From: Xylanimonas allomyrinae
GTDB taxonomy: Bacteria; Actinomycetota; Actinomycetes; Actinomycetales; Cellulomonadaceae
Reading direction: 5' to 3'
DNA length: 64,000 bases
NCBI RefSeq assembly: GCF_004135345.1
Contig: NZ_CP035495.1
Span: forward strand, 2,232,001 to 2,296,000
Of this stretch, positions 1-64,000 are shown piece after piece. The notes under the pieces were generated by a model that worked only from the letters and a program-made list of their open reading frames with translations, was not told the DNA's origin and searched no databases. Numbering within the stretch: position 1 is the stretch's first letter; every line of letters begins with the position of its first letter. The translations under genes and the position numbers were made by a program.

Positions 1-1
1 G

Positions 2-358
2 TCGGTTGCGAAAGACCTCCAGGACGTCTCCGCGCTCATCGGCGAGCGGGACGAGACCACCGACTCGGTCTCCCTCGGCGCCGATGGGATGCGGTCCACG
101 CAGAGGTCGACACGACGGATGCCGATCATGCCGCCCGAGGCCCTACGGACGTTGCCCTTCGGAACCGCGGTCACGCTGCTCAGGTCGGCGCCGGTGATGA
201 TCACGGACCTACGCGCCTGGACGTACCGATCGGATGCCGATGACCTATCGGTGGGACGTGTCAGCATCGAGGCGGCCATCCGAACCACGAGGGTGCCAGC
301 TCATGCGTCCTCCGGCGCGTGGACAGCCCCGTCGATCAGCGAGCATCGAATGCAGTGA
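2..358 (+). CDS. T4SS coupling protein (TraG/VirD4-like), C-terminal fragment
   Basis: Only the last 118 codons are present; the gene begins before the window. The tail contains MPPEALRTLPFGTAV followed by LLRSAPVMITDLRAW. This is the typical end of the TraM-recognition region of actinobacterial TraG/VirD4 ATPases, which link the relaxosome to the type IV secretion channel at the membrane. The Walker motifs would lie upstream and cannot be seen. The gene runs towards the convergent PASTA-protein gene and overlaps its 3' end by 23 nt. The assignment rests on this short motif and on the ICE context, so it is good but not certain. Confidence 0.6.
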   Translation, partial: SVAKDLQDVSALIGERDETTDSVSLGADGMRSTQRSTRRMPIMPPEALRTLPFGTAVTLLRSAPVMITDLRAWTYRSDADDLSVGRVSIEAAIRTTRVPAHASSGAWTAPSISEHRMQ

Positions 359-1331
359 TCGCGCAGCCGGAGGCGACCTCGCGCATGGGGTCGAATGCGT
401 AGTCGGAGTCCACATCCCCAAGGTCGGGGATCTTCCAGTCGGTCATCCTCTGCGCCTGGATGCCCAGGGTGAAGAGTTCGCCGTCGCGCAGCGCGAAGTC
501 AGGGACGGACTTGGTGCCTGCCTTGTGGAAGACGCCGTCAGGGAAACCGTCCGTCACGACACCGAGGTAGGTCACATCAGGGTGCTGCTCGCCAACGATC
601 TGGTAAACCACGACGACGGGGACAGGCGACACGAACGCAGCGGCTACGCGCTCAACGACATCGGCCGGCGCTGTCACGCAACGAGCGTCAGCCACCGGTT
701 CTGCGCCGTCATTCTTGTCCGCTCCGAGCTCCACCAACGCACCACTCATCACCTGATCGGTGACGGTCCAGTTCGACTCGACCAGGACGGCCCGCGCCTC
801 GGACGTGCTGTCGTGCACGACCACCTCGTAACCCATTTCCTCAAGCACGGCACGGGCATCCGGGACGGACTTGCCGACGACGTTCGGCGCGTCGACGGCG
901 GGAGCAGGCGAGGGAGGAGCTGAGTCACCGATGGCCGAGGCTGTTGCCGCAGGTGGAGGGGTGACAGTGGCGTTTGAGTCGTCTGTCACCATCCCGATAA
1001 TCCCGAGAAGCGTGATGAAGCCGCCGAACGCGACGAGTGCGACGTTGAGCCGTCCGGCCGACTTGCCCTGCTTGCGGTTCGCGGCGATGCGGTAGATCCC
1101 GACACCGAGCGCGACTGGGGCGAGCAGGAGCGCGAGGAGCAGAAGGCCCGCGACCTTCCAGAAGCCGAACTTGGTCCGGCTGGTGACTACGCCAGCGGCC
1201 AAGCCGCCAATCGCTCCGGCGCCGATCGCGCGCCTGTTCTCCGAGAGCCAGGCACCGGCTCCGGTGAGAGACGACGGCTGCTGCGGGGTGGACGCCGTCG
1301 GGTTCGGCGTGGTTGTGGTCTGGTCGCTCAT
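336..1331 (-). CDS. Membrane protein with one PASTA domain
   Basis: A 331-residue protein. It has a Thr/Pro-rich N-terminus and a Gly/Ala-rich segment (about 40-50). Two hydrophobic segments lie near residues 58-80 and 95-117. A proline-rich linker is followed by a PASTA-like domain around 148-205, containing APNVVGKSVPDARAVLEEMG. The rest (about 215-331) is an unassigned extracytoplasmic region with two cysteines that could pair. PASTA domains bind muropeptides or beta-lactams in PknB and PBPs, but no kinase or transpeptidase is attached here. Similar membrane-PASTA proteins occur on actinobacterial mobile elements, where their role is unknown. The start codon is ATG. Confidence 0.55.
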   Translation of the reverse strand: MSDQTTTTPNPTASTPQQPSSLTGAGAWLSENRRAIGAGAIGGLAAGVVTSRTKFGFWKVAGLLLLALLLAPVALGVGIYRIAANRKQGKSAGRLNVALVAFGGFITLLGIIGMVTDDSNATVTPPPAATASAIGDSAPPSPAPAVDAPNVVGKSVPDARAVLEEMGYEVVVHDSTSEARAVLVESNWTVTDQVMSGALVELGADKNDGAEPVADARCVTAPADVVERVAAAFVSPVPVVVVYQIVGEQHPDVTYLGVVTDGFPDGVFHKAGTKSVPDFALRDGELFTLGIQAQRMTDWKIPDLGDVDSDYAFDPMREVASGCAITAFDAR

Positions 1332-1550
1332 CGCGGAGGTGCGGTCCTATCGCTCGGTACTGAAGATGCGAGACCCGCACAGCGCCGGGGTCCCGGTTCG
1401 CTTGGGTCGAGGTGATCGTCGCATCGCGCATTGACACGTTTCGTCCTTCGCTGGGCGAGCTCGGCACTTTTCACCCTCGGCGTGCCGAGCGCACCTGGCA
1501 GTCATCGGCCACGACAGACCAGGCCGCCGCTATCACGTCAGGAGCAGCGC

Positions 1551-2081
1551 ATGTCCGACACCATTCCGACCCGCGAGGCGCTCGCGGGGTTCATCGTCAC
1601 CGAGCCCAGGCTCACCACGACGGCCGGCGGCATGTACCGCCTCGCAGCGCGCGTGGGCGTGGAGCACTGGCAGAGCGAACCCGACGGCGCGCGCTCGATG
1701 GCCGACCCGTCGTTCCATACGCTCGCGATCTACGGCCAGCTCGCCGCGAGGCTCGCGGGCGAGTTCCACAAGGGCGAGCGGTTCGTCGCCGTCGGCCGCA
1801 CCCGGGGGTATCCGATCGACCGAGTGGGCGTCGAGGATGTGCGCTACGAGTTCGTCGCGACCCGGATCGGGCACGACGCAGCCGACGACGCCCTCGCCCG
1901 GTCGATGTCGCGGCACCCGGCGAGCCGGGCCCGGCACCTCGACACCCGCCACCCGCTCGAGCCCGCCGAGGCTCCGGCGTCGGGACGACGGCTGCGGGCA
2001 GTGCCGGACCTGCCCGCCCAGCCGACCTCAGTCCGGCACGACCGTCCGCTCGACGGCGTCGGCTCGCCGCTCGGAACCTGA
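1551..2081 (+). CDS. Single-stranded DNA-binding protein-like (element-borne)
   Basis: A 176-residue protein. The first ~105 residues follow the OB-fold pattern of SSB: VTEPRLTTTAGG (strand 1), then FHTLAIYGQLAARLAGEF and KGERFVAVGRTRGY, matching the 'W/Y..LAE.....KG.RV.V.GR' region of bacterial SSBs. The C-terminal ~70 residues are Pro/Arg-rich and lack the acidic DDDIPF-type tip that recruits partners in housekeeping SSBs. That absence is typical of SSB-like proteins on mobile elements. The ATG is chosen because AGGAGCAGC precedes it at a proper distance. It likely protects ssDNA during transfer or replication of the element. Confidence 0.65.
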   Translation: MSDTIPTREALAGFIVTEPRLTTTAGGMYRLAARVGVEHWQSEPDGARSMADPSFHTLAIYGQLAARLAGEFHKGERFVAVGRTRGYPIDRVGVEDVRYEFVATRIGHDAADDALARSMSRHPASRARHLDTRHPLEPAEAPASGRRLRAVPDLPAQPTSVRHDRPLDGVGSPLGT

Positions 2082-2097
2082 GCGGCGGTGAACCACT

Positions 2098-2682
2098 ATG
2101 AGCAGCACGCCCGAACCGGACGAGTGGCCCTTCGACAACATGTCCCTGCTGTTCGACGCGACCGGGCTCAGCGCACTGCCCGAGATCCACGACGACCCCC
2201 TGCCCACGCTCGCCCACGACGACGTCGTCCCGGTCAACTGGAACCACCTCAGCCCCGACGAGGCTCACGCCGCGTGGACCGACCTGAACGCCTGGGTCAC
2301 CTGGCTGCGCAAGGCGTTCGGCCTGCCGCCCACGATCGTCCCGCCGCTGTGGCACCGCCACGACGAGCTCGTGTGGGAGTTGTCCGCGCTGCACACGCAC
2401 TGGCTCGCCTGCTACGACCCCGACGCCTCACCGTCCGCCCCGATCGCGTGGATGCGCGACTTCGCCGACGCCCGTCACCGCCTGCGCGACTGGGTCGCCG
2501 CATGCGGCACCCGCCTCGACCGCGACCGCCCCACCCGCACCACCATGTGGCCCGGCGAGCCCCCGGAACCGGTCGCGGGCGACCAGGCGATTACCGACCG
2601 TGACGCCGACTTCGCCGCCTTCGTCGACGACGACGTCGCCTCGCGCCGCCGCCTGACCCACGAGCCGGGAGGTGCGTCATGA
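2098..2682 (+). CDS. Actinobacterial mobile-element hypothetical protein (DUF4913-like)
   Basis: A 194-residue soluble, acidic protein without signal peptide or membrane segment. The central part contains NAWVTWLRKAFGLPP and then HDELVWELSALHTHWLACYD. This Trp/His-rich pattern recurs in hypothetical proteins of actinobacterial ICEs, often labelled DUF4913. I assign it from memory of that pattern only. It lies between the SSB-like gene and the methylase-like gene, overlapping the latter by 4 nt (ATGA), so the two are probably translationally coupled. No function can be given. Confidence 0.5.
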   Translation: MSSTPEPDEWPFDNMSLLFDATGLSALPEIHDDPLPTLAHDDVVPVNWNHLSPDEAHAAWTDLNAWVTWLRKAFGLPPTIVPPLWHRHDELVWELSALHTHWLACYDPDASPSAPIAWMRDFADARHRLRDWVAACGTRLDRDRPTRTTMWPGEPPEPVAGDQAITDRDADFAAFVDDDVASRRRLTHEPGGAS

Positions 2683-3674
2683 GCCCCGAGATCCCCCGGG
2701 AGATGAAGATCGCCGCCGACGCGCTCGCCGCCCATGACCACCTCGACGACCCGGCGTGGGCGACCCATGAACTGGTCGCCGCCCAGATCTGGCGCACCTT
2801 CAAGGCCCTCGGCAACCAGGGCGGGCACGTCCTGACCATCGGCGACAACTGCGCAACCCTGCTCGGGCTCCCGCGCGGGATCGGGCCGCGGCACGGCTCC
2901 CTCGTCGCTCACGTCGACCGGCACGACAACGCCATCGGGCCGCTCTCCGACATCACCCGATGGGACGAGCGCGAAGACTTCGACGTCGTCATCGCCGCGC
3001 TCGCCGGCTTCGACGTCCGCCTCACCTACGCCCCGAACATCATCAAGCGTCGTTCCGACCACCTCGTCGACACCGCCCTGGCCGTGTCGGTCACCAAGCC
3101 CGGCGGGCTCGCCGCCGTCATCGCCACCCACGACCTCATGGACAACCCCATGCCGTTCGGACGCCGTCAGATCGGTGACCTCGCCGACCTCGTCGGAGCA
3201 GTCCGCTTCCCCGCCGGCGCCTACCGCGGCGCCACGGGTACCGACGAGATCGCCGACCTCCTCGTCTTCCGCCGCCGCGAGGCCGGCGCCCCGCGCCGCG
3301 GCGTCGAATGGGAGGAAGCGACGGCCGTCCAGCTCGATGACGGCATGGTCTTCATCAACACCTACTTCGACACGAACGTCGACCAGGTCCTCGGCTCCAC
3401 CCAGTACGACCCCACCGGGCGCGCACCCACGAACCTCACCGTCGTCGGCAACCGAACCCTCTTCCCCGGTCTCCTGACGAGCGCGCTCAACAATGTCATC
3501 GCCTTCGGACAGCGGGTGGGACTCACCGTCCCGCACGACACGGCCAACGACCGTCTCGACCGCGGCTTCACAACCAAGGGAAGGGCTCGGGCGGCACGGG
3601 AAACGGTCGCCCGCTCTCAGCCCGCCGAGCCTCGCCGCACCGCGCGGCCTGAGCCCGGACGCGGGCTGTGGTGA
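2679..3674 (+). CDS. Truncated N6-adenine methylase-like protein of mobile elements, catalytic motif absent
   Basis: A 331-residue protein. It resembles the methyltransferase part of the very large methylase-helicase proteins carried by plasmids and ICEs. Recognisable pieces are TKPGGLAAVIATHDLMD (the 'L.PGG....I...G.MD' segment), LADLVGAVRFPAGAYRGATG, and VFINTYFDTNVDQVLGS. Two things are unusual. The expected 'DVVIGNPPF' catalytic motif reads DVVIAALAGF, and the helicase half is missing. The protein is therefore unlikely to methylate DNA. It may be a decoy, a regulator or a remnant. It overlaps the upstream gene by 4 nt and converges on the integrase. Confidence 0.5.
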   Translation: MSPEIPREMKIAADALAAHDHLDDPAWATHELVAAQIWRTFKALGNQGGHVLTIGDNCATLLGLPRGIGPRHGSLVAHVDRHDNAIGPLSDITRWDEREDFDVVIAALAGFDVRLTYAPNIIKRRSDHLVDTALAVSVTKPGGLAAVIATHDLMDNPMPFGRRQIGDLADLVGAVRFPAGAYRGATGTDEIADLLVFRRREAGAPRRGVEWEEATAVQLDDGMVFINTYFDTNVDQVLGSTQYDPTGRAPTNLTVVGNRTLFPGLLTSALNNVIAFGQRVGLTVPHDTANDRLDRGFTTKGRARAARETVARSQPAEPRRTARPEPGRGLW

Positions 3675-3685
3675 CGCGGGCTTCT

Positions 3686-4992
3686 TCATCGCCCCACGGC
3701 GGCATCTGCCCCGGCTGTCTTGCCGTCATCCCGCTCGGCTTGTGCCGCTGCCTCCTCCTCGCCGATCTCGACCATCGCCTGCAGGATCGACGACACGTCC
3801 GGCGCGATGAGGAGGCGCTCGACGTAGTGCCGCTGCGTCACACCGCCCTGGATCTTGTGTCCAAGAAGCACCGCGGCGTCGGCGGTGCCTCTCTCGCGGG
3901 CAACGAACGTCGCCACCGTGGATCGCAGAAGGTGGGGATGGACCTCACCCTTCATGCCGGCGAGTTCCAGAGCGGCACGGAGCATACGCCGCACGTTGTG
4001 CGGGGTCTGCGGTCGAGGCTCCGCGCGACCCGCCCGGCGCCGCGACGGGAACACCGGGTCGGTGGGAGACGCGCCGTCCGGGTACAACCCTCGCAGGGCG
4101 TCGGCCGTGAACCGCGGGATGATGATCGTGCGCTTCCCGGAGTCCGTCTTCGGCATGGCCTGGCGAACGGTTCCCTGCCCCTTGATGTCGACCATCGTGG
4201 CGTCCACCCTCACGGTCGGCAGCCCTTCGGTGGTGAGGTTCACTTCGGACCAGTTGAGCGCGAGTACTTCTCCGATCCGCAGGCCCGTCCCGAGCATGAC
4301 GTCGACCGCGACGGGAAGGTGCCCGTTTGGCGGGGACCTGGCCGACCGGCGCGAGCAGCCTCCCACGCCCGGACAGCCTCCCGGAGCCGATGGACGCTGG
4401 TCACGGTCAGCGCGGTCGGGTTCGGCTGTTTCCGCGGTGGCGTCGTCGTCTTGTCCATGGGGTTCGAGTGCAGGGCGTCGTGGACGATCGCGCGATCAAG
4501 GACCGCCTTGAAGACCATCCGCACTTGAGCGGCCGTGACGACCATGTCATGCGGGCCGCCCTGGCCCTGCTCGATGATCTCGTCGATCCATGCCTGACAC
4601 CGCGCCGTCGTCAGCTCGTTGAGCCTGAGCTTCCCCAGCTTCGGGACCAACAGGGTTCCGAGGAGTCGCTCGTACTCGTCGATCGTCTGCGGCCTGCGCC
4701 GCGGCCGAGGCCAAGTTGCCTGCACTCGGAGTTCGTCGATCCACTGCCGTGCAGCGAGCCCGACCTTGCTGTCGGGCTTCAGGTCGACCGAGCCCCTGGG
4801 GCGCTTGAGGCGCTCATCGATCTCCGCCTGGACGGCGAGCCGTGCGGCGGCCCTCGTCTTCCGGCTTCGGGAGATCTGCGTGTCCGAGCCGTCCAACAGA
4901 CGAACGCGAACACGGGCCTGAAACGAGCCGCTGGGCGTCTTCTTGATGAAGATCTCTCCGTGCTCTCCGGGGTTGAGCCTGTCGTGAGTCAT
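3686..4992 (-). pseudogene. Tyrosine recombinase/integrase, frame broken near 4333
   Basis: The N-terminal part starts at the ATG at 4992 and contains an AP2-like arm-binding segment and a SAM-like core-binding domain (for example KLGKLRLNELTTARCQAWID). The catalytic half continues in another frame with MLGTGLRIGEVLALNW (catalytic Arg), HPHLLRSTVATFVAR (His-x-x-Arg box, here H..LR), LLGHKIQGGVTQRHY (final His and the Tyr nucleophile). The two halves join cleanly if one base is added or removed in the CCCC run at about 4333-4336. Either this is a sequencing error or the integrase is dead. It would integrate and excise the element at the adjacent tRNA-Ala, helped by the excisionase 5 nt upstream. 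Confidence 0.8.
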
Positions 4993-4997
4993 CGCGC

Positions 4998-5240
4998 TCA
5001 CCAGCCCGATCCGGAGCCCGTGCTGGGCTCGTCGTCGGTACGAGCGGTCCGAGCATCGAGCCACGCCCGGACGTCCGACTCCTCGAACATGAGGTGCCGT
5101 CCGATGACGTACGCCTTGGGCGCGGTCCCGCGCTTGCGCCAGGTGTGCACCGTCTCGTGGCTCACGCGGACCTTCTCGCACAGTTCGTCGAGGGTCCACA
5201 TCGGCGTGTGCGTGAGCGGGGGTTCGTCTCTCGTGACCAT
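4998..5240 (-). CDS. Excisionase, MerR-like winged helix-turn-helix
   Basis: A small protein of 80 residues if translation starts at the codon at 5240. The core MWTLDELCEKVRVSHETVHT followed by GTAPKAYVIGRHLMF is the standard helix-turn-helix_17 excisionase fold: a 'T..E.A..L.VS..TV..W...G..P....G....' pattern ending in a segment about 'DVRAWLD'. It directly precedes the integrase with a 5-nt gap, as in most actinobacterial ICEs and prophages. It should bind the att arm sites and direct excision. Longer starts are possible, but they would run into the intergenic region next to tRNA-Ala. Confidence 0.75.
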   Translation of the reverse strand: MVTRDEPPLTHTPMWTLDELCEKVRVSHETVHTWRKRGTAPKAYVIGRHLMFEESDVRAWLDARTARTDDEPSTGSGSGW

Positions 5241-5380
5241 GAGTTCCAGGTGCGCCGTCACGACCGGCGACCTGGGTCGATCACCGTCGCTCGCACGCAT
5301 GCCCGGTGAGCACTCGCGTGGAACCTCGCGTGGAATCATGACGATCTCGGTCCTCTCGTTTGGAGGACTCCGGGAACGTC

Positions 5381-5422
5381 GAAGGCCGCTGACCAGGATG
5401 TTCATCCCGACCAACGGCCTTC
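5381..5422. terminator. Hairpin just downstream of tRNA-Ala
   Basis: Outer arms GAAGGCCG and CGGCCTTC enclose a second small stem (GGATG-tt-CATCC). It starts 7 nt past the 3' end of tRNA-Ala in the direction of tRNA transcription and so is probably its terminator. It also lies in the interval between tRNA and excisionase where att arm sites would be expected. There is no T run. Confidence 0.45.
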
Positions 5423-5428
5423 ATGGGG

Positions 5429-5501
5429 TGGAGCTAGGGGGATTCGAACCCCCGACCTTCTCATTGCGAACGAGACGCGCTACCAACTGCGCCATAGCCC
5501 C
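5429..5501 (-). tRNA. tRNA-Ala (anticodon CGC)
   Basis: A 73-nt cloverleaf on the minus strand. The acceptor arm GGGGCTA pairs with TAGCTCC (one G-T pair) with discriminator A. The D-arm contains GCGCAGTTGGTAGCGC. The anticodon stem TCTCG/TGAGA carries loop TTCGCAA, giving anticodon CGC. The T-arm is GGGGG-TTCGAAT-CCCCC. The 3' CCA is not encoded. This gene is the integration target of the element to its left. Confidence 0.95.
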
Positions 5502-5559
5502 AAGGCGTGCCCTAGGTTAGCACCCGACCTGCCCGATCCTCCAAATCGCGCGGCGGCCG

Positions 5560-6779
5560 TCAGCCCGCCGCGCGCCGCCGCGCGAGGATCTGCTCGAGCG
5601 GCAGTCCCAGCGTCTCGGTGCGGGGTCGCGGCTCCTCGGCCGTGACCGGGTCGACGCTTCCTGCGGCGTCTCGGGCGGCGAGGGTGCCGGGTGCGGGCGC
5701 TGGCGTCGTCGCGGGTCCCAGGGCGGCCTCTTGCGCTGCCCGAGCGACCATGACGTGGTGGCTTCGCCGACCTCTTCTGCGGGGTTCTCGATGCGCCGCC
5801 ACGGCGAGGTCGACCATCCGGTCGACACGGCGGGCTGGCTCGCGGTGAGCGGTCGGGGCTCGCGCCGCGGGGCGGCGGGCTTGGTCACGTAGGTCGGCAG
5901 GGGGACGGCCCGGGGCTCCCATGCGCCGCCGGCACCTGCCGCGCCTTCCGAGGCCGTGCGTTCCGAGGCCGTGCCTTCCGCGGCCGCCGTGCGCGTGGGC
6001 GCGGGTGTTTCCGCGCGGGTCTGCGGTTCGGAGTCACGCTCGTGTGCTGCGGCCGTCGGGGCGTGCGTGGTCCCGCCCTCTTCGGCCTCACCGTCGACGA
6101 CGGTCACGGTCACGCGCGGGATCATCGTCGTCATCGTCGACGACCCGTGGACGGCTCGTCCGGTCACTCTCGCTCGGTTGCGCGGAGCGCGCGGGCCGCC
6201 TGCGGCGAGCGCGCGGGCCTGCACGGCGCGGCGCTCTGCGGCGCGACGTTCGGCGACCCAGCGTGCGTCTGCACGCCGCGCTGTCGCCGCGGCGGCACGT
6301 CCGAGCACGAGGACGACGCCGAGGAGCGCGGTCGGCGCGAGGCCCGCGTACCAGAGCAGCGGTGTCAGGGACACGGCGGCCCAGGTGGCGGCGGTCGCGG
6401 TGAGGAGGACGAGCGTGAGCGTGAGCCGACGCCGGGCGCGCTTGGCGCGCAGTTCCAGGAGCTCGAGGCGCGTCGTGCGCGCGGTGGCCTGCGGCTCGGC
6501 CATCGGTGTCTCCTCTCGGGCGCTGCGGGTGGCGGGGACCGGTACCTTCACGGGCCCGGGGCTGGCGGCCATGGTGAGCAGGCCGACGGACGGGAGGGGC
6601 GCCGCGGGCGCGGGTGTGCCGACCGTCGCGACCGCGAGGATGCGCATGCTGTCGGAGAATCGGTCGTCGGACCTGGCGTCGGCGAGCTCCTGGCGGGCGC
6701 GCACCTTGCGCGGCACCCAGTATCCGAGCACCAGGACGAACAGCACGAGGGCTGCGAGTCCGGATGCTTGGGATTCCAC
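5560..6779 (-). CDS. SepX/GLPR-like actinobacterial membrane protein (frame slips near its 3' end)
   Basis: The start GTG begins a hydrophobic N-terminal segment (AALVLFVLVLGYWVP), then a cytoplasmic stretch (DRFSDSMRILA). Two closely spaced membrane helices follow around residues 115-150, then a long Arg/Ala/Pro-rich tail. This architecture, and its place between a RimJ-like acetyltransferase and tRNA-Ala, match the actinobacterial division/polar-growth membrane protein SepX (GLPR in corynebacteria), which pairs with a gephyrin-like protein. As written the frame runs on to 5517. The alternative frame from about 5745 ends with LGLPLEQILARRRAAG, which looks like the genuine C-terminus; one extra G in the GGG at about 5738-5740 restores it. 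Function is inferred from context. Confidence 0.5.
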
Positions 6780-6861
6780 ATCCTGACGGTAGGCGAGCAG
6801 CGCGCCGACGTGGTGGAGTGCCTCTCGGCGTGTCTTTCACGACCTGTGTGCGCGTCCCGTG

Positions 6862-7485
6862 TCATTCGGTGGGCCAACGCGCCTCGCGGGCCTTCTGCCA
6901 GCGCGCCAGGAGCCCTCCGGGGACGTCCTCGCTCGTCAACGCGAAGGTGCGATGGTCGCGCCACTTCCCCTGGATGTGCAGGTAGCGCGCGCGTGTCCCC
7001 TCGTCTCGGAAGCCGAGCTTCTCGACGACGCGCAGGCTGCGGTGGTTCTCGGGCCGGATGTTGATCTCGATGCGGTGCAGGCCGAGCACCTGGAGGCAGT
7101 AGTCGGTTGCCAGGGCGACCGCCGTCGGGATGACGCCCCGGCCGGCGACGTCGCGGGAGACCCAGTAGCCGATCGCGGCCGAGCACAGCGAGCCGTAGGT
7201 GATGGACGACACGGTGAGCTGACCCACCAGCGCACCGTCCAGCTCGACGGCGAACGGCAGCGTCGTGCCCGCGCGCGCCTGCTGCGAGAGCAGGCGCACG
7301 TACTCGCCGAACGTCGTCGACCCGCCCAGGCCGCGCGGGGAGGTCGCTTCCCACGGTTCGAGCCACGAGTGGTTGGCCGTGCGCAGCCGGAGCCACACCT
7401 CGGAGTCCCGACGGCGCAGCGGCCGCAGCACGACCGACCCCTTCGCGTCGTCCTCGCGCAACGTCACCGGCCACGCCTTGGTCAC
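6862..7485 (-). CDS. RimJ-like GNAT N-acetyltransferase
   Basis: A protein of about 207 residues with the GNAT fold of ribosomal-protein alanine acetyltransferases: WPVTLRE at the start, LRPLRRRDSEVW, IGYWVSRDVAGRGVIPTAVA (acetyl-CoA P-loop region), then HRIEINIRPENHRSLRVVEK and LGFRDEGTRARYL. These last two are the standard RimJ/RimL motifs. The GTG at 7485 is chosen because GAGAGGG precedes it and homologues begin close to WPVTL; a GTG at 7542 would add 19 residues. It is transcribed towards the SepX-like gene, with an 82-nt gap, and probably forms an operon with it. Confidence 0.75.
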   Translation of the reverse strand: MTKAWPVTLREDDAKGSVVLRPLRRRDSEVWLRLRTANHSWLEPWEATSPRGLGGSTTFGEYVRLLSQQARAGTTLPFAVELDGALVGQLTVSSITYGSLCSAAIGYWVSRDVAGRGVIPTAVALATDYCLQVLGLHRIEINIRPENHRSLRVVEKLGFRDEGTRARYLHIQGKWRDHRTFALTSEDVPGGLLARWQKAREARWPTE

Positions 7486-7590
7486 CGTCGTCAGCCCTCT
7501 CGCGCACGTTTGCGTCGACCGCGCCACCTGCGGTCCCCCCACGTTCTACCGCCTGTCACTGTGTCGGGTGGACACTGACACAATGTGCGC

Positions 7591-8243
7591 ATGCGTGGCG
7601 ACTCCAGAGACGCGTTGAAGCACCAGCCGTACCCGCTGACACCCGGCATGGAGCCCGCTGAGGCGAAGGACGAGCTGCGGCACGTCATCCGCCGGCAGCG
7701 TGCCGCACGGTCCGCCCGCCAGCGCGCGGACGCCGCGGTCGCGTTCGCCGACGTCCTCGAGACCATCCCGGCGGTCCGTGACGCCGCGTGCGTCGCCGCG
7801 TATGCGGCCCGGTCGAACGAGCCGGGCACGGGGGTGCTGCTCGAGCGGCTCGCCACGCGGGGCACGCGCGTGCTGCTGCCCGTGCTCGGCGCGGGGCTTG
7901 CGCGCGACTGGGCCCCTTACACGACCGCGGACGACCTGCGCGAGCGCGCTCCGGGGCGCCCCCGGAGCCGGGCGGCCCGGCCCTCGGTGCGTCCGCGATC
8001 GCGACCGCCGACGTCGTCGTCGCCCCGGCGCTCGCGGTGGACACCCGTGGGCGTCGGCTGGGTCAGGGCGGCGGTTGGTACGACCGCGTGCTGCGGCTGG
8101 TTCCTGAGGGAGTGTCCGTCGTCGCGATGGTGTTCGCGGACGAGGTCTACGACGCCGAGGAGCGGCCGCTGCCGACCGAGCCGCACGACGTGCGCGTGCA
8201 CGCGGTCGCCACGCCGCAGTGGTGGCGTCCGCTCACGGCGTGA
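7591..8243 (+). pseudogene. 5-formyltetrahydrofolate cyclo-ligase, frame broken near 7955
   Basis: The N-terminal half (MEPAEAKDELRHVIRRQRAA ... YTTADDLRERAPG) and the C-terminal half (ASAIATADVVVAPALAVD, then RGRRLGQGGGWYDRVL) are both clear parts of 5-formyl-THF cyclo-ligase, which converts 5-formyl-THF to 5,10-methenyl-THF with ATP. GQGGGWYDR is the family signature. The halves lie in different frames and join within the GGGG or CCCCC runs around 7953-7962, so a homopolymer error is the likelier explanation. The ATG at 7591 sits 6 nt after a CACAAT -10 box and is probably a leaderless start; ATG 7648 is the alternative. Its 3' end overlaps the convergent acylase gene by 11 nt. Confidence 0.75.
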
Positions 8244-10890
8244 GCGTCAGCACGTCCGACGACGCCGCGTCGACCGCGGCCTTGGTGAACGGGAACGGGA
8301 ACGTCCGCCCCCGGGACCACGCGTCGATCTGGTCGGTGTAGTGCCGGGTGCCCGGGTGCCCTGAGGAGCCGGTCACGACGACCCAGGTCGAGGCGTCGAT
8401 GTCGCCAAAGTCGACGACCATGCGCATCGACGGGCCGGTCAGGACCTCGAAGCTGCCCGTTCCTGCGTCCCACCCGGTCGCGTTGACGACGGACGACGAC
8501 CCTGGCATGGGCACGGGCGAGGGGTTCACGAGCCGACGCACGGGTGCGGGGATCGACTCTCCGCCGAGCACGGGGTGCTCGAGGCGGAGCTGGTGCAGCG
8601 TGCCCCATCTCCAGTCAGCAGGGTTCTTCGACATCTCGACCGTGAGGTCACGGCGGGCCGAGACCATCACCTGGTGGAGCACCTCGTCGCGCGACTCGGT
8701 GACGTTGAGCGTCGAGCGGTCGTCCCAGAACGGGTCGTTGGGCTTGTCGAGCATGTCGCGCACGACGACGAGCCACTTGCTGCCGCCGTCGGGGCGCATG
8801 TCTTGCGGCAGGTCGTCCCAGAACGTGTCCTGGAGGAGGTTGCGCCACACGGCAGCGAAGTAGGCGGCGCCGGCCGAGTCGGCGGACATGCGACGGTCCC
8901 AGCCGCGCAGCAGCCGCTGGCCGGCCGCCGAGTAGTCGTCGTCGAGCTGGACGTCGAGCAGCGCGGGCAGCAGCACCTGGGTGTACGGGCTCCAGTCGTC
9001 GTTCTGGATGGTGTTGAAGTCGCCGACGGTGAGCTTGCGACCCGAGTCGATCTTCTCCTGGAGCAGCGTGCGGATGCGTTCGGACCGGAACCCGTAGTCC
9101 CAGTCGTTGGTGAGGAACGGACCCGCGCCGTCGGGCAGCACGGCCTGGTTGGCGGCGACGATGAAGCCGCTCGCGGGGTCGAGGGCGCGCGGCATCTGGT
9201 CGGCCGGCACCCAGCCCTGCCAGTCGAAGCGGGGGTCGCGCCCGTCGCGCGGCCACGAGCCGTCCGAGGGCACCGGCCCGGGCACGCTCTCCCGCACGGG
9301 GATGCGCCCCGGCGCCTGGTAGCCGATGTGACCGTCCGCGGTGGCGAACACGATGTTCTGGGCGGGCACGTCGAACAGGGCTGCCGCGGCGCGCATGTCG
9401 GCGGCGTTCTGCGCGGTGTTGAACGCGAAGACGGCGTCGGCGGTGCGGCCCGGGGTGAGGGCCGTCCACCCGAGCGAGACGGCGTAGGTGCCCAGCAGCG
9501 TGCCCTGCCCCGTCGGGGATCCGGCGACGTTCCCGACGTCGAGCACGTCGGACACGATGGGTCCGTGCACCGTGGAGCGCACCTGGAGGTCGATCGCGGC
9601 CGACCCGGCGACGCGGATCGTCTCGGTCCGCGTCTCCACCGGCACCCAGTCGTCGCCACGCTGGTAGGTGTCGTCGCGCACACGCTCGATGAAGAAGTCG
9701 GTGACGTCTGCGCCCATGTTCGTCAGGCCCCAGGCCAGCGCGCCGTTGTGGCCGATGATGACGCCTGGGAACCCGGAGAACGAGAATCCGGCGACGTCGA
9801 ACGGGCACTCGGTGCCCACGGTGGTGCAGTGCAGGCCGACCTGCGCCCAGATGCTCGGCGCGGCGAGCGACAGGTGCGGGTCGTTGGCGAGCATCGGCTT
9901 GCCCGATGCCGTGTGGTCGCCCGAGACGACCCACGAGTTCGACCCCGTGCCTTCGCCGCGTCCCACGAGCACGGGGACGGCGTCCAGCGCACTGCGTGCC
10001 GAGGCGAGCGCGGCGTCCAGGACCGGTGTGCTCGACGGCGCCGTCGGGGTGGTCGCGGCGGCCGCGGCGGCCTGCGCGGACCCGTCGTCCGCGGCCGGTG
10101 CGGCGAGGTCGACGTCGATGTCGGCCGGGTCGAGGATGGTCGCGTTGCCGCCTGCGGCGAACGACGGGAAGAGCTCGGCCACGAGCCCGACGTCGTCGAG
10201 CGTCGAGTACGCCAGGGCGCGCTCCAGCTCGTCGTCGTAGTTGCCGCGCAGGTCCCAGGCCATGGCCTTGAGCCAGGCGAGCGAGTCGACCGGATCCCAC
10301 GGCTCGGGCTGGCCGACGTCGACGCTCAGGCCCAGCACGGTGTACTCGACGGCGATCTCGTCGGGCTTGCGTTCGGCGAGGTAGGCGTTGACGCCGTCGG
10401 CGTAGGCCTGGAGGTACGAACGCGTCTCGGGGGTCAGCAGGTCGAGCTCCTGCTGGGCGACGAGGCGCCAGCCGAAGGTCCGCACGACCTTGTCGGCGTC
10501 GATCGCCGCCGGGACGTTGCCGACGAGCTCGGCCAGCCGCCCGGCGGTCACGTGCCGGCGGTAGTCCATCTCGAAGAACCTGTCCTGCGCCGCCACGAAG
10601 CCCTGCGCACGGAAGAGGTCCACGGCCGTGTCGGCGTAGATCTGCGGCACCCCACGATCGTCGCGGACCACGCGCACGTTCCCGGTGAGCCCGTCGAGCT
10701 GCGCGGTGCCGCTCGTCTGCGGCAGCGGGCGGCGCACGACGACGGTGGCGAAGGACACCGCTGCCACGAGCACCAGCACGAGCACCACGGCCACCGCGAC
10801 GACGACGCGGCGCAGCGTCGACCGGCGGCCACGCGGGGCAGGGGCGGCTGGCTCTTCAGCGGGAACGGCGGCGGTCGCGGGGGCTGACAC
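8233..10890 (-). CDS. Penicillin acylase family Ntn-hydrolase, membrane-anchored
   Basis: An 885-residue protein. It has an N-terminal membrane segment at about 29-52 (signal or anchor), then the alpha chain, a linker and the beta chain. The start of the alpha chain shows the family pattern NVRVVRDDRGVPQIYA. GTGSNSWVVSG places the autocatalytic serine at about 317 (Gly316-Ser317, 'SNxW'), which becomes the N-terminal nucleophile. LANDPHLSL and later FSFSGFPGVIIGHNGALAWG are also conserved. Such enzymes hydrolyse amide bonds of acylated substrates such as penicillins or acyl-homoserine lactones; the substrate cannot be told here. The GTG start lies 7 nt after a TAGTCT -10 box, so it is probably leaderless. 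Confidence 0.85.
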   Translation of the reverse strand: MSAPATAAVPAEEPAAPAPRGRRSTLRRVVVAVAVVLVLVLVAAVSFATVVVRRPLPQTSGTAQLDGLTGNVRVVRDDRGVPQIYADTAVDLFRAQGFVAAQDRFFEMDYRRHVTAGRLAELVGNVPAAIDADKVVRTFGWRLVAQQELDLLTPETRSYLQAYADGVNAYLAERKPDEIAVEYTVLGLSVDVGQPEPWDPVDSLAWLKAMAWDLRGNYDDELERALAYSTLDDVGLVAELFPSFAAGGNATILDPADIDVDLAAPAADDGSAQAAAAAATTPTAPSSTPVLDAALASARSALDAVPVLVGRGEGTGSNSWVVSGDHTASGKPMLANDPHLSLAAPSIWAQVGLHCTTVGTECPFDVAGFSFSGFPGVIIGHNGALAWGLTNMGADVTDFFIERVRDDTYQRGDDWVPVETRTETIRVAGSAAIDLQVRSTVHGPIVSDVLDVGNVAGSPTGQGTLLGTYAVSLGWTALTPGRTADAVFAFNTAQNAADMRAAAALFDVPAQNIVFATADGHIGYQAPGRIPVRESVPGPVPSDGSWPRDGRDPRFDWQGWVPADQMPRALDPASGFIVAANQAVLPDGAGPFLTNDWDYGFRSERIRTLLQEKIDSGRKLTVGDFNTIQNDDWSPYTQVLLPALLDVQLDDDYSAAGQRLLRGWDRRMSADSAGAAYFAAVWRNLLQDTFWDDLPQDMRPDGGSKWLVVVRDMLDKPNDPFWDDRSTLNVTESRDEVLHQVMVSARRDLTVEMSKNPADWRWGTLHQLRLEHPVLGGESIPAPVRRLVNPSPVPMPGSSSVVNATGWDAGTGSFEVLTGPSMRMVVDFGDIDASTWVVVTGSSGHPGTRHYTDQIDAWSRGRTFPFPFTKAAVDAASSDVLTLTP

Positions 10891-11054
10891 GCAGGCGAGA
10901 CTACCGTGGTAGCCCCGACGACAGGCGGGTTCCTGGTGGGTGTGGCCGATGCGCGCGTATCATTGGCACTCGGTAAGCCGGAGTGCCAGCGTTCCGGGGC
11001 TCGTCCGCCCGTGTCAGCCGCGCACCCGCCAGCGTCAGTTCCCGAGGAGATTCC

Positions 11055-11366
11055 GTGCCCACCTACGCCTATCGGTGCGCCGCCTGCGACCACGCGTTCG
11101 ACATCCACCAGGCGTTCACCGACGACGCCCTCACCGTGTGCCCCGAGTGCGGCGGTGCGCTGCGCAAGCAGTACGGGAGCGTCGGCGTGACGTTCAAGGG
11201 CTCCGGCTTCTACCGGACGGACTCGCGCAAGGGATCCTCGAAGTCGTCGTCGTCGTCGTCGTCGTCGTCCTCGACGTCGTCGTCGTCGTCCTCGTCGTCC
11301 TCCTCGAAGAGCACGGCCCCGGCCTCGGGCTCCTCCTCGTCGTCCAGCAAGGCTGCCTCAGCCTGA
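11055..11366 (+). CDS. FmdB-type zinc-ribbon regulatory protein with polyserine tail
   Basis: A 103-residue protein. The N-terminal ~45 residues form an FmdB zinc ribbon: VPTYAYRCAACDHAFDI, with a second Cys pair in CPECGGAL. The usual GVTFKGSGFYRTD follows, then a tail that is almost entirely serine with some Lys/Ala. The tail is encoded by a TCG/TCC trinucleotide run at about 11240-11345, so its length is probably variable between strains. The GTG is chosen because GAGGAG precedes it. FmdB proteins are common beside 5-formyl-THF cyclo-ligase and MscL in actinobacteria. Their regulatory role was proposed from formamidase operons and is not established here. Confidence 0.85.
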   Translation: MPTYAYRCAACDHAFDIHQAFTDDALTVCPECGGALRKQYGSVGVTFKGSGFYRTDSRKGSSKSSSSSSSSSSTSSSSSSSSSSKSTAPASGSSSSSSKAASA

Positions 11367-11496
11367 CTCCGCGCGCCGCCGGGCAACGGCGGACTCGGGC
11401 GGCGAGCCCGTCCCCAGCACGTCGAACCACGGTGGGTTCCACAGGTTCCCTGCGGCGCAGACCGACGCCGAGGCTGCCCACCTAGCCTCGCCCGGC

Positions 11497-12204
11497 ATGA
11501 GCCACCCCGAACCACGCCCGTCCGGAACGACAGACCGCAGGCGCCTGCACCGCGCGGTCCGGCGCTGGCTGTGGCGCTCACGCTTCGCCGTCGTCGCGGT
11601 CTGCTGCGGCGTCTCCGCCACGAGCGCGGTGCAGGCGCTGCGACCCGAACCACCACCGATGCGCGACGTCGTCGTGCCCGCCCACCGGCTCGCGGCCGGA
11701 GTCGAGGTCGAGCGCACCGACCTCGAGGTCCGCCCCGTCCCCGCCTCGCTCACGCCCCAGGGGGCGCTCACCGACCCGGCGGACGCGGTCGGCCGGGTGC
11801 CGCCCGTCGCGCTCCCGTCCGGGCTGCCGTTGTCGGCCGACCTCCTGGCCGGCGGCGCCGTCACCGCGCTCGCCCCCGGCGGGACCGTCGTGGTCCCTGT
11901 GCGACTCGATGCGGCGACCGCACGGCTGCTGCGGGCCGGGGACCACGCGGACCTCGTCTCGTCCACGGCACTCTCCGCCGACGACGGCGCAGCAGACTCC
12001 CCCTACCTGGCGCGACGCGCGCTCGTGCTCCCCGCGGCCGGGCGCACCGCACCGGACGACGACGACGGCCCGGCAGGGCTGCTCGGGGGCGCGAAGGGCA
12101 CGGACGCCGACCCGGTGACGCTGTTCGCGGTCGCGCCCGACGAGGCACCGGGGCTGTCGGCGGCATCGGGAGCCGGGGCGGTCGCGGCCGTGCTCGTCCC
12201 GTGA
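11497..12204 (+). CDS. SAF-domain membrane protein (CpaB/RcpC-like)
   Basis: A 235-residue protein with an Arg-rich N-terminus and one membrane segment (about 29-46). An extracytoplasmic SAF domain follows: DVVVPAHRLAAGVEVERTDL, then LPSGLPLSADLLAGG and GGTVVVPVRLDAATARLLRA. SAF domains occur in CpaB/RcpC of Flp pilus systems and in pyrophosphate-modifying enzymes. No other pilus genes are nearby. Conserved single SAF proteins between fmdB and mscL are common in actinobacteria, with unknown function. The ATG is near GCCTCGCCCGGC, without a strong ribosome site. Confidence 0.65.
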   Translation: MSHPEPRPSGTTDRRRLHRAVRRWLWRSRFAVVAVCCGVSATSAVQALRPEPPPMRDVVVPAHRLAAGVEVERTDLEVRPVPASLTPQGALTDPADAVGRVPPVALPSGLPLSADLLAGGAVTALAPGGTVVVPVRLDAATARLLRAGDHADLVSSTALSADDGAADSPYLARRALVLPAAGRTAPDDDDGPAGLLGGAKGTDADPVTLFAVAPDEAPGLSAASGAGAVAAVLVP

Positions 12205-12362
12205 TCGCGCCCCAGACAACGCCCACGAAGCCGCGTGGCTCTCGCACTCGGCCGTGTGCGACTCAGCGTGGGCGCTTGCGGGTGCGACCACCCGGCGCCC
12301 AAAATCGATTCCGGTCTGCGGGTCACCCGCGGGCGTGACGCCCATCCATCTCAGGGGAGAAC

Positions 12363-12761
12363 ATGCTCAAGGGTTTCAGGGAGTTCCTGCTGCGCGGTAA
12401 CGTGCTCGACCTCGCCGTCGGCATCATCATCGGCGCGGCGTTCACCGGCGTCGTCAACGGGCTCATGGACGGGGTTCTGAGCCCGCTCATCGCCCTGATC
12501 TTCGGCCAGCCGGACGTGAGCGATGTCTCCATCCCGCTCACCGGCACCACCAGCATGCCCGTTGGTCTGTTCCTCCAGGCGGTGCTGAACTTCCTCATCG
12601 TCGCGACCACGCTCTACTTCGTCGTCGTCGTTCCGGTCAAGCGCTTCACCGAGCGCTTCAAGAGCGGCGAGGAGCCCTCGCCCGAGCCCGCTGCCCCGAG
12701 CGAGGACGTCGTGCTGCTCCAGGAGATCCGGGACCTGCTCGCGTCATCCCGGCGCGACTGA
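12363..12761 (+). CDS. mscL: Large-conductance mechanosensitive channel MscL
   Basis: A 132-residue protein, the normal MscL length. It begins MLKGFREFLLRGNVLDLAVG, the classic N-terminus. TM1 is about 15-42 (IIIGAAFTGVVNGLMDGV), followed by a periplasmic loop, TM2 at about 70-92, and a charged C-terminal bundle ending VVLLQEIRDLLA. The homopentameric channel opens under membrane tension to release solutes after osmotic down-shock. AGGGGAGA immediately precedes the ATG. Confidence 0.95.
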   Translation: MLKGFREFLLRGNVLDLAVGIIIGAAFTGVVNGLMDGVLSPLIALIFGQPDVSDVSIPLTGTTSMPVGLFLQAVLNFLIVATTLYFVVVVPVKRFTERFKSGEEPSPEPAAPSEDVVLLQEIRDLLASSRRD

Positions 12762-12776
12762 CCGCCTTCGCCGCCG

Positions 12777-12860
12777 GCCGGATGGCGGTCGCAGTCGACC
12801 GGATGGCGGTCGCCGCCGACCGGAGCCTGGTCGCCGCCGGGCGGACCGCGGTCGCCGCCG
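12777..12860. repeat. Degenerate 21-bp tandem repeat, four units
   Basis: Four consecutive units close to CCGGATGGCGGTCGCCGCCGA lie between mscL and the convergent small gene. The first two differ at two positions and the last two are more diverged. On the plus strand the repeat reads as a seven-residue motif (MAVAVDR-like), but there is no plausible start site. It is probably non-coding. Confidence 0.7.
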
Positions 12861-12917
12861 GGCCGTGCGCGACTGGACGCGACGGCGAGGTCGGCCCGGC
12901 GAGACCGGACCCGCAGG

Positions 12918-13133
12918 TCAGCGGCGTCCCCAGTGGGGTGGCACGTCACCCAGCAAGCGCTGGTCGTTGTCGCCGTGCCCGCCGCGTTCGTCGTCGCTGA
13001 CGCCGGGGACCTGCTCGCGCTCGTTCCCGGCCCGGACGACGCGCCGGTGGCGGCGGCGTGGGCTCGCGTCGCCGGGCGGCGACGCCGCCCCCGGGCCCGC
13101 CACCGTCTCGGGGTCTCTCCAACCGTCAGTCAC
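12918..13133 (-). CDS. Small actinobacterial protein ending in DVPPHWG, function unknown
   Basis: A 71-residue protein. The GTG at 13133 is preceded by GGGGAGGA at an 8-nt spacing, a strong ribosome site. The C-terminal part, VPGVSDDERGGHGDNDQRLL followed by GDVPPHWG, matches a tail that I recall in many small uncharacterised actinobacterial proteins ('NDERL..D.PPHW'). The first half is Arg/Pro-rich and poorly conserved in appearance. There is no signal peptide or membrane segment. It sits downstream of the helicase-like gene and converges with mscL. Nothing points to a function. Confidence 0.6.
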   Translation of the reverse strand: MTDGWRDPETVAGPGAASPPGDASPRRRHRRVVRAGNEREQVPGVSDDERGGHGDNDQRLLGDVPPHWGRR

Positions 13134-13297
13134 GGGTCCATCCTCCCCGCTGCCAGGAGGCGTCGCGCCCTCCAGGGACCTGCGGGCGCGGGAGCCCGGC
13201 CACGACGGCCCGCGGCAGGGAACGGGCGCCCCCTGCGTGCGAGGGCCCTCTGCTCGCGACGCTCTGAGCCGCAACGCTCTGAGCCGCACCGGTCGCC

Positions 13298-13345
13298 GAC
13301 CACGACCACGACCACGACCACGGCCACGGCCACGGCCACGGCCAC
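13298..13345. repeat. Hexanucleotide microsatellite (GACCAC)4(GGCCAC)4
   Basis: Eight perfect 6-nt units lie in the 288-bp gap between the small gene and the 3' end of the helicase-like gene. In one plus-strand frame it would encode (Asp-His)4(Gly-His)4, but that frame has no start codon and is closed shortly upstream. Confidence 0.85.
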
Positions 13346-13421
13346 ACGCTGGCTCGCGCGCCCACGCCCGCGCACGGCACGCGTCGCCCGCGCCGGAACC
13401 CTTCGTCGGGAAGGGGCGGCG

Positions 13422-16400
13422 TCAGGAGGGGTCGCTCGGGAGGGGCGCCGGCGCAGCAGGCTCCTCGTCCGACGCGTCCCGCGCCGCCTGATCGTCCCGC
13501 ACCCCGTGTGCGTCCGGCTCGTCCAGCCCACGGGTCTCGTCCCCGAGGGCGACAGCGTTCCCGTCCGGTCCGTCCACCACGCGGGCCGTGTCGCCCGCGC
13601 CCGTCCGGTCCGGCTCCTCGGGCTCGCCCGCCACGTCCCGTGCGGGTGCCGCGGTCTCGTCAGGATGCGGCGCGGCCGGCCCGGCGAACGGTGCCTCGTC
13701 CTCGTCGTCGTCCTCCGCCGGAAGGTGCGGCACCACGACCTCGCGCGGCGGCACGACGCCGCCCGCGGTTCCGATGCGCTCGTCACGCACCCGCTGGACG
13801 AGTCCACGCACCCGGTCGGCCTCGCCGTCCGGGTCGAGGAACGCGGCGGCGCTCCACACCTGGGTGACCACCCAGCCGAGGCGTTCGAGCCGTTCCGCGA
13901 CCTGCCGCGCGCGGACCCGCACCGACGGCTCGGCCACGTAGGCGTCGTCGTCGGTGAGCACGGCGACCAGCAGCTCGCCGGGCAGGTCGGGGTGGCCTAC
14001 CACGAGCGGGATGCGGTCGCCGTCGGGCAGGCCGTAGTCGGTCTCGACGAGGTAGCCGAGCCGCCACAGGCGCTCGCCCAGGTCGACCAGCAGCCGGTCG
14101 GGCGCGCTGGACACGTCGACGCCGTTGCCGAGCGCGACCTGGTCGGCGACGTCCGACCGCACCTGCGCGAACTGGAGCACCTCGGCGAGCAGGCGTGGTC
14201 CGGCGCCACGCAGGCGTTCGGGGTCGAGGTCGCCGGCGAGGAAGCAGGTCACCACCCGCAGCCGGCGCCGGGTCGCGCCGAGCGCGCCCAGCAGCATCGC
14301 GTCACCGCCGGGCTCGCTCAGCACGCCGAACCGGTGCAGCACGCGCCCGTGAGGTGTGCGCCCGAACCCGAGCGACAGCACGATCGCGTCGCGGGACAGG
14401 CCTGAGACGCCGGTGACGTCGGCGACGACGACGGGCTCGGGCCGTGCGCCGGAGAAGAACGGGGCGAGCGCGGGGTTGGCTCGCACCTCGGCGAGCAGGG
14501 CCTCGCGGATGCGGTCCGCGTGCACGGACGTCACCGTCACGATGCCGAGCGTCTCCTCGGGGCGGGTCAGCGCGTGCTCGATCGCGAGCTCGACGACGCG
14601 GTCCACCTCCGCCTGCGTCGACTCGACCGTCCCGGACGACGGGTCGGGCATGCCAGAGCCGTCGACGAGGTCGAGGTGGACGAGGGCTTCGGCGCGGGGC
14701 AGCGGCGCGGGCCGCACCAGCCCGGCGTACCCGTGGCGGGCCAGCAGCCGTGTCAGCTCGGGGTCGCGCCGCGACTCGCGCGGCTGGACGGTCACGTGCG
14801 GCAGCACCCCGGCGAGCTCGAGCACGGCCGTGCCCGACGCCGATCGCACGTCGCCGATGACGACGATCTGCCGGCCGCGGGCGAGCGCCGGCACGACGGT
14901 CTCCAGCGGCACGTGCTGGATCGCGTCGAGCACCACGAGGTCGACGGTCCGGACGGCGGGCAGCAGGCGCGGCACGAGCGTGGGTGTCGCGACGACGGCG
15001 GGCCGCAGGCGACGCAGCACCTCGCCGTGGCGGGTCGCCAGGTCGCGCAGCGACGTCAGCCGCCCTTCGATGAGCTCGGTGAACAGTGCTTCGGCGTCGG
15101 CGCGGTCGTCGCGCATCGCCGCGCCCAGGTGGGCGCGCACGGCGGCGCGCACGGGGCCGGACAGCGAGGCGACGTGCCGCCGGTCGAGCTCGCGGAAACG
15201 CCGGGCGAGCGCGTCGAGGCCGGCACCGTCCTGTCCCGCGAGCGCCGGGTCGGCGGCCAGGAGCTGCTCGAACACCGAGCTCCACCAGGCGAGCTCGAGC
15301 TCGGGGATGACGAGCGAGACGTCGACGCGCCGGGCGATCAGGTCGTCGACGAGCTCGCCGACCCCGGCGGCGCGGGCGCGGCGCAGCGCGGCGGTGCGCG
15401 CCGGCAGCGTGTCGAGGGAGTCGGCGTCGGCGGCGAGGCGTTCGAGCCGCTCGGCGAGCCCGTCCAGGGCGAGGTCCGCGAGCCCGCCGCCGAGCGGCGT
15501 CGTCGTGAGCACGGGTTCGAGCGCGTCGAGGTCGATGCGGACGGCCTCGTGGGTGTCCTCGATGGTCGCCAGGCCCTCGGGCAGGGTGGGCCAGCCGCCG
15601 CGTTCGGCGTGCTGCGCCCACACCTCGCGCTGGGCCTGCACCTCGCGCAGCGCGGCGTGCATGTCGGGCACGCGCACACCGGGGCGCACCATGTCCTTGG
15701 CGTGCTTGCGCAGTCGCCGCCGCGTGAACCAGCCCATCTCGACGCCGTGCTCGGCGCGCCACTTGCGCGTGGCCGTCGCCTGCACCATGTCGGCCGCGGT
15801 GCGTTCGAAGACCATCGGGTGGAACAGGTCGAGGGTGCCGCGCATGCCGCCGAGCATCGTGAGCTGCTCGCCGAACGCCCCCACCGTCGTCGGCGGGGTC
15901 AGGCCCGTGATCTCGGTGACGAACGCGACCTGACGGCGCAGCTGCGGCAGCGTCGTGTCCTTGAGCCTTCGCACGCGCACGAGCGCCTCGCGGGCGTCGT
16001 CGTCGGTGAGCAGCAGCGCGTCGAACCACGGCGTCGACGTCGCGCGCAGCGTGAACGCCCCGAGCTCGGCGGCCTGCTGGAGATCGGCGGCGACGGCGCG
16101 GCGCGCGTCGCCGCTGAGCGCGACGACGGTCGAGGGCGCCAGCCGCACGCTGGTCGACGGCGCGGGGCGGTCGGCGGTGAGGCGTGCGAGCGCCTGGAGT
16201 GCGTCGTACGCCGAGACCTGCCACGGTGCCCGGCTCTGGTGCAGCGCCGCGATGTACCCGGCGAGCTGGTGGCCCGCCCCGATGAGGGCGTCGCGGAGCT
16301 GGGCCACGCCGTCGTCGTCGAGCGGTTCGGGCTCGCTCGCCATGGCGGTCAGCAGCCGGCGCGCGACCTCCTGGCGCCACGTCGGCACGGGCGGGACGTC

Positions 16401-17906
16401 GAGCAGCAGCCCGTCGAGGTCGAGGGACGCGAGCCTCGCGGCCAGCGCGTCCGCGGCGCGGCGGTGGCCGGTCACGTAGAGCACGGAGCGGCCCGCGGCC
16501 GTGGCCTCGGCGACGACGGCGGCGACCGTCCCTGCGGCGTCGGAGCCGACGGGGGCGTCCACGTACAGGTGGCCGCCGGTCGCGAGCGCGTCGACCACGT
16601 GACGCTGTGACGGGTCGAGGTCGCCGACGCCACGCTCCTGGGCGGGCGGGGCGTCGCCGCGTGCGGGTGCCGGCACCTGGAGGGCGGTCACGGCGGCGGC
16701 GGCCGCGTCGACGCCGGCGAGCGCCGCGACGACCTCGTGCCGTGCGAGCGACGACGCGAGCTCGTCGATGTCGTCGACGAGGGCCTGCCCGGGGTGGACG
16801 AACGTCCCGACCAGCATGCGGCGGTCGAGCGTGAAGCCGTCGAGGACGGCCTCGCCGAGCGCTGCGATGCGGTCGAGCACGTCGGACGGGTCGAATCCTG
16901 CGGTGGAGAAGGTGGCCTGGGCGAGCGAGGCGGGGTCGAGCAGCGCGCCGTGGGCACGCAGGGTGCGTGCGACGACGGGGTTGAGCTCGGCGGTCGCCTC
17001 GAGCGTGAGGTCGTAGTCCGCCTCGCCGTCGCCGCGCGGGGTCAGGGTCACGGGCCGCAGGAGCACGGGGGCGTGGACGACGCGCACGGCCTGGGTGCCC
17101 GCGCTCGCGTCGCGGGCGCCGGCACCGACGCGGTCGGTCGCCCGGTCGGGGCCGGGCGCGGTGGCCGCGGCGCGCGCGGCCACCGTGACGACGGGCAGGG
17201 ACTGCGTGAGGAGCAGTGTGTCGTCGGCGTCGGTCGCGGCCGGGTCGCTCGGGGCGTCCGAGGTCGCGGCGACGTCCGTCGCGGCGTGCGCGGCGGGTGT
17301 CGCGTCGAGGACCGGCGTCTCGCTGGCCTGTCCGGGTCCGAGGGGCCCGGGGGCCGCGGCGTCCGAGGCGTCGGTCGCAGCCTCGGTGGCGTCGGCCTCG
17401 GTCGGCCGCGGGTCGCGCTGCGCGGTGACGCGCGCGAGCGCGGCGACGTCCTGCGACAGGCCGCTCGACGGCGGGGGGCCGCCGACGGGCTCGGTCCAGG
17501 TGGCGACGCCGATCGCGAGGTAGGTGGGTGCCACACCGAACCGTTGCGCGTGCTCGGCCGACCGGGCGGAGACGGCGCGGGCGCGGCGGCGCGCCGCGGG
17601 GAGTGCCGCGCGTTCGCGCAGGAGGTTGGTGAGCCGGGTGGGCCGCCCGGCGAAGAGCTGCGCGACGCCCGAAGGGTGGGCCGCGGACAGGTCGATGACG
17701 GCGTCGCCGAGCAGGCCGACGTCGGCGAGCGTGGACCCTCCGACCTGGGCGACGAGCCGTTCACGCCAGCGCGCGACGGCTTCGGCCACGGCCTCCTCGG
17801 GCGAGGCGGGCGTGACCAGGCGTGGGCGGGGCGGCGCGGCGTCGGCTGGTGCCGCGGCCGACGGCCGGCCCTCGCGGGCGGCGGTGGTGCGTCGGACGGC
17901 GTTCAC
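13422..17906 (-). CDS. Giant helicase-like protein with degenerate NTPase and VSR-like nuclease domain
   Basis: A 1494-residue protein; the GTG at 17906 starts VNAVRRTTAA, where coding character begins. The order of parts is: N-terminal region with WRERLVAQVGG; an SF1 helicase core from about 640; a long helical insertion; and helicase C-terminal motifs (GIVTVTSVHADRIREAL, DVTGVSGLSRDAIVLSLGFG). A C-terminal restriction-endonuclease-like domain follows (ILVVGHPDL-type strand, ARQVAERLERLGWVVTQVWS), then an acidic Pro-rich tail. The Walker A position reads APVGSDAAGTV with no Gly-Lys-Thr/Ser, and Walker B reads LVVLDAIQHV instead of DEAQ. ATP hydrolysis is therefore doubtful. Such proteins are widespread in actinobacteria; the role is unknown. 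Confidence 0.65.
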   Translation of the reverse strand: MNAVRRTTAAREGRPSAAAPADAAPPRPRLVTPASPEEAVAEAVARWRERLVAQVGGSTLADVGLLGDAVIDLSAAHPSGVAQLFAGRPTRLTNLLRERAALPAARRRARAVSARSAEHAQRFGVAPTYLAIGVATWTEPVGGPPPSSGLSQDVAALARVTAQRDPRPTEADATEAATDASDAAAPGPLGPGQASETPVLDATPAAHAATDVAATSDAPSDPAATDADDTLLLTQSLPVVTVAARAAATAPGPDRATDRVGAGARDASAGTQAVRVVHAPVLLRPVTLTPRGDGEADYDLTLEATAELNPVVARTLRAHGALLDPASLAQATFSTAGFDPSDVLDRIAALGEAVLDGFTLDRRMLVGTFVHPGQALVDDIDELASSLARHEVVAALAGVDAAAAAVTALQVPAPARGDAPPAQERGVGDLDPSQRHVVDALATGGHLYVDAPVGSDAAGTVAAVVAEATAAGRSVLYVTGHRRAADALAARLASLDLDGLLLDVPPVPTWRQEVARRLLTAMASEPEPLDDDGVAQLRDALIGAGHQLAGYIAALHQSRAPWQVSAYDALQALARLTADRPAPSTSVRLAPSTVVALSGDARRAVAADLQQAAELGAFTLRATSTPWFDALLLTDDDAREALVRVRRLKDTTLPQLRRQVAFVTEITGLTPPTTVGAFGEQLTMLGGMRGTLDLFHPMVFERTAADMVQATATRKWRAEHGVEMGWFTRRRLRKHAKDMVRPGVRVPDMHAALREVQAQREVWAQHAERGGWPTLPEGLATIEDTHEAVRIDLDALEPVLTTTPLGGGLADLALDGLAERLERLAADADSLDTLPARTAALRRARAAGVGELVDDLIARRVDVSLVIPELELAWWSSVFEQLLAADPALAGQDGAGLDALARRFRELDRRHVASLSGPVRAAVRAHLGAAMRDDRADAEALFTELIEGRLTSLRDLATRHGEVLRRLRPAVVATPTLVPRLLPAVRTVDLVVLDAIQHVPLETVVPALARGRQIVVIGDVRSASGTAVLELAGVLPHVTVQPRESRRDPELTRLLARHGYAGLVRPAPLPRAEALVHLDLVDGSGMPDPSSGTVESTQAEVDRVVELAIEHALTRPEETLGIVTVTSVHADRIREALLAEVRANPALAPFFSGARPEPVVVADVTGVSGLSRDAIVLSLGFGRTPHGRVLHRFGVLSEPGGDAMLLGALGATRRRLRVVTCFLAGDLDPERLRGAGPRLLAEVLQFAQVRSDVADQVALGNGVDVSSAPDRLLVDLGERLWRLGYLVETDYGLPDGDRIPLVVGHPDLPGELLVAVLTDDDAYVAEPSVRVRARQVAERLERLGWVVTQVWSAAAFLDPDGEADRVRGLVQRVRDERIGTAGGVVPPREVVVPHLPAEDDDEDEAPFAGPAAPHPDETAAPARDVAGEPEEPDRTGAGDTARVVDGPDGNAVALGDETRGLDEPDAHGVRDDQAARDASDEEPAAPAPLPSDPS

Positions 17907-18030
17907 GCGCGCCACGCTAGGCGCCGTCGCGGCGCGGCGTGCGACGGCACGCCGGGGCGGGCCGAGGCCGACCGGGCTGACGCGCCCGGCTGCGGGGCGA
18001 GGTGTGCGGGAGCAATGGCGCCGGAGATGA

Positions 18031-18064
18031 CGATGCCCTCCGGCAGGGGGTCCGAAGGGCATCG
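18031..18064. other. Hairpin in the helicase-MFS divergent interval
   Basis: Perfect 9-bp arms CGATGCCCT and AGGGCATCG with a 16-nt loop lie in the 331-bp gap between two divergent genes. On the plus strand it is followed by TTTCC. The rest of the gap holds the TAGGAT -10 box of the MFS gene and nothing else I can name. Confidence 0.5.
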
Positions 18065-18237
18065 TTTCCGGGCCGGAACCCGGTCGAGGGTGGCGCACGC
18101 CACGCAGGGGGCGGGCGGCACGCGCCACCACGGGAGAGTGTTGCTCTAGGTGCGCCCGCACGTCAACCGTTTCCGAACAATCGTCCAACTCAGCGGGACG
18201 GCCGTGGTCGAGCCGTGAGACGTAGGATCTCGTACTC

Positions 18238-19503
18238 GTGACCGGAGTCCTCGAGGTGATCGCGCCCCGCTCCCTCGGAGGCCCGTACCGGTGGCTCCTG
18301 GCGTCCGCGTGGACGAGCAACATCGGCGACGGCATCGCGCTGGCCGCGGGCCCGCTCCTCGTGGCCTCCCAGACCCGCTCGGCCGTGCTCGTGGCCCTCG
18401 CGGCGCTGCTGCAGCGCCTGCCGTGGCTGCTGTTCGGGCTGTGGGCGGGGGCGGTCGCGGACCGGCTCGACCGCCGCCGTGTCGTCATGGTCGCCAACGT
18501 GCTGCGCGCCGTCGTCGTCGCGTCGCTGTGCGCGGCGATCGTGACCGGGGCGGTGAACATCCGCGTCGTGCTCGCCACGATGTTCCTGTACGGGGTCGCG
18601 GAGGTCTTCGCCGACACGACGTCGCAGACGCTGCTGCCGGCGCTGGTGCCGCGTCGTCACCTGTCGGTCGGTACGCACCGCATGCAGGCCGCGTTCCTGA
18701 CGTGCAACCAGCTCGTGGGGCCGCCCGTGGGTGCGTTCCTGTTCGCGCTGGGCGCGGTGTTCCCGTTCGTGGTGCAGGTGGTGTGCGCACTGCTCGCGGT
18801 GGTGCTGGTGGCGCGCATCGCGTCCTCGCCCGCGCCCGACGGCGCCCCGGGCCTCGTGGTGCAGCGCGGCGCGGAGCGTACGCACGTGCGCCGCGACATC
18901 GCCGATGGCGTGCGCTGGGTGTGGGGGCATGCGCCGGTGCGGACGCTGGCGCTCGTGATCCTCGTGTTCAACGTCACCTGGGCTGCCGCGTGGTCGGTGC
19001 TGGTGCTGTGGTCGCGTGACCACCTGGGGATGAGCGAGGTGGGCTTCGGGCTGCTGACGACGGCGTCGGCCGTGGGCGGGCTGGCCGGCACGGCGCTGTA
19101 CTCGCGCATCGAGCGACGGTTCTCGCTCGCGGCGGTCATGCGCGGCTGCCTGCTGCTGGAGGTGGCCACGCATCTCGCGCTCGCGCTGACGACGGCGGGG
19201 TGGCTCGCGATCGTCATCATGGTGGAGTTCGGTGCGTACGCGTTCGTGTGGGGCACGGTGTCGACCACCGTGCGCCAGCGGGCGGTGCCGCAGCGCCTCC
19301 AGGGCCGTGTGGGCTCGGTCTACATGATGTGCGTCTTCGGCGGCCTGGTGGCGGGTCAGGCGCTGGGCGGGCTGATCGCCGAGCGCTGGGGCCTGACGGC
19401 CCCGTTCTGGTTCGCGTTCGCCGGCGCCGGCCTGACCCTGGCCTGCATCTGGCGCCCCCTGGCCCACATCGCCCACGCGGACGCGGCCCCGACACCCGTG
19501 TAG
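18238..19503 (+). CDS. MFS exporter (EntS/MFS_3 family)
   Basis: A 421-residue protein with about 12 hydrophobic segments. The start WLLASAWTSNIGDGIALAAG and the loop LWAGAVADRLDRRRVVM (motif A, G...DR..RR) are typical of the MFS_3/enterobactin-exporter group. DTTSQTLLPALVPRRHL follows, as usual in that group. It most likely exports a small hydrophobic compound; the substrate is unknown. The GTG start is 9 nt downstream of TAGGAT, suggesting a leaderless transcript. A conserved palindromic repeat lies just after the stop codon. Confidence 0.85.
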   Translation: MTGVLEVIAPRSLGGPYRWLLASAWTSNIGDGIALAAGPLLVASQTRSAVLVALAALLQRLPWLLFGLWAGAVADRLDRRRVVMVANVLRAVVVASLCAAIVTGAVNIRVVLATMFLYGVAEVFADTTSQTLLPALVPRRHLSVGTHRMQAAFLTCNQLVGPPVGAFLFALGAVFPFVVQVVCALLAVVLVARIASSPAPDGAPGLVVQRGAERTHVRRDIADGVRWVWGHAPVRTLALVILVFNVTWAAAWSVLVLWSRDHLGMSEVGFGLLTTASAVGGLAGTALYSRIERRFSLAAVMRGCLLLEVATHLALALTTAGWLAIVIMVEFGAYAFVWGTVSTTVRQRAVPQRLQGRVGSVYMMCVFGGLVAGQALGGLIAERWGLTAPFWFAFAGAGLTLACIWRPLAHIAHADAAPTPV

Positions 19504-19510
19504 GAGGGCG

Positions 19511-19578
19511 TCAGGTCGGCATTCCGTCGTCGGGTCGTGCGCCCGGGGGCACGAGTAGACGACGGAGTGCCGACCTGA
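19511..19578. repeat. Dispersed palindromic element, copy 1
   Basis: A 68-nt near-perfect inverted repeat with outer arms TCAGGTCGGCA and TGCCGACCTGA. The inner arms are TCCGTCGTC and GACGACGGA, and the GC-rich centre contains GTGCGCCCGGGGGCAC. It lies 7 nt after the MFS stop codon. Three further copies are at 61283, 62354 and 63651. Confidence 0.95.
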
Positions 19579-19665
19579 CCCGTCGTCCCCCGGGGGGACG
19601 GCGACGGGGCGGGAGTCGGGCGGTGGGGGGACGCGTCGTGGGGCCAGGGGTGTCAGCCTGGGGGC

Positions 19666-20370
19666 ATGAGTTCACTTCTGAGTGCCCGTGGCCTGGGCAT
19701 GGCCTACCGGGGCGCGCCGGCTGCGGCGCTCGACGGCGTCGACCTCGACGTGGCGGCGGGCGAGTCCGTCGCCGTCATGGGCGCCTCCGGCTCCGGCAAG
19801 ACGACCCTGCTGCACGTGCTCGCCGGCATCCTGCGCCCGACGTCGGGCACGGTCACCCTCCAGACCGCGCGGGGCCCGGTGGGCGTCCACGCGCTCGACG
19901 ACGCCGGGCGCTCGCGGCTGCGGCGCGAGGAGCTCGGCTTCGTGTTCCAGCAGGGCCTGCTGCTCGACGAGCTGAGCGCGCTCGAGAACGTGGCGGTCGC
20001 CCGCATGCTCAGCGGCGTGCCGCGCGCCCAGGCAGAGGCGGAGGCCGCGCAGTGGCTCGCCGCGCTCGGCCTGGCCGGGCTCGAGCAGCGGCGGCTCGGC
20101 GCGCTGTCGGGCGGGCAGGCCCAGCGCGTCGCGATCGCCCGGGCCCAGATCACCGGGGCCCGCCTGCTGTTCGCCGACGAGCCCACGGGCGCCCTCGACT
20201 CGCGCACCGGGGCCGAGGTGCTCGACCTGCTGCTGGGCGCCGTCGCGCAGGGGCGCACGCTCGTCGTCGTCACGCACGACGCCGGGATCGCCGCGCGCTG
20301 CGACCGCGTCGTCGAGCTGCGCGACGGGCGCGTCGTCGGGGACCGGCACCGTGCGGGAGCGCGGGCATGA
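19666..20370 (+). CDS. ABC transporter ATP-binding protein (MacB/LolD type)
   Basis: A 234-residue nucleotide-binding subunit with Walker A GASGSGKTTL, Q-loop FVFQQGLLLDELSALENV, signature LSGGQAQRVAIARA, Walker B LLFADEPTGAL and H-loop VVVTHD. The Q-loop sequence and 'RL....LGFVFQ' spacing are those of exporters that pair with FtsX-like permeases. It overlaps the downstream permease gene by 4 nt (ATGA), so the two are made together. The likely role is export of lipids, peptides or antibiotics. Confidence 0.9.
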   Translation: MSSLLSARGLGMAYRGAPAAALDGVDLDVAAGESVAVMGASGSGKTTLLHVLAGILRPTSGTVTLQTARGPVGVHALDDAGRSRLRREELGFVFQQGLLLDELSALENVAVARMLSGVPRAQAEAEAAQWLAALGLAGLEQRRLGALSGGQAQRVAIARAQITGARLLFADEPTGALDSRTGAEVLDLLLGAVAQGRTLVVVTHDAGIAARCDRVVELRDGRVVGDRHRAGARA

Positions 20371-21701
20371 CCACGCTCGCCCTCGCCCGCCTGTTCGCGC
20401 GCCGCACCGAGGGCGACCGGCTCGCCTCCGCGCTCCCCGTCGCCTCGTTCGCGCTCGTCACGGCGCTGCTGCTCGTCGTGCTGGGCGGCGCGCGGGCGTT
20501 CTTCCGGATGCCGGGGCCTGAGGCGGGCACGTACCAGGTGCTGGCCGTGACCGCGCTGACGCTGCTCGTGGTGCCGCTGTTCACGCTCGGCGTGGCGGCC
20601 GCGAAGAACGCGGCCCGGCGCCGCGACGACCGGTTGTCGTCGCTGCGCCTGCTCGGTGCGACGACACGCACCGTCTCGCTGCTGACCGTCCTGGAGGCTG
20701 CGGGCGGCGCGCTCACTGGGGCCGTCGCGGGAACCGTGCTCTATGCCGCGCTCGCCCCGCTGGTCGGGCTGCTGCACTTCGCGGGCAGGCCGCTGGGGGC
20801 ACAGGTGTGGCTGCCCTGGTACTGGCTGCCGGCGGTGTGGGCCGGCGTGGCGCTGGTCGCGGCCGGGTCGGCGGCCGTGGGGCTGCGTGGCGTGGCGCTC
20901 ACCCCGCTCGGGGTCCGCACGCGGCAGCGGCCGGGCCGGGCCGGCTGGTGGCGGGCGGTCGTGGCGGTCGTCGTCGTGCTGCTGAGCGCGGTGACGACGG
21001 CTGCGCTGCGCGAGCTCGGCTCACGGTGGGGGTTCGCCGCGATCCTCGCGGGTGTCGCCGGGGCGTTCGGCTGCGCGCTGCTCGCGCTCGACGCCGTCGG
21101 GCCCTGGTACGTGCGGGTGCGTGCGCGCCGCCTGCACCGGCGTGCGGGAGACGTGCCGCGCCTGCTGGCGGCCCGGATGATCCTCGAAGACCCGAAGGCC
21201 GCATGGCGGCAGGTCGCCGGGGCCAGCGTGACGACGTTCGTCGGCGTGGTCGCCGGTGCCGGGCTCGCACTGGTCCAGCGCGACCCCACGTCGCGCTCCG
21301 AGGACGTGCTGTTCACCGACATCCGCACGGGCGTGTTCCTCACGCTCGTCATCTCGTTCCTCATGGTGGCGTGCACCGTGGCCGTCAACCAGGCGACGGC
21401 GACGCTGGACCGGGCGCGCGTGCACGTGTCGCTCGACCGGCTCGGCGTGCCGCCCGCGCTGCTCGCGCAGGCCTCGCGGCGCTCGGTCATGTCGGTGCTG
21501 TGGACGGTCGTGGTGGGCTCGGCGGCCGTGTCCGTGGTGCTCGTGTTCCCGATCGTGGGGGCGGCGGTGCTGATGCGCCCGCTCGCGGTGGGTGTCGTCG
21601 TCGCGGTGTTCGCGGGCGGGTTCGCCCTGGTGCGCGCCGGGGCGTCGGTCGCGGCACGGCTCGTGCCGGGGATCCTGGCGAGGCCCGAACGGGTGCTGTA
21701 G
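20367..21701 (+). CDS. FtsX-like ABC transporter permease
   Basis: A 444-residue membrane protein with about 8-10 hydrophobic segments arranged as in FtsX/MacB-type permeases. The cytosolic motif RRDDRLSSLRLLGATTRTVS matches the 'R...E....ALGAT' coupling helix that contacts the ATPase. A second copy, LDRARVHVSLDRLGVPPALL, precedes the C-terminal membrane pair. It is the partner of the overlapping ATPase gene. A strong hairpin follows the stop codon. Confidence 0.85.
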   Translation: MTTLALARLFARRTEGDRLASALPVASFALVTALLLVVLGGARAFFRMPGPEAGTYQVLAVTALTLLVVPLFTLGVAAAKNAARRRDDRLSSLRLLGATTRTVSLLTVLEAAGGALTGAVAGTVLYAALAPLVGLLHFAGRPLGAQVWLPWYWLPAVWAGVALVAAGSAAVGLRGVALTPLGVRTRQRPGRAGWWRAVVAVVVVLLSAVTTAALRELGSRWGFAAILAGVAGAFGCALLALDAVGPWYVRVRARRLHRRAGDVPRLLAARMILEDPKAAWRQVAGASVTTFVGVVAGAGLALVQRDPTSRSEDVLFTDIRTGVFLTLVISFLMVACTVAVNQATATLDRARVHVSLDRLGVPPALLAQASRRSVMSVLWTVVVGSAAVSVVLVFPIVGAAVLMRPLAVGVVVAVFAGGFALVRAGASVAARLVPGILARPERVL

Positions 21702-21710
21702 CGAACGCCG

Positions 21711-21749
21711 AGGCCCCGCCCGGGATCTGGTGGATCCCGGGCGGGGCCT
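21711..21749. terminator. Strong bidirectional terminator
   Basis: Perfect 17-bp arms (AGGCCCCGCCCGGGATC and its complement) with a 5-nt loop lie between the convergent permease and LPXTG-protein genes. There is no U tract, as usual in high-GC actinobacteria. Confidence 0.85.
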
Positions 21750-21766
21750 GGCCCGCACGGCCTCGA

Positions 21767-24700
21767 TCAGGCCCTGCGGCGCCGGAAGACGCCGACGGCC
21801 ACCCCGGCCAGCGTCACCAGCGCGATCCCGACGGCCGGCGGTACGCCGCCCGTCCTTCCTGGCCCGCCTGTGAGCGGGAGCTGGAGGTACAGCTCGTCCG
21901 GCACGACCAGAGGCCGTTCCACCGGGTTCTCGGTGCACCGCGCGTCGCCGGCCGGGCACGCGTCGGGTGCCCGTTCGCCCGTGGCGGTCACCACGTTGCG
22001 CAGCACGGCCGACTGCGGCCCGTCGTGCGCAACCTGCACGGTGTAGCTGACGGTCGCCGTCGCCCCGGCGGGCAGGTAGCCGGCAACCCGGATGACCTGC
22101 GCGTCCTCGTCGAGCCTCGCGGCGATCGGGACGTCGGCGCCCGGTCCCGTCTGGAGCGACCCGGGCACGATCGCGGCGTCGTCGAGCACGTCCGCGAGGT
22201 GGTCGGTGAGGTCGACGGTCGCCTCGGTCCCCCCGCCGTTGCGGAGCGTGATCGTGTACCGCACGGCCTGCTCGCCCTGCACGGTGGTGCCGTTGCCGAC
22301 GTCGGGCGACTTGGTCACGGTGAAGCCCTGGTTCAGCAGCCGCACGCCGGCGGCGTCGCCGGCGACGAGCACCGGGCCGCCCGGGTCGAGCGGGTCGTCG
22401 CCGGCCTTGACGGCCTGCGCGCTCGCGGTGTCGACGACGACGCCGGGGGCCGAGTCGTCGTAGACGACGTCGTACCGGCGGCACTCGCTCTGCCCGACGG
22501 CGAGCGCCGCCACGCCGAACCCGCCCAGATCGGGGTGCAGGTCGTCGGACACGACGACGTCGTGCAGCACGCCCTGGCCCGTGTTGGTGACGCACACGCG
22601 GTACGGCACCGGCTCGCCGACGGCGTACACCGGGTAGCCGGCGGCGTCGTCCGCGTCGAGCCACGACGCGTCGTCGTCGGGGTCGGCGCCGGGGCTGAGC
22701 ACCGACTTGCGGACCACCGCCGAGGAGAACGGCGCCACCGTGACCACCGCCGACGCGCGCATGGCGAGGCGGGTCCTCCCCGCGCGTGCCGTCGCCGCAT
22801 TCTCCAGCACGTCGTTGGCGCTCATCCCCTGCGTCCGGTACTCGACCTGGAAGCTCCGGATCCCCTGCGGGGCGAGGCTGCCGCCGATCACGCGGATCGC
22901 GGTCGGGTGCGGGGTCGGGTCGGTCGTCCAGCCCACCGTGTTCCCGGTGACCGATCCTGCGGAGCCGTTGCTCGCGCCGGCCGGGTCGGCCGAGATGAGC
23001 GACGGGTCCGCCTGCGTGTAGTACACCGTCGAGCCGGGGTCCGCGTCGACTGCCGTGATCTCGTAGGAGCCCGTGAACTGCGTCCTCCGCCCGTCGCCCA
23101 CATAGGGCAGCACGTCGATGACGTCGGTGAAGGATTGCGGCACCGGGTCGGCCGAGGACACCGCCACCTGCCAGGTGCCCGTTCCCGTGCCCGTGCCGTC
23201 CGGGTTCGCGATCACCGGCGAGCCGGAGGTCTTCGACAGCCGGGTCACGCCCATGTCCATGATCCACACGGGTGCCGAGCTGTTCGCCGTCGTGCCGTCC
23301 ACGGTGGCCCGGACGGAGTCGGTGACGACCGCGCCCGGTGTGGCGCCCGCGGGCAGCGTCACGTCGAAGGAGAGCTGTTCGGGGCGGTTGACCGCGAGCC
23401 CGTCGAACACCCAGGTGAGCACCTGGCGGCCGCCCGCCACCGTGACCTTCGGCGTGGCCGTCGCCGATCCGGGGACGTACATGACCCCGGGTGGCAGCGT
23501 CTCGACGAGCTCGAAGCCGTTCGCGACGCGGATGGCGTCCGCGTTGCCGCGCGCCTCGTAGGTCAGCGAGTACCGGACCGTCGCCCCGGGCAGCGCGGCG
23601 GCCTGGTCCACGGTCTCGGTGACGACGGGCCGGGTGGCCACGACGCGCAGCACGTCGCGCATGTGGCTGACCCACGGGTAGCGCAGCCCTGGCGTGGGCA
23701 GAGGCGTTCCCAGGTCGCTCCCGCCCACCCGGGTGTAGTACCGCCAGTCGGCCGCGGCCAGCGTGGTCGTCGTGGCGTTGGCGTACGTGGCCCACATCCA
23801 GACGTCCTGGCCGACCGGGGTGCCAGGCTTGATGACGGAGACGACGTCGAGGCCGACCCGGTCGGCGCGGACGCGTTCGTTGATCTGGTAGACGGCGCGG
23901 ACGGCCTTGACCGAGCTCCGGTCGGCCGGAACCTGGGAGGTCCAGCCGTTCGCGGCTCCGCACCCGCGCCACGCGTCGGGGTTGTAGGCGGCGCTGCGCG
24001 GGTCCATCTGGGGGTCGGACCCGACGTAGTACTCGATGGTGGCGGTCGCGACGCTGCCGACCGCCTCACCGGAGTCGAGCGTGAGGCTCGCCGACTCGAA
24101 CGTCACGTACTTCGGGTCGAGGATGCTGCACAGGCCACCCGTGCGGTCGGAGGCCGCCGAGGCAGGGGCGGACCGGTAGGCGAACCCGACCCGCTGGGAG
24201 ACCCGGGCGCCGATCGGGGCGGTGTACGTGTTGGTGAGGGCACCGGCGTTCGACCCGCTGACCGAGGGGGTCCACCAGCCCGAGATCGTCCCCGACGTCC
24301 ACAGCACCGACGCCGCGTTGTTCTTCGGGTCGTCCTTGACGAGGGTGTGGTTCTGATCCTGCGCGGTGTACTCCGGAGCGCTCGCGGTGATCGCCACGTT
24401 GCCCGTGGCTGCCGTCGTGACCTGTCGCAGGACGATCTCCCCGGACGCCACCGCGGCGGTCCCCGCGGGCAGCAGCTTGCCCCGGGAGTCCTTCGTGGGT
24501 CGCGTGACCTGGGAGTAGTCGATGCCCGACAGGTGCATCACGACGACGGCGTCACCGGACTGGGGCGTCTTCTCGCGCACGCTCACCGTGCACGACCTGA
24601 CGAACGGCGCGGTGCGGTCCGGTTCGTGCCCGCCGCCCGACCAGGGGTGTCCGGCGACGGGCCCCGACGTGAACGCCCCGCACGACAGCGCCTGCCAGTC

Positions 24701-25363
24701 CCCGCTGACGGAGCCGTCGACCTGGATCTGGATGTCGATGTCCTGCGGACCGGCGGCCGCACGCCGGTTGTGGAACAACGTCCACTGGAACGTGAACACG
24801 CGCCCGGTGCCGTCCTGGTAGGAGTTGGGTGACGCGTCTCCCCAGGCCATGTCGAGGCCGAACGGGGTCGCGATGGGAACCGGGTCGAGCGTGACCTCCT
24901 CGCCGCCGTAGCTCCCCGACAGCTCGACGGCCTCGCCGCCGACGCCGTCGGCCACGACCGTGGTCGCCAGCCGCAGCGCGGTGCCCTCGGCCTGCGTCCC
25001 CAGGTTGCAGACGAGGCTTCGCCCGTCGGCGGAGATACCTGACGGCGGCGTCACGCCATCGACCCGGCACGCGATCGGGAGCCTGTCGAACGTGCCGTGG
25101 ACCACCGTGAACGTCGCGGTGACGTTGTCGACCGCCGCGGGCTGGTCCCCGTCGTCGCCGACGTTGACGCTCAGGTACCAGTTCGCGGTCACCGAGCTGG
25201 CGACCACGACGACGTCCGGCACCGCGGCGCCCCACTCCCCCACCAGGAGCGCCTCGGCACCCACCGCCGGCAGGGGTGCCGCGATCAGCGCGAGCACTGC
25301 TGCGAGCGCCGCCACCCCGGCAGCGCGGGCACCACGCCACACGCCGTCACCGCCCCGGCCCAT
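21767..25363 (-). CDS. Large LPXTG cell-wall-anchored adhesin-like protein with DUF11 repeats
   Basis: A 1198-residue secreted protein. The ATG at 25363 follows GGAGG. A signal peptide (GVAALAAVLALIAAPLPAVGAEA) comes first, then long beta-rich modules. The C-terminal third contains DUF11-type repeats typical of Gram-positive surface proteins (PVPYRVCVTNTGQGVLHDVV, KSPDVGNGTTVQGEQAVRYT, VRYTITLRNGGGTEATVDLT). It ends with sorting signal LPLTG, a hydrophobic helix and RRRRA. Sortase would attach it to peptidoglycan. It is transcribed away from the LuxR regulator across a 315-bp gap, which suggests control by that regulator. Confidence 0.85.
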   Translation of the reverse strand: MGRGGDGVWRGARAAGVAALAAVLALIAAPLPAVGAEALLVGEWGAAVPDVVVVASSVTANWYLSVNVGDDGDQPAAVDNVTATFTVVHGTFDRLPIACRVDGVTPPSGISADGRSLVCNLGTQAEGTALRLATTVVADGVGGEAVELSGSYGGEEVTLDPVPIATPFGLDMAWGDASPNSYQDGTGRVFTFQWTLFHNRRAAAGPQDIDIQIQVDGSVSGDWQALSCGAFTSGPVAGHPWSGGGHEPDRTAPFVRSCTVSVREKTPQSGDAVVVMHLSGIDYSQVTRPTKDSRGKLLPAGTAAVASGEIVLRQVTTAATGNVAITASAPEYTAQDQNHTLVKDDPKNNAASVLWTSGTISGWWTPSVSGSNAGALTNTYTAPIGARVSQRVGFAYRSAPASAASDRTGGLCSILDPKYVTFESASLTLDSGEAVGSVATATIEYYVGSDPQMDPRSAAYNPDAWRGCGAANGWTSQVPADRSSVKAVRAVYQINERVRADRVGLDVVSVIKPGTPVGQDVWMWATYANATTTTLAAADWRYYTRVGGSDLGTPLPTPGLRYPWVSHMRDVLRVVATRPVVTETVDQAAALPGATVRYSLTYEARGNADAIRVANGFELVETLPPGVMYVPGSATATPKVTVAGGRQVLTWVFDGLAVNRPEQLSFDVTLPAGATPGAVVTDSVRATVDGTTANSSAPVWIMDMGVTRLSKTSGSPVIANPDGTGTGTGTWQVAVSSADPVPQSFTDVIDVLPYVGDGRRTQFTGSYEITAVDADPGSTVYYTQADPSLISADPAGASNGSAGSVTGNTVGWTTDPTPHPTAIRVIGGSLAPQGIRSFQVEYRTQGMSANDVLENAATARAGRTRLAMRASAVVTVAPFSSAVVRKSVLSPGADPDDDASWLDADDAAGYPVYAVGEPVPYRVCVTNTGQGVLHDVVVSDDLHPDLGGFGVAALAVGQSECRRYDVVYDDSAPGVVVDTASAQAVKAGDDPLDPGGPVLVAGDAAGVRLLNQGFTVTKSPDVGNGTTVQGEQAVRYTITLRNGGGTEATVDLTDHLADVLDDAAIVPGSLQTGPGADVPIAARLDEDAQVIRVAGYLPAGATATVSYTVQVAHDGPQSAVLRNVVTATGERAPDACPAGDARCTENPVERPLVVPDELYLQLPLTGGPGRTGGVPPAVGIALVTLAGVAVGVFRRRRA

Positions 25364-25678
25364 CGCATTCCTCCGTTTCCACGCGCCGCCCCCACCGGGC
25401 CACGCACGGCAGGATCGTGGGCCCCTCGGCGAGCGCCCACGACCGGGGGCGGCGAGACTTCCCCCTCGGTTCACCCCTGGGCCAGGCGTCGTTTTCGGCC
25501 ACGCCGCGCGGCGCGTGCCGGGGCGCCGACGGCGTTCGCGCAGGCCAGCCCCGCCCCTCGGCGGGGTCTTTTCCACGCGTGGCACCGAACGGACGCCGGG
25601 CGATACGTTCTCGGCTCGACCCCCCCCCGGCACAGGGCACGACCCGACGCCGGGCACCCTCGCGAACTGGAGAACCCG
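25364..25678. promoter_or_regulatory. Divergent interval between the LPXTG protein and LuxR genes
   Basis: A 315-bp gap that must hold both promoters. The GGAGG ribosome site of the surface-protein gene and the GGAG site of the LuxR gene are clear. A run of eight or more C residues spans about 25619-25628. I see no convincing -10/-35 pair or operator. Confidence 0.4.
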
Positions 25679-27198
25679 TTGCCCGAGAACCCCGGGCTGG
25701 GCCAGGTGCTCGCACGGCCGACCGCGCCCGCGCACCGCCACCCCCACCCGTCCACGCTCGACGCCGCCGCGTCGCAGGTGCTGAGCGCATGCCTGCCAGG
25801 GTCGGCCCCGGTACGCCGGTCGGCGCTCGACGCCGTCCTCGACGCCCCTCTGCACTCCGCCCGCCGGTCCTGCTCGTGCTCGACGGCGCGGCTCACGGCC
25901 GCGCACGTGCGCGCCCTGCTGGTCTCGGGCCACGCCGCGCGGGCGGCCGGGTACGCCGACCGTGCCGCGCTCGCCGCGGTGGGCTCGGGCGCGGCGGCCG
26001 CACACGCGCCGCTCGCCGAGCGGGCGCTCGCCTATGCGGCGATCGCCGAGGCGTACCTGGCGACGGGGCGGCTCGAGGACGCGCTGACGTGCGCGCGCCG
26101 CGCCTGCGAGTACGCGGCCGAGGCGGGCGACGATCGCGTCCTGGCCGCGGGCCACGCCCTGCTGAGCCTCGGGCTCGCGACGCACGGCGAGGTGGCCGCG
26201 GCGCAGGAGCACCTGGAGGCCGCGGAGCGCCTGCGTGCCGCGCACGCCTGGGGGTCGACGACGTGGCCGCTCGCGTTCGCGACGGTGCTGCTGGCGATCC
26301 GCCGCAGCGACACCGCCTCGATGGAGGCCGCGCTGCGCGATCTGGAGGCGTCGGGGCAGGCGTCGACGCGCGACCACGTGCAGCGGGCGGTCCTCGGCCT
26401 CGGCCGCTGCCACCTGTACGGGGTGCGCGGCGACTACCCGCGCGCCATCTCGACGGCGCAGACGCTCACCCACGGCAGCCTCGCGCCGCTGGTGCCGCCC
26501 GCGCTGCTCGATCAGGCTGTCGCCGTGGAGGCGCTGTCCCTGCTCCAGCTCGGCAACCCTGCGGCGGTGCTCACGCTCCTGCACGAGCGCCCGTCGCCCC
26601 CGACCACCCGGTGTGCTTCGACGTCCTCGTGGCGACCGCGCACCTCCAGCTCGGCAACCCGCGTCAGGCCCTGCGCGCCACCGAGGGCTGCATCCGCGGC
26701 AACCCACGCCACAGCCTGGCCTCGCTGCCGTCGGTGTTCCTGCGCCGCGCCCTCGCTCAGGAGGCCCTGGGGCTGACGCACGCCGCCGACGCCGACTTCT
26801 CGCGCGCCGCCCACCTGGCCGCCGAGCTGGGGGCGGTCACGCCGTCGCTGGGCGTCAGCCTGGGGGCGGTCGGCGCGTTGCACGCGCGCCTGCGCGCCGC
26901 CGAGCCGGAGTTCGCGCGCACGCTCGCCGCGTCGCTGCCGCCCGACTCGAGCCGCCCGGCGCCCCGCCCCCTGGCGTTCGACCCGCCGTGCCTGACCAAG
27001 CGGGAGACGTTGCTCGCCGGGTGGCTGGGGACGGAGCGGACGCTGACCGAGATCGCGTCGGCGCTCCACGTCTCGCCGCACACGATCAAGAGCCAGTCGC
27101 GGTCGCTGTACCGCAAGCTCGGGGTCGGTACGCGGACGGAGGCGGTGGCGGCGCTCGATCGGACGGGGTTGTTCCCCGCCCCGGCGGATGCCGCGTGA
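25679..27198 (+). pseudogene. LuxR-type regulator with helical repeats, frame broken near 26599
   Basis: The TTG at 25679 follows CTGGAGAAC and starts MPENPGLGQVLARP. The first ~305 residues are alpha-helical, TPR-like repeats (ALAYAAIAEAYLATGRLEDA, AVEALSLLQLGNPAAVLTLL). After a shift into another frame they continue in the same style (FDVLVATAHLQLGNPRQALR). The protein ends with a LuxR helix-turn-helix: CLTKRETLLAGWL, LTEIASALHVSPHTIKSQSR and SLYRKLGVGTRTEAVAAL. One base more or less in the CCCCC at 26597-26601 rejoins it. There is no receiver domain or N-terminal NTPase. It probably controls the divergent surface-protein gene. Confidence 0.7.
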
Positions 27199-27240
27199 CA
27201 GGCGCCGCGTGACGGACGCCGCGTGACGGGCGCCGCGTGA
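27188..27240. repeat. 14-bp tandem repeat at the end of the LuxR gene
   Basis: The unit GCCGCGTGACGGGC, with small changes, is repeated about four times and overlaps the stop codon. Each unit contains an in-frame-looking GCG TGA, so extra copies would keep the same C-terminus. Confidence 0.7.
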
Positions 27241-27261
27241 CGGCCCGCACCCGGGCAAGAG

Positions 27262-27334
27262 TGCGCCTGAAAGGATTCGAACCTTCGACAACCCGCTTAG
27301 GAGGCGGGTGCTCTATCCACTGAGCTACAGGCGC
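27262..27334 (-). tRNA. tRNA-Arg (anticodon CCT)
   Basis: A 73-nt minus-strand cloverleaf. The acceptor arm GCGCCTG pairs with CAGGCGC with discriminator A. The D-arm contains GCTCAGTGGATAGAGC. The anticodon stem CCCGC/GCGGG carries loop CTCCTAA, giving anticodon CCT for AGG. The T-arm is AAGG-TTCGAAT-CCTT. CCA is not encoded. Confidence 0.95.
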
Positions 27335-27372
27335 TCGCGGCCACTAGCGTACCGGGGCGTTCCGGGCGGGTC

Positions 27373-28563
27373 TCACACCCAGTCGGCCGGTGCGGCCAGC
27401 ACGTCGCGCAGCACCTCGTGCGCGCCGCCCGCCATCGCGGCGTACGGCCCGGCCACGGCCCCGCGTACCTCGACGGGCGCGAAGGGGGCCGACAGCACCC
27501 GGTCGGCCAGCACCCCGGCCACGGGCTCGTGCAGCCACGGCAGCAACGTCGTGTACGCGCCGCCGAGCACGATGGTGCACACGTCGACGAGGTTCACGAA
27601 GTCGGCGAGCGCCGAGCCGAGCGCGAGCGCTGCCCGCCGCACTGCCGCCTCGGCGCTCGCCGAGCGCGCGTGCAGCGCGTGGACGAGGGTCTCGAGCGGC
27701 GCGTCGGGGCTGAGCCCGGCGGCTCGCATGACGGCTTCCTTGCCGGCGTACTGCTCGAGGCACCCGAGGGCCCCGCACCCGCAGCGCGGCCCGGCGGGGT
27801 CGACGACGACGTGCCCGATCTCGCCGTTCCACCCGCGCTCGCCGAGGAAGAGCCGTCGGTCGACGACGACGGCGGCGCCGATGCCGACGTCGGCGGAGAC
27901 GTAGAGGAACGAGGAGGCGACGTCGCCGATGAGCTCGGCGAGTCCGGCGAGCTTGGCCTCGTTGGCGACCTCGACGTGCAGGTCGTCGAGGTCGAGCAGC
28001 GGGATGGGTTGGACGGAGGACCATCCGAGGTTGGGGGCGACCTGGAGGAGCCCGGCCCGCGAGTCGACGAGCCCGGGCAGGGCGAGGCGGGCGCCGGCGA
28101 CGCGCATGCCGTCGGCGAGGCACGCCTCGACGAGCTCGCGCGCGAGCGCGCCGACGCGCGGGAGCACCACGGCGGGGTTGCTGTCGTGGAATGCTCCGGG
28201 GACGACTCTCTCGTCGACGATGTCGCCTGTGAGGTCCATCACGCTCGCGCCGAGGTAGCCCACGTTGACCTCGAGGCCGATGCCGACGACGGACCGCGCT
28301 GCGGGGATGAGCGGCACGGCGGGCCGCCCGGCCCGCTGTGCTGAAACCGGCGCCAGCTCGGAGAGCAGACCGCCCGCGACCAGCCGATCCACGAGTGTCG
28401 ACACGGTGGCTCGCGCCAGTCCGGTGGACGCTGCGACATCGGCGCGCGACAGTGGATCCGGCGAATCGAAGACCGCTCGTGCCACCAGTTCGAGGTTGCG
28501 CTCACGCAACGTGTGCTGGCGGGCGGCGGACCCGTGAGACGTCGTCAGCGAATCGGCTAGCAC
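27373..28563 (-). CDS. xylR: ROK-family xylose repressor
   Basis: A 396-residue protein. The N-terminal winged helix (LSRADVAASTGLARATVSTL) is followed by a ROK sugar-kinase-like domain with GIGAAVVVDRRLFLGERGWN, the HVVVDP segment and the zinc-type CGCGALGCLEQYAG cluster. ROK XylR proteins repress xylose genes until xylose binds. It is divergent from xylA with a 93-nt gap. The GTG at 28563 lies 6 nt after a TACAGT -10 box, so it is probably leaderless. The operator between the genes covers the expected -35 of this promoter, suggesting autoregulation. The name follows context and family. Confidence 0.85.
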   Translation of the reverse strand: MLADSLTTSHGSAARQHTLRERNLELVARAVFDSPDPLSRADVAASTGLARATVSTLVDRLVAGGLLSELAPVSAQRAGRPAVPLIPAARSVVGIGLEVNVGYLGASVMDLTGDIVDERVVPGAFHDSNPAVVLPRVGALARELVEACLADGMRVAGARLALPGLVDSRAGLLQVAPNLGWSSVQPIPLLDLDDLHVEVANEAKLAGLAELIGDVASSFLYVSADVGIGAAVVVDRRLFLGERGWNGEIGHVVVDPAGPRCGCGALGCLEQYAGKEAVMRAAGLSPDAPLETLVHALHARSASAEAAVRRAALALGSALADFVNLVDVCTIVLGGAYTTLLPWLHEPVAGVLADRVLSAPFAPVEVRGAVAGPYAAMAGGAHEVLRDVLAAPADWV

Positions 28564-28590
28564 GCCTTGACTGTAGCGGAGTCTCACGCA

Positions 28591-28612
28591 ATAGTTCAGC
28601 CGTACAACTAAT
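28591..28612. promoter_or_regulatory. Putative XylR operator
   Basis: Inverted repeat TAGTT-N9-AACTA (28592-28610), flanked by A and T to extend the symmetry. Known ROK XylR operators use AGTT...AACT half-sites. It overlaps the -35 region of xylR and the likely promoter of xylA. Confidence 0.65.
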
Positions 28613-28656
28613 GCCGTGCGGGGTTGCTGCGCGGCTCGACGAGGAGAAGACAACCC

Positions 28657-29817
28657 GTGAGCGACATCAAGTACTCCTTCGGCCTCTGGACCACCGGCTG
28701 GCAGGGCGTCGACCCGTTCGGTGACGCGACCCGCCCCCACCTCGACCCGGCCGAGAACATCCGCAAGCTCGCCGAGACCGGCGCGCACGCCTTCACCTTC
28801 CACGACAACGACGTGTGGCCGATCGACGCCACCGACGACGAGAAGCGCGCCGCCATCGAGTCCGTCAAGGCCGCCGCCGCCGAGACCGGCCTCGTGTGCG
28901 AGATGGTCACCACCAACACGTTCTCGCACCCGGTCTTCAAGGCCGGCGCGTTCACCTCGAACTCGCGCGACGTGCGCCGCTACGGCCTGCGCAAGGTGCT
29001 GCGCCAGGTCGACCTGGGCGCCGAGCTCGGTGCCACCACGTTCGTCATGTGGGGCGGGCGCGAGGGCGTCGAGTACGCCAACTCCAAGGACCTGGGCACC
29101 GCGCACGCCCGGTACGCCGAGGGCATCGACACCGTCGCCGCGTACATCAAGGCGAAGGGCTACGACATGCGCGTCGCCCTCGAGCCCAAGCCCAACGAGC
29201 CCCGCGGCGACATCTTCCTGCCGACCATCGGTCACGCCATCGCGCTGATCAACACGCTCGACAACGGCGACATCGTCGGCGTCAACCCGGAGACGGGCCA
29301 CGAGCAGATGGCCGGCCTGGACTACACGCACGGCCTGGCCCTCGCCCTGTACGTCGGCAAGCTGTTCCACATCGACCTCAACGGTCAGAACGGCCCCAAG
29401 TACGACCAGGACCTGGTGTTCGGCCACGGCAACCTGCTCTCGGCCTTCTTCACGGTCGACCTGCTCGAGAACGGCTCCCCGAACGGCACGATCGCCCCCT
29501 ACCAGGGCTACCGCCACTTCGACTACAAGCCCTCGCGCACCGAGTACATCGACGGCATCTGGGAGTCGGCCGCCGCCAACATCAAGACGTACGAGCTGCT
29601 CGCCGCCGCGTCGAAGGCGTACCGCGCCGACGCCGCGGTCCAGGCCGCGTTCGAGAAGGCCGGCGTGCTCGACACGACGACCACGCTCGCCGAGGGCGAG
29701 TCGTTCGAGTCGTTCCTCGCCGAGGCCGACGAGAACATCGAGGACCTGGGCAAGCGTCACGAGGGCCTGGTGCACCTGCACCAGCTCGCGCTCAACCACA
29801 TCCTCGGCGCCCGCTGA
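28657..29817 (+). CDS. xylA: Xylose isomerase
   Basis: A 386-residue class I (actinobacterial length) xylose isomerase, cytoplasmic, converting D-xylose to D-xylulose with two divalent metals. The start [20 protein letters not shown] and the catalytic His in [11 protein letters not shown] (about residue 49) are characteristic. [30 protein letters not shown] (metal Glu and the essential Lys), TGHEQMAGL and the [16 protein letters not shown] metal segment are all present. The GTG is chosen because GAGGAGAAG lies 7 nt upstream. It is first in the xylA-xylB unit and is controlled by the divergent ROK regulator. Confidence 0.97.
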
Positions 29818-29847
29818 GCCTGAGCTCACCGAGCCCACCGAGGCACG

Positions 29848-29887
29848 CGAGCCCCGCCGTCGGCACCATGCCCGACGGCGGGGCTCG
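29848..29887. terminator. Strong hairpin between xylA and xylB
   Basis: Perfect arms CGAGCCCCGCCGTCGG and CCGACGGCGGGGCTCG with a loop of about 8 nt. It lies in the 125-nt gap between two genes of one pathway and so may act as a partial terminator or an mRNA stabiliser that sets the xylA to xylB ratio. Confidence 0.65.
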
Positions 29888-29942
29888 TCGCCGTCGCACC
29901 CCCTCCCCCCGCCCCACCGCCACCGCATCCCAAGGAGCACCG

Positions 29943-31427
29943 ATGCCCCTCGTCGCCGGGGTGGACTCGTCCACCCAGTCCTGCAAGATCGTCGTCCGTG
30001 ACGCCGAGACCGGTGCGCTGGTGCGCAGCGGGTCGGCCAAGCACCCCGACGGCACGTCCGTCGACCCCCAGCACTGGTGGACCGCGTTCACCGAGGCGGC
30101 GGCCGCCGCCGGCGGCCTGTCCGACGTCGCCGCACTGTCGGTGGGCGGGCAGCAGCACGGCATGGTGGCCCTGGACGCTCAGGGCAACGTGGTGCGCGAC
30201 GCCCTGCTGTGGAACGACACCCGCTCGGCGCAGGCGGCCGAAGACCTCATCGCCGAGCTCGGCGAGGGCGACCGCGCGGTCGGCGCGCAGCGCTGGGCCG
30301 ACGCCGTCGGCTCGGTGCTCGTGGCGAGCCTGACCATCACGAAGCTGCGCTGGCTGCGTGACGCCGAGCCGGCCAATGCCGCCAAGGTCGCCGCCGTGGC
30401 CCTCCCCCACGACTGGCTGAGCTGGCGCATCGCCGGCTACGGCCCCGCGGGCGACCCGACGGCGCCGCTCGGCCCGCAGCTCGACAAGCTGTTCACCGAC
30501 AAGTCCGACGCCTCGGGCACCGGCTACTACGACGCCGAGGCCGACGGCGGCGCGGGCGCCTACCGGCTCGACCTGCTGCGCCTGGCCTTCGGCCGCGACG
30601 ACCTCGTGCTGCCGCGCGTCGTCGGCTCGACCGAGGCGGGCGCGACGGCACACCCCAGCGTCGCCGGCACGGGCGACACGCTCGTCGGCCCCGGTGCGGG
30701 CGACAACGCGGGCGCCGCGATCGGCCTGGGCATGCGCCCCGGCGACATCGCGATCTCGATCGGCACCTCGGGGGTCGTCTCGGCGGTCGCCCCGGCCCGC
30801 ACGGCCGACGGCTCGGGTGCCATCAACGGGTTCGCCGACTGCACCGGCAACGCCCTCATGCTCGCGGTGACGCTCAACGCCGCTCAGGTGCTCGACGCCG
30901 CGCGCGCGATCCTCGACGCCGACTTCGCCCAGCTCGCCGACCTGGCGCTCGCCGCGCCGGCCGGTGCGGACGGCCTCGTGCTGGTGCCCTACCTGCAGGG
31001 CGAGCGCACGCCGAACCGCCCGAACGCGTCGGGCACGCTGCACGGCATCCGGCTGAAGAACCAGACGCGCGCCCACATCGCGCGCGCCTACATCGAGGGC
31101 ATGCTGTGCGGTCTGGCCGACGGCCTCGACGCGCTGCGCGCGCTCGACGTGCCCGTCGAGCGGGTCATGCTCATCGGCGGTGCGGCGCAGTCGCCCGCGG
31201 TGCAGCGGATCGCCCCGCAGATCTTCGGGCTGCCCATCTCCATCCCCGAGCCGGGCGAGTACGTGGCCGACGGCGCCGCGCGCCAGGCGGCGTGGGTGCT
31301 CGCGTCGGCGGTGGCGGGCGCACCGACGGCCGCGCCGTCGTGGTCGACCGCGATGTCGACGACGCTCGCGGCCGACCCGGTGCCGCTGGTCCGCGAGCAG
31401 TACGCGGCGGTGCGCGACCTGGTCTGA
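29943..31427 (+). CDS. xylB: Xylulokinase
   Basis: A 494-residue FGGY-family kinase that phosphorylates D-xylulose to xylulose 5-phosphate for the pentose phosphate pathway. The phosphate-binding start [18 protein letters not shown], the substrate segment [21 protein letters not shown], the GTSGVVSAV region and the nucleotide loop [16 protein letters not shown] are all conserved. AAGGAG precedes the ATG. It follows xylA in the same direction, separated by a strong hairpin, and is followed by a terminator. Confidence 0.95.
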
Positions 31428-31468
31428 GAGGCGTCCTCGCCTGGTCGCGCGCCTGGTCGCGCACCCGT

Positions 31469-31504
31469 CAGGACCTCGCACGCCGCACGGTGTGCGAGGT
31501 CCTG
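31469..31504. terminator. Terminator after xylB
   Basis: Perfect 13-bp arms (CAGGACCTCGCAC and GTGCGAGGTCCTG) with a 10-nt loop, 41 nt after the xylB stop codon. Confidence 0.8.
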
Positions 31505-31628
31505 GCACGTCCGGGATCCCCCGGGCCGATGCGGTGCCCTGGGCAACGGGCGGGACCTACGTCACGCGACCGCGGGGCCAAGCGTCCCTTGCGGCGCGCA
31601 GGGCATCGATGGTGGCCTTGTGGGTCGA

Positions 31629-31652
31629 GGCGCCCACGACGGAGTGGGCGCC
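31629..31652 (+). promoter_or_regulatory. Hairpin next to the ribosome site of the dehydrogenase gene
   Basis: Perfect 9-bp arms GGCGCCCAC and GTGGGCGCC with loop GACGGA end 8 nt before the AGGAGG ribosome site. It could shield the ribosome or protect the 5' end of the mRNA. There is no known riboswitch resemblance. Confidence 0.5.
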
Positions 31653-31672
31653 CGCACTCTAGGAGGTTGTCC

Positions 31673-32728
31673 ATGAAGGCCCTCGTCTACCACGGTCCGG
31701 GGAACAAGTCCTGGGAAGACGTGCCCGACCCGCAGATCCTCCGGCCGACCGACGCGATCGTGCGGATCGACACGACCACGATCTGCGGCACCGACCTGCA
31801 CATCCTCAAGGGCGACGTGCCGGCTGTGGACGACGGCAGGATCCTCGGGCACGAGGGCGTGGGCACCATCACCGAGGTCGGGCCCGGCGTGCAGAGCCTC
31901 GCCGTCGGCGACCGCGTGATCATCTCGTGCGTCTCGGCGTGCGGCACCTGCGGGTACTGCCGCAAGGGCCTGTACTCGCACTGCCTGGCCGACGAGGGCA
32001 TGTCGGGGATCGGCTGGATCCTCGGGCACCTCATCGACGGTACGCAGGCCGAGCTCGTCCGCATCCCGTTCGCCGACAGCTCGCTGCACAAGGTCCCCGC
32101 GGGCGTCGACGACCAGACCGCCGTCATGCTGTCCGACATCATCCCGACGGGGTTCGAGATCGGCGTGCGCAAGGGGAACGTCTCGGAGGGCGACATCGTC
32201 GCCGTCATCGGCACCGGACCCGTCGGCCTCGCGGCCATCGCCACGTCGATGCTGGACGGGCCCAGCCGTGTGATCGCCGTCGACCTCGACGACAACCGCC
32301 TGGAGCAGTCGCTGCGCTTCGGCGCGACCGACACCGTCAACTCCAGCACGCCCGGGTGGTACGACACGCTCATGGCGATGACCGACGGGCTGGGCGTCGA
32401 CGTCGCCATGGAGGCCGTCGGCATCCCGCAGACGTTCGAGATGTGCACCAGGATCGTGCGACCGGGCGGGCACATCGCCAACCTGGGCGTGCACGGCGCG
32501 TCCGTCGACCTGCCGTTGCAGGACCTGTGGATCAAGGACATCACGCTGACGACCGGCCTGGTCAGCACGTCGACGACGCCGCTGCTGCTGAGGCTCGTGG
32601 AGCACGGCAAGCTCCGGGCGAGCGCGTTCGCGACCCACACGTTCGCCCTCGACGAGATCGACGAGGCGTACGACGTGTTCAGCCGCGCCGCCGACACCAA
32701 GGCGCTCAAGGTCATGCTGACGCGCTGA
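31673..32728 (+). CDS. Zinc-dependent alcohol dehydrogenase (MDR family)
   Basis: A 351-residue medium-chain dehydrogenase. Catalytic zinc ligands are in TTICGTDLHILKG and LGHEGVGTI. The structural zinc site is CGTCGYCRKGLYSHC. The Rossmann loop is VAVIGTGPVGLAAI. The closest subgroup by eye is COG1063/Tdh-like enzymes with 'SSLHKVP' and 'IPTGFE' (NAD-binding secondary alcohol or formaldehyde-type dehydrogenases). The substrate cannot be told. AGGAGG precedes the ATG. It is a single gene with its own upstream hairpin and a strong terminator, and is not obviously part of the xylose operon. Confidence 0.85.
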   Translation: MKALVYHGPGNKSWEDVPDPQILRPTDAIVRIDTTTICGTDLHILKGDVPAVDDGRILGHEGVGTITEVGPGVQSLAVGDRVIISCVSACGTCGYCRKGLYSHCLADEGMSGIGWILGHLIDGTQAELVRIPFADSSLHKVPAGVDDQTAVMLSDIIPTGFEIGVRKGNVSEGDIVAVIGTGPVGLAAIATSMLDGPSRVIAVDLDDNRLEQSLRFGATDTVNSSTPGWYDTLMAMTDGLGVDVAMEAVGIPQTFEMCTRIVRPGGHIANLGVHGASVDLPLQDLWIKDITLTTGLVSTSTTPLLLRLVEHGKLRASAFATHTFALDEIDEAYDVFSRAADTKALKVMLTR

Positions 32729-32746
32729 CCGGCTGACCCACCGACC

Positions 32747-32792
32747 CCGCGGCCTGCCCGCCGTCGCCCGAGAGGCGGCGGGCAGGCCGCGG
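32747..32792. terminator. Terminator after the dehydrogenase gene
   Basis: Perfect 16-bp arms (CCGCGGCCTGCCCGCC and its complement) with a 14-nt loop, 18 nt after the stop codon. Confidence 0.85.
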
Positions 32793-32819
32793 TCGTGTGC
32801 CCGGGCAGGGCCGGAACAC

Positions 32820-33184
32820 GGCGAAGAGTCCCTCAAAAACTCGACAACGTTATTCACGCGTCCCGAGTGGCACAATCTGGTAGTCGCTGACTATGGTCGT
32901 CATACGTCCCTAGAAAGACAGGGACGAGCAAGAGCGGCCTACTGGAGAGGGGCCGCAAACAGTGTCGCGGACGATCGCCCGTCCGAGGTGCGACCTTGAC
33001 GCAGGCCCGGACACGCTACTCCCGGGGCCACGCGAGGTTCTCCGCGACGCACGACGCCGCGAGCAACTCCAGATCAATCACCGTTGATTGCTCCTGCCAG
33101 CCACGCCGCCACACCGCGCATTCCCGCGGCCTGGGTCTGATGCGGCCTTCAACACCCTTCGCGACCCAGGAAAGGCGCTGACGC
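32820..33184 (+). promoter_or_regulatory. Long, hairpin-rich leader of the first SipW cluster
   Basis: This 365-nt gene-free stretch is less GC-rich than its surroundings at its start. It contains three hairpins: CGTCCCT/AGGGACG with a GAAA-containing loop (32905-32926), GCGGCC/GGCCGC (32934-32956) and GAGCA..ATCAA/TTGAT.TGCTC with a left-side bulge (33061-33093). TTATTCACG and TGACTATGG look like possible promoter parts near 32850-32895. The first two hairpins and AGGGACGAGCAAGAGCGGCC recall the layout of c-di-GMP-I riboswitches. The receptor half is not convincing, so this is only a candidate structured leader. Confidence 0.4.
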
Positions 33185-33821
33185 ATGTCCACGAACCACC
33201 GCATCGCACAGCGATTCGCGATCGCGAGCGTCACCGTTCTCGGCGTGACCGTCGCCACGATCGGAATTGTCCCGACCGTCGCGGCGTGGACGGCGACGGC
33301 GTCCTTTTCCGGGACCGTCACGTATGACCCAGGCCCGAACCCGGAACCCCGCTCGAACTCGAGATGGGACGACCCCAGCGGTGACGCCGAGGCACCCGAA
33401 CCCGGCACCGGCGCCGAGGCACCCGAACCCGACCCCAGCACGACCCGACCCGCCGACACCGGGACGCCACCCCACAGGCCCCCACGACACCGGCCACGTT
33501 CCTCGAGGTGCGCTCCGCCGAACCCGACCCGTGGGGCCGCGGCCCGATCAGCCTCACCGCGCGCCTCGGCCCGGACTCCGAGATCGCGTTCGACGTGCGC
33601 TCCGCCCCGGGTCCGGGCTCACGCTCGACCCCGACTCGATCGACGCGCAGATCGTTGACCAGGACGGACACGTGCTCAAGCTCGGCGACATCACCGTCAC
33701 CCCGGGCTCACTCGCGACCGGCGGAACCGCCTGGTACCACGTGACCGCCACCCTGGCGGCCGCCGACACCGGCCCCGGCGCCGGCACCTTCACCCTCGCG
33801 GTCAGCGCCACGGCCGGCTGA
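33185..33821 (+). pseudogene. SipW-type secreted protein, two frame breaks
   Basis: The start MSTNHRIAQRFAIASVTVLG begins a signal anchor that ends IVPTVAAWTATASFSGTVTYD, as in substrates of SipW peptidases, where the mature protein begins near 'A.FS'. A Pro/Glu-rich linker (APEPGTGAEAPEPDPS) follows. Coding then moves to a second frame (TFLEVRSAEPDPWGRGPIS) and a third (LTLDPDSIDAQIVDQDGHVL ... TLAVSATAG). Single-base changes at the C runs near 33475 and 33612 give one ~212-residue beta-sandwich protein. It is the first gene of a cluster ending in its probable peptidase. Confidence 0.6.
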
Positions 33822-33899
33822 CCGGCGAGCGCCCTCCCCAACCTCTCTCTCCCCGGCGCACGGCCACAGACGTGACGCCCCCACCAGAAGGGAAGAACC

Positions 33900-34370
33900 A
33901 TGAAAAAGAACACCCGGATCAGGGCGAGCCTCGCCGGCCTGGCGGTACTCGGCCTCGGCGCCGCAGCAACCGCGGCGGCTTGGACCACCGAGGCCACATT
34001 CGAAGGGAGCGCGAGAACGGCTGACTTCACAGTGACAGGAACGCTGAGCGGAACCCTGATTCCCGGATCCAGCCAGACCCTGTATGTCGCGGGAGTTCAG
34101 ACCACTGGGGCCGAAAGCACATACGCAGTTGCCGACCTGGTGTTCGACGCGGCGACCGTATCGCTCCACCTTGAGGAACCCGACGCGGACGCTTGGGATT
34201 TCGGCTCTGCCGAAATCGATGGCGTCACGTTCACTGATGAAGGCTGGAGATGGAGGGTCGATCTCACGCTTACAGACGCCGGACTCGCCGAACTCAATAC
34301 ATTCGGTGCGGGTCGGGAGTTCGAGAACTCGATTCTCAGCATCGAGGCCTCACTCAAGTCCACCACGTAG
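33900..34370 (+). CDS. SipW-dependent-type secreted protein
   Basis: A 156-residue protein with N-terminus MKKNTRIRASLAGLAVLGLG followed by AAATAAAWTTEATFEGSA. This is the short, SipW-type signal in which cleavage occurs near the Trp-Thr segment before the 'ATF' start of the mature protein. The mature part is beta-rich and acidic and lacks cysteines, repeats and a sorting signal. In Bacillus, SipW substrates such as TasA and camelysin form fibres or surface proteins, and a similar role is possible. GAAGGGAAGAA precedes the ATG. Confidence 0.7.
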   Translation: MKKNTRIRASLAGLAVLGLGAAATAAAWTTEATFEGSARTADFTVTGTLSGTLIPGSSQTLYVAGVQTTGAESTYAVADLVFDAATVSLHLEEPDADAWDFGSAEIDGVTFTDEGWRWRVDLTLTDAGLAELNTFGAGREFENSILSIEASLKSTT

Positions 34371-34480
34371 AACCTGCCAGGACACTCCTGTTGCCGGGCG
34401 CCACTATTGCGGTGCCCGGCAACTTCCTCCCTCCTCTCCCCCTGCCCAACCCTGTCCTTGTCGATCTCGCGGGAGCCACC

Positions 34481-35140
34481 ATGCGCCACCCCACCCTTCG
34501 CCTCGCTGGCGCCGCCCTGGTGGCCGCCGGTCTGATCGGCCCGGCTCTCCCTGCCGCCGCGGCACCGCCCGCGCCCGACCCGAGCAGCGCCGAGGTCACC
34601 CTCAACGCCACCGGCTGGTCGCTGTCCTTCACGCTGGACGGCCCGGACACCCCGGCATGGCAGACCATCGACCTGACTGCCTCCGCGCTCACCGCGTGGT
34701 CGGCCACGCACCTCGCGGTGACAGGCGAGGGCGACCTCGCCGACACGATCACCACGACCGTGCTGGGCTGCACCGTGCCGTGGGACGACGGCACCTGCCC
34801 CGGTCGGCAGGTCGTCCTGGCGCAGGACTGGACGTTCGACCACGAGGCGGACGTCCCGTACCTGCCGATCGGCCCGGCGGGGGCCGCCCACCTGCGCGTC
34901 GGCGTCACCGCCACGCACGACGCCTCTCCCGGCGAGACGGCCACCGTCCGCTACGTGCTGACCGCGAGCGGCGACGACGCCCGTCCCGCCCTCCCCGGCA
35001 ACCTGCCTCGGACGGGTGCCACGTCCCTGCCGGCCCTGCTGGCGGCCACGGCCCTGCTCGGGGCGAGTCTCGCGCTCCTGGGCGCGTCGCTGGCCCAGCG
35101 GCGCCGGGCCACCGTCCGCTCACGAACAGGAGAGTCCTGA
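34481..35140 (+). CDS. LPXTG-anchored surface protein
   Basis: A 219-residue protein with signal peptide RLAGAALVAAGLIGPALPAA, a beta-rich extracellular domain with one Cys pair (VLGCTVPWDDGTCPG) and the sorting signal LPRTG. A hydrophobic segment and RRRATVRSRTGES follow. A sortase would fix it to the wall. It sits between the SipW substrates and the peptidase. Its stop codon overlaps the start of the next gene (TGATG), so the last three genes of this cluster are translationally linked. GGGAG precedes the ATG. Confidence 0.75.
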   Translation: MRHPTLRLAGAALVAAGLIGPALPAAAAPPAPDPSSAEVTLNATGWSLSFTLDGPDTPAWQTIDLTASALTAWSATHLAVTGEGDLADTITTTVLGCTVPWDDGTCPGRQVVLAQDWTFDHEADVPYLPIGPAGAAHLRVGVTATHDASPGETATVRYVLTASGDDARPALPGNLPRTGATSLPALLAATALLGASLALLGASLAQRRRATVRSRTGES

Positions 35141-35709
35141 TGACCCGGAACGCACGACGCCCGAGCCGCATCCGGGCGGCCGCGGCCGCGAGCGTGCTCG
35201 CACTGCTGGCGACGGCCATCCTCACGAGCGCGGCCCCCTTCGACACCGCGGACGCGCCCGCCGGCGACATCGCCGCCACCGCACCTGACGGAACCGCACC
35301 TGACGCCACCACACCTGACGGAACCGAACCCGGCGCCACCGAACCCGACGCCACAGGGCCCGTCCGCGACGTCGTCGAGATCCAGGTGACCTGGACGCTG
35401 GCGGACCCTGCTGACGACTCACGCGCACCGGAGACCGTCGCACCCGAGGACGCCGAGGACGCCGCGACGCTCCCCGTGGTCGTCCAGGACCCGGAAGGCA
35501 CGGCCGACACCCCGACCGACCCCGGCAGCACACCCGGCAGCACACCCGGCAGCACGCCGGGCACCGTCCCGCCGCTTGTCGACCCACCGGAAGGAGGCTC
35601 GGCGCTGCCCGCGGACGCCGACGACACGTCCGCGCACTCCCCCGCCGACCTGCCCGCCCCGATGGCTTCGCACGGCGAGCCCGTCGCCATGCAGGAGCCG
35701 CGCCCGTGA
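35140..35709 (+). CDS. Secreted Pro/Thr-rich acidic protein of the SipW cluster
   Basis: A 189-residue protein with an N-terminal hydrophobic segment (AAAAASVLALLATAILTSAA) and a low-complexity acidic tail rich in Thr, Pro, Asp and Glu. The tail includes DGT/ATEPDAT-type repeats and GSTPGSTPGSTPG. One short structured stretch, VVEIQVTWTLADPADD, stands out. There is no sorting signal or lipobox. It is joined to the upstream gene by TGATG and to the peptidase by GTGA, so it is almost certainly produced with both. It may be a wall spacer or an accessory subunit; no family is recognised. Confidence 0.55.
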   Translation: MTRNARRPSRIRAAAAASVLALLATAILTSAAPFDTADAPAGDIAATAPDGTAPDATTPDGTEPGATEPDATGPVRDVVEIQVTWTLADPADDSRAPETVAPEDAEDAATLPVVVQDPEGTADTPTDPGSTPGSTPGSTPGTVPPLVDPPEGGSALPADADDTSAHSPADLPAPMASHGEPVAMQEPRP

Positions 35710-36275
35710 CGTGGCTTCGTCGCATCGGCGCGGTCGCCTTGACGCTCGCCGCGATCGCCGGGGTGCTGAGCGTCGTGCTCGCCGTCGCCGTCCAGGCGGG
35801 CACCCTGCGGCTGCTGGTGGTGACGTCCGGCTCGATGACCCCGACGATCTGCCAGGGCGACGCGCTCGTCTCCCACCGGGTCGCGGCCTCCGACCTCGGC
35901 GTCGGTGACGTCGTCACCGTGCCCCAGGCCGACGGCTCGCTCGTGACGCACCGCATCATCGCCGTCGCCCCCGCCGACGACGCCGACCCGCAGGCCCGCA
36001 CGCTGACGCTCCAGGGCGACGCCAACTCCATCCCGGACAGCGCCACCTACACGGTCTCGACGGCGTGGGTCCCGGCGGTCCGCCTGCCGCAGGGCGGTGC
36101 GATCGTCGACACGTTCCGCGATCCCGTCGTGCTCGTGCCGGCCGGGATCGCGATGCTCGCGCTGTTCGCGCTGACCTTCATCCCGGCCGCCAAGCACGAC
36201 GATCGCGCTCCGGCCGGCCCCGAGGCGGCGCCCGACGAGGAGCCGCACACCGACGAGGCGTCCCAGGGGACCTGA
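35706..36275 (+). CDS. SipW-type signal peptidase I
   Basis: A 189-residue membrane peptidase with TM1 at about 8-30, then TSGSMTPTICQGDALVSHRV carrying the catalytic Ser (about 43). LVTHRIIAV supplies a His (about 82) where bacterial type I peptidases have Lys; Ser-His is the mark of the archaeal/SipW class. GDANSIPDSATYTV is box E, and a second membrane helix is near the C-terminus. It should process the two upstream SipW-type proteins. The cluster mirrors the tasA-sipW layout with the peptidase last. The start overlaps the previous gene by 4 nt. Confidence 0.85.
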   Translation: MTWLRRIGAVALTLAAIAGVLSVVLAVAVQAGTLRLLVVTSGSMTPTICQGDALVSHRVAASDLGVGDVVTVPQADGSLVTHRIIAVAPADDADPQARTLTLQGDANSIPDSATYTVSTAWVPAVRLPQGGAIVDTFRDPVVLVPAGIAMLALFALTFIPAAKHDDRAPAGPEAAPDEEPHTDEASQGT

Positions 36276-36292
36276 CGGGCGGGCGGGGCTCG

Positions 36293-37625
<1,333 letters not shown>

Positions 37626-37668
37626 GGGGGGATTCTACGGTTCGTGGCGCACACCCTGCGGGCGTGCG

Positions 37669-38346
37669 TCAGCCCGCGATCTGGTGCGCGATGACGACCG
37701 TGTTGTGCGTCGTCGGGCGGCGGCCCTGGTCGGGCTCGCGGAAGCAGCCGATGATCACGAGCCGTCCAGGGACGGCCTCGTTGATGCGCTCGTCGTACGG
37801 CAGCGCTTCCTTGCTGACCGGCTCCAGGATCTCCTGGACCTCGTAGTGGATCTCGCCCGCCTCGGTGACGACCGTGACGACGGTGCCGGGCGTGACGGTG
37901 TGCAGGTGGTTGAACACGGCTTCGAGCCGCGAGACGTGACCGTACAGGTACACGGTGTTGTCAGGGTTCGACGACGGCGTGCCGCCGCCCTGCCACCACG
38001 AGACGACGTCGGCAGTGCTGGGATCGATCCAGCCGTTCGCCGCGGCGACCATCTCGTCGGTGTACACCTCGATGGGCGCGTCGACACCGATCGCGGGGAT
38101 CAGCACGCGGATCGGGGTCGCCGCCGGGACGGGTTCCGGCTCCGGGTCGGGTTCCGGGAGCTGCGGCGGGGGCGGAACGACCTTGACGCTCGAGTCGAGC
38201 GGCGCGGCATCGGCACGCAGGTCGGCCCAGGTCGCGGTCGAGCCTGCCGTGGTGAGTGCTACGCCCACGCCGATGGCGAGTAGCGACAGCAGACGCGGGC
38301 CGCGGGAGGCGCGGCGAGCGTGCCTCAGAACGGGTGGCGGAGTCAT
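37669..38346 (-). CDS. Sortase (class E/F-like)
   Basis: A 225-residue protein. The N-terminal membrane segment (LLSLLAIGVGVALTTAGS) is followed by a Pro/Glu-rich linker and a sortase beta-barrel. The barrel has RVLIPAIGVDAPIEVY, the catalytic His in VYLYGHVSRLEAVF, the catalytic Cys in RLVIIGCFREPD and a late Arg in GRRPTTHNTVVI. The spacing fits actinobacterial class F (single-gene, type-F) sortases. It lies just downstream of a surface-protein gene with an odd C-terminal signal, separated by a hairpin, so it may serve that substrate. GGGAGA precedes the ATG. Confidence 0.8.
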   Translation of the reverse strand: MTPPPVLRHARRASRGPRLLSLLAIGVGVALTTAGSTATWADLRADAAPLDSSVKVVPPPPQLPEPDPEPEPVPAATPIRVLIPAIGVDAPIEVYTDEMVAAANGWIDPSTADVVSWWQGGGTPSSNPDNTVYLYGHVSRLEAVFNHLHTVTPGTVVTVVTEAGEIHYEVQEILEPVSKEALPYDERINEAVPGRLVIIGCFREPDQGRRPTTHNTVVIAHQIAG

Positions 38347-38387
38347 GGTGGCGTCTCCCTTCTGTGGGGTGGGGCGGGGGTGTGCCA

Positions 38388-38424
38388 GAGCGGCCCGACC
38401 CTCACACGGAGGGCCGGGCCGCTC
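38388..38424. terminator. Hairpin between the surface-protein and sortase genes
   Basis: Perfect 10-bp arms GAGCGGCCCG and CGGGCCGCTC with a 17-nt loop. It may be a terminator of the upstream gene or an attenuator that keeps sortase levels below its substrate. Confidence 0.65.
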
Positions 38425-38443
38425 GGGCTGTGCGTGGTGCGGG

Positions 38444-39612
38444 TCAGCGCTGTGCAGCGCGACGACGGACCGTCAGCACGCCGGCGGTGGCGACGCCCAG
38501 GCCGAGCAGGGCGACGACGGCCGGGGCGATCCCGCCCTCGGCGTAGCCGGTGGCGGCTCGGGGCACCTGGTTGCCCGCGGCCGGCTTGTCGGCGTTCGGC
38601 CCGGGGGCGGCGGGGGCCTCGATCGTGACGTGGCTCCACGCCAGAACCGCGCCCACCTCTCCCGCGGCGGCCATCTCCGTCACGACGACGCGGTGGCTGC
38701 CCACGAGGTCGGCGGGCAGGGTCAGGTTGACCGTGCCGTCAGCGTTCACGGGGAAGCGGCCGATGAAGCGCGGCGTCGAGAACATCCAGACGTCGACCAG
38801 GTCGCCCACGCGGTCGGTGCCGACGTACAGCGAGGTGGCCTGGCCGGCCACGAGGGTGTTGCCCGCGGACGGCACCAGATCCTGCGACTGGATCTCCGGG
38901 ACCAGAGCCTCGGGGGCCGGCGGCGCGGGGGCGGGGTGGGGGAGGGGGAGGGGGCCAGGTCGGGCTCCCGCACCGGCTCGGGGTTGAAGGTGAAGGTCGT
39001 CCCGCCGAAGGTCAGCCCGCGCAGCACTCCGGCACCCTGCACGCCCGATCCGAGCGAGAATCCGACAGACGCGACCCGTGCCGGGCCGAGTTTGGCATTG
39101 TCGATGGCGGTGACCCATTCGCTCAGCGTGCCCCAGGCAGACGAGCCGTGGCCGCCCGCTGTGTTCGGGGCGATCCCCTGAAGGATCGGATTCGACGTCC
39201 ACCACGTGTTGCCGGATTCCTGCCAGACCCCGCCGGGCTGGTAGATCGCCTCGCCGACGAGAGTCCCGCCCCACGTGTCCTCGCCGAGAACCAATGTGAT
39301 CTGGAGCCCAGGCTCGGCGCCCGACGTCTTTGTCCAGTCCATCGACGGCTCGGCAGCGTTCGCGACCTCAGCGAGGTTGGCGCCGAAGGAACGAAGAGCG
39401 CGAACCTGCGAATTACGTCCGCTGGTGGTCGAGACCTCCACGCCACCGTCGTCCAGGAAGACGCTCTGTCCGCCATCCTTGATCGTCGTCTCCCAGTTGT
39501 CCCAGCTCGACGAGTTGATCGTCGTCGCCGCGTGGGCGGGTGCTGCAAGGGAAACCGCGGTCACAGCGGCGACTGCCGCCAGTGCCCCGGCTCGTCCCAG
39601 TCGAATTCTCAT
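38444..39612 (-). pseudogene. Secreted surface protein with possible non-canonical sorting signal, frame broken near 38950
   Basis: The ATG at 39612 follows GGAG and begins a signal peptide (AGALAAVAAVTAVSLAAPAHA). About 190 beta-rich residues follow (SSWDNWETTIKDGGQSVFLD, SEWVTAIDNAKLGPARVASV). In a Pro-rich linker encoded by long G runs at 38930-38960 the frame changes. The second half then reads LVPSAGNTLVAGQATSLYVG and LPADLVGSHRVVVTEMAAAG. The end, GNQVPRAATGYAEGG, a hydrophobic helix and RRRAAQR, resembles a sorting signal without a true LPXTG. The neighbouring sortase is its probable partner. Confidence 0.65.
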
Positions 39613-40226
39613 GGTGATTGCTCCTGCTCCGAAGTGGTGGGCGTATCGCGAAGGCGTTGCGCGTCTGCTCGGGGCGAGACCGAACCCTACGACCAGCCCT
39701 CTGATCGCTGTCGCGTTCCCTTGACAGCAGAGGGGTATTCCATGTAAACACCGGTGTTTCCCCCATGGGCTTCGACTGGCGCTCAGCACTCGCCGGGCTG
39801 GCGTCAGATCGCACATTCCGCGGGAATGAGCACACCGCGCGAGAAACGCGCCGACGTTGCCGCGGTTCTCAACCGGGCCAATCCTGCCGTGCGCCGACGG
39901 GTTCGCAACCCGAAGCAACAAATCAATGCACGCCGACATGACGCGCACAGTGCGCCAAGAATGGACACCTGACACGGGAAGAACGGCAACCGCGCAGGTC
40001 GGGCACCACGAGCAGCGCGCCCGGCACCGTGCCCGGCACCGTGCCCGTCACGGCAGCTTCGGCACCCGCCCGCCGGTCGCGGACCGCGTGATCGGCAGCA
40101 CCGGCACCAGCAGCGGAACGCTCACGCGGTCGCACGGTGTTGCACAGCGGTGTGGCCTGGTGTCACGGTGCGGACGGTCGCCGTCGTCCGAGGCCGCCGT
40201 GACGCCACGAGTGGGAGGATCCCCCT
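39613..40226. promoter_or_regulatory. 614-bp gene-free region with two perfect palindromes
   Basis: It lies between the divergent surface-protein and OsmC genes. It holds AAACACCGGTGTTT (39746-39759) and CATTCC-gcg-GGAATG (39814-39828), both operator-like. TTGACA at 39721 could be a -35 box. A short repeat of GCCCGGCACCGT occurs near 40019-40045. The OsmC ribosome site GGGAGGA ends the region. No coding frame here looks real. Confidence 0.5.
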
Positions 40227-40718
40227 ATGAGCGAGCAGAACCCGCACCATGCCGTGGCCGACGACGACGTCGCTCCGATGAGCCCCGTGCCGACCGACCC
40301 GCTGTGGGTCGAACGCAACGGAACACGCACCTACACGGGGTTCTCGGGCCGGGGCGCGCGCGTCGACATCGGCCCCGCGAGCGCGGGTGCGGTGTTCACG
40401 CCGGGCGAGCTGCTCAAGATCGCGCTGGCCGCGTGCGCCGGGATGAGCAGCGACCTCAAGTTCTCCCGCGTGCTGGGCGACGACTACGCGGTCACGATCC
40501 GCGTCGACGGCCCGAAGCACGCGACCGAGGACCGCTACCCCGAGCTGCACGAGACGTTCGAGATCGACCTGTCGTCGCTCGACGAGGACACCCGCGCCAA
40601 GACGTTGCTGCTGGCCCAGCGCTCGATCGACCGTGCCTGCACCGTGGGCAACACGCTGCGCGAGGGCGCGGCGGTCCCCCCCGTCGAGTACGTCCAGCCA
40701 CGCGCGGCCCAGGCCTGA
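40227..40718 (+). CDS. OsmC family peroxiredoxin-like protein
   Basis: A 163-residue OsmC-fold protein. The two redox cysteines are in LKIALAACAGMSSDLKFSRV and SIDRACTVGNTLREGA, at the usual spacing (about 60 residues). The N-terminal beta strands (TRTYTGFSGRGARVDIG) also match. OsmC/Ohr proteins reduce organic hydroperoxides. This one is in the general OsmC class rather than Ohr, so its substrate is open. The next gene starts 4 nt downstream and is probably cotranscribed. Confidence 0.85.
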   Translation: MSEQNPHHAVADDDVAPMSPVPTDPLWVERNGTRTYTGFSGRGARVDIGPASAGAVFTPGELLKIALAACAGMSSDLKFSRVLGDDYAVTIRVDGPKHATEDRYPELHETFEIDLSSLDEDTRAKTLLLAQRSIDRACTVGNTLREGAAVPPVEYVQPRAAQA

Positions 40719-40722
40719 CCCG

Positions 40723-41442
40723 ATGGGCGCGATCGAGCCGGTGCCCGACGCCGACGTCGCCGCGGCGTCCCGCTGGGAGGCATACCACCCGACGTCGATC
40801 TTCGACGCGATGGTCGACAAGGCCGTGACCGTGCCGTCGTCGACCATCCGCAAGCACGTCGAGAACGTGCGGCGCCGCAACCCCGAAGCCTCGCCCGAAC
40901 GGGTCATCAAGCTCCTGGAGAAGGAGTACCTGCGGGTGGTCACGGCGGCAGGCGGCGCCGTGGGAGCGGCGGCGGCAGTGCCCGCGGTCGGCACCGGCAC
41001 GGGCGTGGCGCTCACCACGGCGGACGTCGCAACATTTTTCGCCGCCTCGGCCGCCTTCTCGCTCGCCGTCGCCGAGGTCCACGGCGTCCGGTCCGACGAC
41101 GTCGCTCGCCGGCGCGCGCTCCTGCTGGCCAGCGTGCTGGGCGCCAAGGGCGCCCGGGACGTCGAGTCGGCCGTGGGCGGGTCGGCGACGGCGTGGGGCA
41201 AGGTGCTGCTGACGACCATGCCGCAGGGTTCGGTACGCAAGGTCAACCGCGCGCTGACCGGCGCGTTCATGCGTCGGCAGCTCGCCAAGCACGGGTCGCT
41301 CGCGATCGGCCGGCTCGCACCGTTCGGGGTCGGCGCGGTCGTCGGGCTCGCCGGTGCGCGCGCCCTGGGTCACGGCGTCGTCGGGCAGTCACGGCGCGCG
41401 TTCGGCCCGCCACCTGCGCGGTTCCCGCAACCGGGCGCGTGA
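40723..41442 (+). CDS. Conserved actinobacterial protein of unknown function, EcsC-like
   Basis: A 239-residue protein. After a soluble N-terminus with a basic helix (STIRKHVENVRRRNPEASPE) it has a glycine/alanine-rich amphipathic stretch (VVTAAGGAVGAAAAVPAVGT) and further hydrophobic helices (about 100-125 and 200-220). This recalls EcsC-type peripheral membrane proteins, but the match is from memory and weak. It follows the OsmC gene by 4 nt and converges with the LuxR regulator gene. No catalytic motif is visible. Confidence 0.5.
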   Translation: MGAIEPVPDADVAAASRWEAYHPTSIFDAMVDKAVTVPSSTIRKHVENVRRRNPEASPERVIKLLEKEYLRVVTAAGGAVGAAAAVPAVGTGTGVALTTADVATFFAASAAFSLAVAEVHGVRSDDVARRRALLLASVLGAKGARDVESAVGGSATAWGKVLLTTMPQGSVRKVNRALTGAFMRRQLAKHGSLAIGRLAPFGVGAVVGLAGARALGHGVVGQSRRAFGPPPARFPQPGA

Positions 41443-41448
41443 GCGGCG

Positions 41449-43971
41449 CTACTCCCCCAGCCAGGTCGCCACGGCCTGGGCCAGGGCGTCCGCGCCGCTG
41501 ACCCCCGACTTGCGCGACGCGTTGTACAGGTGCGTCTCCACCGTGCGGACGCTCGCCTGCAAAGCGTCGGCGGCGCGCGACGAGCTGCCCCACCGGGCGC
41601 GCGCCTGCACCACCTCGACCTCGCGCGCCGAGAGCGCCACCTGGGAACGCAGCCGCACGAAGAAACCCGCGCGGTGGCGCCCGCACGCCTCCGACATCTC
41701 CCACGCCTCGTCCGCCGCGAGCGCCGCCTCGCGCAGCTTCCCCGACTCGTAGAGCAGGACGCCTCGCGTCACCGCCGCCTGGACGGCATACCCGAGGACG
41801 CCCAGGTTGCCGAGCCGGATCGTGACGTCGGCGAGCCGATCGGCGTCGGCGAGGACGGCCGCCTCGACGTACTCGCCGAGCATCCGCATGACGGGGCTCT
41901 CCATGCGCGCCGCGACCTGGCAGACGCTGTCGGTGAGCTCCAGGTCCCGGCCCAGCTCGGCCGCCGCGACGGCGAACGGCACCGCGCTGGCCACGTGGCC
42001 GCGCTCGAGCCGCTCGCGCACCGCCTCCCACACGCCGGCGGCGTCGTCGGGCCGCGGCTCGGGGCCGCGCGCCGGGAGCGTCGAGGGCAGCAGCCCCCGG
42101 AACATGCCGTCGACGGTCCGGTACACCGGCGGCTGGACGGTCATCTGCCGCGCGAACTCGGGGCGCCCCTGGAGCACGGCGACCTCCGCCCCCATCGCCA
42201 GCAGACCCGACCGGTGCGGGTCGCGGGGCGGGAGCACGGACGACACGGAGAGCGCACGCTCCAGCACGTCGTCGGCCTCGTCGAGCCGACCGCTCATGTA
42301 CAGGCCGGCCATCGCGGCCGTCGACCTGTGCTGCACCGCCTGCGGGTCCTGGTCCTCGTAGGCCTCCTCCAGCCCGCGCAGGTTGTCCTCGACCGCCCCG
42401 CGCACGTCGTTGCCGAGCATCCGGGCGTGGGCGTTGAGCGTCGCCAGCGCGGGAGCGAGCGCGCGGTGCGGGGACCGGACGCCGTCGGCGATCTCGGCGG
42501 CGGTGAGCACGTTCCCCAGCTCGAGCGCCACCTCGGCGCGCGCCAGCGCGACCACCTCGGCGCACACCGGATGGTCCGCGGGATCCGGGTCCGCGAGGAG
42601 CGCGTCGGCCGGGATCCGGTCGCACAGGCAGACGACGTACGCCTCGGCGGCGCGCAGCAGGGCGCCGAACCCCGGCAGTCTCTCGCGCGCACCACGCAGC
42701 AGGTCGACCGCGGCGGCCAGGTCGCCCAGGTCGACCGCGCGCCACACCGCCTCCCAGAAGACGAGCATGGCCGCGTCGAGCACGTCGCCCGGACGCGAGT
42801 GCTGCAGCACGCACTCGATGCTCGCCGTGGGCGCACCGGTTCCCCGCAACGCCTCGACGAGGTCGAGGGCCGCGCCCGGGCTCGGGTCCGCCTCCCAGGC
42901 GTCGCGCTGCCGGTCGACCCAGGCGGTGGCGATGCGTCGCAGCCGTTCGCTGACGACGGCCGCGTGCGCGCGGCCCGGACCCTCGGTCCGGCACATGAGC
43001 GCACGGTGCGCGTACGCCCCCGCGCGCTCACGCACCAGCAACCGGCCGACGGGCGACCCCTCGCGCCGCAGGTGCGAGGCCAGCAAGGGCGGGACGAGGC
43101 CCACGAGGGTGCGCGGCCCGTCGGCCACGTCGTGAGCGAGCCCCGCCGACAGCAGCGCGTCGAGCGCCGGCTGCCCGAAGATCGTGACGGCCTCCTTCGG
43201 CTCCAGCGGACCGGTCAGCGCCAGCGCCGTCGCACAGTCACGGGCCGTGTCCGACGTGCCGGCCAGGAACGTGTCCGCGAGCGCCGCGAGCTCGTCCGAC
43301 CACAGGGACCCGGGCGCGAACCACGCGCCCTCGCCCTCGGTCAGGGCCCCGGTGTGCCGGCCGACCCGCATCATCGCCCGGGCCAGCCCGAACGACCCGC
43401 CCGTCAGCGTCGCGACCCGGGACAGCGTCCTCTGGTCGAGGGGCGCCCCGAGGGTGTCGACCGCGATCCGCTGGATCCGGTCGTGGCTCAGCGGAGGCAC
43501 GGCGAGCTGGACGAGGGGTGTCAGGCCGACGACGAGCCCGTCCGGGTCGAACCGCTGGGCGCCGCGCGTCGTCGCGACGAAGACGAGGCGCCGACGCCGG
43601 CACATGGCCAGCAGCGCGCCGACCGTCTGCTGGTCGAGGTCGTCGGCGTCGTCGCACACCACGAGCCAGCGTCTGGAGCCCAGGAGCCTCGACAGCTCCA
43701 CGACCGCCTGCGGCGAGGAGCGCAGGCCCGACGAGAAGTCGAGGCCCGACAGCGCGAGGGCGGTGAAGGGCTCCTTGCGCCAGGCAGGGTTGCCGGTGAC
43801 GGTCAGCACCCCGAAACCCTCGTTCCGGGCGCGTTCGGCGATCTCGAGCGCGAGGAGGCTGCGCCCCGACCGGCGCGGACCCACGAGGTGGACGCTGATG
43901 TCGTCCCGGAGGAAGTCGGACGCCGACGTCAGCAGCTCCCCGAACGTGTCCTCGAGAACGTTGCTGGACAT
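41449..43971 (-). CDS. Large LuxR-type regulator with NTPase domain (LAL-like)
   Basis: An 840-residue protein. The N-terminal NTPase has a P-loop-like HLVGPRRSGRSLLALEIA (Walker A, Arg instead of Lys) and Walker B RWLVVCDDADDLD. A long helical-repeat middle follows (RAEVALELGNVLTAAEIADG, MAGLYMSGRLDEADDVLERA). The C-terminal LuxR helix-turn-helix is LSAREVEVVQARARWGSSSR and SVRTVETHLYNASRKSGVSG. Such STAND-type regulators respond to unknown ligands and activate nearby operons. Both flanking clusters are surface-related, so they are candidate targets. The ATG at 43971 follows GGAAGGGG; longer starts are possible. Confidence 0.8.
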   Translation of the reverse strand: MSSNVLEDTFGELLTSASDFLRDDISVHLVGPRRSGRSLLALEIAERARNEGFGVLTVTGNPAWRKEPFTALALSGLDFSSGLRSSPQAVVELSRLLGSRRWLVVCDDADDLDQQTVGALLAMCRRRRLVFVATTRGAQRFDPDGLVVGLTPLVQLAVPPLSHDRIQRIAVDTLGAPLDQRTLSRVATLTGGSFGLARAMMRVGRHTGALTEGEGAWFAPGSLWSDELAALADTFLAGTSDTARDCATALALTGPLEPKEAVTIFGQPALDALLSAGLAHDVADGPRTLVGLVPPLLASHLRREGSPVGRLLVRERAGAYAHRALMCRTEGPGRAHAAVVSERLRRIATAWVDRQRDAWEADPSPGAALDLVEALRGTGAPTASIECVLQHSRPGDVLDAAMLVFWEAVWRAVDLGDLAAAVDLLRGARERLPGFGALLRAAEAYVVCLCDRIPADALLADPDPADHPVCAEVVALARAEVALELGNVLTAAEIADGVRSPHRALAPALATLNAHARMLGNDVRGAVEDNLRGLEEAYEDQDPQAVQHRSTAAMAGLYMSGRLDEADDVLERALSVSSVLPPRDPHRSGLLAMGAEVAVLQGRPEFARQMTVQPPVYRTVDGMFRGLLPSTLPARGPEPRPDDAAGVWEAVRERLERGHVASAVPFAVAAAELGRDLELTDSVCQVAARMESPVMRMLGEYVEAAVLADADRLADVTIRLGNLGVLGYAVQAAVTRGVLLYESGKLREAALAADEAWEMSEACGRHRAGFFVRLRSQVALSAREVEVVQARARWGSSSRAADALQASVRTVETHLYNASRKSGVSGADALAQAVATWLGE

Positions 43972-44928
43972 CTGACCCACCCCTTCCGCGTCAGGTCCGG
44001 TCGGCTCGCCGTCGTACCTTCGGCCGCGAGGGGCGGCACGCCGAGGGTTCCGGCGCACGCTGTGCACGGTCGCGTCGTCGAGGGCGGTGCGTCCATTGTT
44101 GGTCACGGGCCAGGGGTCCTTCCTGGAGGGGTGCGCGACGAGCCCGCTTTGGGTACCGGCCGGTGCCGCAACGGGTACGTCCTTGCACGGACCCCGGCAA
44201 CGCGTCGCCGCCGGGTGCGCGGTCGCGGGCCGCGGTCCGCAGGCTCGAGGGCGCGGACGCCGTCGGCGCCCTCGGGCGCCGCACCCCGCCACGGTGGGGG
44301 GCTTGCCCGGCGCCGACCGGCCTGCGTGTCGCTCACGGCGCTCTCCTGTCGGTCGGGGGCGGCGTCGTGCGGGGTGAACCGGCGGCGGGCGGCCTGGAGG
44401 AACCACCCGCCGCCGGCCGGTGCCGGTCGGCCATCGCCTGCCGACCGGCGATCTAGGGGGCCAGGAGATCCGTTCGAGTCCCGGCGCGCGCACTCACCCC
44501 CGCACCTGTCGCCTGCGCGGACGCCGTGGTCGCCTGCTGGCCCGGGGCGGCGAGCACGCGGCTCGGGCGGGCGGCCGGGCGAGGACCGAGGGTGCGGTGG
44601 CGCGGTCGCTGCACGTGCCCTGCACCTCCTTCGGCTCCGGTTTGCCCGAGCGGCGGGTGGTGTCCGCCGACCTCGTGCTGTCTGACTCGGACGGTAGGTG
44701 CCACGGGCGAGCTTCCGGAAGAGCGGCAGGAGACCCTGCGTGCCTGGTGCGAACCCGTCCGGCACGTTTCAGGGACGACCGTCCGCGACCTGCGCATTGA
44801 CGTGATCTCGCTACGTAACGGGCCGGAACGTGCCACACCGCGACCGTCGTGCCCCCCAGCCCGGGTGGGTGCTCGCACCTCGCCACGGACCGCGACAGGC
44901 GCAGGCGTGCCCGCTAGCCTTGGCCGAC
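43972..44928. other. 957-bp region without a recognisable gene
   Basis: It lies between the divergent LuxR-regulator and aminotransferase genes. Several reading frames are open, as expected at this GC content, but none has a ribosome site with a plausible protein. It includes the palindrome GTACCGGCCGGTGC-like segment near 44155-44168 and the TAGCCT -10 box of the aminotransferase at 44915-44920. Nothing else can be named. Confidence 0.6.
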
Positions 44929-46206
44929 GTGAGCACTCCGACGTCGCCCGCCACACCCGCCGCTCCCTCCGCCGACCTGCCGGCCCTGCGCGAGGAGTAC
45001 GCCGCGCTCCAGGCGCGCGGTCTCGCGCTCGACCTGACGCGCGGCAAACCCTCAGCGGCCCAGCTCGACCTGGCCGAGCCGATGCTCGCCCTGCCCGGCC
45101 TGGGCGTCCACCGCGACCCGGACGGCACCGACGTGCGCAACTACGGCGGGCTCGCGGGCCTGCCCGGCCTGCGGCGCATCTTCGCCGAGCTGCTCGACGT
45201 GCCCGCCGAGCAGCTGCTCGCCCTGGGCAACGCCTCGCTCACCCTCATGCACGACGCGATGACCTACGCCCACCTGTGGGGGGTGCCCGGGTCGCAACAG
45301 CCCTGGGGGCGCGAGGACAAGATCACGTTCGTGTGCCCGGTGCCCGGGTACGACAGGCACTTCACCGTGTGCGAGGCCTTCGGCGTCCAGATGGTCACCG
45401 TGCCGATGACGCCCGACGGGCCCGACGCCGAGGCGGTGGCCGACCTCGTGGCGAACGACCCGTCGATCAAGGGCATGTGGGTCGTCCCGACGTACGCCAA
45501 CCCCGACGGCGCCGTCGTCTCGCAGGCCGTGGCCCGGCGCCTGGTCAGCATGCCGACCGCAGCCCCCGACTTCCGCATCTTCTGGGACAACGCGTACGCC
45601 GTCCACCACCTGACGGAGCACGAGACCACGTCGGCGGACGTCCTGCGCCTGGCCGCCGAGGCAGGCAACCCCGACCGGCCCATCATGTTCGCCTCGACCT
45701 CGAAGATCTCGTTCGCCGGTGCGGGCGTGGCGTTCCTCGCGGCCTCACCCGCGAACATCGCCTGGTACACCCAGCACCTGAGCGTCCAGTCGATCGGCCC
45801 GGACAAGATCAACCAGCTCCGGCACCTGATGTTCTTCCGCGACGCCGAGGGCGTGCGCGCACACATGCGCAAGCACCGCGAGATCCTCGCCCCGAAGTTC
45901 GCCGCGGTGGACCGCGTGCTGACGCGCCGGCTGGGCGACCGCGGCGTCGCCACCTGGACGCGGCCGCAGGGCGGCTACTTCGTCTCGCTCGACGTCGTGC
46001 CCGGCACTGCGTCGCGCGTCGTCGAGCTCGCCGCGGGCGCGGGCATCGCGCTGACGCCCGCCGGGGCGACATTCCCCTACGGCCGCGACCCGCAGGGCTC
46101 CAACATCCGGCTCGCCCCGTCGATGCCCCCGCTCGCTGAGGTCGAGGAGGCCATGGACGCGGTGGCCACGTGCGTGCTGCTCGCTGCCGCGGAGGCCGCC
46201 GCCTGA
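44929..46206 (+). CDS. Aspartate aminotransferase, class Ic (AspT-like)
   Basis: A 425-residue PLP enzyme. LDLTRGKPSAAQLDLAEPML near the start and VPGYDRHFTVCEAFGVQMVT are typical of the class Ic aspartate aminotransferases first described in corynebacteria. VVPTYANPDGAVVS, FWDNAYAVHHL (PLP-contacting Asp and Tyr) and the Schiff-base lysine in MFASTSKISFAGAGVAF follow. It transfers the amino group between aspartate and 2-oxoglutarate. The GTG lies 8 nt after TAGCCT and is probably a leaderless start. Confidence 0.85.
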   Translation: MSTPTSPATPAAPSADLPALREEYAALQARGLALDLTRGKPSAAQLDLAEPMLALPGLGVHRDPDGTDVRNYGGLAGLPGLRRIFAELLDVPAEQLLALGNASLTLMHDAMTYAHLWGVPGSQQPWGREDKITFVCPVPGYDRHFTVCEAFGVQMVTVPMTPDGPDAEAVADLVANDPSIKGMWVVPTYANPDGAVVSQAVARRLVSMPTAAPDFRIFWDNAYAVHHLTEHETTSADVLRLAAEAGNPDRPIMFASTSKISFAGAGVAFLAASPANIAWYTQHLSVQSIGPDKINQLRHLMFFRDAEGVRAHMRKHREILAPKFAAVDRVLTRRLGDRGVATWTRPQGGYFVSLDVVPGTASRVVELAAGAGIALTPAGATFPYGRDPQGSNIRLAPSMPPLAEVEEAMDAVATCVLLAAAEAAA

Positions 46207-46225
46207 CACCACGGGCGCGGCGCCG

Positions 46226-47200
46226 TCACGACACGCCGCGCAGGCCGGCCGCCAGCCGGCTCCTGCAGCCGGTGCACAGCGCGGGCGCGCGTCCGCCGTC
46301 GGCGGCTGGCGTCGGCTGACCGGAGTGCTGCGTGCGGTCCCTGCTCCCGCACAGGTCGCACCGACGGCGCGTGCTCGCCAGCAGCACCCGCCCGAGGCAG
46401 GCGAGCGCGACCGCGATCACGGCGGCCTGCACGCCCCTGCCGCCCGTGCGGGGCAGCAGGCCGGCACCCGCGCCGCCCGCCGTGGCGGGCGACGTGTCGT
46501 CGTGGAGCGCGACGACGACGTCGAACTCCACGCGCCCGGAACCCTGCCCGGACCCCAGCGGGGCGGCGTCCGGGGCGACGGCGAACCCGACGCGCACGGG
46601 CACGCTCTGCCCCTTCGCGACATGCACCTCGGCCACGTCGGTGTCTGGCCCGTCACGCAGCGTTCCGAACTGCTCGCCCCCCGCCACACCCGCCACGTCC
46701 CACTCGAGCCGTACGGCACGCTCGAGCGCCCGGTCGGTACCCTCCGTGGTCAGGGCACGCAGCACCAGGTCCACCGACAGCAGGCCGTCGGCGGAGCCCG
46801 CGTTGGTCACCACGAGCGTGCGGGTCACGCGATCGCCTGGCACCATGACCCGGTCGCCGACGAAAGTCGCCTGGGCGGCCGCCTCCCCCGTCCGGCCCTG
46901 CCAGTCGAGGCGGACGGCGGGGCCGTCCCACGAGGCATGGATCGCACCAGCGGTCGGGTTCACGTCCGGCACGCCCGGCGCCGGATGCGCAGAGGCGCGC
47001 GCCACCTCGCCCGCGGGCGCGCCCGCGACGCCCACCTGCGCGCCCTCCCGCAGCGCCCCCGCCGCCGACCCGGCGACGACAGCCACCGCGAGGAGGACGA
47101 GCAGCACCGCGGCAGCCCGCGCGGCAGGCAGACGGCGCGCGGGCCGCGCGGCCCGCGGGAGCAGCCCGGGAACCACCGCTCCGTCACCGCAGGCGCTCAT
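46226..47200 (-). CDS. LPXTG-type surface protein with a cysteine tail after the sorting signal
   Basis: A 324-residue protein with an N-terminal membrane segment (AAAVLLVLLAVAVVAGSAAG) and a beta-rich domain (MVPGDRVTRTLVVTNAGSAD). GLLPRTGGRGVQ is followed by a hydrophobic helix and RRR, a standard sorting signal. The protein then continues for about 45 residues with CDLCGSRDRT and ALCTGCRSRLAAGL, a possible four-cysteine zinc site. Sorting signals are normally terminal, so this tail is unusual. The start overlaps the upstream peptidase gene. It is the last gene of the second SipW cluster. Confidence 0.7.
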   Translation of the reverse strand: MSACGDGAVVPGLLPRAARPARRLPAARAAAVLLVLLAVAVVAGSAAGALREGAQVGVAGAPAGEVARASAHPAPGVPDVNPTAGAIHASWDGPAVRLDWQGRTGEAAAQATFVGDRVMVPGDRVTRTLVVTNAGSADGLLSVDLVLRALTTEGTDRALERAVRLEWDVAGVAGGEQFGTLRDGPDTDVAEVHVAKGQSVPVRVGFAVAPDAAPLGSGQGSGRVEFDVVVALHDDTSPATAGGAGAGLLPRTGGRGVQAAVIAVALACLGRVLLASTRRRCDLCGSRDRTQHSGQPTPAADGGRAPALCTGCRSRLAAGLRGVS

Positions 47201-48732
47201 CGCGGGTCGCCCTCGCTCGACGGTGGCGCCGCGTGCCTGCCGCTCGCGCGGTGCGCGCCGGGGGCGGTCCGGACGCTCACCGCGGCGCCCGAGGGCGACG
47301 CCAGGCGTGACGGCGACATGTACGACGGCGACATGTACGACGGCGACGTGTACGACGGCTCGGCCACGTGCTGCGGCTCGGCCACGTGCTGCCGCCGAGT
47401 GACGTGCTGCGGCCGAGCGACGGGCGGCTCCGGCTCCGGCGCCTCGGACGGCGCGGGCGCTGCCTGCGCCACGTGCTGCGGCACGTGGCGCGCCACGTGC
47501 TGCGCCACGTACTGGGCCACGCGCTGCGACGGAGCCTCGGGCATGCGCGCCCGAGGCGGCAGATCGGGCACCTGCGTCTCCACAGAGGCCTGCGTCTCCG
47601 CAGAGGGCTGGGGCACCACCGAGGGCTGGGGCACCACCGAGGGCTGGGGCACCACCGAGGACTGCGGCACCTCGGAAGGCCGGGCCACCTCAGGCGCCCA
47701 CGGTGCCGCGGGCGCCTGCGCCACCTCTGACGCCTGCGCCACCTCCGACGGCTGCGCCACCTCTGACGCCTGCGCCACCTCGAGGACCAACGGCACGGCA
47801 GCCGGGCGCGGCGCCTGGTGGAACCGCGGCGCGACGGGCTCCGGCGGGGCGTCCGGCGGTTGCGTGGACGTCGGCGGGACGACCGGCAGCGCGGTTCGCC
47901 TCCGCACCGCGGGCGGCGGCGCGTACTGCTGCTCCACGGCCGGCGGCGGCACGACGTACGACCCCACCGTGTGCGGCCCCGCCACGTACGGCACCGGCAC
48001 CGGCGACCACTGGTCCTGGAGCGGCAGCCCGTGCTCCGTCTGCACGACGTCGACCGGCACGACGTACGACGGCGCCCGTGATGGCGCCACGTACGGCGGC
48101 GGCACGGCGTCTCGCGACGCCACGGCCGGCGGCGCCTCCAGCGCCAGGGCCAGGGGCACGTCGACGACCCGCGTGCGCACGCGCCTGCCCATGCCCAGGA
48201 CGCCCACTGCGGCGACGAGAATGATCGCCGCTGCGGCGGCCAGCACCGGCTGGTTGCCGGCCCACGTCCGCACGTGGCCCAGCCACGGCACCGCGTACAT
48301 GACGACGCCGCGCACCTGGGACGGCGAGATGGGGTGGTCGGCAGCCTCGTTGGCGTCCCCTCGGGTCAGCAGGCGGCAGGACGTCCCGTCGTCGTAGGTC
48401 CCCACGGTCTTGCCGACGACGCGGTGGGTGACCAGCGCCGCGTCGTCGGACTGCGGCATGTACGTCACCGCCTGGCCCACGCGCACCTCGGCGCACACCT
48501 GCGTGCTCTGGACGCCGCGCAGCACGAGCACGTCACCCGGTGAGTACGCCGGGACCATGGATCCCGAGAGCACCGTCAGGCTTGTCCCGCCGGTGACGCG
48601 CGGGACCACCGCCACCGCGACGACGAGGCCCACCAGGACGACCGTCACGGCAAGCGCGACGACGCGCGTGACGACCCGCCAGGGCGACCCGTACCACGGC
48701 CGGACGCCGACATCGTGGCCTTCCTCAAACAT
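47197..48732 (-). CDS. SipW-type signal peptidase with a very long repetitive tail
   Basis: A 511-residue protein. Residues 1-185 are a complete SipW-type peptidase. TM1 is at about 20-43, SLTVLSGSMVPAYSPGDVLV carries catalytic Ser58, ALVTHRVVG carries His103, LLTRGDANEAADHPI is box E, and TM2 is at about 162-180. Residues 200-511 are low complexity. They include (EVAQ-A/P-S) units, (VVPQPS) units, QYVAQHVARHVPQHVAQ and SPSYMSPSYMSPS, encoded by 18-nt and 12-nt tandem repeats. No other signal peptidase I that I know has such an extension; it should face the cytoplasm if topology is normal. It should process the upstream secreted proteins. Confidence 0.8.
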   Translation of the reverse strand: MFEEGHDVGVRPWYGSPWRVVTRVVALAVTVVLVGLVVAVAVVPRVTGGTSLTVLSGSMVPAYSPGDVLVLRGVQSTQVCAEVRVGQAVTYMPQSDDAALVTHRVVGKTVGTYDDGTSCRLLTRGDANEAADHPISPSQVRGVVMYAVPWLGHVRTWAGNQPVLAAAAAIILVAAVGVLGMGRRVRTRVVDVPLALALEAPPAVASRDAVPPPYVAPSRAPSYVVPVDVVQTEHGLPLQDQWSPVPVPYVAGPHTVGSYVVPPPAVEQQYAPPPAVRRRTALPVVPPTSTQPPDAPPEPVAPRFHQAPRPAAVPLVLEVAQASEVAQPSEVAQASEVAQAPAAPWAPEVARPSEVPQSSVVPQPSVVPQPSVVPQPSAETQASVETQVPDLPPRARMPEAPSQRVAQYVAQHVARHVPQHVAQAAPAPSEAPEPEPPVARPQHVTRRQHVAEPQHVAEPSYTSPSYMSPSYMSPSRLASPSGAAVSVRTAPGAHRASGRHAAPPSSEGDPR

Positions 48733-48835
48733 GACACGTCCTCCTCGTTCTACGTCGGTCGCGTGGGCGTCCGGTGTGCGGCGCACCACCTGGCCGCCGC
48801 GGCGCCTAACGCTCGTTCGCAGCGGCACCCGGCGC

Positions 48836-49591
48836 TCAGGGCGCCACGAACGAGCCGAGACCCTGCGTGCGCACCTGCTCGAGCGAGAGCTGCACGTTCG
48901 CGAACGTGTACGTCTTCGACATGAACTGCTGCGCGTCCGCGTCGAACGTTGCCGTCACCAGCACCGTGAGCCGGTCCGTGGTCTGCCCGTCCGTCATCGC
49001 GAGAACGGTGCTGCCGTCCGCGTCGTCGGCCCCGGCCTCCTGGCCGTCGGTCGCGGCAGACAGGTACAGCAGCGGAGCGCTCAGGTCCGTGAGCGGCTTC
49101 GGTGCGACCAGCGTCGCGCCGTCGCGGTAGACCGCGTACGTGTAGGTGACGCCGTCGGACGCCAGGTCGATGCCCGTCGACCCGTCGAGCGTCAGGGCTG
49201 CGACCAGGTTGTCGCCCTCGAGCGTGACGTCCGCGGTCACGGTGACCCCCACGCGGTCCTCGGGAGACATCCGCCAGGCGGACGGGTCGTCGATCTCGTG
49301 CCCGAACACCGCGTCCGGGCCGTCGTCCTCGCCGTCGGGGAGGGTGCCGGGCAACGCCGTCGTGGCGTCGGCGCGATCGGCCGACACGTCCCAGAACTGC
49401 ATCTCGCCGACCGGTGAGACGTCGAGCGTGCCGGAGACGATCGACCCGCCGGTGTACGTCTGGGCGTCGTGCCAGTAGGCGAAGGTCGATCCCCCGCCGA
49501 GCACGAGCACGGCGGCTGCGGCGACCCACAACGGACCGCGTCCGCGCCGCCTCTCCTCGGTCATGACGATGACCGGTGTGGTGGAACTCAT
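48836..49591 (-). CDS. Alternate signal-mediated exported protein (RER_14450-like)
   Basis: A 251-residue protein. The signal region LWVAAAAVLVLGGGSTFAYW followed by HDAQTYTGGSIVSGTLDV is the pattern of the alternate-signal exported proteins (RER_14450/TIGR04089 group) found with SipW peptidases in actinobacteria. The mature part is beta-rich with MSPEDRVGVTVTADVTLEGD and a conserved C-terminus, TATFDADAQQFMSKTYTFAN. It lies directly upstream of the SipW gene. It may form extracellular fibres or a surface layer, as TasA does, but this is inference. Confidence 0.75.
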   Translation of the reverse strand: MSSTTPVIVMTEERRRGRGPLWVAAAAVLVLGGGSTFAYWHDAQTYTGGSIVSGTLDVSPVGEMQFWDVSADRADATTALPGTLPDGEDDGPDAVFGHEIDDPSAWRMSPEDRVGVTVTADVTLEGDNLVAALTLDGSTGIDLASDGVTYTYAVYRDGATLVAPKPLTDLSAPLLYLSAATDGQEAGADDADGSTVLAMTDGQTTDRLTVLVTATFDADAQQFMSKTYTFANVQLSLEQVRTQGLGSFVAP

Positions 49592-49665
49592 GGTGCACTT
49601 CCTCTCGAAAAGTCACCCGGGACGGAGTCCCGGGAAGAGCGCGGCCCGGCGGGCCGATCGTGTGC

Positions 49666-50370
49666 CTACGGGACGAAGGGCCCGGAGGAGTCGTTGTGGC
49701 GGGTGACGAAGGGGGTGATCGTGATCGGCGTGTCCGGCTCGCCCTCGCTGCCAGGCGACACCAGCGCCCACCACTGCGCGCCCGCCCGCGCGGTGTCCCC
49801 GTTGTCGTCCAGCGCCTCGACGACGGCCGAGTTCGTGTGCTGGACGTCCTGGGGCCAGCCGCCGTCGGCCGTGAAGCACCACTCCTGCTCGGCCGGGGAG
49901 CCGGCGGCGCCGTCCCCCGGCGGCTGGAGCACCAGCGACCACGGCTCCTCCTGCGGCGCGGGCGGGGCCGAGCAGCCGTCGTCGCCTGCAGGGAAGACGC
50001 GCATGGTCGACGTGGAGGCAATCGATCCGAGCTCCGGCGCGGGGGCGGACACGCTGTACGACAGCCCGGCGGCGCCGTCCGCGTGCCCGCGCACCGTGAA
50101 GCGCCACACGACGGGCCCGTCCATCGCCTGGGCGACGACCGCACCCGGCACACGCACCTCGATCGGTTCCGCGGACGACGACGGCGTTCCCGCACGTGCG
50201 TACTGCGTCGTCCCGTCCTGGCCCTCGACCGCGAACCACACGCCGCCCACCGGGACCGCCGCGAGCGGCACGTCCGTGGCCGCGTACCACAGGCCCGAGG
50301 CGCTGGTCGCGACGGCGACGGCGATCCCCGCGCCGGCGGCGGCCCGCAGCGCACGCCGCACCCCGCTCAC
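49666..50370 (-). CDS. Secreted protein of the SipW cluster
   Basis: A 234-residue protein with a short hydrophobic N-terminus (AAGAGIAVAVATSASGLWYA) like the SipW-type signals of its neighbours. The beta-rich domain includes DGPVVWRFTVRGHADGAAGL and two Cys that could pair (DGCSAPP and EWCFTADGG). There is no sorting signal. The GTG start overlaps the stop of the upstream gene by 4 nt (GTGA), so it is translated with it. No family beyond the general type is recognised. Confidence 0.6.
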   Translation of the reverse strand: MSGVRRALRAAAGAGIAVAVATSASGLWYAATDVPLAAVPVGGVWFAVEGQDGTTQYARAGTPSSSAEPIEVRVPGAVVAQAMDGPVVWRFTVRGHADGAAGLSYSVSAPAPELGSIASTSTMRVFPAGDDGCSAPPAPQEEPWSLVLQPPGDGAAGSPAEQEWCFTADGGWPQDVQHTNSAVVEALDDNGDTARAGAQWWALVSPGSEGEPDTPITITPFVTRHNDSSGPFVP

Positions 50371-50993
50371 GGCGTCCCTCCCTCGCGCGTCACGAACCCG
50401 GGCCCCTCGCGCACCTGGTCGAGCGTGACCCTCAGGCCCCGCACGTCCCACGCGCCGCGTGTCGGCTCGTCGTCCGGCGCCCACGTGTACTCCCCGAGCA
50501 CCCGGACGTCGACGACGACGACCCACCTCGCCTCGGTGCCACCGTCGGAACCGGCCAGACCCTCGACGGCCACCGGCTCGCCGAGCGCGGCCTCGCCGTC
50601 GGACGGACCCGCCAGCGCGCCGCCCGGGGCCTCCACGTGGTACGTGACCTCGGTCGGCACCCCCGGCACGACGTCCGACGCTCTCAGCGTCAGCGCCGCG
50701 GCCAGGTTGTCGCCCCGCAGGTACGTCGTCACCGGCAGGGTGACGCGGATGACGTCGCCCGGCATGGTCACGTCGCCGGGGGTGAGGGGCACCAGCCCCT
50801 CCTCGGGAACGACGCGGTTCCAGACCGGCGCCTGGGCCGTCAGCCGCAGGTCGCCGCTCGCGACGCTCCCGCCGGCGAACGGCGCGCTCGCGTGCCACAT
50901 CCCCCACGCCACGCCGCCCACGGCCAGCGCAGCCGCGAGCGCGGCGGTCGCCGGAGCGGCGGCCGCGGCCACGACCCACCGACGCGGCGTCAC
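50367..50993 (-). CDS. Alternate signal-mediated exported protein
   Basis: A 208-residue protein whose N-terminus (LAAALAVGGVAWGMWHASAP followed by FAGGSVASGDLRL) is the same signal type as the protein encoded at 48836. TMPGDVIRVTLPVTTYLRGD and NLAAALTLRASDV match the strand pattern of that protein (GDNLVAALTL), so the two are paralogues. The GTG start overlaps the upstream stop codon by 4 nt. It is the second gene of the six-gene cluster. Confidence 0.7.
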   Translation of the reverse strand: MTPRRWVVAAAAAPATAALAAALAVGGVAWGMWHASAPFAGGSVASGDLRLTAQAPVWNRVVPEEGLVPLTPGDVTMPGDVIRVTLPVTTYLRGDNLAAALTLRASDVVPGVPTEVTYHVEAPGGALAGPSDGEAALGEPVAVEGLAGSDGGTEARWVVVVDVRVLGEYTWAPDDEPTRGAWDVRGLRVTLDQVREGPGFVTREGGTP

Positions 50994-53851
50994 CGGGTGC
51001 CCCCCGCGCGCGCCATGAGGTGCGGGCCGTAGCCGAGCAGCGCCGTCTTGCCCTGCGCGAGCGTTGCGACGGTGCCGATGTCGCCGAGCACGTCGTCGTG
51101 CACCTGGACGTCGTTGAGGCTGGTCGCCCACGTGCCCGACGAGGTGTTGCGCACCTCGAACACGAACCAGACCGGGGTGCCCGCGCCGATCTGCGCTCCG
51201 GCTTGCAGCTCCGTGCCCGTCGCGATGATGCGCTGCGGCGTGGACTGGTCGGTCACGCCGGCGAACGCGCGCTTGGTGAGCGTGACCCGCGGTTCGGCGG
51301 AGAACAGCAGCAGCTGCGCCGGCTCGACCACGAGCCCGTCGTAGGCCGGGTCCCCCGACGAGACCGTGTGCCGGACCGTCACGGGCGTGCCGTCGGTGGG
51401 AGGGCCGGCCGGCGCCGTCGCCGTGACCGACGCCGTCCGGCACCCCTCGGGGACGACGGGTTCGTCCGGGCCGAGGGTGAGGCCGTGCTCCTTGCCGACG
51501 TCGTCGATCTGGGTCGCGAACCGTAGGTCCGCCTGCGGGGCGGGCGCACCGTCCCGCACCTTGAGCGTGTACCGGCCGCCGTCGGCCTCACCCATCACGA
51601 CCACGGCAGGGCTGGGCGCGACCACGATCGGGTTGACGAACCGTGCCGTGTTGCCGCTGCCGGACGGGCCGGCGACCGACCCCCTCGGGTTCTGCTGCCC
51701 TGTGGCGGTCGAGACCCGTCCGGGGGCACCGACAGGGACGCCGTCGTCGAGTTGGACACCCGCACGACGACGTCGAACTCGGTGCCGTCCGAGCCCTCGA
51801 CGGCTCTCACCGACGCCACGTGGGGATCGGACCCCGCGCTCGCGTCGGACTCGCTCACCTCGAAGTCCTCGGGGCTGACGGTCGACGGGTCGAGGGACAC
51901 CGAGGACGTGAGCCGGAACACGATGTCGCGTGCCATGGTCGGCTCGGTGCCGCCGTCCTGTCGCGTGATCACGAGCGTGGGCAGGCAGGTGCCCTCGACC
52001 CGGACGGCGCGCGAGTACTGCGCGGACTGGTGCTGCTCGCGCTCGACGTGCGCCTGGATCCGCACCGCGCCGTCGACCGCGCCCGTCCCAGGGTTGACCG
52101 GCCGGACGGTCGAGCCGTCAGGCAGCGTGATCTCCCCGAGCGGGAGCGAGAACAGGAGCGTCCGCGCCGCGCCGGGGGCAGCCGAGGCTCCGCTGACCGA
52201 TCCGAGATAGACCTCGGCCTTGGTGCCGCTCGTCCAGTACAGGTCGATCGTGACGGGATCGCCCGGCACGTGGCCGTCGCTGAGAGTGGGGCGGGCGGCG
52301 GCGACGGTCGCCAGGCAGACCGGCGTGCCGGCCTGCGCGTTCGTCGACGCGAGGGCGTCCACCGGCACGGGACCTGTCAGCACCGTTGCCGCTCGGGTCG
52401 GGTACCACGTGCGGATCTTCTGGTTGGCCGTGGCGCTGACGTTGGTGAACAGCACCGTGCTGGTGGCCGTCTCCTCGTTGACGGTGATGTCCTGCGAGGC
52501 CGACGCCCCCCGAAGGTGTTCCGCTCGACGGTCGCCGTGCCCGCCGCCAGCAAGCGCACCGAACCGGAGGCGTTCCGGTACCCGTTGAAGTAGTTGTCCG
52601 AGATCGTCACCCCGAGGGCTCGACCGAGCCTGCGGGCTTCTTCCCCAGGAGATAGATCGCGACGTCACCGCTGCCGGGGGCCGAGGTGAAGACGTTGCGC
52701 TGGACCGTCGTCGTGCCGGTCAGCCTGTCGTCCATCGGCAGCAGGAGGAATGCCTCGCTCTCGCCCGTGCCGTAGACGTTGTTTCCGAGGAACACGCCGT
52801 CGGTGATCTCCAGGTCGTTGACCCATGCGAGCGGCATGTGCAGCGCGTGCACGTCCCGGAGGTTCGCGATCTTCAGGTGGCGCAGCGCAAGGCCGTCGAT
52901 CCTGGCTCCGATGGCGCTGATGATGCGCGCGGCACAGCCGGTCCCGTCCAGGGAGCCGCACCCGCCGCCGGCCGACGGCGGGTAGCTGGTCACGACGTCG
53001 TCGATGACGACGTGCTCGACGGCCGACGCTCCGGAAGCGAAGTAGTAGATGCCCGCATCCGTCTGGCTGCCGTAGTACCCCCGCACGTCGTAGTGCTGGA
53101 TCGTGACGTTCCGCGCGCCCGGGAGGAACGTGGCGAACCGTTCGGGGTTGTAGTTGTCGGTCGCGATCACGTGGCCGCGGGTACCGTCTGCCGACCCGTC
53201 GAGCACCACGTCCCTCGCCGCGGGGCCGAACACGAACGACGACCCCGCGGAGAGCACCTGGTCGGCGTTGCGGACGGTGATGCCGGGGCCGTTCAGGTAG
53301 AACGCCGCGCCCTCGGACGAGTCGCATGTGGTCGCGGAGCTGCACGCCGGGGCCGAGGCGCCGTTGACCAGGAGCCGGTGTCGCAGGTCGATGGTCACCG
53401 GGCCGGTGACCTCGAAGAACGCGCCGTAGTAGTCCTGGGACCAGATGGGCGTGACACGCATGCGTGCCGCCCTGGCGTCGAGGGAGGTCACGGACTGCCC
53501 GCCCACCATCCGCGTCGCCGGGCCGATCGAGTCGGCGACGGTGATCTCGATGCTGCCTGCCGCCCCGGCCGCGTTGAGCGCGTTGGCCTGCTCGACCGCC
53601 GCGCGCAGCGTGCACACCGGGGTGTCACCGTCGGTGCGGGTCCGGCAGATCCCGTCGCCGAGGTTGTCGTCGGGGCCACCCCACTCGACCGAGTTGACGA
53701 CGAGCAGATGGTCAGGCGTCTCGGCCGCCTCCGCTCCCGCAGGCCACACCGCAGGGGTGGTGGCGAGAACGAGCAAGGCGATCACGGCCCCCCACGACCA
53801 CCGTGACGCGGCAGCGCGGGGGCGCCGACGCGCGCGCCCAGACTCCTCCAT
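50990..53851 (-). pseudogene. Large beta-helix surface protein with CSLREA-type repeat, three frame breaks
   Basis: The ATG at 53851 begins a signal peptide (WGAVIALLVLATTPAVWPAG). A CSLREA-type segment follows (LGDGICRTRTDGDTPVCTLR, then AAVEQANAL), then a right-handed parallel beta-helix (VTIQHYDVRGYYGSQTDAGI). The reading frame changes at about 52612, 52510 and 51730, each at a G or C run. Continuing pieces are LGVTISDNYFNGYRN, ITVNEETATSTVLFTNVSAT, VEFDVVVRVSNSTTASL-like strands and FVFEVRNTSSGTWATSLNDV. Corrected, it would be about 950 residues. It heads the second SipW cluster and overlaps the next gene by 4 nt. Confidence 0.7.
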
Positions 53852-54049
53852 GTGTCCCTCCTGGGGCCACGCCATGTGGCCCTACGGACAGAAGGACGCA
53901 GGAGATTTGGCACGTATGGCGCTCACGCGCGCCGACGGGCTTGTGAAGAAGTGCACAGGTGGCGTCGCCCGCGATCGCCGCCGAGGGAACACGCCCGGCC
54001 ATTCGGGCGACGAATCGCGCCACCGGGCATCAGGGCACCTCTGCGGGAA

Positions 54050-54973
54050 CTACCCCTCCGGCTGGCTCTTGCGGTTGATCACCAGCACCGGGCAGCTCGC
54101 GTGGTGGAGCACCGCCTGGCTCGTCGACCCGAGCAGCAGCCCGCGGAACCCGCCACGGCCACGCGACCCGACCACCAGCAGGTCGGCCGCCGTCGAGAAC
54201 TCCGTCAGAAGCTCGGCACCGGTGCCGTCGAGGACGATGCGCTTGATCTTCATCCCGTCCGCCTCGGCCTCGAAGCGGTCGACGATGACGTCAAGCCCAG
54301 CCTTGACGTCGGCCAGCACCTGCTCATGGTCGATCTGCGCGGGCAGCCACGCCAGCACGCCGGCTCCGCTGCCCACCGGAACACCCGCGACGGCCACCAG
54401 CTCGGCGTCCCACACCTTCGCCTGCCCGACCGCAGCCCGCAGCGCTACCTCAGCCGACGGCGAACCGTCTACCCCGACGACGATGCGGTGCACCGTGCGC
54501 CCCGTGCCGCCCCCTGCGGGTTGCTTCTCGTCGGCGTGCGGCCGCAGCGGCACGACGACGACGGGGCACGCCGCGTGCGCCGGCAGCGCCGACGACACCG
54601 TGCCCAGCAGTCGCTCGGTGAACCCACCGTGCCCACGTGTACCGACCACGGCGAGCCCGTAGTCCTTCGACAGCTCGACCAGCACCCCGGCGGCATCGCC
54701 CGTCGCGACCGCGGCGGTGATCGGCACCCCCGAGTCCACGACGCGCTCCTGCGCCTCGATCAGGACGGACTTGGCCCCCTCCTGGATCGCGGTGTCGTCG
54801 AGCGCGGCGTACCCGCCGTCGAGGGACGCCGCGGTGAACGACGGCAGCGAATAGCTGCACACCATGTGCAACGCCCAGCCCACGCGCTTGGCGTAGGCCA
54901 CCGCCCAGTCGAGCGCATGGAGGCTCGGTGCCGAGCCATCCACACCCACAAGGACGATCTCCGGTCGAGTCAT
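54050..54973 (-). CDS. Universal stress protein with two UspA domains
   Basis: A 307-residue tandem UspA protein. Domain 1 (about 1-145) starts EIVLVGVDGSAPSLHALDWA and has the ATP-binding GTRGHGGFTERLLG. Domain 2 (about 160-307) starts HRIVVGVDGSPSAEVALRAA and has GSRGRGGFRGLLLG. Both match the nucleotide-binding 'G..G.G(10)G' pattern of actinobacterial ATP-binding Usps, which are linked to dormancy and hypoxia. GGAGG precedes the ATG. It is a single gene. Confidence 0.9.
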   Translation of the reverse strand: MTRPEIVLVGVDGSAPSLHALDWAVAYAKRVGWALHMVCSYSLPSFTAASLDGGYAALDDTAIQEGAKSVLIEAQERVVDSGVPITAAVATGDAAGVLVELSKDYGLAVVGTRGHGGFTERLLGTVSSALPAHAACPVVVVPLRPHADEKQPAGGGTGRTVHRIVVGVDGSPSAEVALRAAVGQAKVWDAELVAVAGVPVGSGAGVLAWLPAQIDHEQVLADVKAGLDVIVDRFEAEADGMKIKRIVLDGTGAELLTEFSTAADLLVVGSRGRGGFRGLLLGSTSQAVLHHASCPVLVINRKSQPEG

Positions 54974-55121
54974 CGTTACCTCCGTCGTCGCAGGTGCGCC
55001 GCGCAGTCGGCGCCCGGGCCGCTTGGTCAAGACTATCGAACGTCCTGGCAAAGCAGCATAGAACGCGTCTCGCCACGCGCGGGCCACGCGTGACGCCAGC
55101 GGACCCCGTCGCAGACGACGA

Positions 55122-55153
55122 CGCCCCGGCCCGCCGAGAGGCGGACCGGGGCG
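55122..55153. terminator. Terminator after the first NlpC/P60 gene
   Basis: Hairpin CGCCCCGGCCCGCC-gagag-GCGG-a-CCGGGGCG, 16 nt past the stop codon in the minus direction. Confidence 0.75.
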
Positions 55154-55168
55154 TGTGAAGGTGCGGCG

Positions 55169-55918
55169 TCAGGAGACGCGCAGGAAGACGGGGTTCGACT
55201 GCCAGAGCTTGTGGACGCTCGCCGTCGTGCCGGGGCGCGATGCCTCGATCTGCATGCCGTCACCCAGATAGATCGCCACGTGACCGGGCGACCAGATCAC
55301 GTCACCGGGCTGGGCCTCGGCCCGCGAGACCTGCGTCGTGTGCGACGAGTTGAGGATGCCGCGCGACTGGTGCGGCAGGTCGATGCCGAGCTGCGCATAG
55401 ACGTACGAGACCAGGCCCGAACAGTCGAAGCCGCTCGGCGTGGCACCCCCGTACACATACGGGACGCCCACGTAGCGCAGCGCGACCGAGGCAGCACCCG
55501 AGGCACTGGACGCAGCCGGCGCTGCGGCACGCTCGGCCGACCGCGACGCCGTCGCGGCGCGTGCGGGCGCGGCCTGTGCCGGTGCGGCCGGCGTGACCTG
55601 GACGGCACCCTCGGCCGCGATCGACTCGACCTCCACCTGCGCGTCGGCGGGGACCGTCACGACCGGGGCTGCCTGAAGTGCCTCGCGAGCCTGCGCGGTC
55701 AGCGCGTTCAGATCGGCACCCGCCGTCTTCGTCGCGACGCCGCCCTCGGCCGGGGCCGCGTGCGCGGTCGTCGCGAAGGACGAGACGAGGATGCCACCCG
55801 CGGTGGCGACGACGGCGGCTCGACGACCGACGGCGGCAGCGTTCTGGTTCAGCCCGCTCAGCGGGGTCAACGGGCGGCGCGCGGCGCGATGCCGGGCGCG
55901 CGTCGTGCTAGCTGTCAC
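55169..55918 (-). CDS. NlpC/P60 peptidoglycan endopeptidase
   Basis: A 249-residue secreted hydrolase. The signal segment (RRAAVVATAGGILVSSFATT) ends at AHAAP. A short helical and Ala/Pro-rich linker precedes the C-terminal NlpC/P60 domain with VALRYVGVPYVYGGATPSGF, the catalytic Cys in FDCSGLVSYV, the His in SPGHVAIYLGDG and a final polar residue near QIEASRPG. It cuts peptide stems of peptidoglycan. The GTG follows GGAGAGG. A c-di-AMP riboswitch precedes the gene, so wall cleavage is tied to that signal. It is a paralogue of the next gene. Confidence 0.9.
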   Translation of the reverse strand: MTASTTRARHRAARRPLTPLSGLNQNAAAVGRRAAVVATAGGILVSSFATTAHAAPAEGGVATKTAGADLNALTAQAREALQAAPVVTVPADAQVEVESIAAEGAVQVTPAAPAQAAPARAATASRSAERAAAPAASSASGAASVALRYVGVPYVYGGATPSGFDCSGLVSYVYAQLGIDLPHQSRGILNSSHTTQVSRAEAQPGDVIWSPGHVAIYLGDGMQIEASRPGTTASVHKLWQSNPVFLRVS

Positions 55919-55932
55919 GTGATCCCTCTCCG

Positions 55933-56075
55933 GAACGCCTGCGAGGTGAGCTGTCGGGTTCGGGTAGGAGATGTACCCGGCCGGTCGCGGCCCGGAGGCC
56001 GTGCCCGGCTTCACCCCAAGGCCGTCGAGACGGCCGGAGAACATGGTTCCCCCGTCCCCGTCAAACGGAAGGTCG
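55933..56075 (-). ncRNA. c-di-AMP riboswitch (ydaO/yuaA type), first copy
   Basis: On the minus strand it contains GACGGGGGAACCATG, GGGGTGAAGCC and, at its 3' end, CCCGAACCCGACAGCTCACC followed by TCGCAGGCG. These are the conserved blocks of the ydaO class, in the right order. It ends about 15 nt before the GTG of the first NlpC/P60 gene. In actinobacteria this class commonly regulates wall hydrolases; c-di-AMP binding usually turns expression off. Confidence 0.88.
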
Positions 56076-56271
56076 TCACCACATCCCGGTGACGGGGCTC
56101 GGCGTCCGGGTGTGGACCGGGCTGGAGAACCAGCCCGGCGAGATCGACGGTATCGGACGCTCGACCAATTGTCACGGCCGGATCACGAACCGATCGGATT
56201 TCACCACGGCCGCTGCTCGCCGAGTGCCACCGCATCGGCCCGGCAGGGGCCCTCGAACCCTGTCCGCGTAC

Positions 56272-56309
56272 GCCTCGGGGCCCCGTCGCACGCGACGGGG
56301 CCCCGAGGC
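56272..56309. terminator. Terminator after the second NlpC/P60 gene
   Basis: Perfect 18-bp inverted repeat (GCCTCGGGGCCCCGTCGC and its complement), 20 nt past the stop codon. Confidence 0.88.
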
Positions 56310-56329
56310 TCTCGTTCCGGGTGAGCGGT

Positions 56330-57129
56330 TCAGCCGACGCGGATGAAGACCGGGTTCGACTGCCAGAGGCTGCGGAACTGGATCGACATCCCAGGCCGCG
56401 GCGCGTCGATCTGCATGCCGTTGCCCGCGTAGATGGAGACGTGGCCGGGCGTCCAGATGATGTCACCCGGTCGCGCGTCGGCCGCAGAGACGACGGTCCC
56501 GGCCGAGCGCTGGCCGCTCGACGTGCGCGGCAGGCTGATGCCCACCTGAGCGAACACGTACTGGGTGAAGCCCGAGCAGTCGAAGCCTGCGGGAGTGGTC
56601 CCACCCGCGAGGTAGGGCACGCCCACGTAGCGCCCGGCGATCGACACGACGTCCGAGCCGGCCGCGAAGTCAGGTGCAGGGGCCGCCGTCGCCGTCTGGG
56701 CGGGAGCGGCCGCGGTCGTGGTCCGCTCCGTCGTGCGCGAGGTCGCCGCGGCGCGCGCGGGACGGGCGGCGGCACGCGGCTGGGGCGCCGGGGTGACCTC
56801 GACGGTCGCGACACCGCCGTCGGGGCGATCGCCTCGACCTCGACCTGCGCGTCCGCAGCGACGGTCACGACGGGTGCGGCCTCCAGGGCCTGGCGGGCCT
56901 GGGCCGTCAGGGCTCCCAGGTCCACGGTGCTGAGCCGGGCTCCGGCGTCGTCGCGGGCCGGAGCCGCCTGCGCGGTACCGGCACCGAGGGTCGAGATGAT
57001 GAGGCCGCCAGCGGTGGCCACGACGGCGGCGCGTCTACCTGCGCCCGCGCCGACGGTCTGGGCGATCTCCGTGAGGGGGGTCACGGGACGACGGGCGGCG
57101 CGGTGCCGCGCGACGTTCGCTGCGCTCAC
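56330..57129 (-). pseudogene. NlpC/P60 peptidoglycan endopeptidase, frame broken near 56822
   Basis: This is a paralogue of the preceding gene, with the same layout. The GTG at 57129 begins VSAANVARHRAARRPVTPL, and the signal segment is RRAAVVATAGGLIISTLGAG. A linker with APVVTVAADAQVEVEAIAP follows, after which the frame shifts at a CCCC run. The domain continues in another frame with AGRYVGVPYLAGGTTPAGF, the catalytic Cys in FDCSGFTQYVFAQ and the His in TPGHVSIYAGNG. Corrected, it has about 266 residues. Its own c-di-AMP riboswitch lies upstream. The break is at a homopolymer, so an error is likely. Confidence 0.8.
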
Positions 57130-57147
57130 AAGCTCTACCTCTCCATG

Positions 57148-57285
57148 CCGCCAACGAGGTGAGCTGTCGGGTTCGGGCAGGAGATGCACCCGGCCTCGGC
57201 CGGCCCGCAGGCCGCCCAAGGCTTCACCCCAAGGGCTCCGTCTCCGGGAGCCCGCAAGTGGGTCCCCCGCCCCTGCCTTCGGAGG
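57148..57285 (-). ncRNA. c-di-AMP riboswitch (ydaO/yuaA type), second copy
   Basis: On the minus strand it contains GGGGCGGGGGACCCACTTGC, TTGGGGTGAAGCC and CCCGAACCCGACAGCTCACC followed by TCGTTGGCG, the same blocks as in the first copy. It ends about 18 nt before the GTG of the second NlpC/P60 gene. The two copies share their conserved blocks but differ in their variable stems. Confidence 0.88.
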
Positions 57286-57440
57286 TCAGTCCGTAGCGCG
57301 GGCGGTGGCAGGGTTCGGCGTCCGTTCGCGCGCACTCGGGGGAAACCCTGAGTGCGTAAGGGACCGTACCCGAGCCGGTCCCGCGATGTCACGCTCTGGT
57401 CACGAATTCAGTCGGAACCGACCGGCACCCAGCGCGCAGT

Positions 57441-57470
57441 GCACGGTCGCTGGCGCGCAGACGACCGTGC
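57441..57470. terminator. Terminator of the DtxR-family gene
   Basis: Perfect 9-bp arms GCACGGTCG and CGACCGTGC with a 12-nt loop, 8 nt past the stop codon. Confidence 0.7.
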
Positions 57471-57477
57471 GGGCGCG

Positions 57478-58206
57478 TCAGCGCTGCGTGACGAACAGGT
57501 GGCGAGCGGCGTCCTCCGGCAGACCGATCGCGTCGTCGCGGCCCGCGACCACGACCATGTACGTCCCGTCGGCCAGCGACGCCGACACGCTCGCGCCCGG
57601 CACCAGCCCCGCACCCGAGAGCCGCACGAGCAGCTCGACATCGGTCTGCAGCGGCTCTCCGATCCGCTGGAGCACCAGCTCCACCGGGCCGCCGGCGCCC
57701 GGGGCCGCGACGGCCGCCAGCGCCTCGAACACGCTCGGCAGCGGCGCGACGCCCGCGAGGTAGGGCTGCTCGCGGCCGGCGTCGTCCGTGCCGAGCTCGG
57801 ACAAGCCGGGGATCGGGTTGCCGTACGGGTCCTGGTGCGGGTGATCGAGCAGCGTGAGCAGGCGACGCTCGACGTCCTCGCTCATCACGTGCTCCCACCG
57901 GCACGCCTCGGTGTGGACCTGCTCCCAGTCGAGCTTGATGACGTCGGTCAGCAGCCGCTCGGCCAGGCGATGCTTGCGCATGACCCGGCGGGCCTTGTCC
58001 ATGCCGGGAGCCGTGAGCTCCAGGTGCCGGTCCCCGGTGACGACGACGAGGCCGTCACGCTCCATGCGCGCGACCGTCTGCGACACCGTGGGGCCCGAGT
58101 GCCCCAACCGCTCCGCGATCCGGGCGCGCAGCGGGGTGATGCCCTCTTCGACGAGCTCGTAGATCGTCTTCAGGTACATCTCGGTGGTGTCGATCAGGTC
58201 GGCCAC
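57478..58206 (-). CDS. DtxR/IdeR-family metal-dependent repressor
   Basis: A 242-residue protein. The N-terminal winged helix (DTTEMYLKTIYELVEEGITP, then RIAERLGHSGPTVSQTVARM) is followed by a dimerisation domain with metal ligands in HTEACRWEHVMSEDVERRL, and a C-terminal SH3-like domain with VSASLADGTYMVVVAGRDDA. This is the full three-domain layout of iron- or manganese-responsive repressors. The GTG at 58206 follows GGAAGGA. It is divergent from serC. The metal cannot be fixed by eye, although DLID.TEMYL is common to IdeR. Confidence 0.9.
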   Translation of the reverse strand: MADLIDTTEMYLKTIYELVEEGITPLRARIAERLGHSGPTVSQTVARMERDGLVVVTGDRHLELTAPGMDKARRVMRKHRLAERLLTDVIKLDWEQVHTEACRWEHVMSEDVERRLLTLLDHPHQDPYGNPIPGLSELGTDDAGREQPYLAGVAPLPSVFEALAAVAAPGAGGPVELVLQRIGEPLQTDVELLVRLSGAGLVPGASVSASLADGTYMVVVAGRDDAIGLPEDAARHLFVTQR

Positions 58207-58309
58207 GAGCTTTCCTTCCGGTCTCCAGGATCCACCGCGCACCGCGCGGACGACGCGCGGCGGAACGCACGACGAGACGGCGCGGGGGCGGGGCAGCAGG
58301 CCCGCTTAG

Positions 58310-59461
<1,152 letters not shown>

Positions 59462-59471
59462 CGCACGGCCC

Positions 59472-60740
59472 TCACGCGGTGGCCGTCTGGTAGACCACCT
59501 CGACGTGCGGGCGCGGGTGCAGGTGCGGGCGCAGGCGCAGGTTCCAGTTGCGCACGGCCCACACGGAAGCCGCGCCGACCACCAGGAACGTCGCGATCGA
59601 CCCGACGAGGATCGACCAGCGCGGCCCGAACTGCGAGCCGATCCACCCCACGAGCGGCGACCCGATGGGCGTGGCGCCCTGGAACACCATCATGTACAGC
59701 GCCATGACGCGCCCGCGCATGGCCGGGTCGACCGACGTCTGGAGGGTCGCGTTCGCGGCCGTCATCATGGTCAGCGACGAGAGCCCCACGGGCACGCAGA
59801 AGATCAGGTAGCTCCAGAACGTGGGCATCAGCGCGTTGAGCGTCGTCGCCACCGCGAACGCCAGCCCTGCCCCGAGCACGAGCCGCACGCGCGGCCGCTC
59901 GCGGCGCGCGGCCAGCAGCGCACCCGTCAGCGAACCGATCGCGAGCACCGACCCGAGCACGCCGAACTCACCGGCCCCCTTGCCGAACTCGACGCGGGCC
60001 ATCATGGCGCTCGTGAGCTGGAAGTTGAGGCCGAACATCGACACGACGGCCATGACCGCCATGATCATGACGATGTCGCTGCGCCCCCGGACATAGCGCA
60101 TGGCCTCGCGGATCTGGCCCTTGGACCGCGGCGCCGAGGGCAGCACGCGCAGCGTCGCGGTGTTCATCACCGCGAGCGCCACGATGGTCGCCGCGAACGA
60201 GACGCCGTTGATCAGGAAGACCCAGCCCGCGCCGACGGCGGCGATGAGAAGACCGGCGGCGCCAGGTCCGATGAGACGCGCAGCGTTGAACGAGGCGGAG
60301 TTCAGACCGATCGCGTTGGGCAGGTTGTCCGCCGGCACGAGCTCGGCGACGAACGTCTGGCGCACCGGCGAGTCGATCGCCGAGGCGACCCCCAGCAGGA
60401 ACGCGAGCGTGTACACGTGCCACAGCTGCACGGTGCCGCTGAGGGTGAGGGCGGCGAGCACGAACGCGAGCACGCCCATGGCTGCCTGGGTGGCCATGAG
60501 GAGCTTGCGGCGCGGGAGCCGGTCGGCCAGGAGCCCCGCGTAGGGCGACAGCAGGAGGAACGGCAGGAACTGCAGCGCCGTCGTGATGCCCACCGCGGTG
60601 CCCGAGTTGTTCGTCAGGTGGGTCAGCACCACCCAGTCCTGCCCGACGCGCTGCATCCACGTGCCGACGTTGGCGACGAGGGCCGCGCCGAACCACAGGC
60701 GGTAGTTGGGCTGGCGGAGGGAGGTGAAGGTGGAGGCCAT
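59472..60740 (-). CDS. MFS drug exporter (MFS_3 family)
   Basis: A 422-residue protein with about 12 membrane helices. The start FTSLRQPNYRLWFGAALVAN and VGTWMQRVGQDWVVLTHLT are the standard N-terminus of this group. Motif A is PYAGLLADRLPRRKLLM, and DSPVRQTFVAELVPADNLPN follows. It lies 68 nt downstream of a MarR-type regulator in the same direction, so it is probably an efflux pump under MarR control. It is distinct from, but related to, the MFS protein at 18238. Confidence 0.88.
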   Translation of the reverse strand: MASTFTSLRQPNYRLWFGAALVANVGTWMQRVGQDWVVLTHLTNNSGTAVGITTALQFLPFLLLSPYAGLLADRLPRRKLLMATQAAMGVLAFVLAALTLSGTVQLWHVYTLAFLLGVASAIDSPVRQTFVAELVPADNLPNAIGLNSASFNAARLIGPGAAGLLIAAVGAGWVFLINGVSFAATIVALAVMNTATLRVLPSAPRSKGQIREAMRYVRGRSDIVMIMAVMAVVSMFGLNFQLTSAMMARVEFGKGAGEFGVLGSVLAIGSLTGALLAARRERPRVRLVLGAGLAFAVATTLNALMPTFWSYLIFCVPVGLSSLTMMTAANATLQTSVDPAMRGRVMALYMMVFQGATPIGSPLVGWIGSQFGPRWSILVGSIATFLVVGAASVWAVRNWNLRLRPHLHPRPHVEVVYQTATA

Positions 60741-60808
60741 GGGTCCTTCGGTTCGACGGTCAGGCAGGGGGCGGGTTTCGGGCGCGTGAGCGCTCGGGGT
60801 CTGGGCTC

Positions 60809-61234
60809 TCAGCAGGCGGCGAGGTCGGCGAGCAGCGCGCCGGCGCGGTCGAGAAGCGCGCGGTCCTCGGCGCTCAGCGTGTCGAGCTGGCGGGCGAGCC
60901 AGGCGTCGCGGCGCCGCCGGGTCTCCTCGACCTCACGCCGCCCGGCCTGGGTGAGCCGCACGACGACGAGCCGCCCGTCGGTGGGGTGCTCGGCCTTTGC
61001 GACCATGCCGAGCTCGGCGAGCGCGTTGACGGTGCGGGTCATCGACGGCGGCCGGACGCGCTCGCGCTGGGCGAGCGCGCCGGGCGTCTGGTCGCCGTGG
61101 CGCATGAGGTAGGTGAGGACGCCGAACTGCGCATCGGGCAGGTCGGCTTCGCCTCGTTCGGCACGAAGCCGCCGCACGAACCGGCCGACGGAGACGCGCA
61201 GCTCGCTCGCGAGAGGAGCAGGTGCAACAACCAT
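60809..61234 (-). CDS. MarR-family transcriptional regulator
   Basis: A 141-residue winged-helix protein: AQFGVLTYLMRHGDQTPGAL, then ERVRPPSMTRTVNALAELGM (recognition helix) and HPTDGRLVVVRLTQAGRREV (wing with the DGR motif). It probably represses itself and the MFS exporter downstream until a drug or phenolic ligand binds. A perfect 8-bp inverted repeat 13 nt upstream of the ATG is its likely operator. Confidence 0.9.
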   Translation of the reverse strand: MVVAPAPLASELRVSVGRFVRRLRAERGEADLPDAQFGVLTYLMRHGDQTPGALAQRERVRPPSMTRTVNALAELGMVAKAEHPTDGRLVVVRLTQAGRREVEETRRRRDAWLARQLDTLSAEDRALLDRAGALLADLAAC

Positions 61235-61246
61235 TCCCTTACCTTA

Positions 61247-61269
61247 GGTCATTACCTCTGCTAATGACC
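61247..61269. promoter_or_regulatory. Putative MarR operator
   Basis: Perfect inverted repeat GGTCATTA-cctctgc-TAATGACC, AT-rich against a GC-rich background and placed directly before the marR gene. ACCTTAGG beside it adds further symmetry. The size (23 bp) fits a MarR dimer. Confidence 0.75.
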
Positions 61270-61282
61270 ACCCCTCCGGGCC

Positions 61283-61350
61283 GTCGCCTCGGCAGTCCGT
61301 CGTCCCCGCGTGCCCCCGGGCGCACGCGCTGACGACGGACTGCCGACGTG
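61283..61350. repeat. Dispersed palindromic element, copy 2
   Basis: A 68-nt inverted repeat with arms CGGCAGTCCGTCGTC and GACGACGGACTGCCG. By its asymmetric centre it is in the opposite orientation to the other three copies. It lies in the interval between marR and the nuclease-like gene. Confidence 0.93.
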
Positions 61351-61430
61351 ACTCCCGGCAACCCACAGGGTTGTGCACAGGGAGGCAGGGCGGGGGCAGC
61401 ACCTGGGGCGGGCGCGGGCAGGGTGAGCGG

Positions 61431-62456
61431 ATGGAGGGATCACCGAGACTGCTCATCTCCCGCGAGCACGACCGAGACGAGCTGCGCCGCGACCTGGCCG
61501 CAGGGCGACTGGTCCGGGTGCGGCGCGGTGCGTACGCGCCGGGACCCGCATCCTTCGACGCGCAACGAGCCCGGGTCCTCGCCGTCCACCGGCAGCTGGT
61601 CGCACCGCACGTCTTCGGCTTCGCCTCGGCGGCCGTGGTCCACGGGCTGCACTCCTGGAACCGCCCGGAGCAGGTCCACGTCGTCGTGGGCTCGCGGCCC
61701 TCGGGCCGCAGCGCGGCCGACATCGCGCGGCATACCGCCGAGCTCGGCCCCGCCGCGGTCACGACCGTCGACGGCCTGCCGGTCACGACCCTGACGCGCA
61801 CCGTCGTCGACTGCGCGCTGACGATGCACCCGATGGAGGCCCTCGTCATCGCCGACGGCGCGATGAACCGGCTGGAGTTCGACCGCGACGCGGCGCTCGC
61901 CCAGGTCGCCGCCCGGCGCCGTCCCAACGGCAAGGCCCGCGCGGACTGGGTGCTGCGGAACGCTGCGGCGGGGACGCGCTCCGTCTGGGAGACCTGGCTG
62001 CGCTACCTGCCCTTGCGCGAAGGGTTTCCCACACCGGTGGTCGAGCCTCCCGTCGTGACGAGGCTCGGCGTGATGCACCCGGACATCGGGTGGCCCGACC
62101 TCGGTCTGTACGTCGAGTTCGACGGCCGGGTCAAGTACCGGGACGACGGCCTCCGGCCGGGGCACAGCGCGGAGCGCGAGCTCCTGGCGGAGAAGCGCAG
62201 GTTCGACGCCATCCGGGAGACAGGCGTGAACCCGCTGCGCGTCATGGCCGCCGACGGCCCCTACCGCTACATGGAGCGCCTGAGGTCCCGCCTCCCCCCG
62301 CACCTCAGATCCACATTGCGGGTGAACCCCGGCTCCCCCTTCCGCCCCAGCGCGTCAGGTAGGCAGTTCGTCGTCAGCGCGTGCGCCCGGGGGCACGCGG
62401 GGACGACGAACTGCCGACCTGACAAGGACGACCCTCGTCTGGGCAAGGCTCTTTAG
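61431..62456 (+). CDS. AbiEi/DUF559-like protein with PD-(D/E)xK nuclease domain
   Basis: A 341-residue protein. The N-terminal winged-helix region (LISREHDRDELRRDLAAGRL followed by VRVRRGAYAP) and PHVFGFASAAVVHGLHSW match AbiEi antitoxin-like proteins. LPVTTLTRTVVDCAL follows. The C-terminal part is a VSR/DUF559-type nuclease fold with HPDIGWPDLGLYVEFDGRVK (Asp, Glu-x-Asp-Gly) and LLAEKRRFDAIRETG (Glu-Lys-Arg). There is no AbiEii toxin nearby; solitary members are common in actinobacteria. The last ~34 residues are encoded by a palindromic repeat and the bases after it. The ATG lies after AGGGTGAG. Confidence 0.75.
   Translation: MEGSPRLLISREHDRDELRRDLAAGRLVRVRRGAYAPGPASFDAQRARVLAVHRQLVAPHVFGFASAAVVHGLHSWNRPEQVHVVVGSRPSGRSAADIARHTAELGPAAVTTVDGLPVTTLTRTVVDCALTMHPMEALVIADGAMNRLEFDRDAALAQVAARRRPNGKARADWVLRNAAAGTRSVWETWLRYLPLREGFPTPVVEPPVVTRLGVMHPDIGWPDLGLYVEFDGRVKYRDDGLRPGHSAERELLAEKRRFDAIRETGVNPLRVMAADGPYRYMERLRSRLPPHLRSTLRVNPGSPFRPSASGRQFVVSACARGHAGTTNCRPDKDDPRLGKAL
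62354..62423. repeat. Dispersed palindromic element, copy 3
   Basis: A 70-nt inverted repeat with arms GTCAGGTAGGCAGTTCGTCG and CGACGAACTGCCGACCTGAC (one mismatch). It lies inside the 3' end of the nuclease-like gene and is read as GRQFVVSACARGHAGTTNCR. The AGTTCG/CGAACT pair replaces AGTCCG/CGGACT of other copies on both arms. Confidence 0.95.
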
Positions 62457-62465
62457 GATGAAGCG

Positions 62466-63632
62466 GTGAAGATCGCCATCGCCGGTACCGGCTATGTGGG
62501 ACTGTCCAACGCCGTCGTCCTCGCGCAGCACCACGAGGTGGTCGCGGTCGACATCGACCCGGGCAAGGTCGACCTGATCAACCGGCGCCGCGCGCCCATC
62601 GTCGACACCGAGCTCGAGCAGTACCTGAGCGAGAAGCCGCTGTCGCTCACCGCCACGACGGACGGCGACAACGCGTACGCCCACGCCGAGCTCGTCGTCG
62701 TCGCGACTCCCACCAACTACGACGAGGTGACGCAGTTCTTCGACACCTCGAGCGTGGAGGGTGTCATCGACCAGGTCTTGGCGGTCAACCCGGCCGCGCT
62801 CATCGTCGTGAAGTCGACGGTTCCGGTCGGATTCACCACCCGCATGCTCGCCGAGCACGACGGCGCAGCGATCGTCTTCTCGCCCGAGTTCCTGCGCGAG
62901 GGCCGGGCGCTGTACGACAACCTCCACCCGTCTCGCATCGTCGTCGGCGACCGCTCCGACCGGGGCCGGCTGTTCGCGAACCTGATGCTGGAAGGTGCGA
63001 TCGACCAGGACGTGCCGGTGCTGCTGACCGATCCCACGGAGGCCGAGGCGATCAAGCTGTTCGCCAACACCTACCTGGCGCTGCGCGTGGCCTACTTCAA
63101 CGAGCTCGACACGTACGCGGCCACCCGCGGGCTCGACACCGCGCAGATCATCGAGGGCGTGGGGCTTGACCCGCGCATCGGGTCGCACTACAACAACCCG
63201 TCGTTCGGGTATGGCGGCTACTGCCTGCCGAAGGACACCAAGCAGCTGCTGGCCAACTACCAGGACGTGCCGCAGAACCTCATCAGCGCGATCGTCGATG
63301 CCAACACGACACGCAAGGACTTCATCGCCGCCGACATCCTGCGTCGAAAGCCCCAGGTGGTCGGCATGTACCGGCTCATCATGAAGTCGGGTTCGGACAA
63401 CTTCCGGGCCTCGTCCATCCAGGGTGTGATGAAGCGGCTCAAGGCGAAGGGCATCGAGGTCGTGGTCTACGAGCCCACCTTGGAGCAGGAGGAGTTCTTC
63501 CGCAGCGAGGTCATCCGCGACCTGGAGGAGTTCAAGGCCCGCTCCGACGTCATCGTGGCGAACCGCCGCACCGAGTCTCTCGCGGACGTCGCCGCGAAGC
63601 TCTACACCCGCGACATCTACGGCCGCGACTGA
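62466..63632 (+). CDS. ugd: UDP-glucose 6-dehydrogenase
   Basis: A 388-residue enzyme oxidising UDP-glucose to UDP-glucuronate with two NAD+. The Rossmann start is [55 protein letters not shown] and [20 protein letters not shown] are conserved, and the catalytic Cys is in [13 protein letters not shown] (about residue 253). UDP-glucuronate feeds capsule or teichuronic-type polymers. The GTG start is 6 nt after TAGGAT, so it is probably leaderless. No other polysaccharide gene is near. The palindromic element follows the stop codon. Confidence 0.95.
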
Positions 63633-63650
63633 CACCGCCTCCGTCCGGCT

Positions 63651-63717
63651 CAGTTCGGCAGTCCGTCGTCAGCGCGCGGCCCGGGGGCACGCGGTGACGA
63701 CGGACTGCCGAACTGAG
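63651..63717. repeat. Dispersed palindromic element, copy 4
   Basis: A 67-nt inverted repeat with arms TCAGTTCGGCAGTCCGTCGT and ACGACGGACTGCCGAACTGA. It lies between the convergent ugd and PTS IIA genes, where it could also act as a bidirectional terminator. AGTTCGG/CCGAACT replaces AGGTCGG/CCGACCT on both arms. Confidence 0.95.
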
Positions 63718-63727
63718 CGGGACGGAG

Positions 63728-64000
63728 TCAGGCAGTGCGGGCCGGGAGGGTGAGGAGCGGGTCGCCGGCGGCGACCGTGGTACCCGGTGCCGGCACCGGG
63801 AGTGCGCCGTCGGGGCCGGCGTCGAGCGCGACCACCGGCACGAGCGCGGACCGGCCGCCCGCGGTGACGGCGGCCGGGTCCCAGGTCACCACGACCTGCC
63901 CCGCCTCGACCGCGTCCCCCTCGGCGACGTGGAGCGTGAACCCCTCGCCCTCGAGCTGGACGGTGTCGATGCCCAGGTGGACGAGCACCGCCCGCCCGTC
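63728..64000 (-). CDS. PTS glucose-type EIIA domain, C-terminal part
   Basis: Only the last 90 codons lie in the window. VLVHLGIDTVQLEGEGFTLH is the phosphorylation site region of EIIA-Glc proteins, with His in 'HxGIDTV'. HVAEGDAVEAGQVVVTWDPA follows, as in Crr and EIIA-Nag. It passes phosphate from HPr to an EIIB domain. Whether it is a free EIIA or the end of a fused permease cannot be seen. Confidence 0.9.
   Translation of the reverse strand, partial: DGRAVLVHLGIDTVQLEGEGFTLHVAEGDAVEAGQVVVTWDPAAVTAGGRSALVPVVALDAGPDGALPVPAPGTTVAAGDPLLTLPARTA

What the first reader, a model, noticed from the sequence alone, without database searches (positions are those of the whole stretch)
19511..63717. 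A 68-nt palindromic intergenic element in four copies with compensatory stem changes
Copies at 19511, 61283, 62354 and 63651 share one long imperfect hairpin with centre GTGCGCCCGGGGGCAC. Where the copies differ, both arms often differ together: AGTCCG/CGGACT against AGTTCG/CGAACT; AGGTCGG/CCGACCT against AGTTCGG/CCGAACT; GCGTGC/GCACGC against TCGTGC/GCACGA. Paired changes mean the fold is selected, or that copies spread as hairpins. Three copies in 2.4 kb and one 42 kb away suggest many more in the genome. I know no named family that it matches.
Basis: seen in the sequence. Interest (0 to 1): 0.8.

Follow-up and report, generated by a model that had tools for sequence, protein, structure and literature searches.

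The report
Dispersed palindromes bracketing a nuclease-like gene
The hairpins are copies of a scattered palindrome whose private sequence also sits on both sides of a gene for a DNA-binding, nuclease-like protein, an arrangement repeated with different sequences in related bacteria, which suggests an undescribed kind of small spreading DNA element.

Summary
In detail: four ~70-bp palindromes lie at the stated places, about 15 copies of this family plus a second family lie in the genome, and paired arm changes exceed shuffles. RNA-fold selection is not the best reading. Two of the four copies bracket a gene (61431-62456) for an AbiEi-like winged-helix protein with a Vsr-like, PD-(D/E)XK-type C-terminal domain. 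Fetched homologues in the family have matching palindromes on both sides in 50 of 85 loci (2 of 117 control ORFs, 0 of 170 shuffled flanks); 12 of 29 loci elsewhere in the phylum have both sides. Sequences are private to each gene lineage, but 83 of 95 family arms repeat at exactly 19 bp, so a palindrome is two forward and two reverse units. Palindrome likeness tracks protein identity. One syntenic site occurs empty, with palindromes but no gene, and with the gene in either orientation. Best reading: a REPIN/RAYT-like system with an unrelated protein; binding is likely, nuclease-driven spread is inferred. No RAYT-type gene was found in this genome, and ten literature searches found no description.

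The parts
19510..19579 (+). Solo palindrome of family A, 7 nt after the stop of an MFS gene and upstream of an ABC-transporter ATPase gene
   Evidence: the same intergenic spot holds an element of other sequence in G008 (degenerate) and G005, and none in G002, G001, G010
61283..61352 (-). Palindrome on the 5' side of the AbiEi/Vsr-like gene, between it and a divergent MarR-family gene
   Evidence: palindromes in the corresponding place in G002 and G008
61431..62456 (+). Gene for the presumed cognate protein: AbiEi-like part, then a Vsr-like PD-(D/E)XK-type domain; this copy's frame runs through palindrome 3 before its stop
62354..62423 (+). Palindrome on the 3' side of the gene; each arm holds two 19-bp units (from 62354 and 62373)
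62466..63632 (+). UDP-glucose/GDP-mannose dehydrogenase-family gene lying between palindromes 3 and 4; in G002, G001, G010 and G008 it points the other way relative to the MarR gene
63649..63717 (+). Solo palindrome between convergent gene ends; lies inside a longer inverted repeat 63639-63727

Best explanation
The palindromes are the recognition and spreading units of a two-part element: a gene, apparently one per palindrome family in the genomes I looked at (not counted systematically), coding for an AbiEi-like winged-helix protein fused to a Vsr-like nuclease-type domain and bracketed by two palindromes, plus solo palindromes scattered over the genome. SHOWN: the bracketing, the private match between gene and palindrome, the 19-bp unit spacing (in the family), the solo copies, gene presence/absence and inversion at two syntenic sites, and conservation of the acidic/lysine motif. 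LIKELY (by homology to AbiEi and Rv2827c, which bind 23-bp inverted repeats): each unit is bound by one winged helix, so a palindrome holds four subunits in two mirror pairs. INFERRED: the nuclease-type domain nicks or cuts the palindrome, probably when it is extruded as a hairpin or cruciform, and repair of that break copies the palindrome elsewhere or homogenises existing copies, much as RAYT proteins are thought to do for REPINs. Because a palindrome is both a direct and an inverted repeat of any other copy, recombination between two copies can flip or delete the gene between them, leaving a solo palindrome.
For: Both-side palindromes (score >=15) in 50 of 85 gene loci of the family; per side 68% upstream and 78% downstream against 13% of control sides; both sides in 2 of 117 control ORFs; 0 of 170 shuffled flanks (many control ORFs came from loci chosen because they hold elements, which works against me). 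Twelve of 29 fetched loci elsewhere in the phylum have both sides (slightly longer flanks, no control run for that set). Up/down partners alike: median similarity 0.78 against 0.17 between loci, own partner the best match in 40 of 51. Palindrome likeness follows protein identity over 67 genes: rho 0.30, 0 of 2000 permutations; at 70% identity or more 28 of 29 pairs are alike, below 50% a rounded fraction of 0.00 of 1746. Best self-match at 19 nt in 83 of 95 arms. Copies: 37-75 two-strand matches in each of 8 of 10 g7 genomes, 2 in one, 0 in one; 42, 22 and 13 in three genomes of another class. One syntenic site is empty in G135, holds a degenerate remnant in G078, palindromes without the gene in G114, the gene in one orientation in G123/G016/G140 and in the other in G130/G105/G062; G093 is broken across contigs there. 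A second site (MarR/UGD) lacks gene and palindromes in G010 and G001 and has both in G000, G002, G008, with the gene inverted in G008; in G005 the two flanks are far apart. E187, D218, E229, G232, R257 invariant in 86 of 86 family and 29 of 29 distant proteins; D231 in 114 of 115; K235 is K in 109 and H in 6. Folds: AbiEi 6y8q E 9e-6 and Rv2827c 1zel E 8e-5; the C-part alone gives AbaSI, Vsr and I-Bth0305I among the top nine rows, all with weak scores. AbiEi-type proteins bind inverted repeats (PMC7319586, passages).
Against: No biochemistry: neither binding nor cutting has been seen. C-domain fold hits are weak (best E 0.04, none <=0.001); AbiEi TM-scores are modest and the Pfam AbiEi matches of the window protein lie below the curated cut-offs. 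No target-site duplication or clean insertion boundary found. PD-(D/E)XK enzymes are known to hydrolyse DNA, not join it (recalled), so the joining step is unaccounted for. The gene-palindrome correlation partly reflects plain linkage, and related species are not independent. 11 of 85 genes have no palindrome on either side at score 15, among them a third paralogue in this genome at 3615264. In the distant loci the 19-bp unit was not tested, and L353 and L354 show none by eye. Palindromes persist in G114 and G078 without a close gene in the listing.
Confidence: 0.6

Rival explanations
1. Operator-only reading: the protein is an orphan AbiEi-type autorepressor and the palindromes are its operators; solo copies are a regulon or drifting relics, and the nuclease-type domain plays no part in their spread.
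For: AbiEi and Rv2827c bind inverted repeats in their own promoters, Rv2827c four of them (PMC7319586, passages); an upstream palindrome sits at a median 140 nt before the profile match (search limited to about 420 nt); 19-bp spacing looks like protein binding.
Against: A palindrome is also present a median 25 nt after the profile match; some solo copies lie between convergent genes; of 20 G008 elements examined only 4 lie at sites occupied in G000; the nuclease motif is invariant.
Confidence: 0.2
2. Addiction or defence reading: the protein is a nuclease toxin or defence enzyme kept in check, titrated or guided by genomic palindromes, which act as decoys or self marks.
For: All 18 proteins of the alignment match PADLOC AbiEi models; nuclease-type domain.
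Against: No AbiEii-like toxin gene among the neighbours scanned at the window site and the g7 site; no tblastn match in the plasmid and phage collections; it does not explain gene flipping and species-private copies.
Confidence: 0.1
3. Hitchhiking: the palindromes are ordinary REP-like intergenic repeats spread by another machinery, and these genes merely insert beside or recombine into them.
For: Solo copies far outnumber gene-linked ones; some genomes have palindromes without a close gene.
Against: Gene lineages have their own palindrome sequence on both sides, also in loci of other orders and classes; no Y1 transposase found in this genome.
Confidence: 0.05
4. Selected RNA hairpin, such as a terminator or small RNA.
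For: Strong pairing and compensatory changes: 14 of 31 pairs, 0 of 500 shuffles.
Against: No T-run terminator in 61000-64000; no Rfam match; convergent, tandem and divergent arrangements occur; an exact 19-bp direct repeat inside each arm is not needed for an RNA hairpin.
Confidence: 0.05

Closest known systems
REPIN / RAYT (TnpA_REP) system
   Same: Dispersed intergenic palindromes in many copies; a partner gene flanked by its palindromes; distinct families side by side in one genome (for RAYTs: PMC3116915, passages).
   Different: No Y1_Tnp gene found in this genome; the partner protein is an AbiEi-like winged helix plus Vsr-like domain; in the family the unit is a 4 x 19-bp palindrome.
AbiE type IV toxin-antitoxin, antitoxin AbiEi and M. 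tuberculosis Rv2827c
   Same: N-terminal fold and family matches; AbiEi-type proteins bind pairs of 23-bp inverted repeats.
   Different: Extra Vsr-like C-terminal domain; no toxin gene among the neighbours scanned at two sites; palindrome on both sides and dispersed.
Vsr-like nucleases (Vsr, AbaSI) and the homing endonuclease I-Bth0305I
   Same: Among the top nine fold rows for the C-terminal part (that all three share the Vsr fold is recalled) and an invariant E...D...E-x-D-G-x-x-K/H pattern.
   Different: Fused to an AbiEi part and linked to palindromes; weak fold scores; catalysis untested.
MITEs / solo LTRs
   Same: Small non-coding copies without the gene; palindromes without the gene at a site where relatives have palindrome-gene-palindrome (G114).
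   Different: No transposase identified as partner, no target-site duplication seen.

Membership tests
REPIN/RAYT | Cognate Y1 (PF01797) transposase in the genome | tested here: not met
   0 matches at E<=0.001 in the own genome; control rings in 5 of 14 known genomes. Relatives were not searched
REPIN/RAYT | Dispersed palindromes in many copies with a gene flanked by them | tested here: met
REPIN/RAYT | Conserved GTAG-type tetranucleotide at the hairpin foot (recalled) | not tested
   None
AbiE type IV toxin-antitoxin | AbiEi-type fold | tested here: met
   6y8q E 9.2e-6, 1zel E 8.4e-5; PADLOC AbiEi in 18 of 18 proteins; Pfam AbiEi matches of the window protein below curated cut-off
AbiE type IV toxin-antitoxin | Adjacent AbiEii nucleotidyltransferase toxin gene | tested here: not met
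   Neighbours are MarR and UDPG dehydrogenase in the window, YflT-domain and M24 peptidase genes at the g7 site; only these two sites were checked
Vsr-like PD-(D/E)XK nuclease | Fold and conserved acidic/lysine residues | tested here: inconclusive
   Residues conserved, but fold hits weak (E 0.04-1.5)
Vsr-like PD-(D/E)XK nuclease | DNA cleavage | not testable with these tools
   None
MITE | Target-site duplication and parent transposon | tested here: inconclusive
   One filled/empty pair aligned, no clear duplication; spacers too diverged at the others looked at
Intrinsic terminator | GC stem followed by a T-run | tested here: not met
   0 found in 61000-64000; copy 1 was not scanned
Known structured RNA family | Rfam match at gathering score | tested here: not met
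   Only two tRNAs and two c-di-AMP riboswitches in the window

The most novel reading that the evidence does not exclude
A phylum-wide class of mobile DNA in which an AbiEi-like winged helix fused to a Vsr-like nuclease recognises the repeated units of a private palindrome, cuts the extruded hairpin or cruciform and thereby copies and homogenises that palindrome across the genome, while the gene itself is bracketed, flipped and sometimes lost by recombination between palindromes: a REPIN-like system evolved with no transposase.
Probability: 0.45. Interest if true: 0.92.

Novelty: categorically new. Interest (0 to 1): 0.85.

Why it matters
To my knowledge the spread of short palindromes through bacterial genomes has been tied to one enzyme class, the Y1 transposases behind REPINs. 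A second, unrelated solution that pairs an antitoxin-type DNA-binding protein with a nuclease-type domain would give a general rule for gene-plus-palindrome systems, offer many natural protein/site pairs for decoding winged-helix specificity, and suggest a function for a gene family present in 96 of 121 genomes of this family at E<=1e-30, of which none of the 18 members tested matches an NCBIfam model.

Tried and rejected
RAYT/IS200-type origin: no PF01797 gene in the genome. RNA family: no Rfam match. Terminator: no T-run near copies 2-4, and copies occur in several gene arrangements. Exact pattern for family A in 84,980 named species genomes: 0 hits; relatives carry diverged sequences and near records may be left out, so this does not show absence. 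Plasmid or phage carriage: no tblastn hit at 1e-5. Target-site duplication: none seen. Integron attC sites were considered from recall and set aside because the units here are direct repeats within an arm; not tested. The genus is probably Xylanimonas because a congener's chromosome length (3,742,776) equals the one I recall for X. cellulosilytica; this is recall. Literature: ten searches over openly licensed PMC papers; listings showed nothing of this kind. One of them held 37 papers, of which 12 were listed and none opened for it. I read find-passages of PMC3116915 and PMC7319586 only, so it may be described elsewhere.

Limits of the counts: the 86 gene loci are those fetched (23 genus loci and 63 family loci, taken from the top of the E-value list, seven duplicates dropped), not a random sample, and related species are not independent; one search used the 85 with full flanks. 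At score 17 both-side counts fall to 42 of 85 and at 21 to 32 of 85, with 19 and 28 on neither side. Hairpins were scored without gaps. Phylum counts are 29 fetched loci, best match per genome. Genome model searches scored only part of the first-look candidates, so copy numbers are lower bounds. Matches are two-strand and include gene-linked copies; places are roughly half. Distances are to the ends of the profile match, not to codons. Shared-site counts rest on blastn of about 400-nt flanks, so diverged shared sites could be missed. Gene arrangements come from a simple gene caller; 3 of 19 copies fell inside a predicted frame.
Full report
THE OBSERVATION. They are the only hairpins in the 64-kb window at score 20 or more in an ungapped scan. 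A covariance model of the four gives 39 two-strand matches in the 3.85-Mb genome. Read out, these are 15 places of the same family (A), 4 of a second family (B, TCTGGTCGTCGG...) with a different sequence, and two weak places not counted; B has a further copy beside its gene. Arm changes are paired far more than shuffles (14 of 31 pairs, 0 of 500; slid controls 2-5 pairs). A double-stranded palindrome shows this for any reason that keeps it symmetric, so it does not by itself show an RNA.

RELATIVES CARRY THE SAME DESIGN WITH OTHER LETTERS. The model hits 13 genomes, the own one included, of the 59 searched. Sequences read for 11 of those relatives (G011 gave no hairpin at the threshold) differ between species and genera but keep one design: an arm made of two similar units, then their mirror. 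Over palindromes beside homologues of the gene described below, 83 of 95 arms have their best self-match at a shift of exactly 19 nt (mean identity 0.65 against 0.20-0.32 at other shifts). Some have three or more units per arm by eye.

SITES. At the position of window copy 1, G008 (degenerate) and G005 have an element in the sequence style of their own species, while G002, G001 and G010 have none. Of 20 G008 elements examined (19 detected plus the degenerate one), 4 are at sites occupied in G000; of 12 G002 elements, 3. So positions turn over. Solo copies lie between convergent, tandem and divergent genes; 3 of 19 fall inside a predicted frame.

THE GENE. Copies 2 and 3 bracket one gene, 61431-62456. 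Homologues occur in 8 of 11 genomes of the genus, one to six per genome at E<=1e-30, and 14 of 26 loci show palindromes on both sides at the threshold used, each pair with its own sequence. In the wider family 96 of 121 genomes, own included, have the gene. Of 85 fetched loci with full flanks, 50 have palindromes on both sides and 11 on neither at score 15; controls give 2 of 117 ORFs with both, 13% of single sides, and 0 of 170 shuffled flanks. In the phylum sample 39 of 396 genomes, own included, have a match, and of 29 fetched loci 12 have both sides and 21 at least one; for these no separate control was run, the 19-bp unit was not tested, and some (L353, L354) show no unit repeat by eye. 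Within a family locus the two palindromes resemble each other (median 0.78) and not those of other loci (0.17; own partner best in 40 of 51). Palindrome likeness follows protein identity (67 genes, rho 0.30, 0 of 2000 permutations). Linkage alone would give part of that; it would not give the unlinked copies elsewhere in the genome, which match gene-linked palindromes in g7 (8 of 10 genomes with 37-75 two-strand matches, one with 2, one with none) and in three genomes of another class (42, 22 and 13 two-strand matches).

MOVEMENT SEEN AT TWO SITES. Between a MarR-family gene and a UDP-glucose dehydrogenase gene, G010 and G001 have neither gene nor palindrome, G000 and G002 have palindrome-gene-palindrome in one orientation and G008 in the other; in G005 the two flanks are far apart. 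In G000 the dehydrogenase gene, lying between copies 3 and 4, is itself turned round relative to G002, G001, G010 and G008; its right-hand neighbour in G000 maps elsewhere in G002, so this was not a simple local flip. In genus g7, one site between a YflT-domain gene and a convergent M24-peptidase gene is empty in G135 (stop codons one base apart), has a degenerate remnant in G078, palindromes without the gene in G114, the gene in one orientation in G123, G016, G140 and in the other in G130, G105, G062, with flanks collinear where both were recovered; G093 is broken across contigs there.

THE PROTEIN. AlphaFold gives a confident model (mean pLDDT 88.7). Foldseek finds AbiEi (6y8q, E 9e-6) and Rv2827c (1zel, E 8e-5), with modest TM-scores; all 18 aligned proteins match PADLOC AbiEi models, the window protein's Pfam AbiEi matches lie below the curated cut-offs, and none of the 18 matches an NCBIfam model. 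The C-terminal part alone gives only weak hits (E 0.04 and up), but three proteins that I recall as sharing the Vsr fold, AbaSI, Vsr and the homing endonuclease I-Bth0305I, are among the top nine rows. E187, D218, E229, G232 and R257 are invariant in 86 family and 29 distant proteins, D231 in all but one, K235 is K in 109 and H in 6. AbiEi binds a pair of 23-bp inverted repeats and Rv2827c four (PMC7319586, passages), which makes it likely that each 19-bp unit is one binding site.

READING. I take the palindrome as the binding and spreading unit and the gene as its partner. The comparison is REPIN/RAYT: RAYTs are single copy and associated with flanking REPs (PMC3116915, passages). Membership fails, since no Y1 transposase was found in this genome and the partner protein is of another kind; the resemblance is in how it would work. 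The step from cutting to copying is inferred, and no target-site duplication was found. Operator-only and decoy/defence readings remain open and are listed as rivals.

Noticed in passing
G000 C1: 1673558, 2590332, 2647055, 3030553 (L065, L069, L071, L073): A second palindrome family (B) with the same architecture, on both sides of its own paralogous gene at 1673732-1674667; at 2647055 extra tandem units precede the arm.
   Followed up: partly
G000 C1:3615264-3616247 (L264): A third paralogue of the gene in the same genome with no palindrome found on either side.
   Followed up: no
window 55921-56084 and 57134-57294 (-): Two c-di-AMP riboswitches (ydaO/yuaA) about 1.2 kb apart on the same strand.
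   Followed up: no
window 62354-62456: The gene's frame runs through the downstream palindrome, so its last ~34 codons lie in the palindrome and the 33 nt after it; 6 of 56 genes with a downstream palindrome have a stop beyond the palindrome start.
   Followed up: partly
window 62466-63632: UDP-glucose dehydrogenase gene inverted relative to four congeners and flanked by palindromes on both sides.
   Followed up: partly
L206:430-1500 (G010): At the site of window copy 1, G010 has about 1 kb of extra, apparently coding DNA instead of a palindrome.
   Followed up: no
window 21711-21749, 29848-29887, 32747-32792, 56272-56309: Shorter near-perfect GC-rich hairpins of other sequence, possibly ordinary transcript ends.
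   Followed up: no
L164:1671-1764 (Knoellia sinensis): A 94-nt palindrome with repeated CTGTGCACTGCTGC-type units; I did not look for a neighbouring gene of this family.
   Followed up: no
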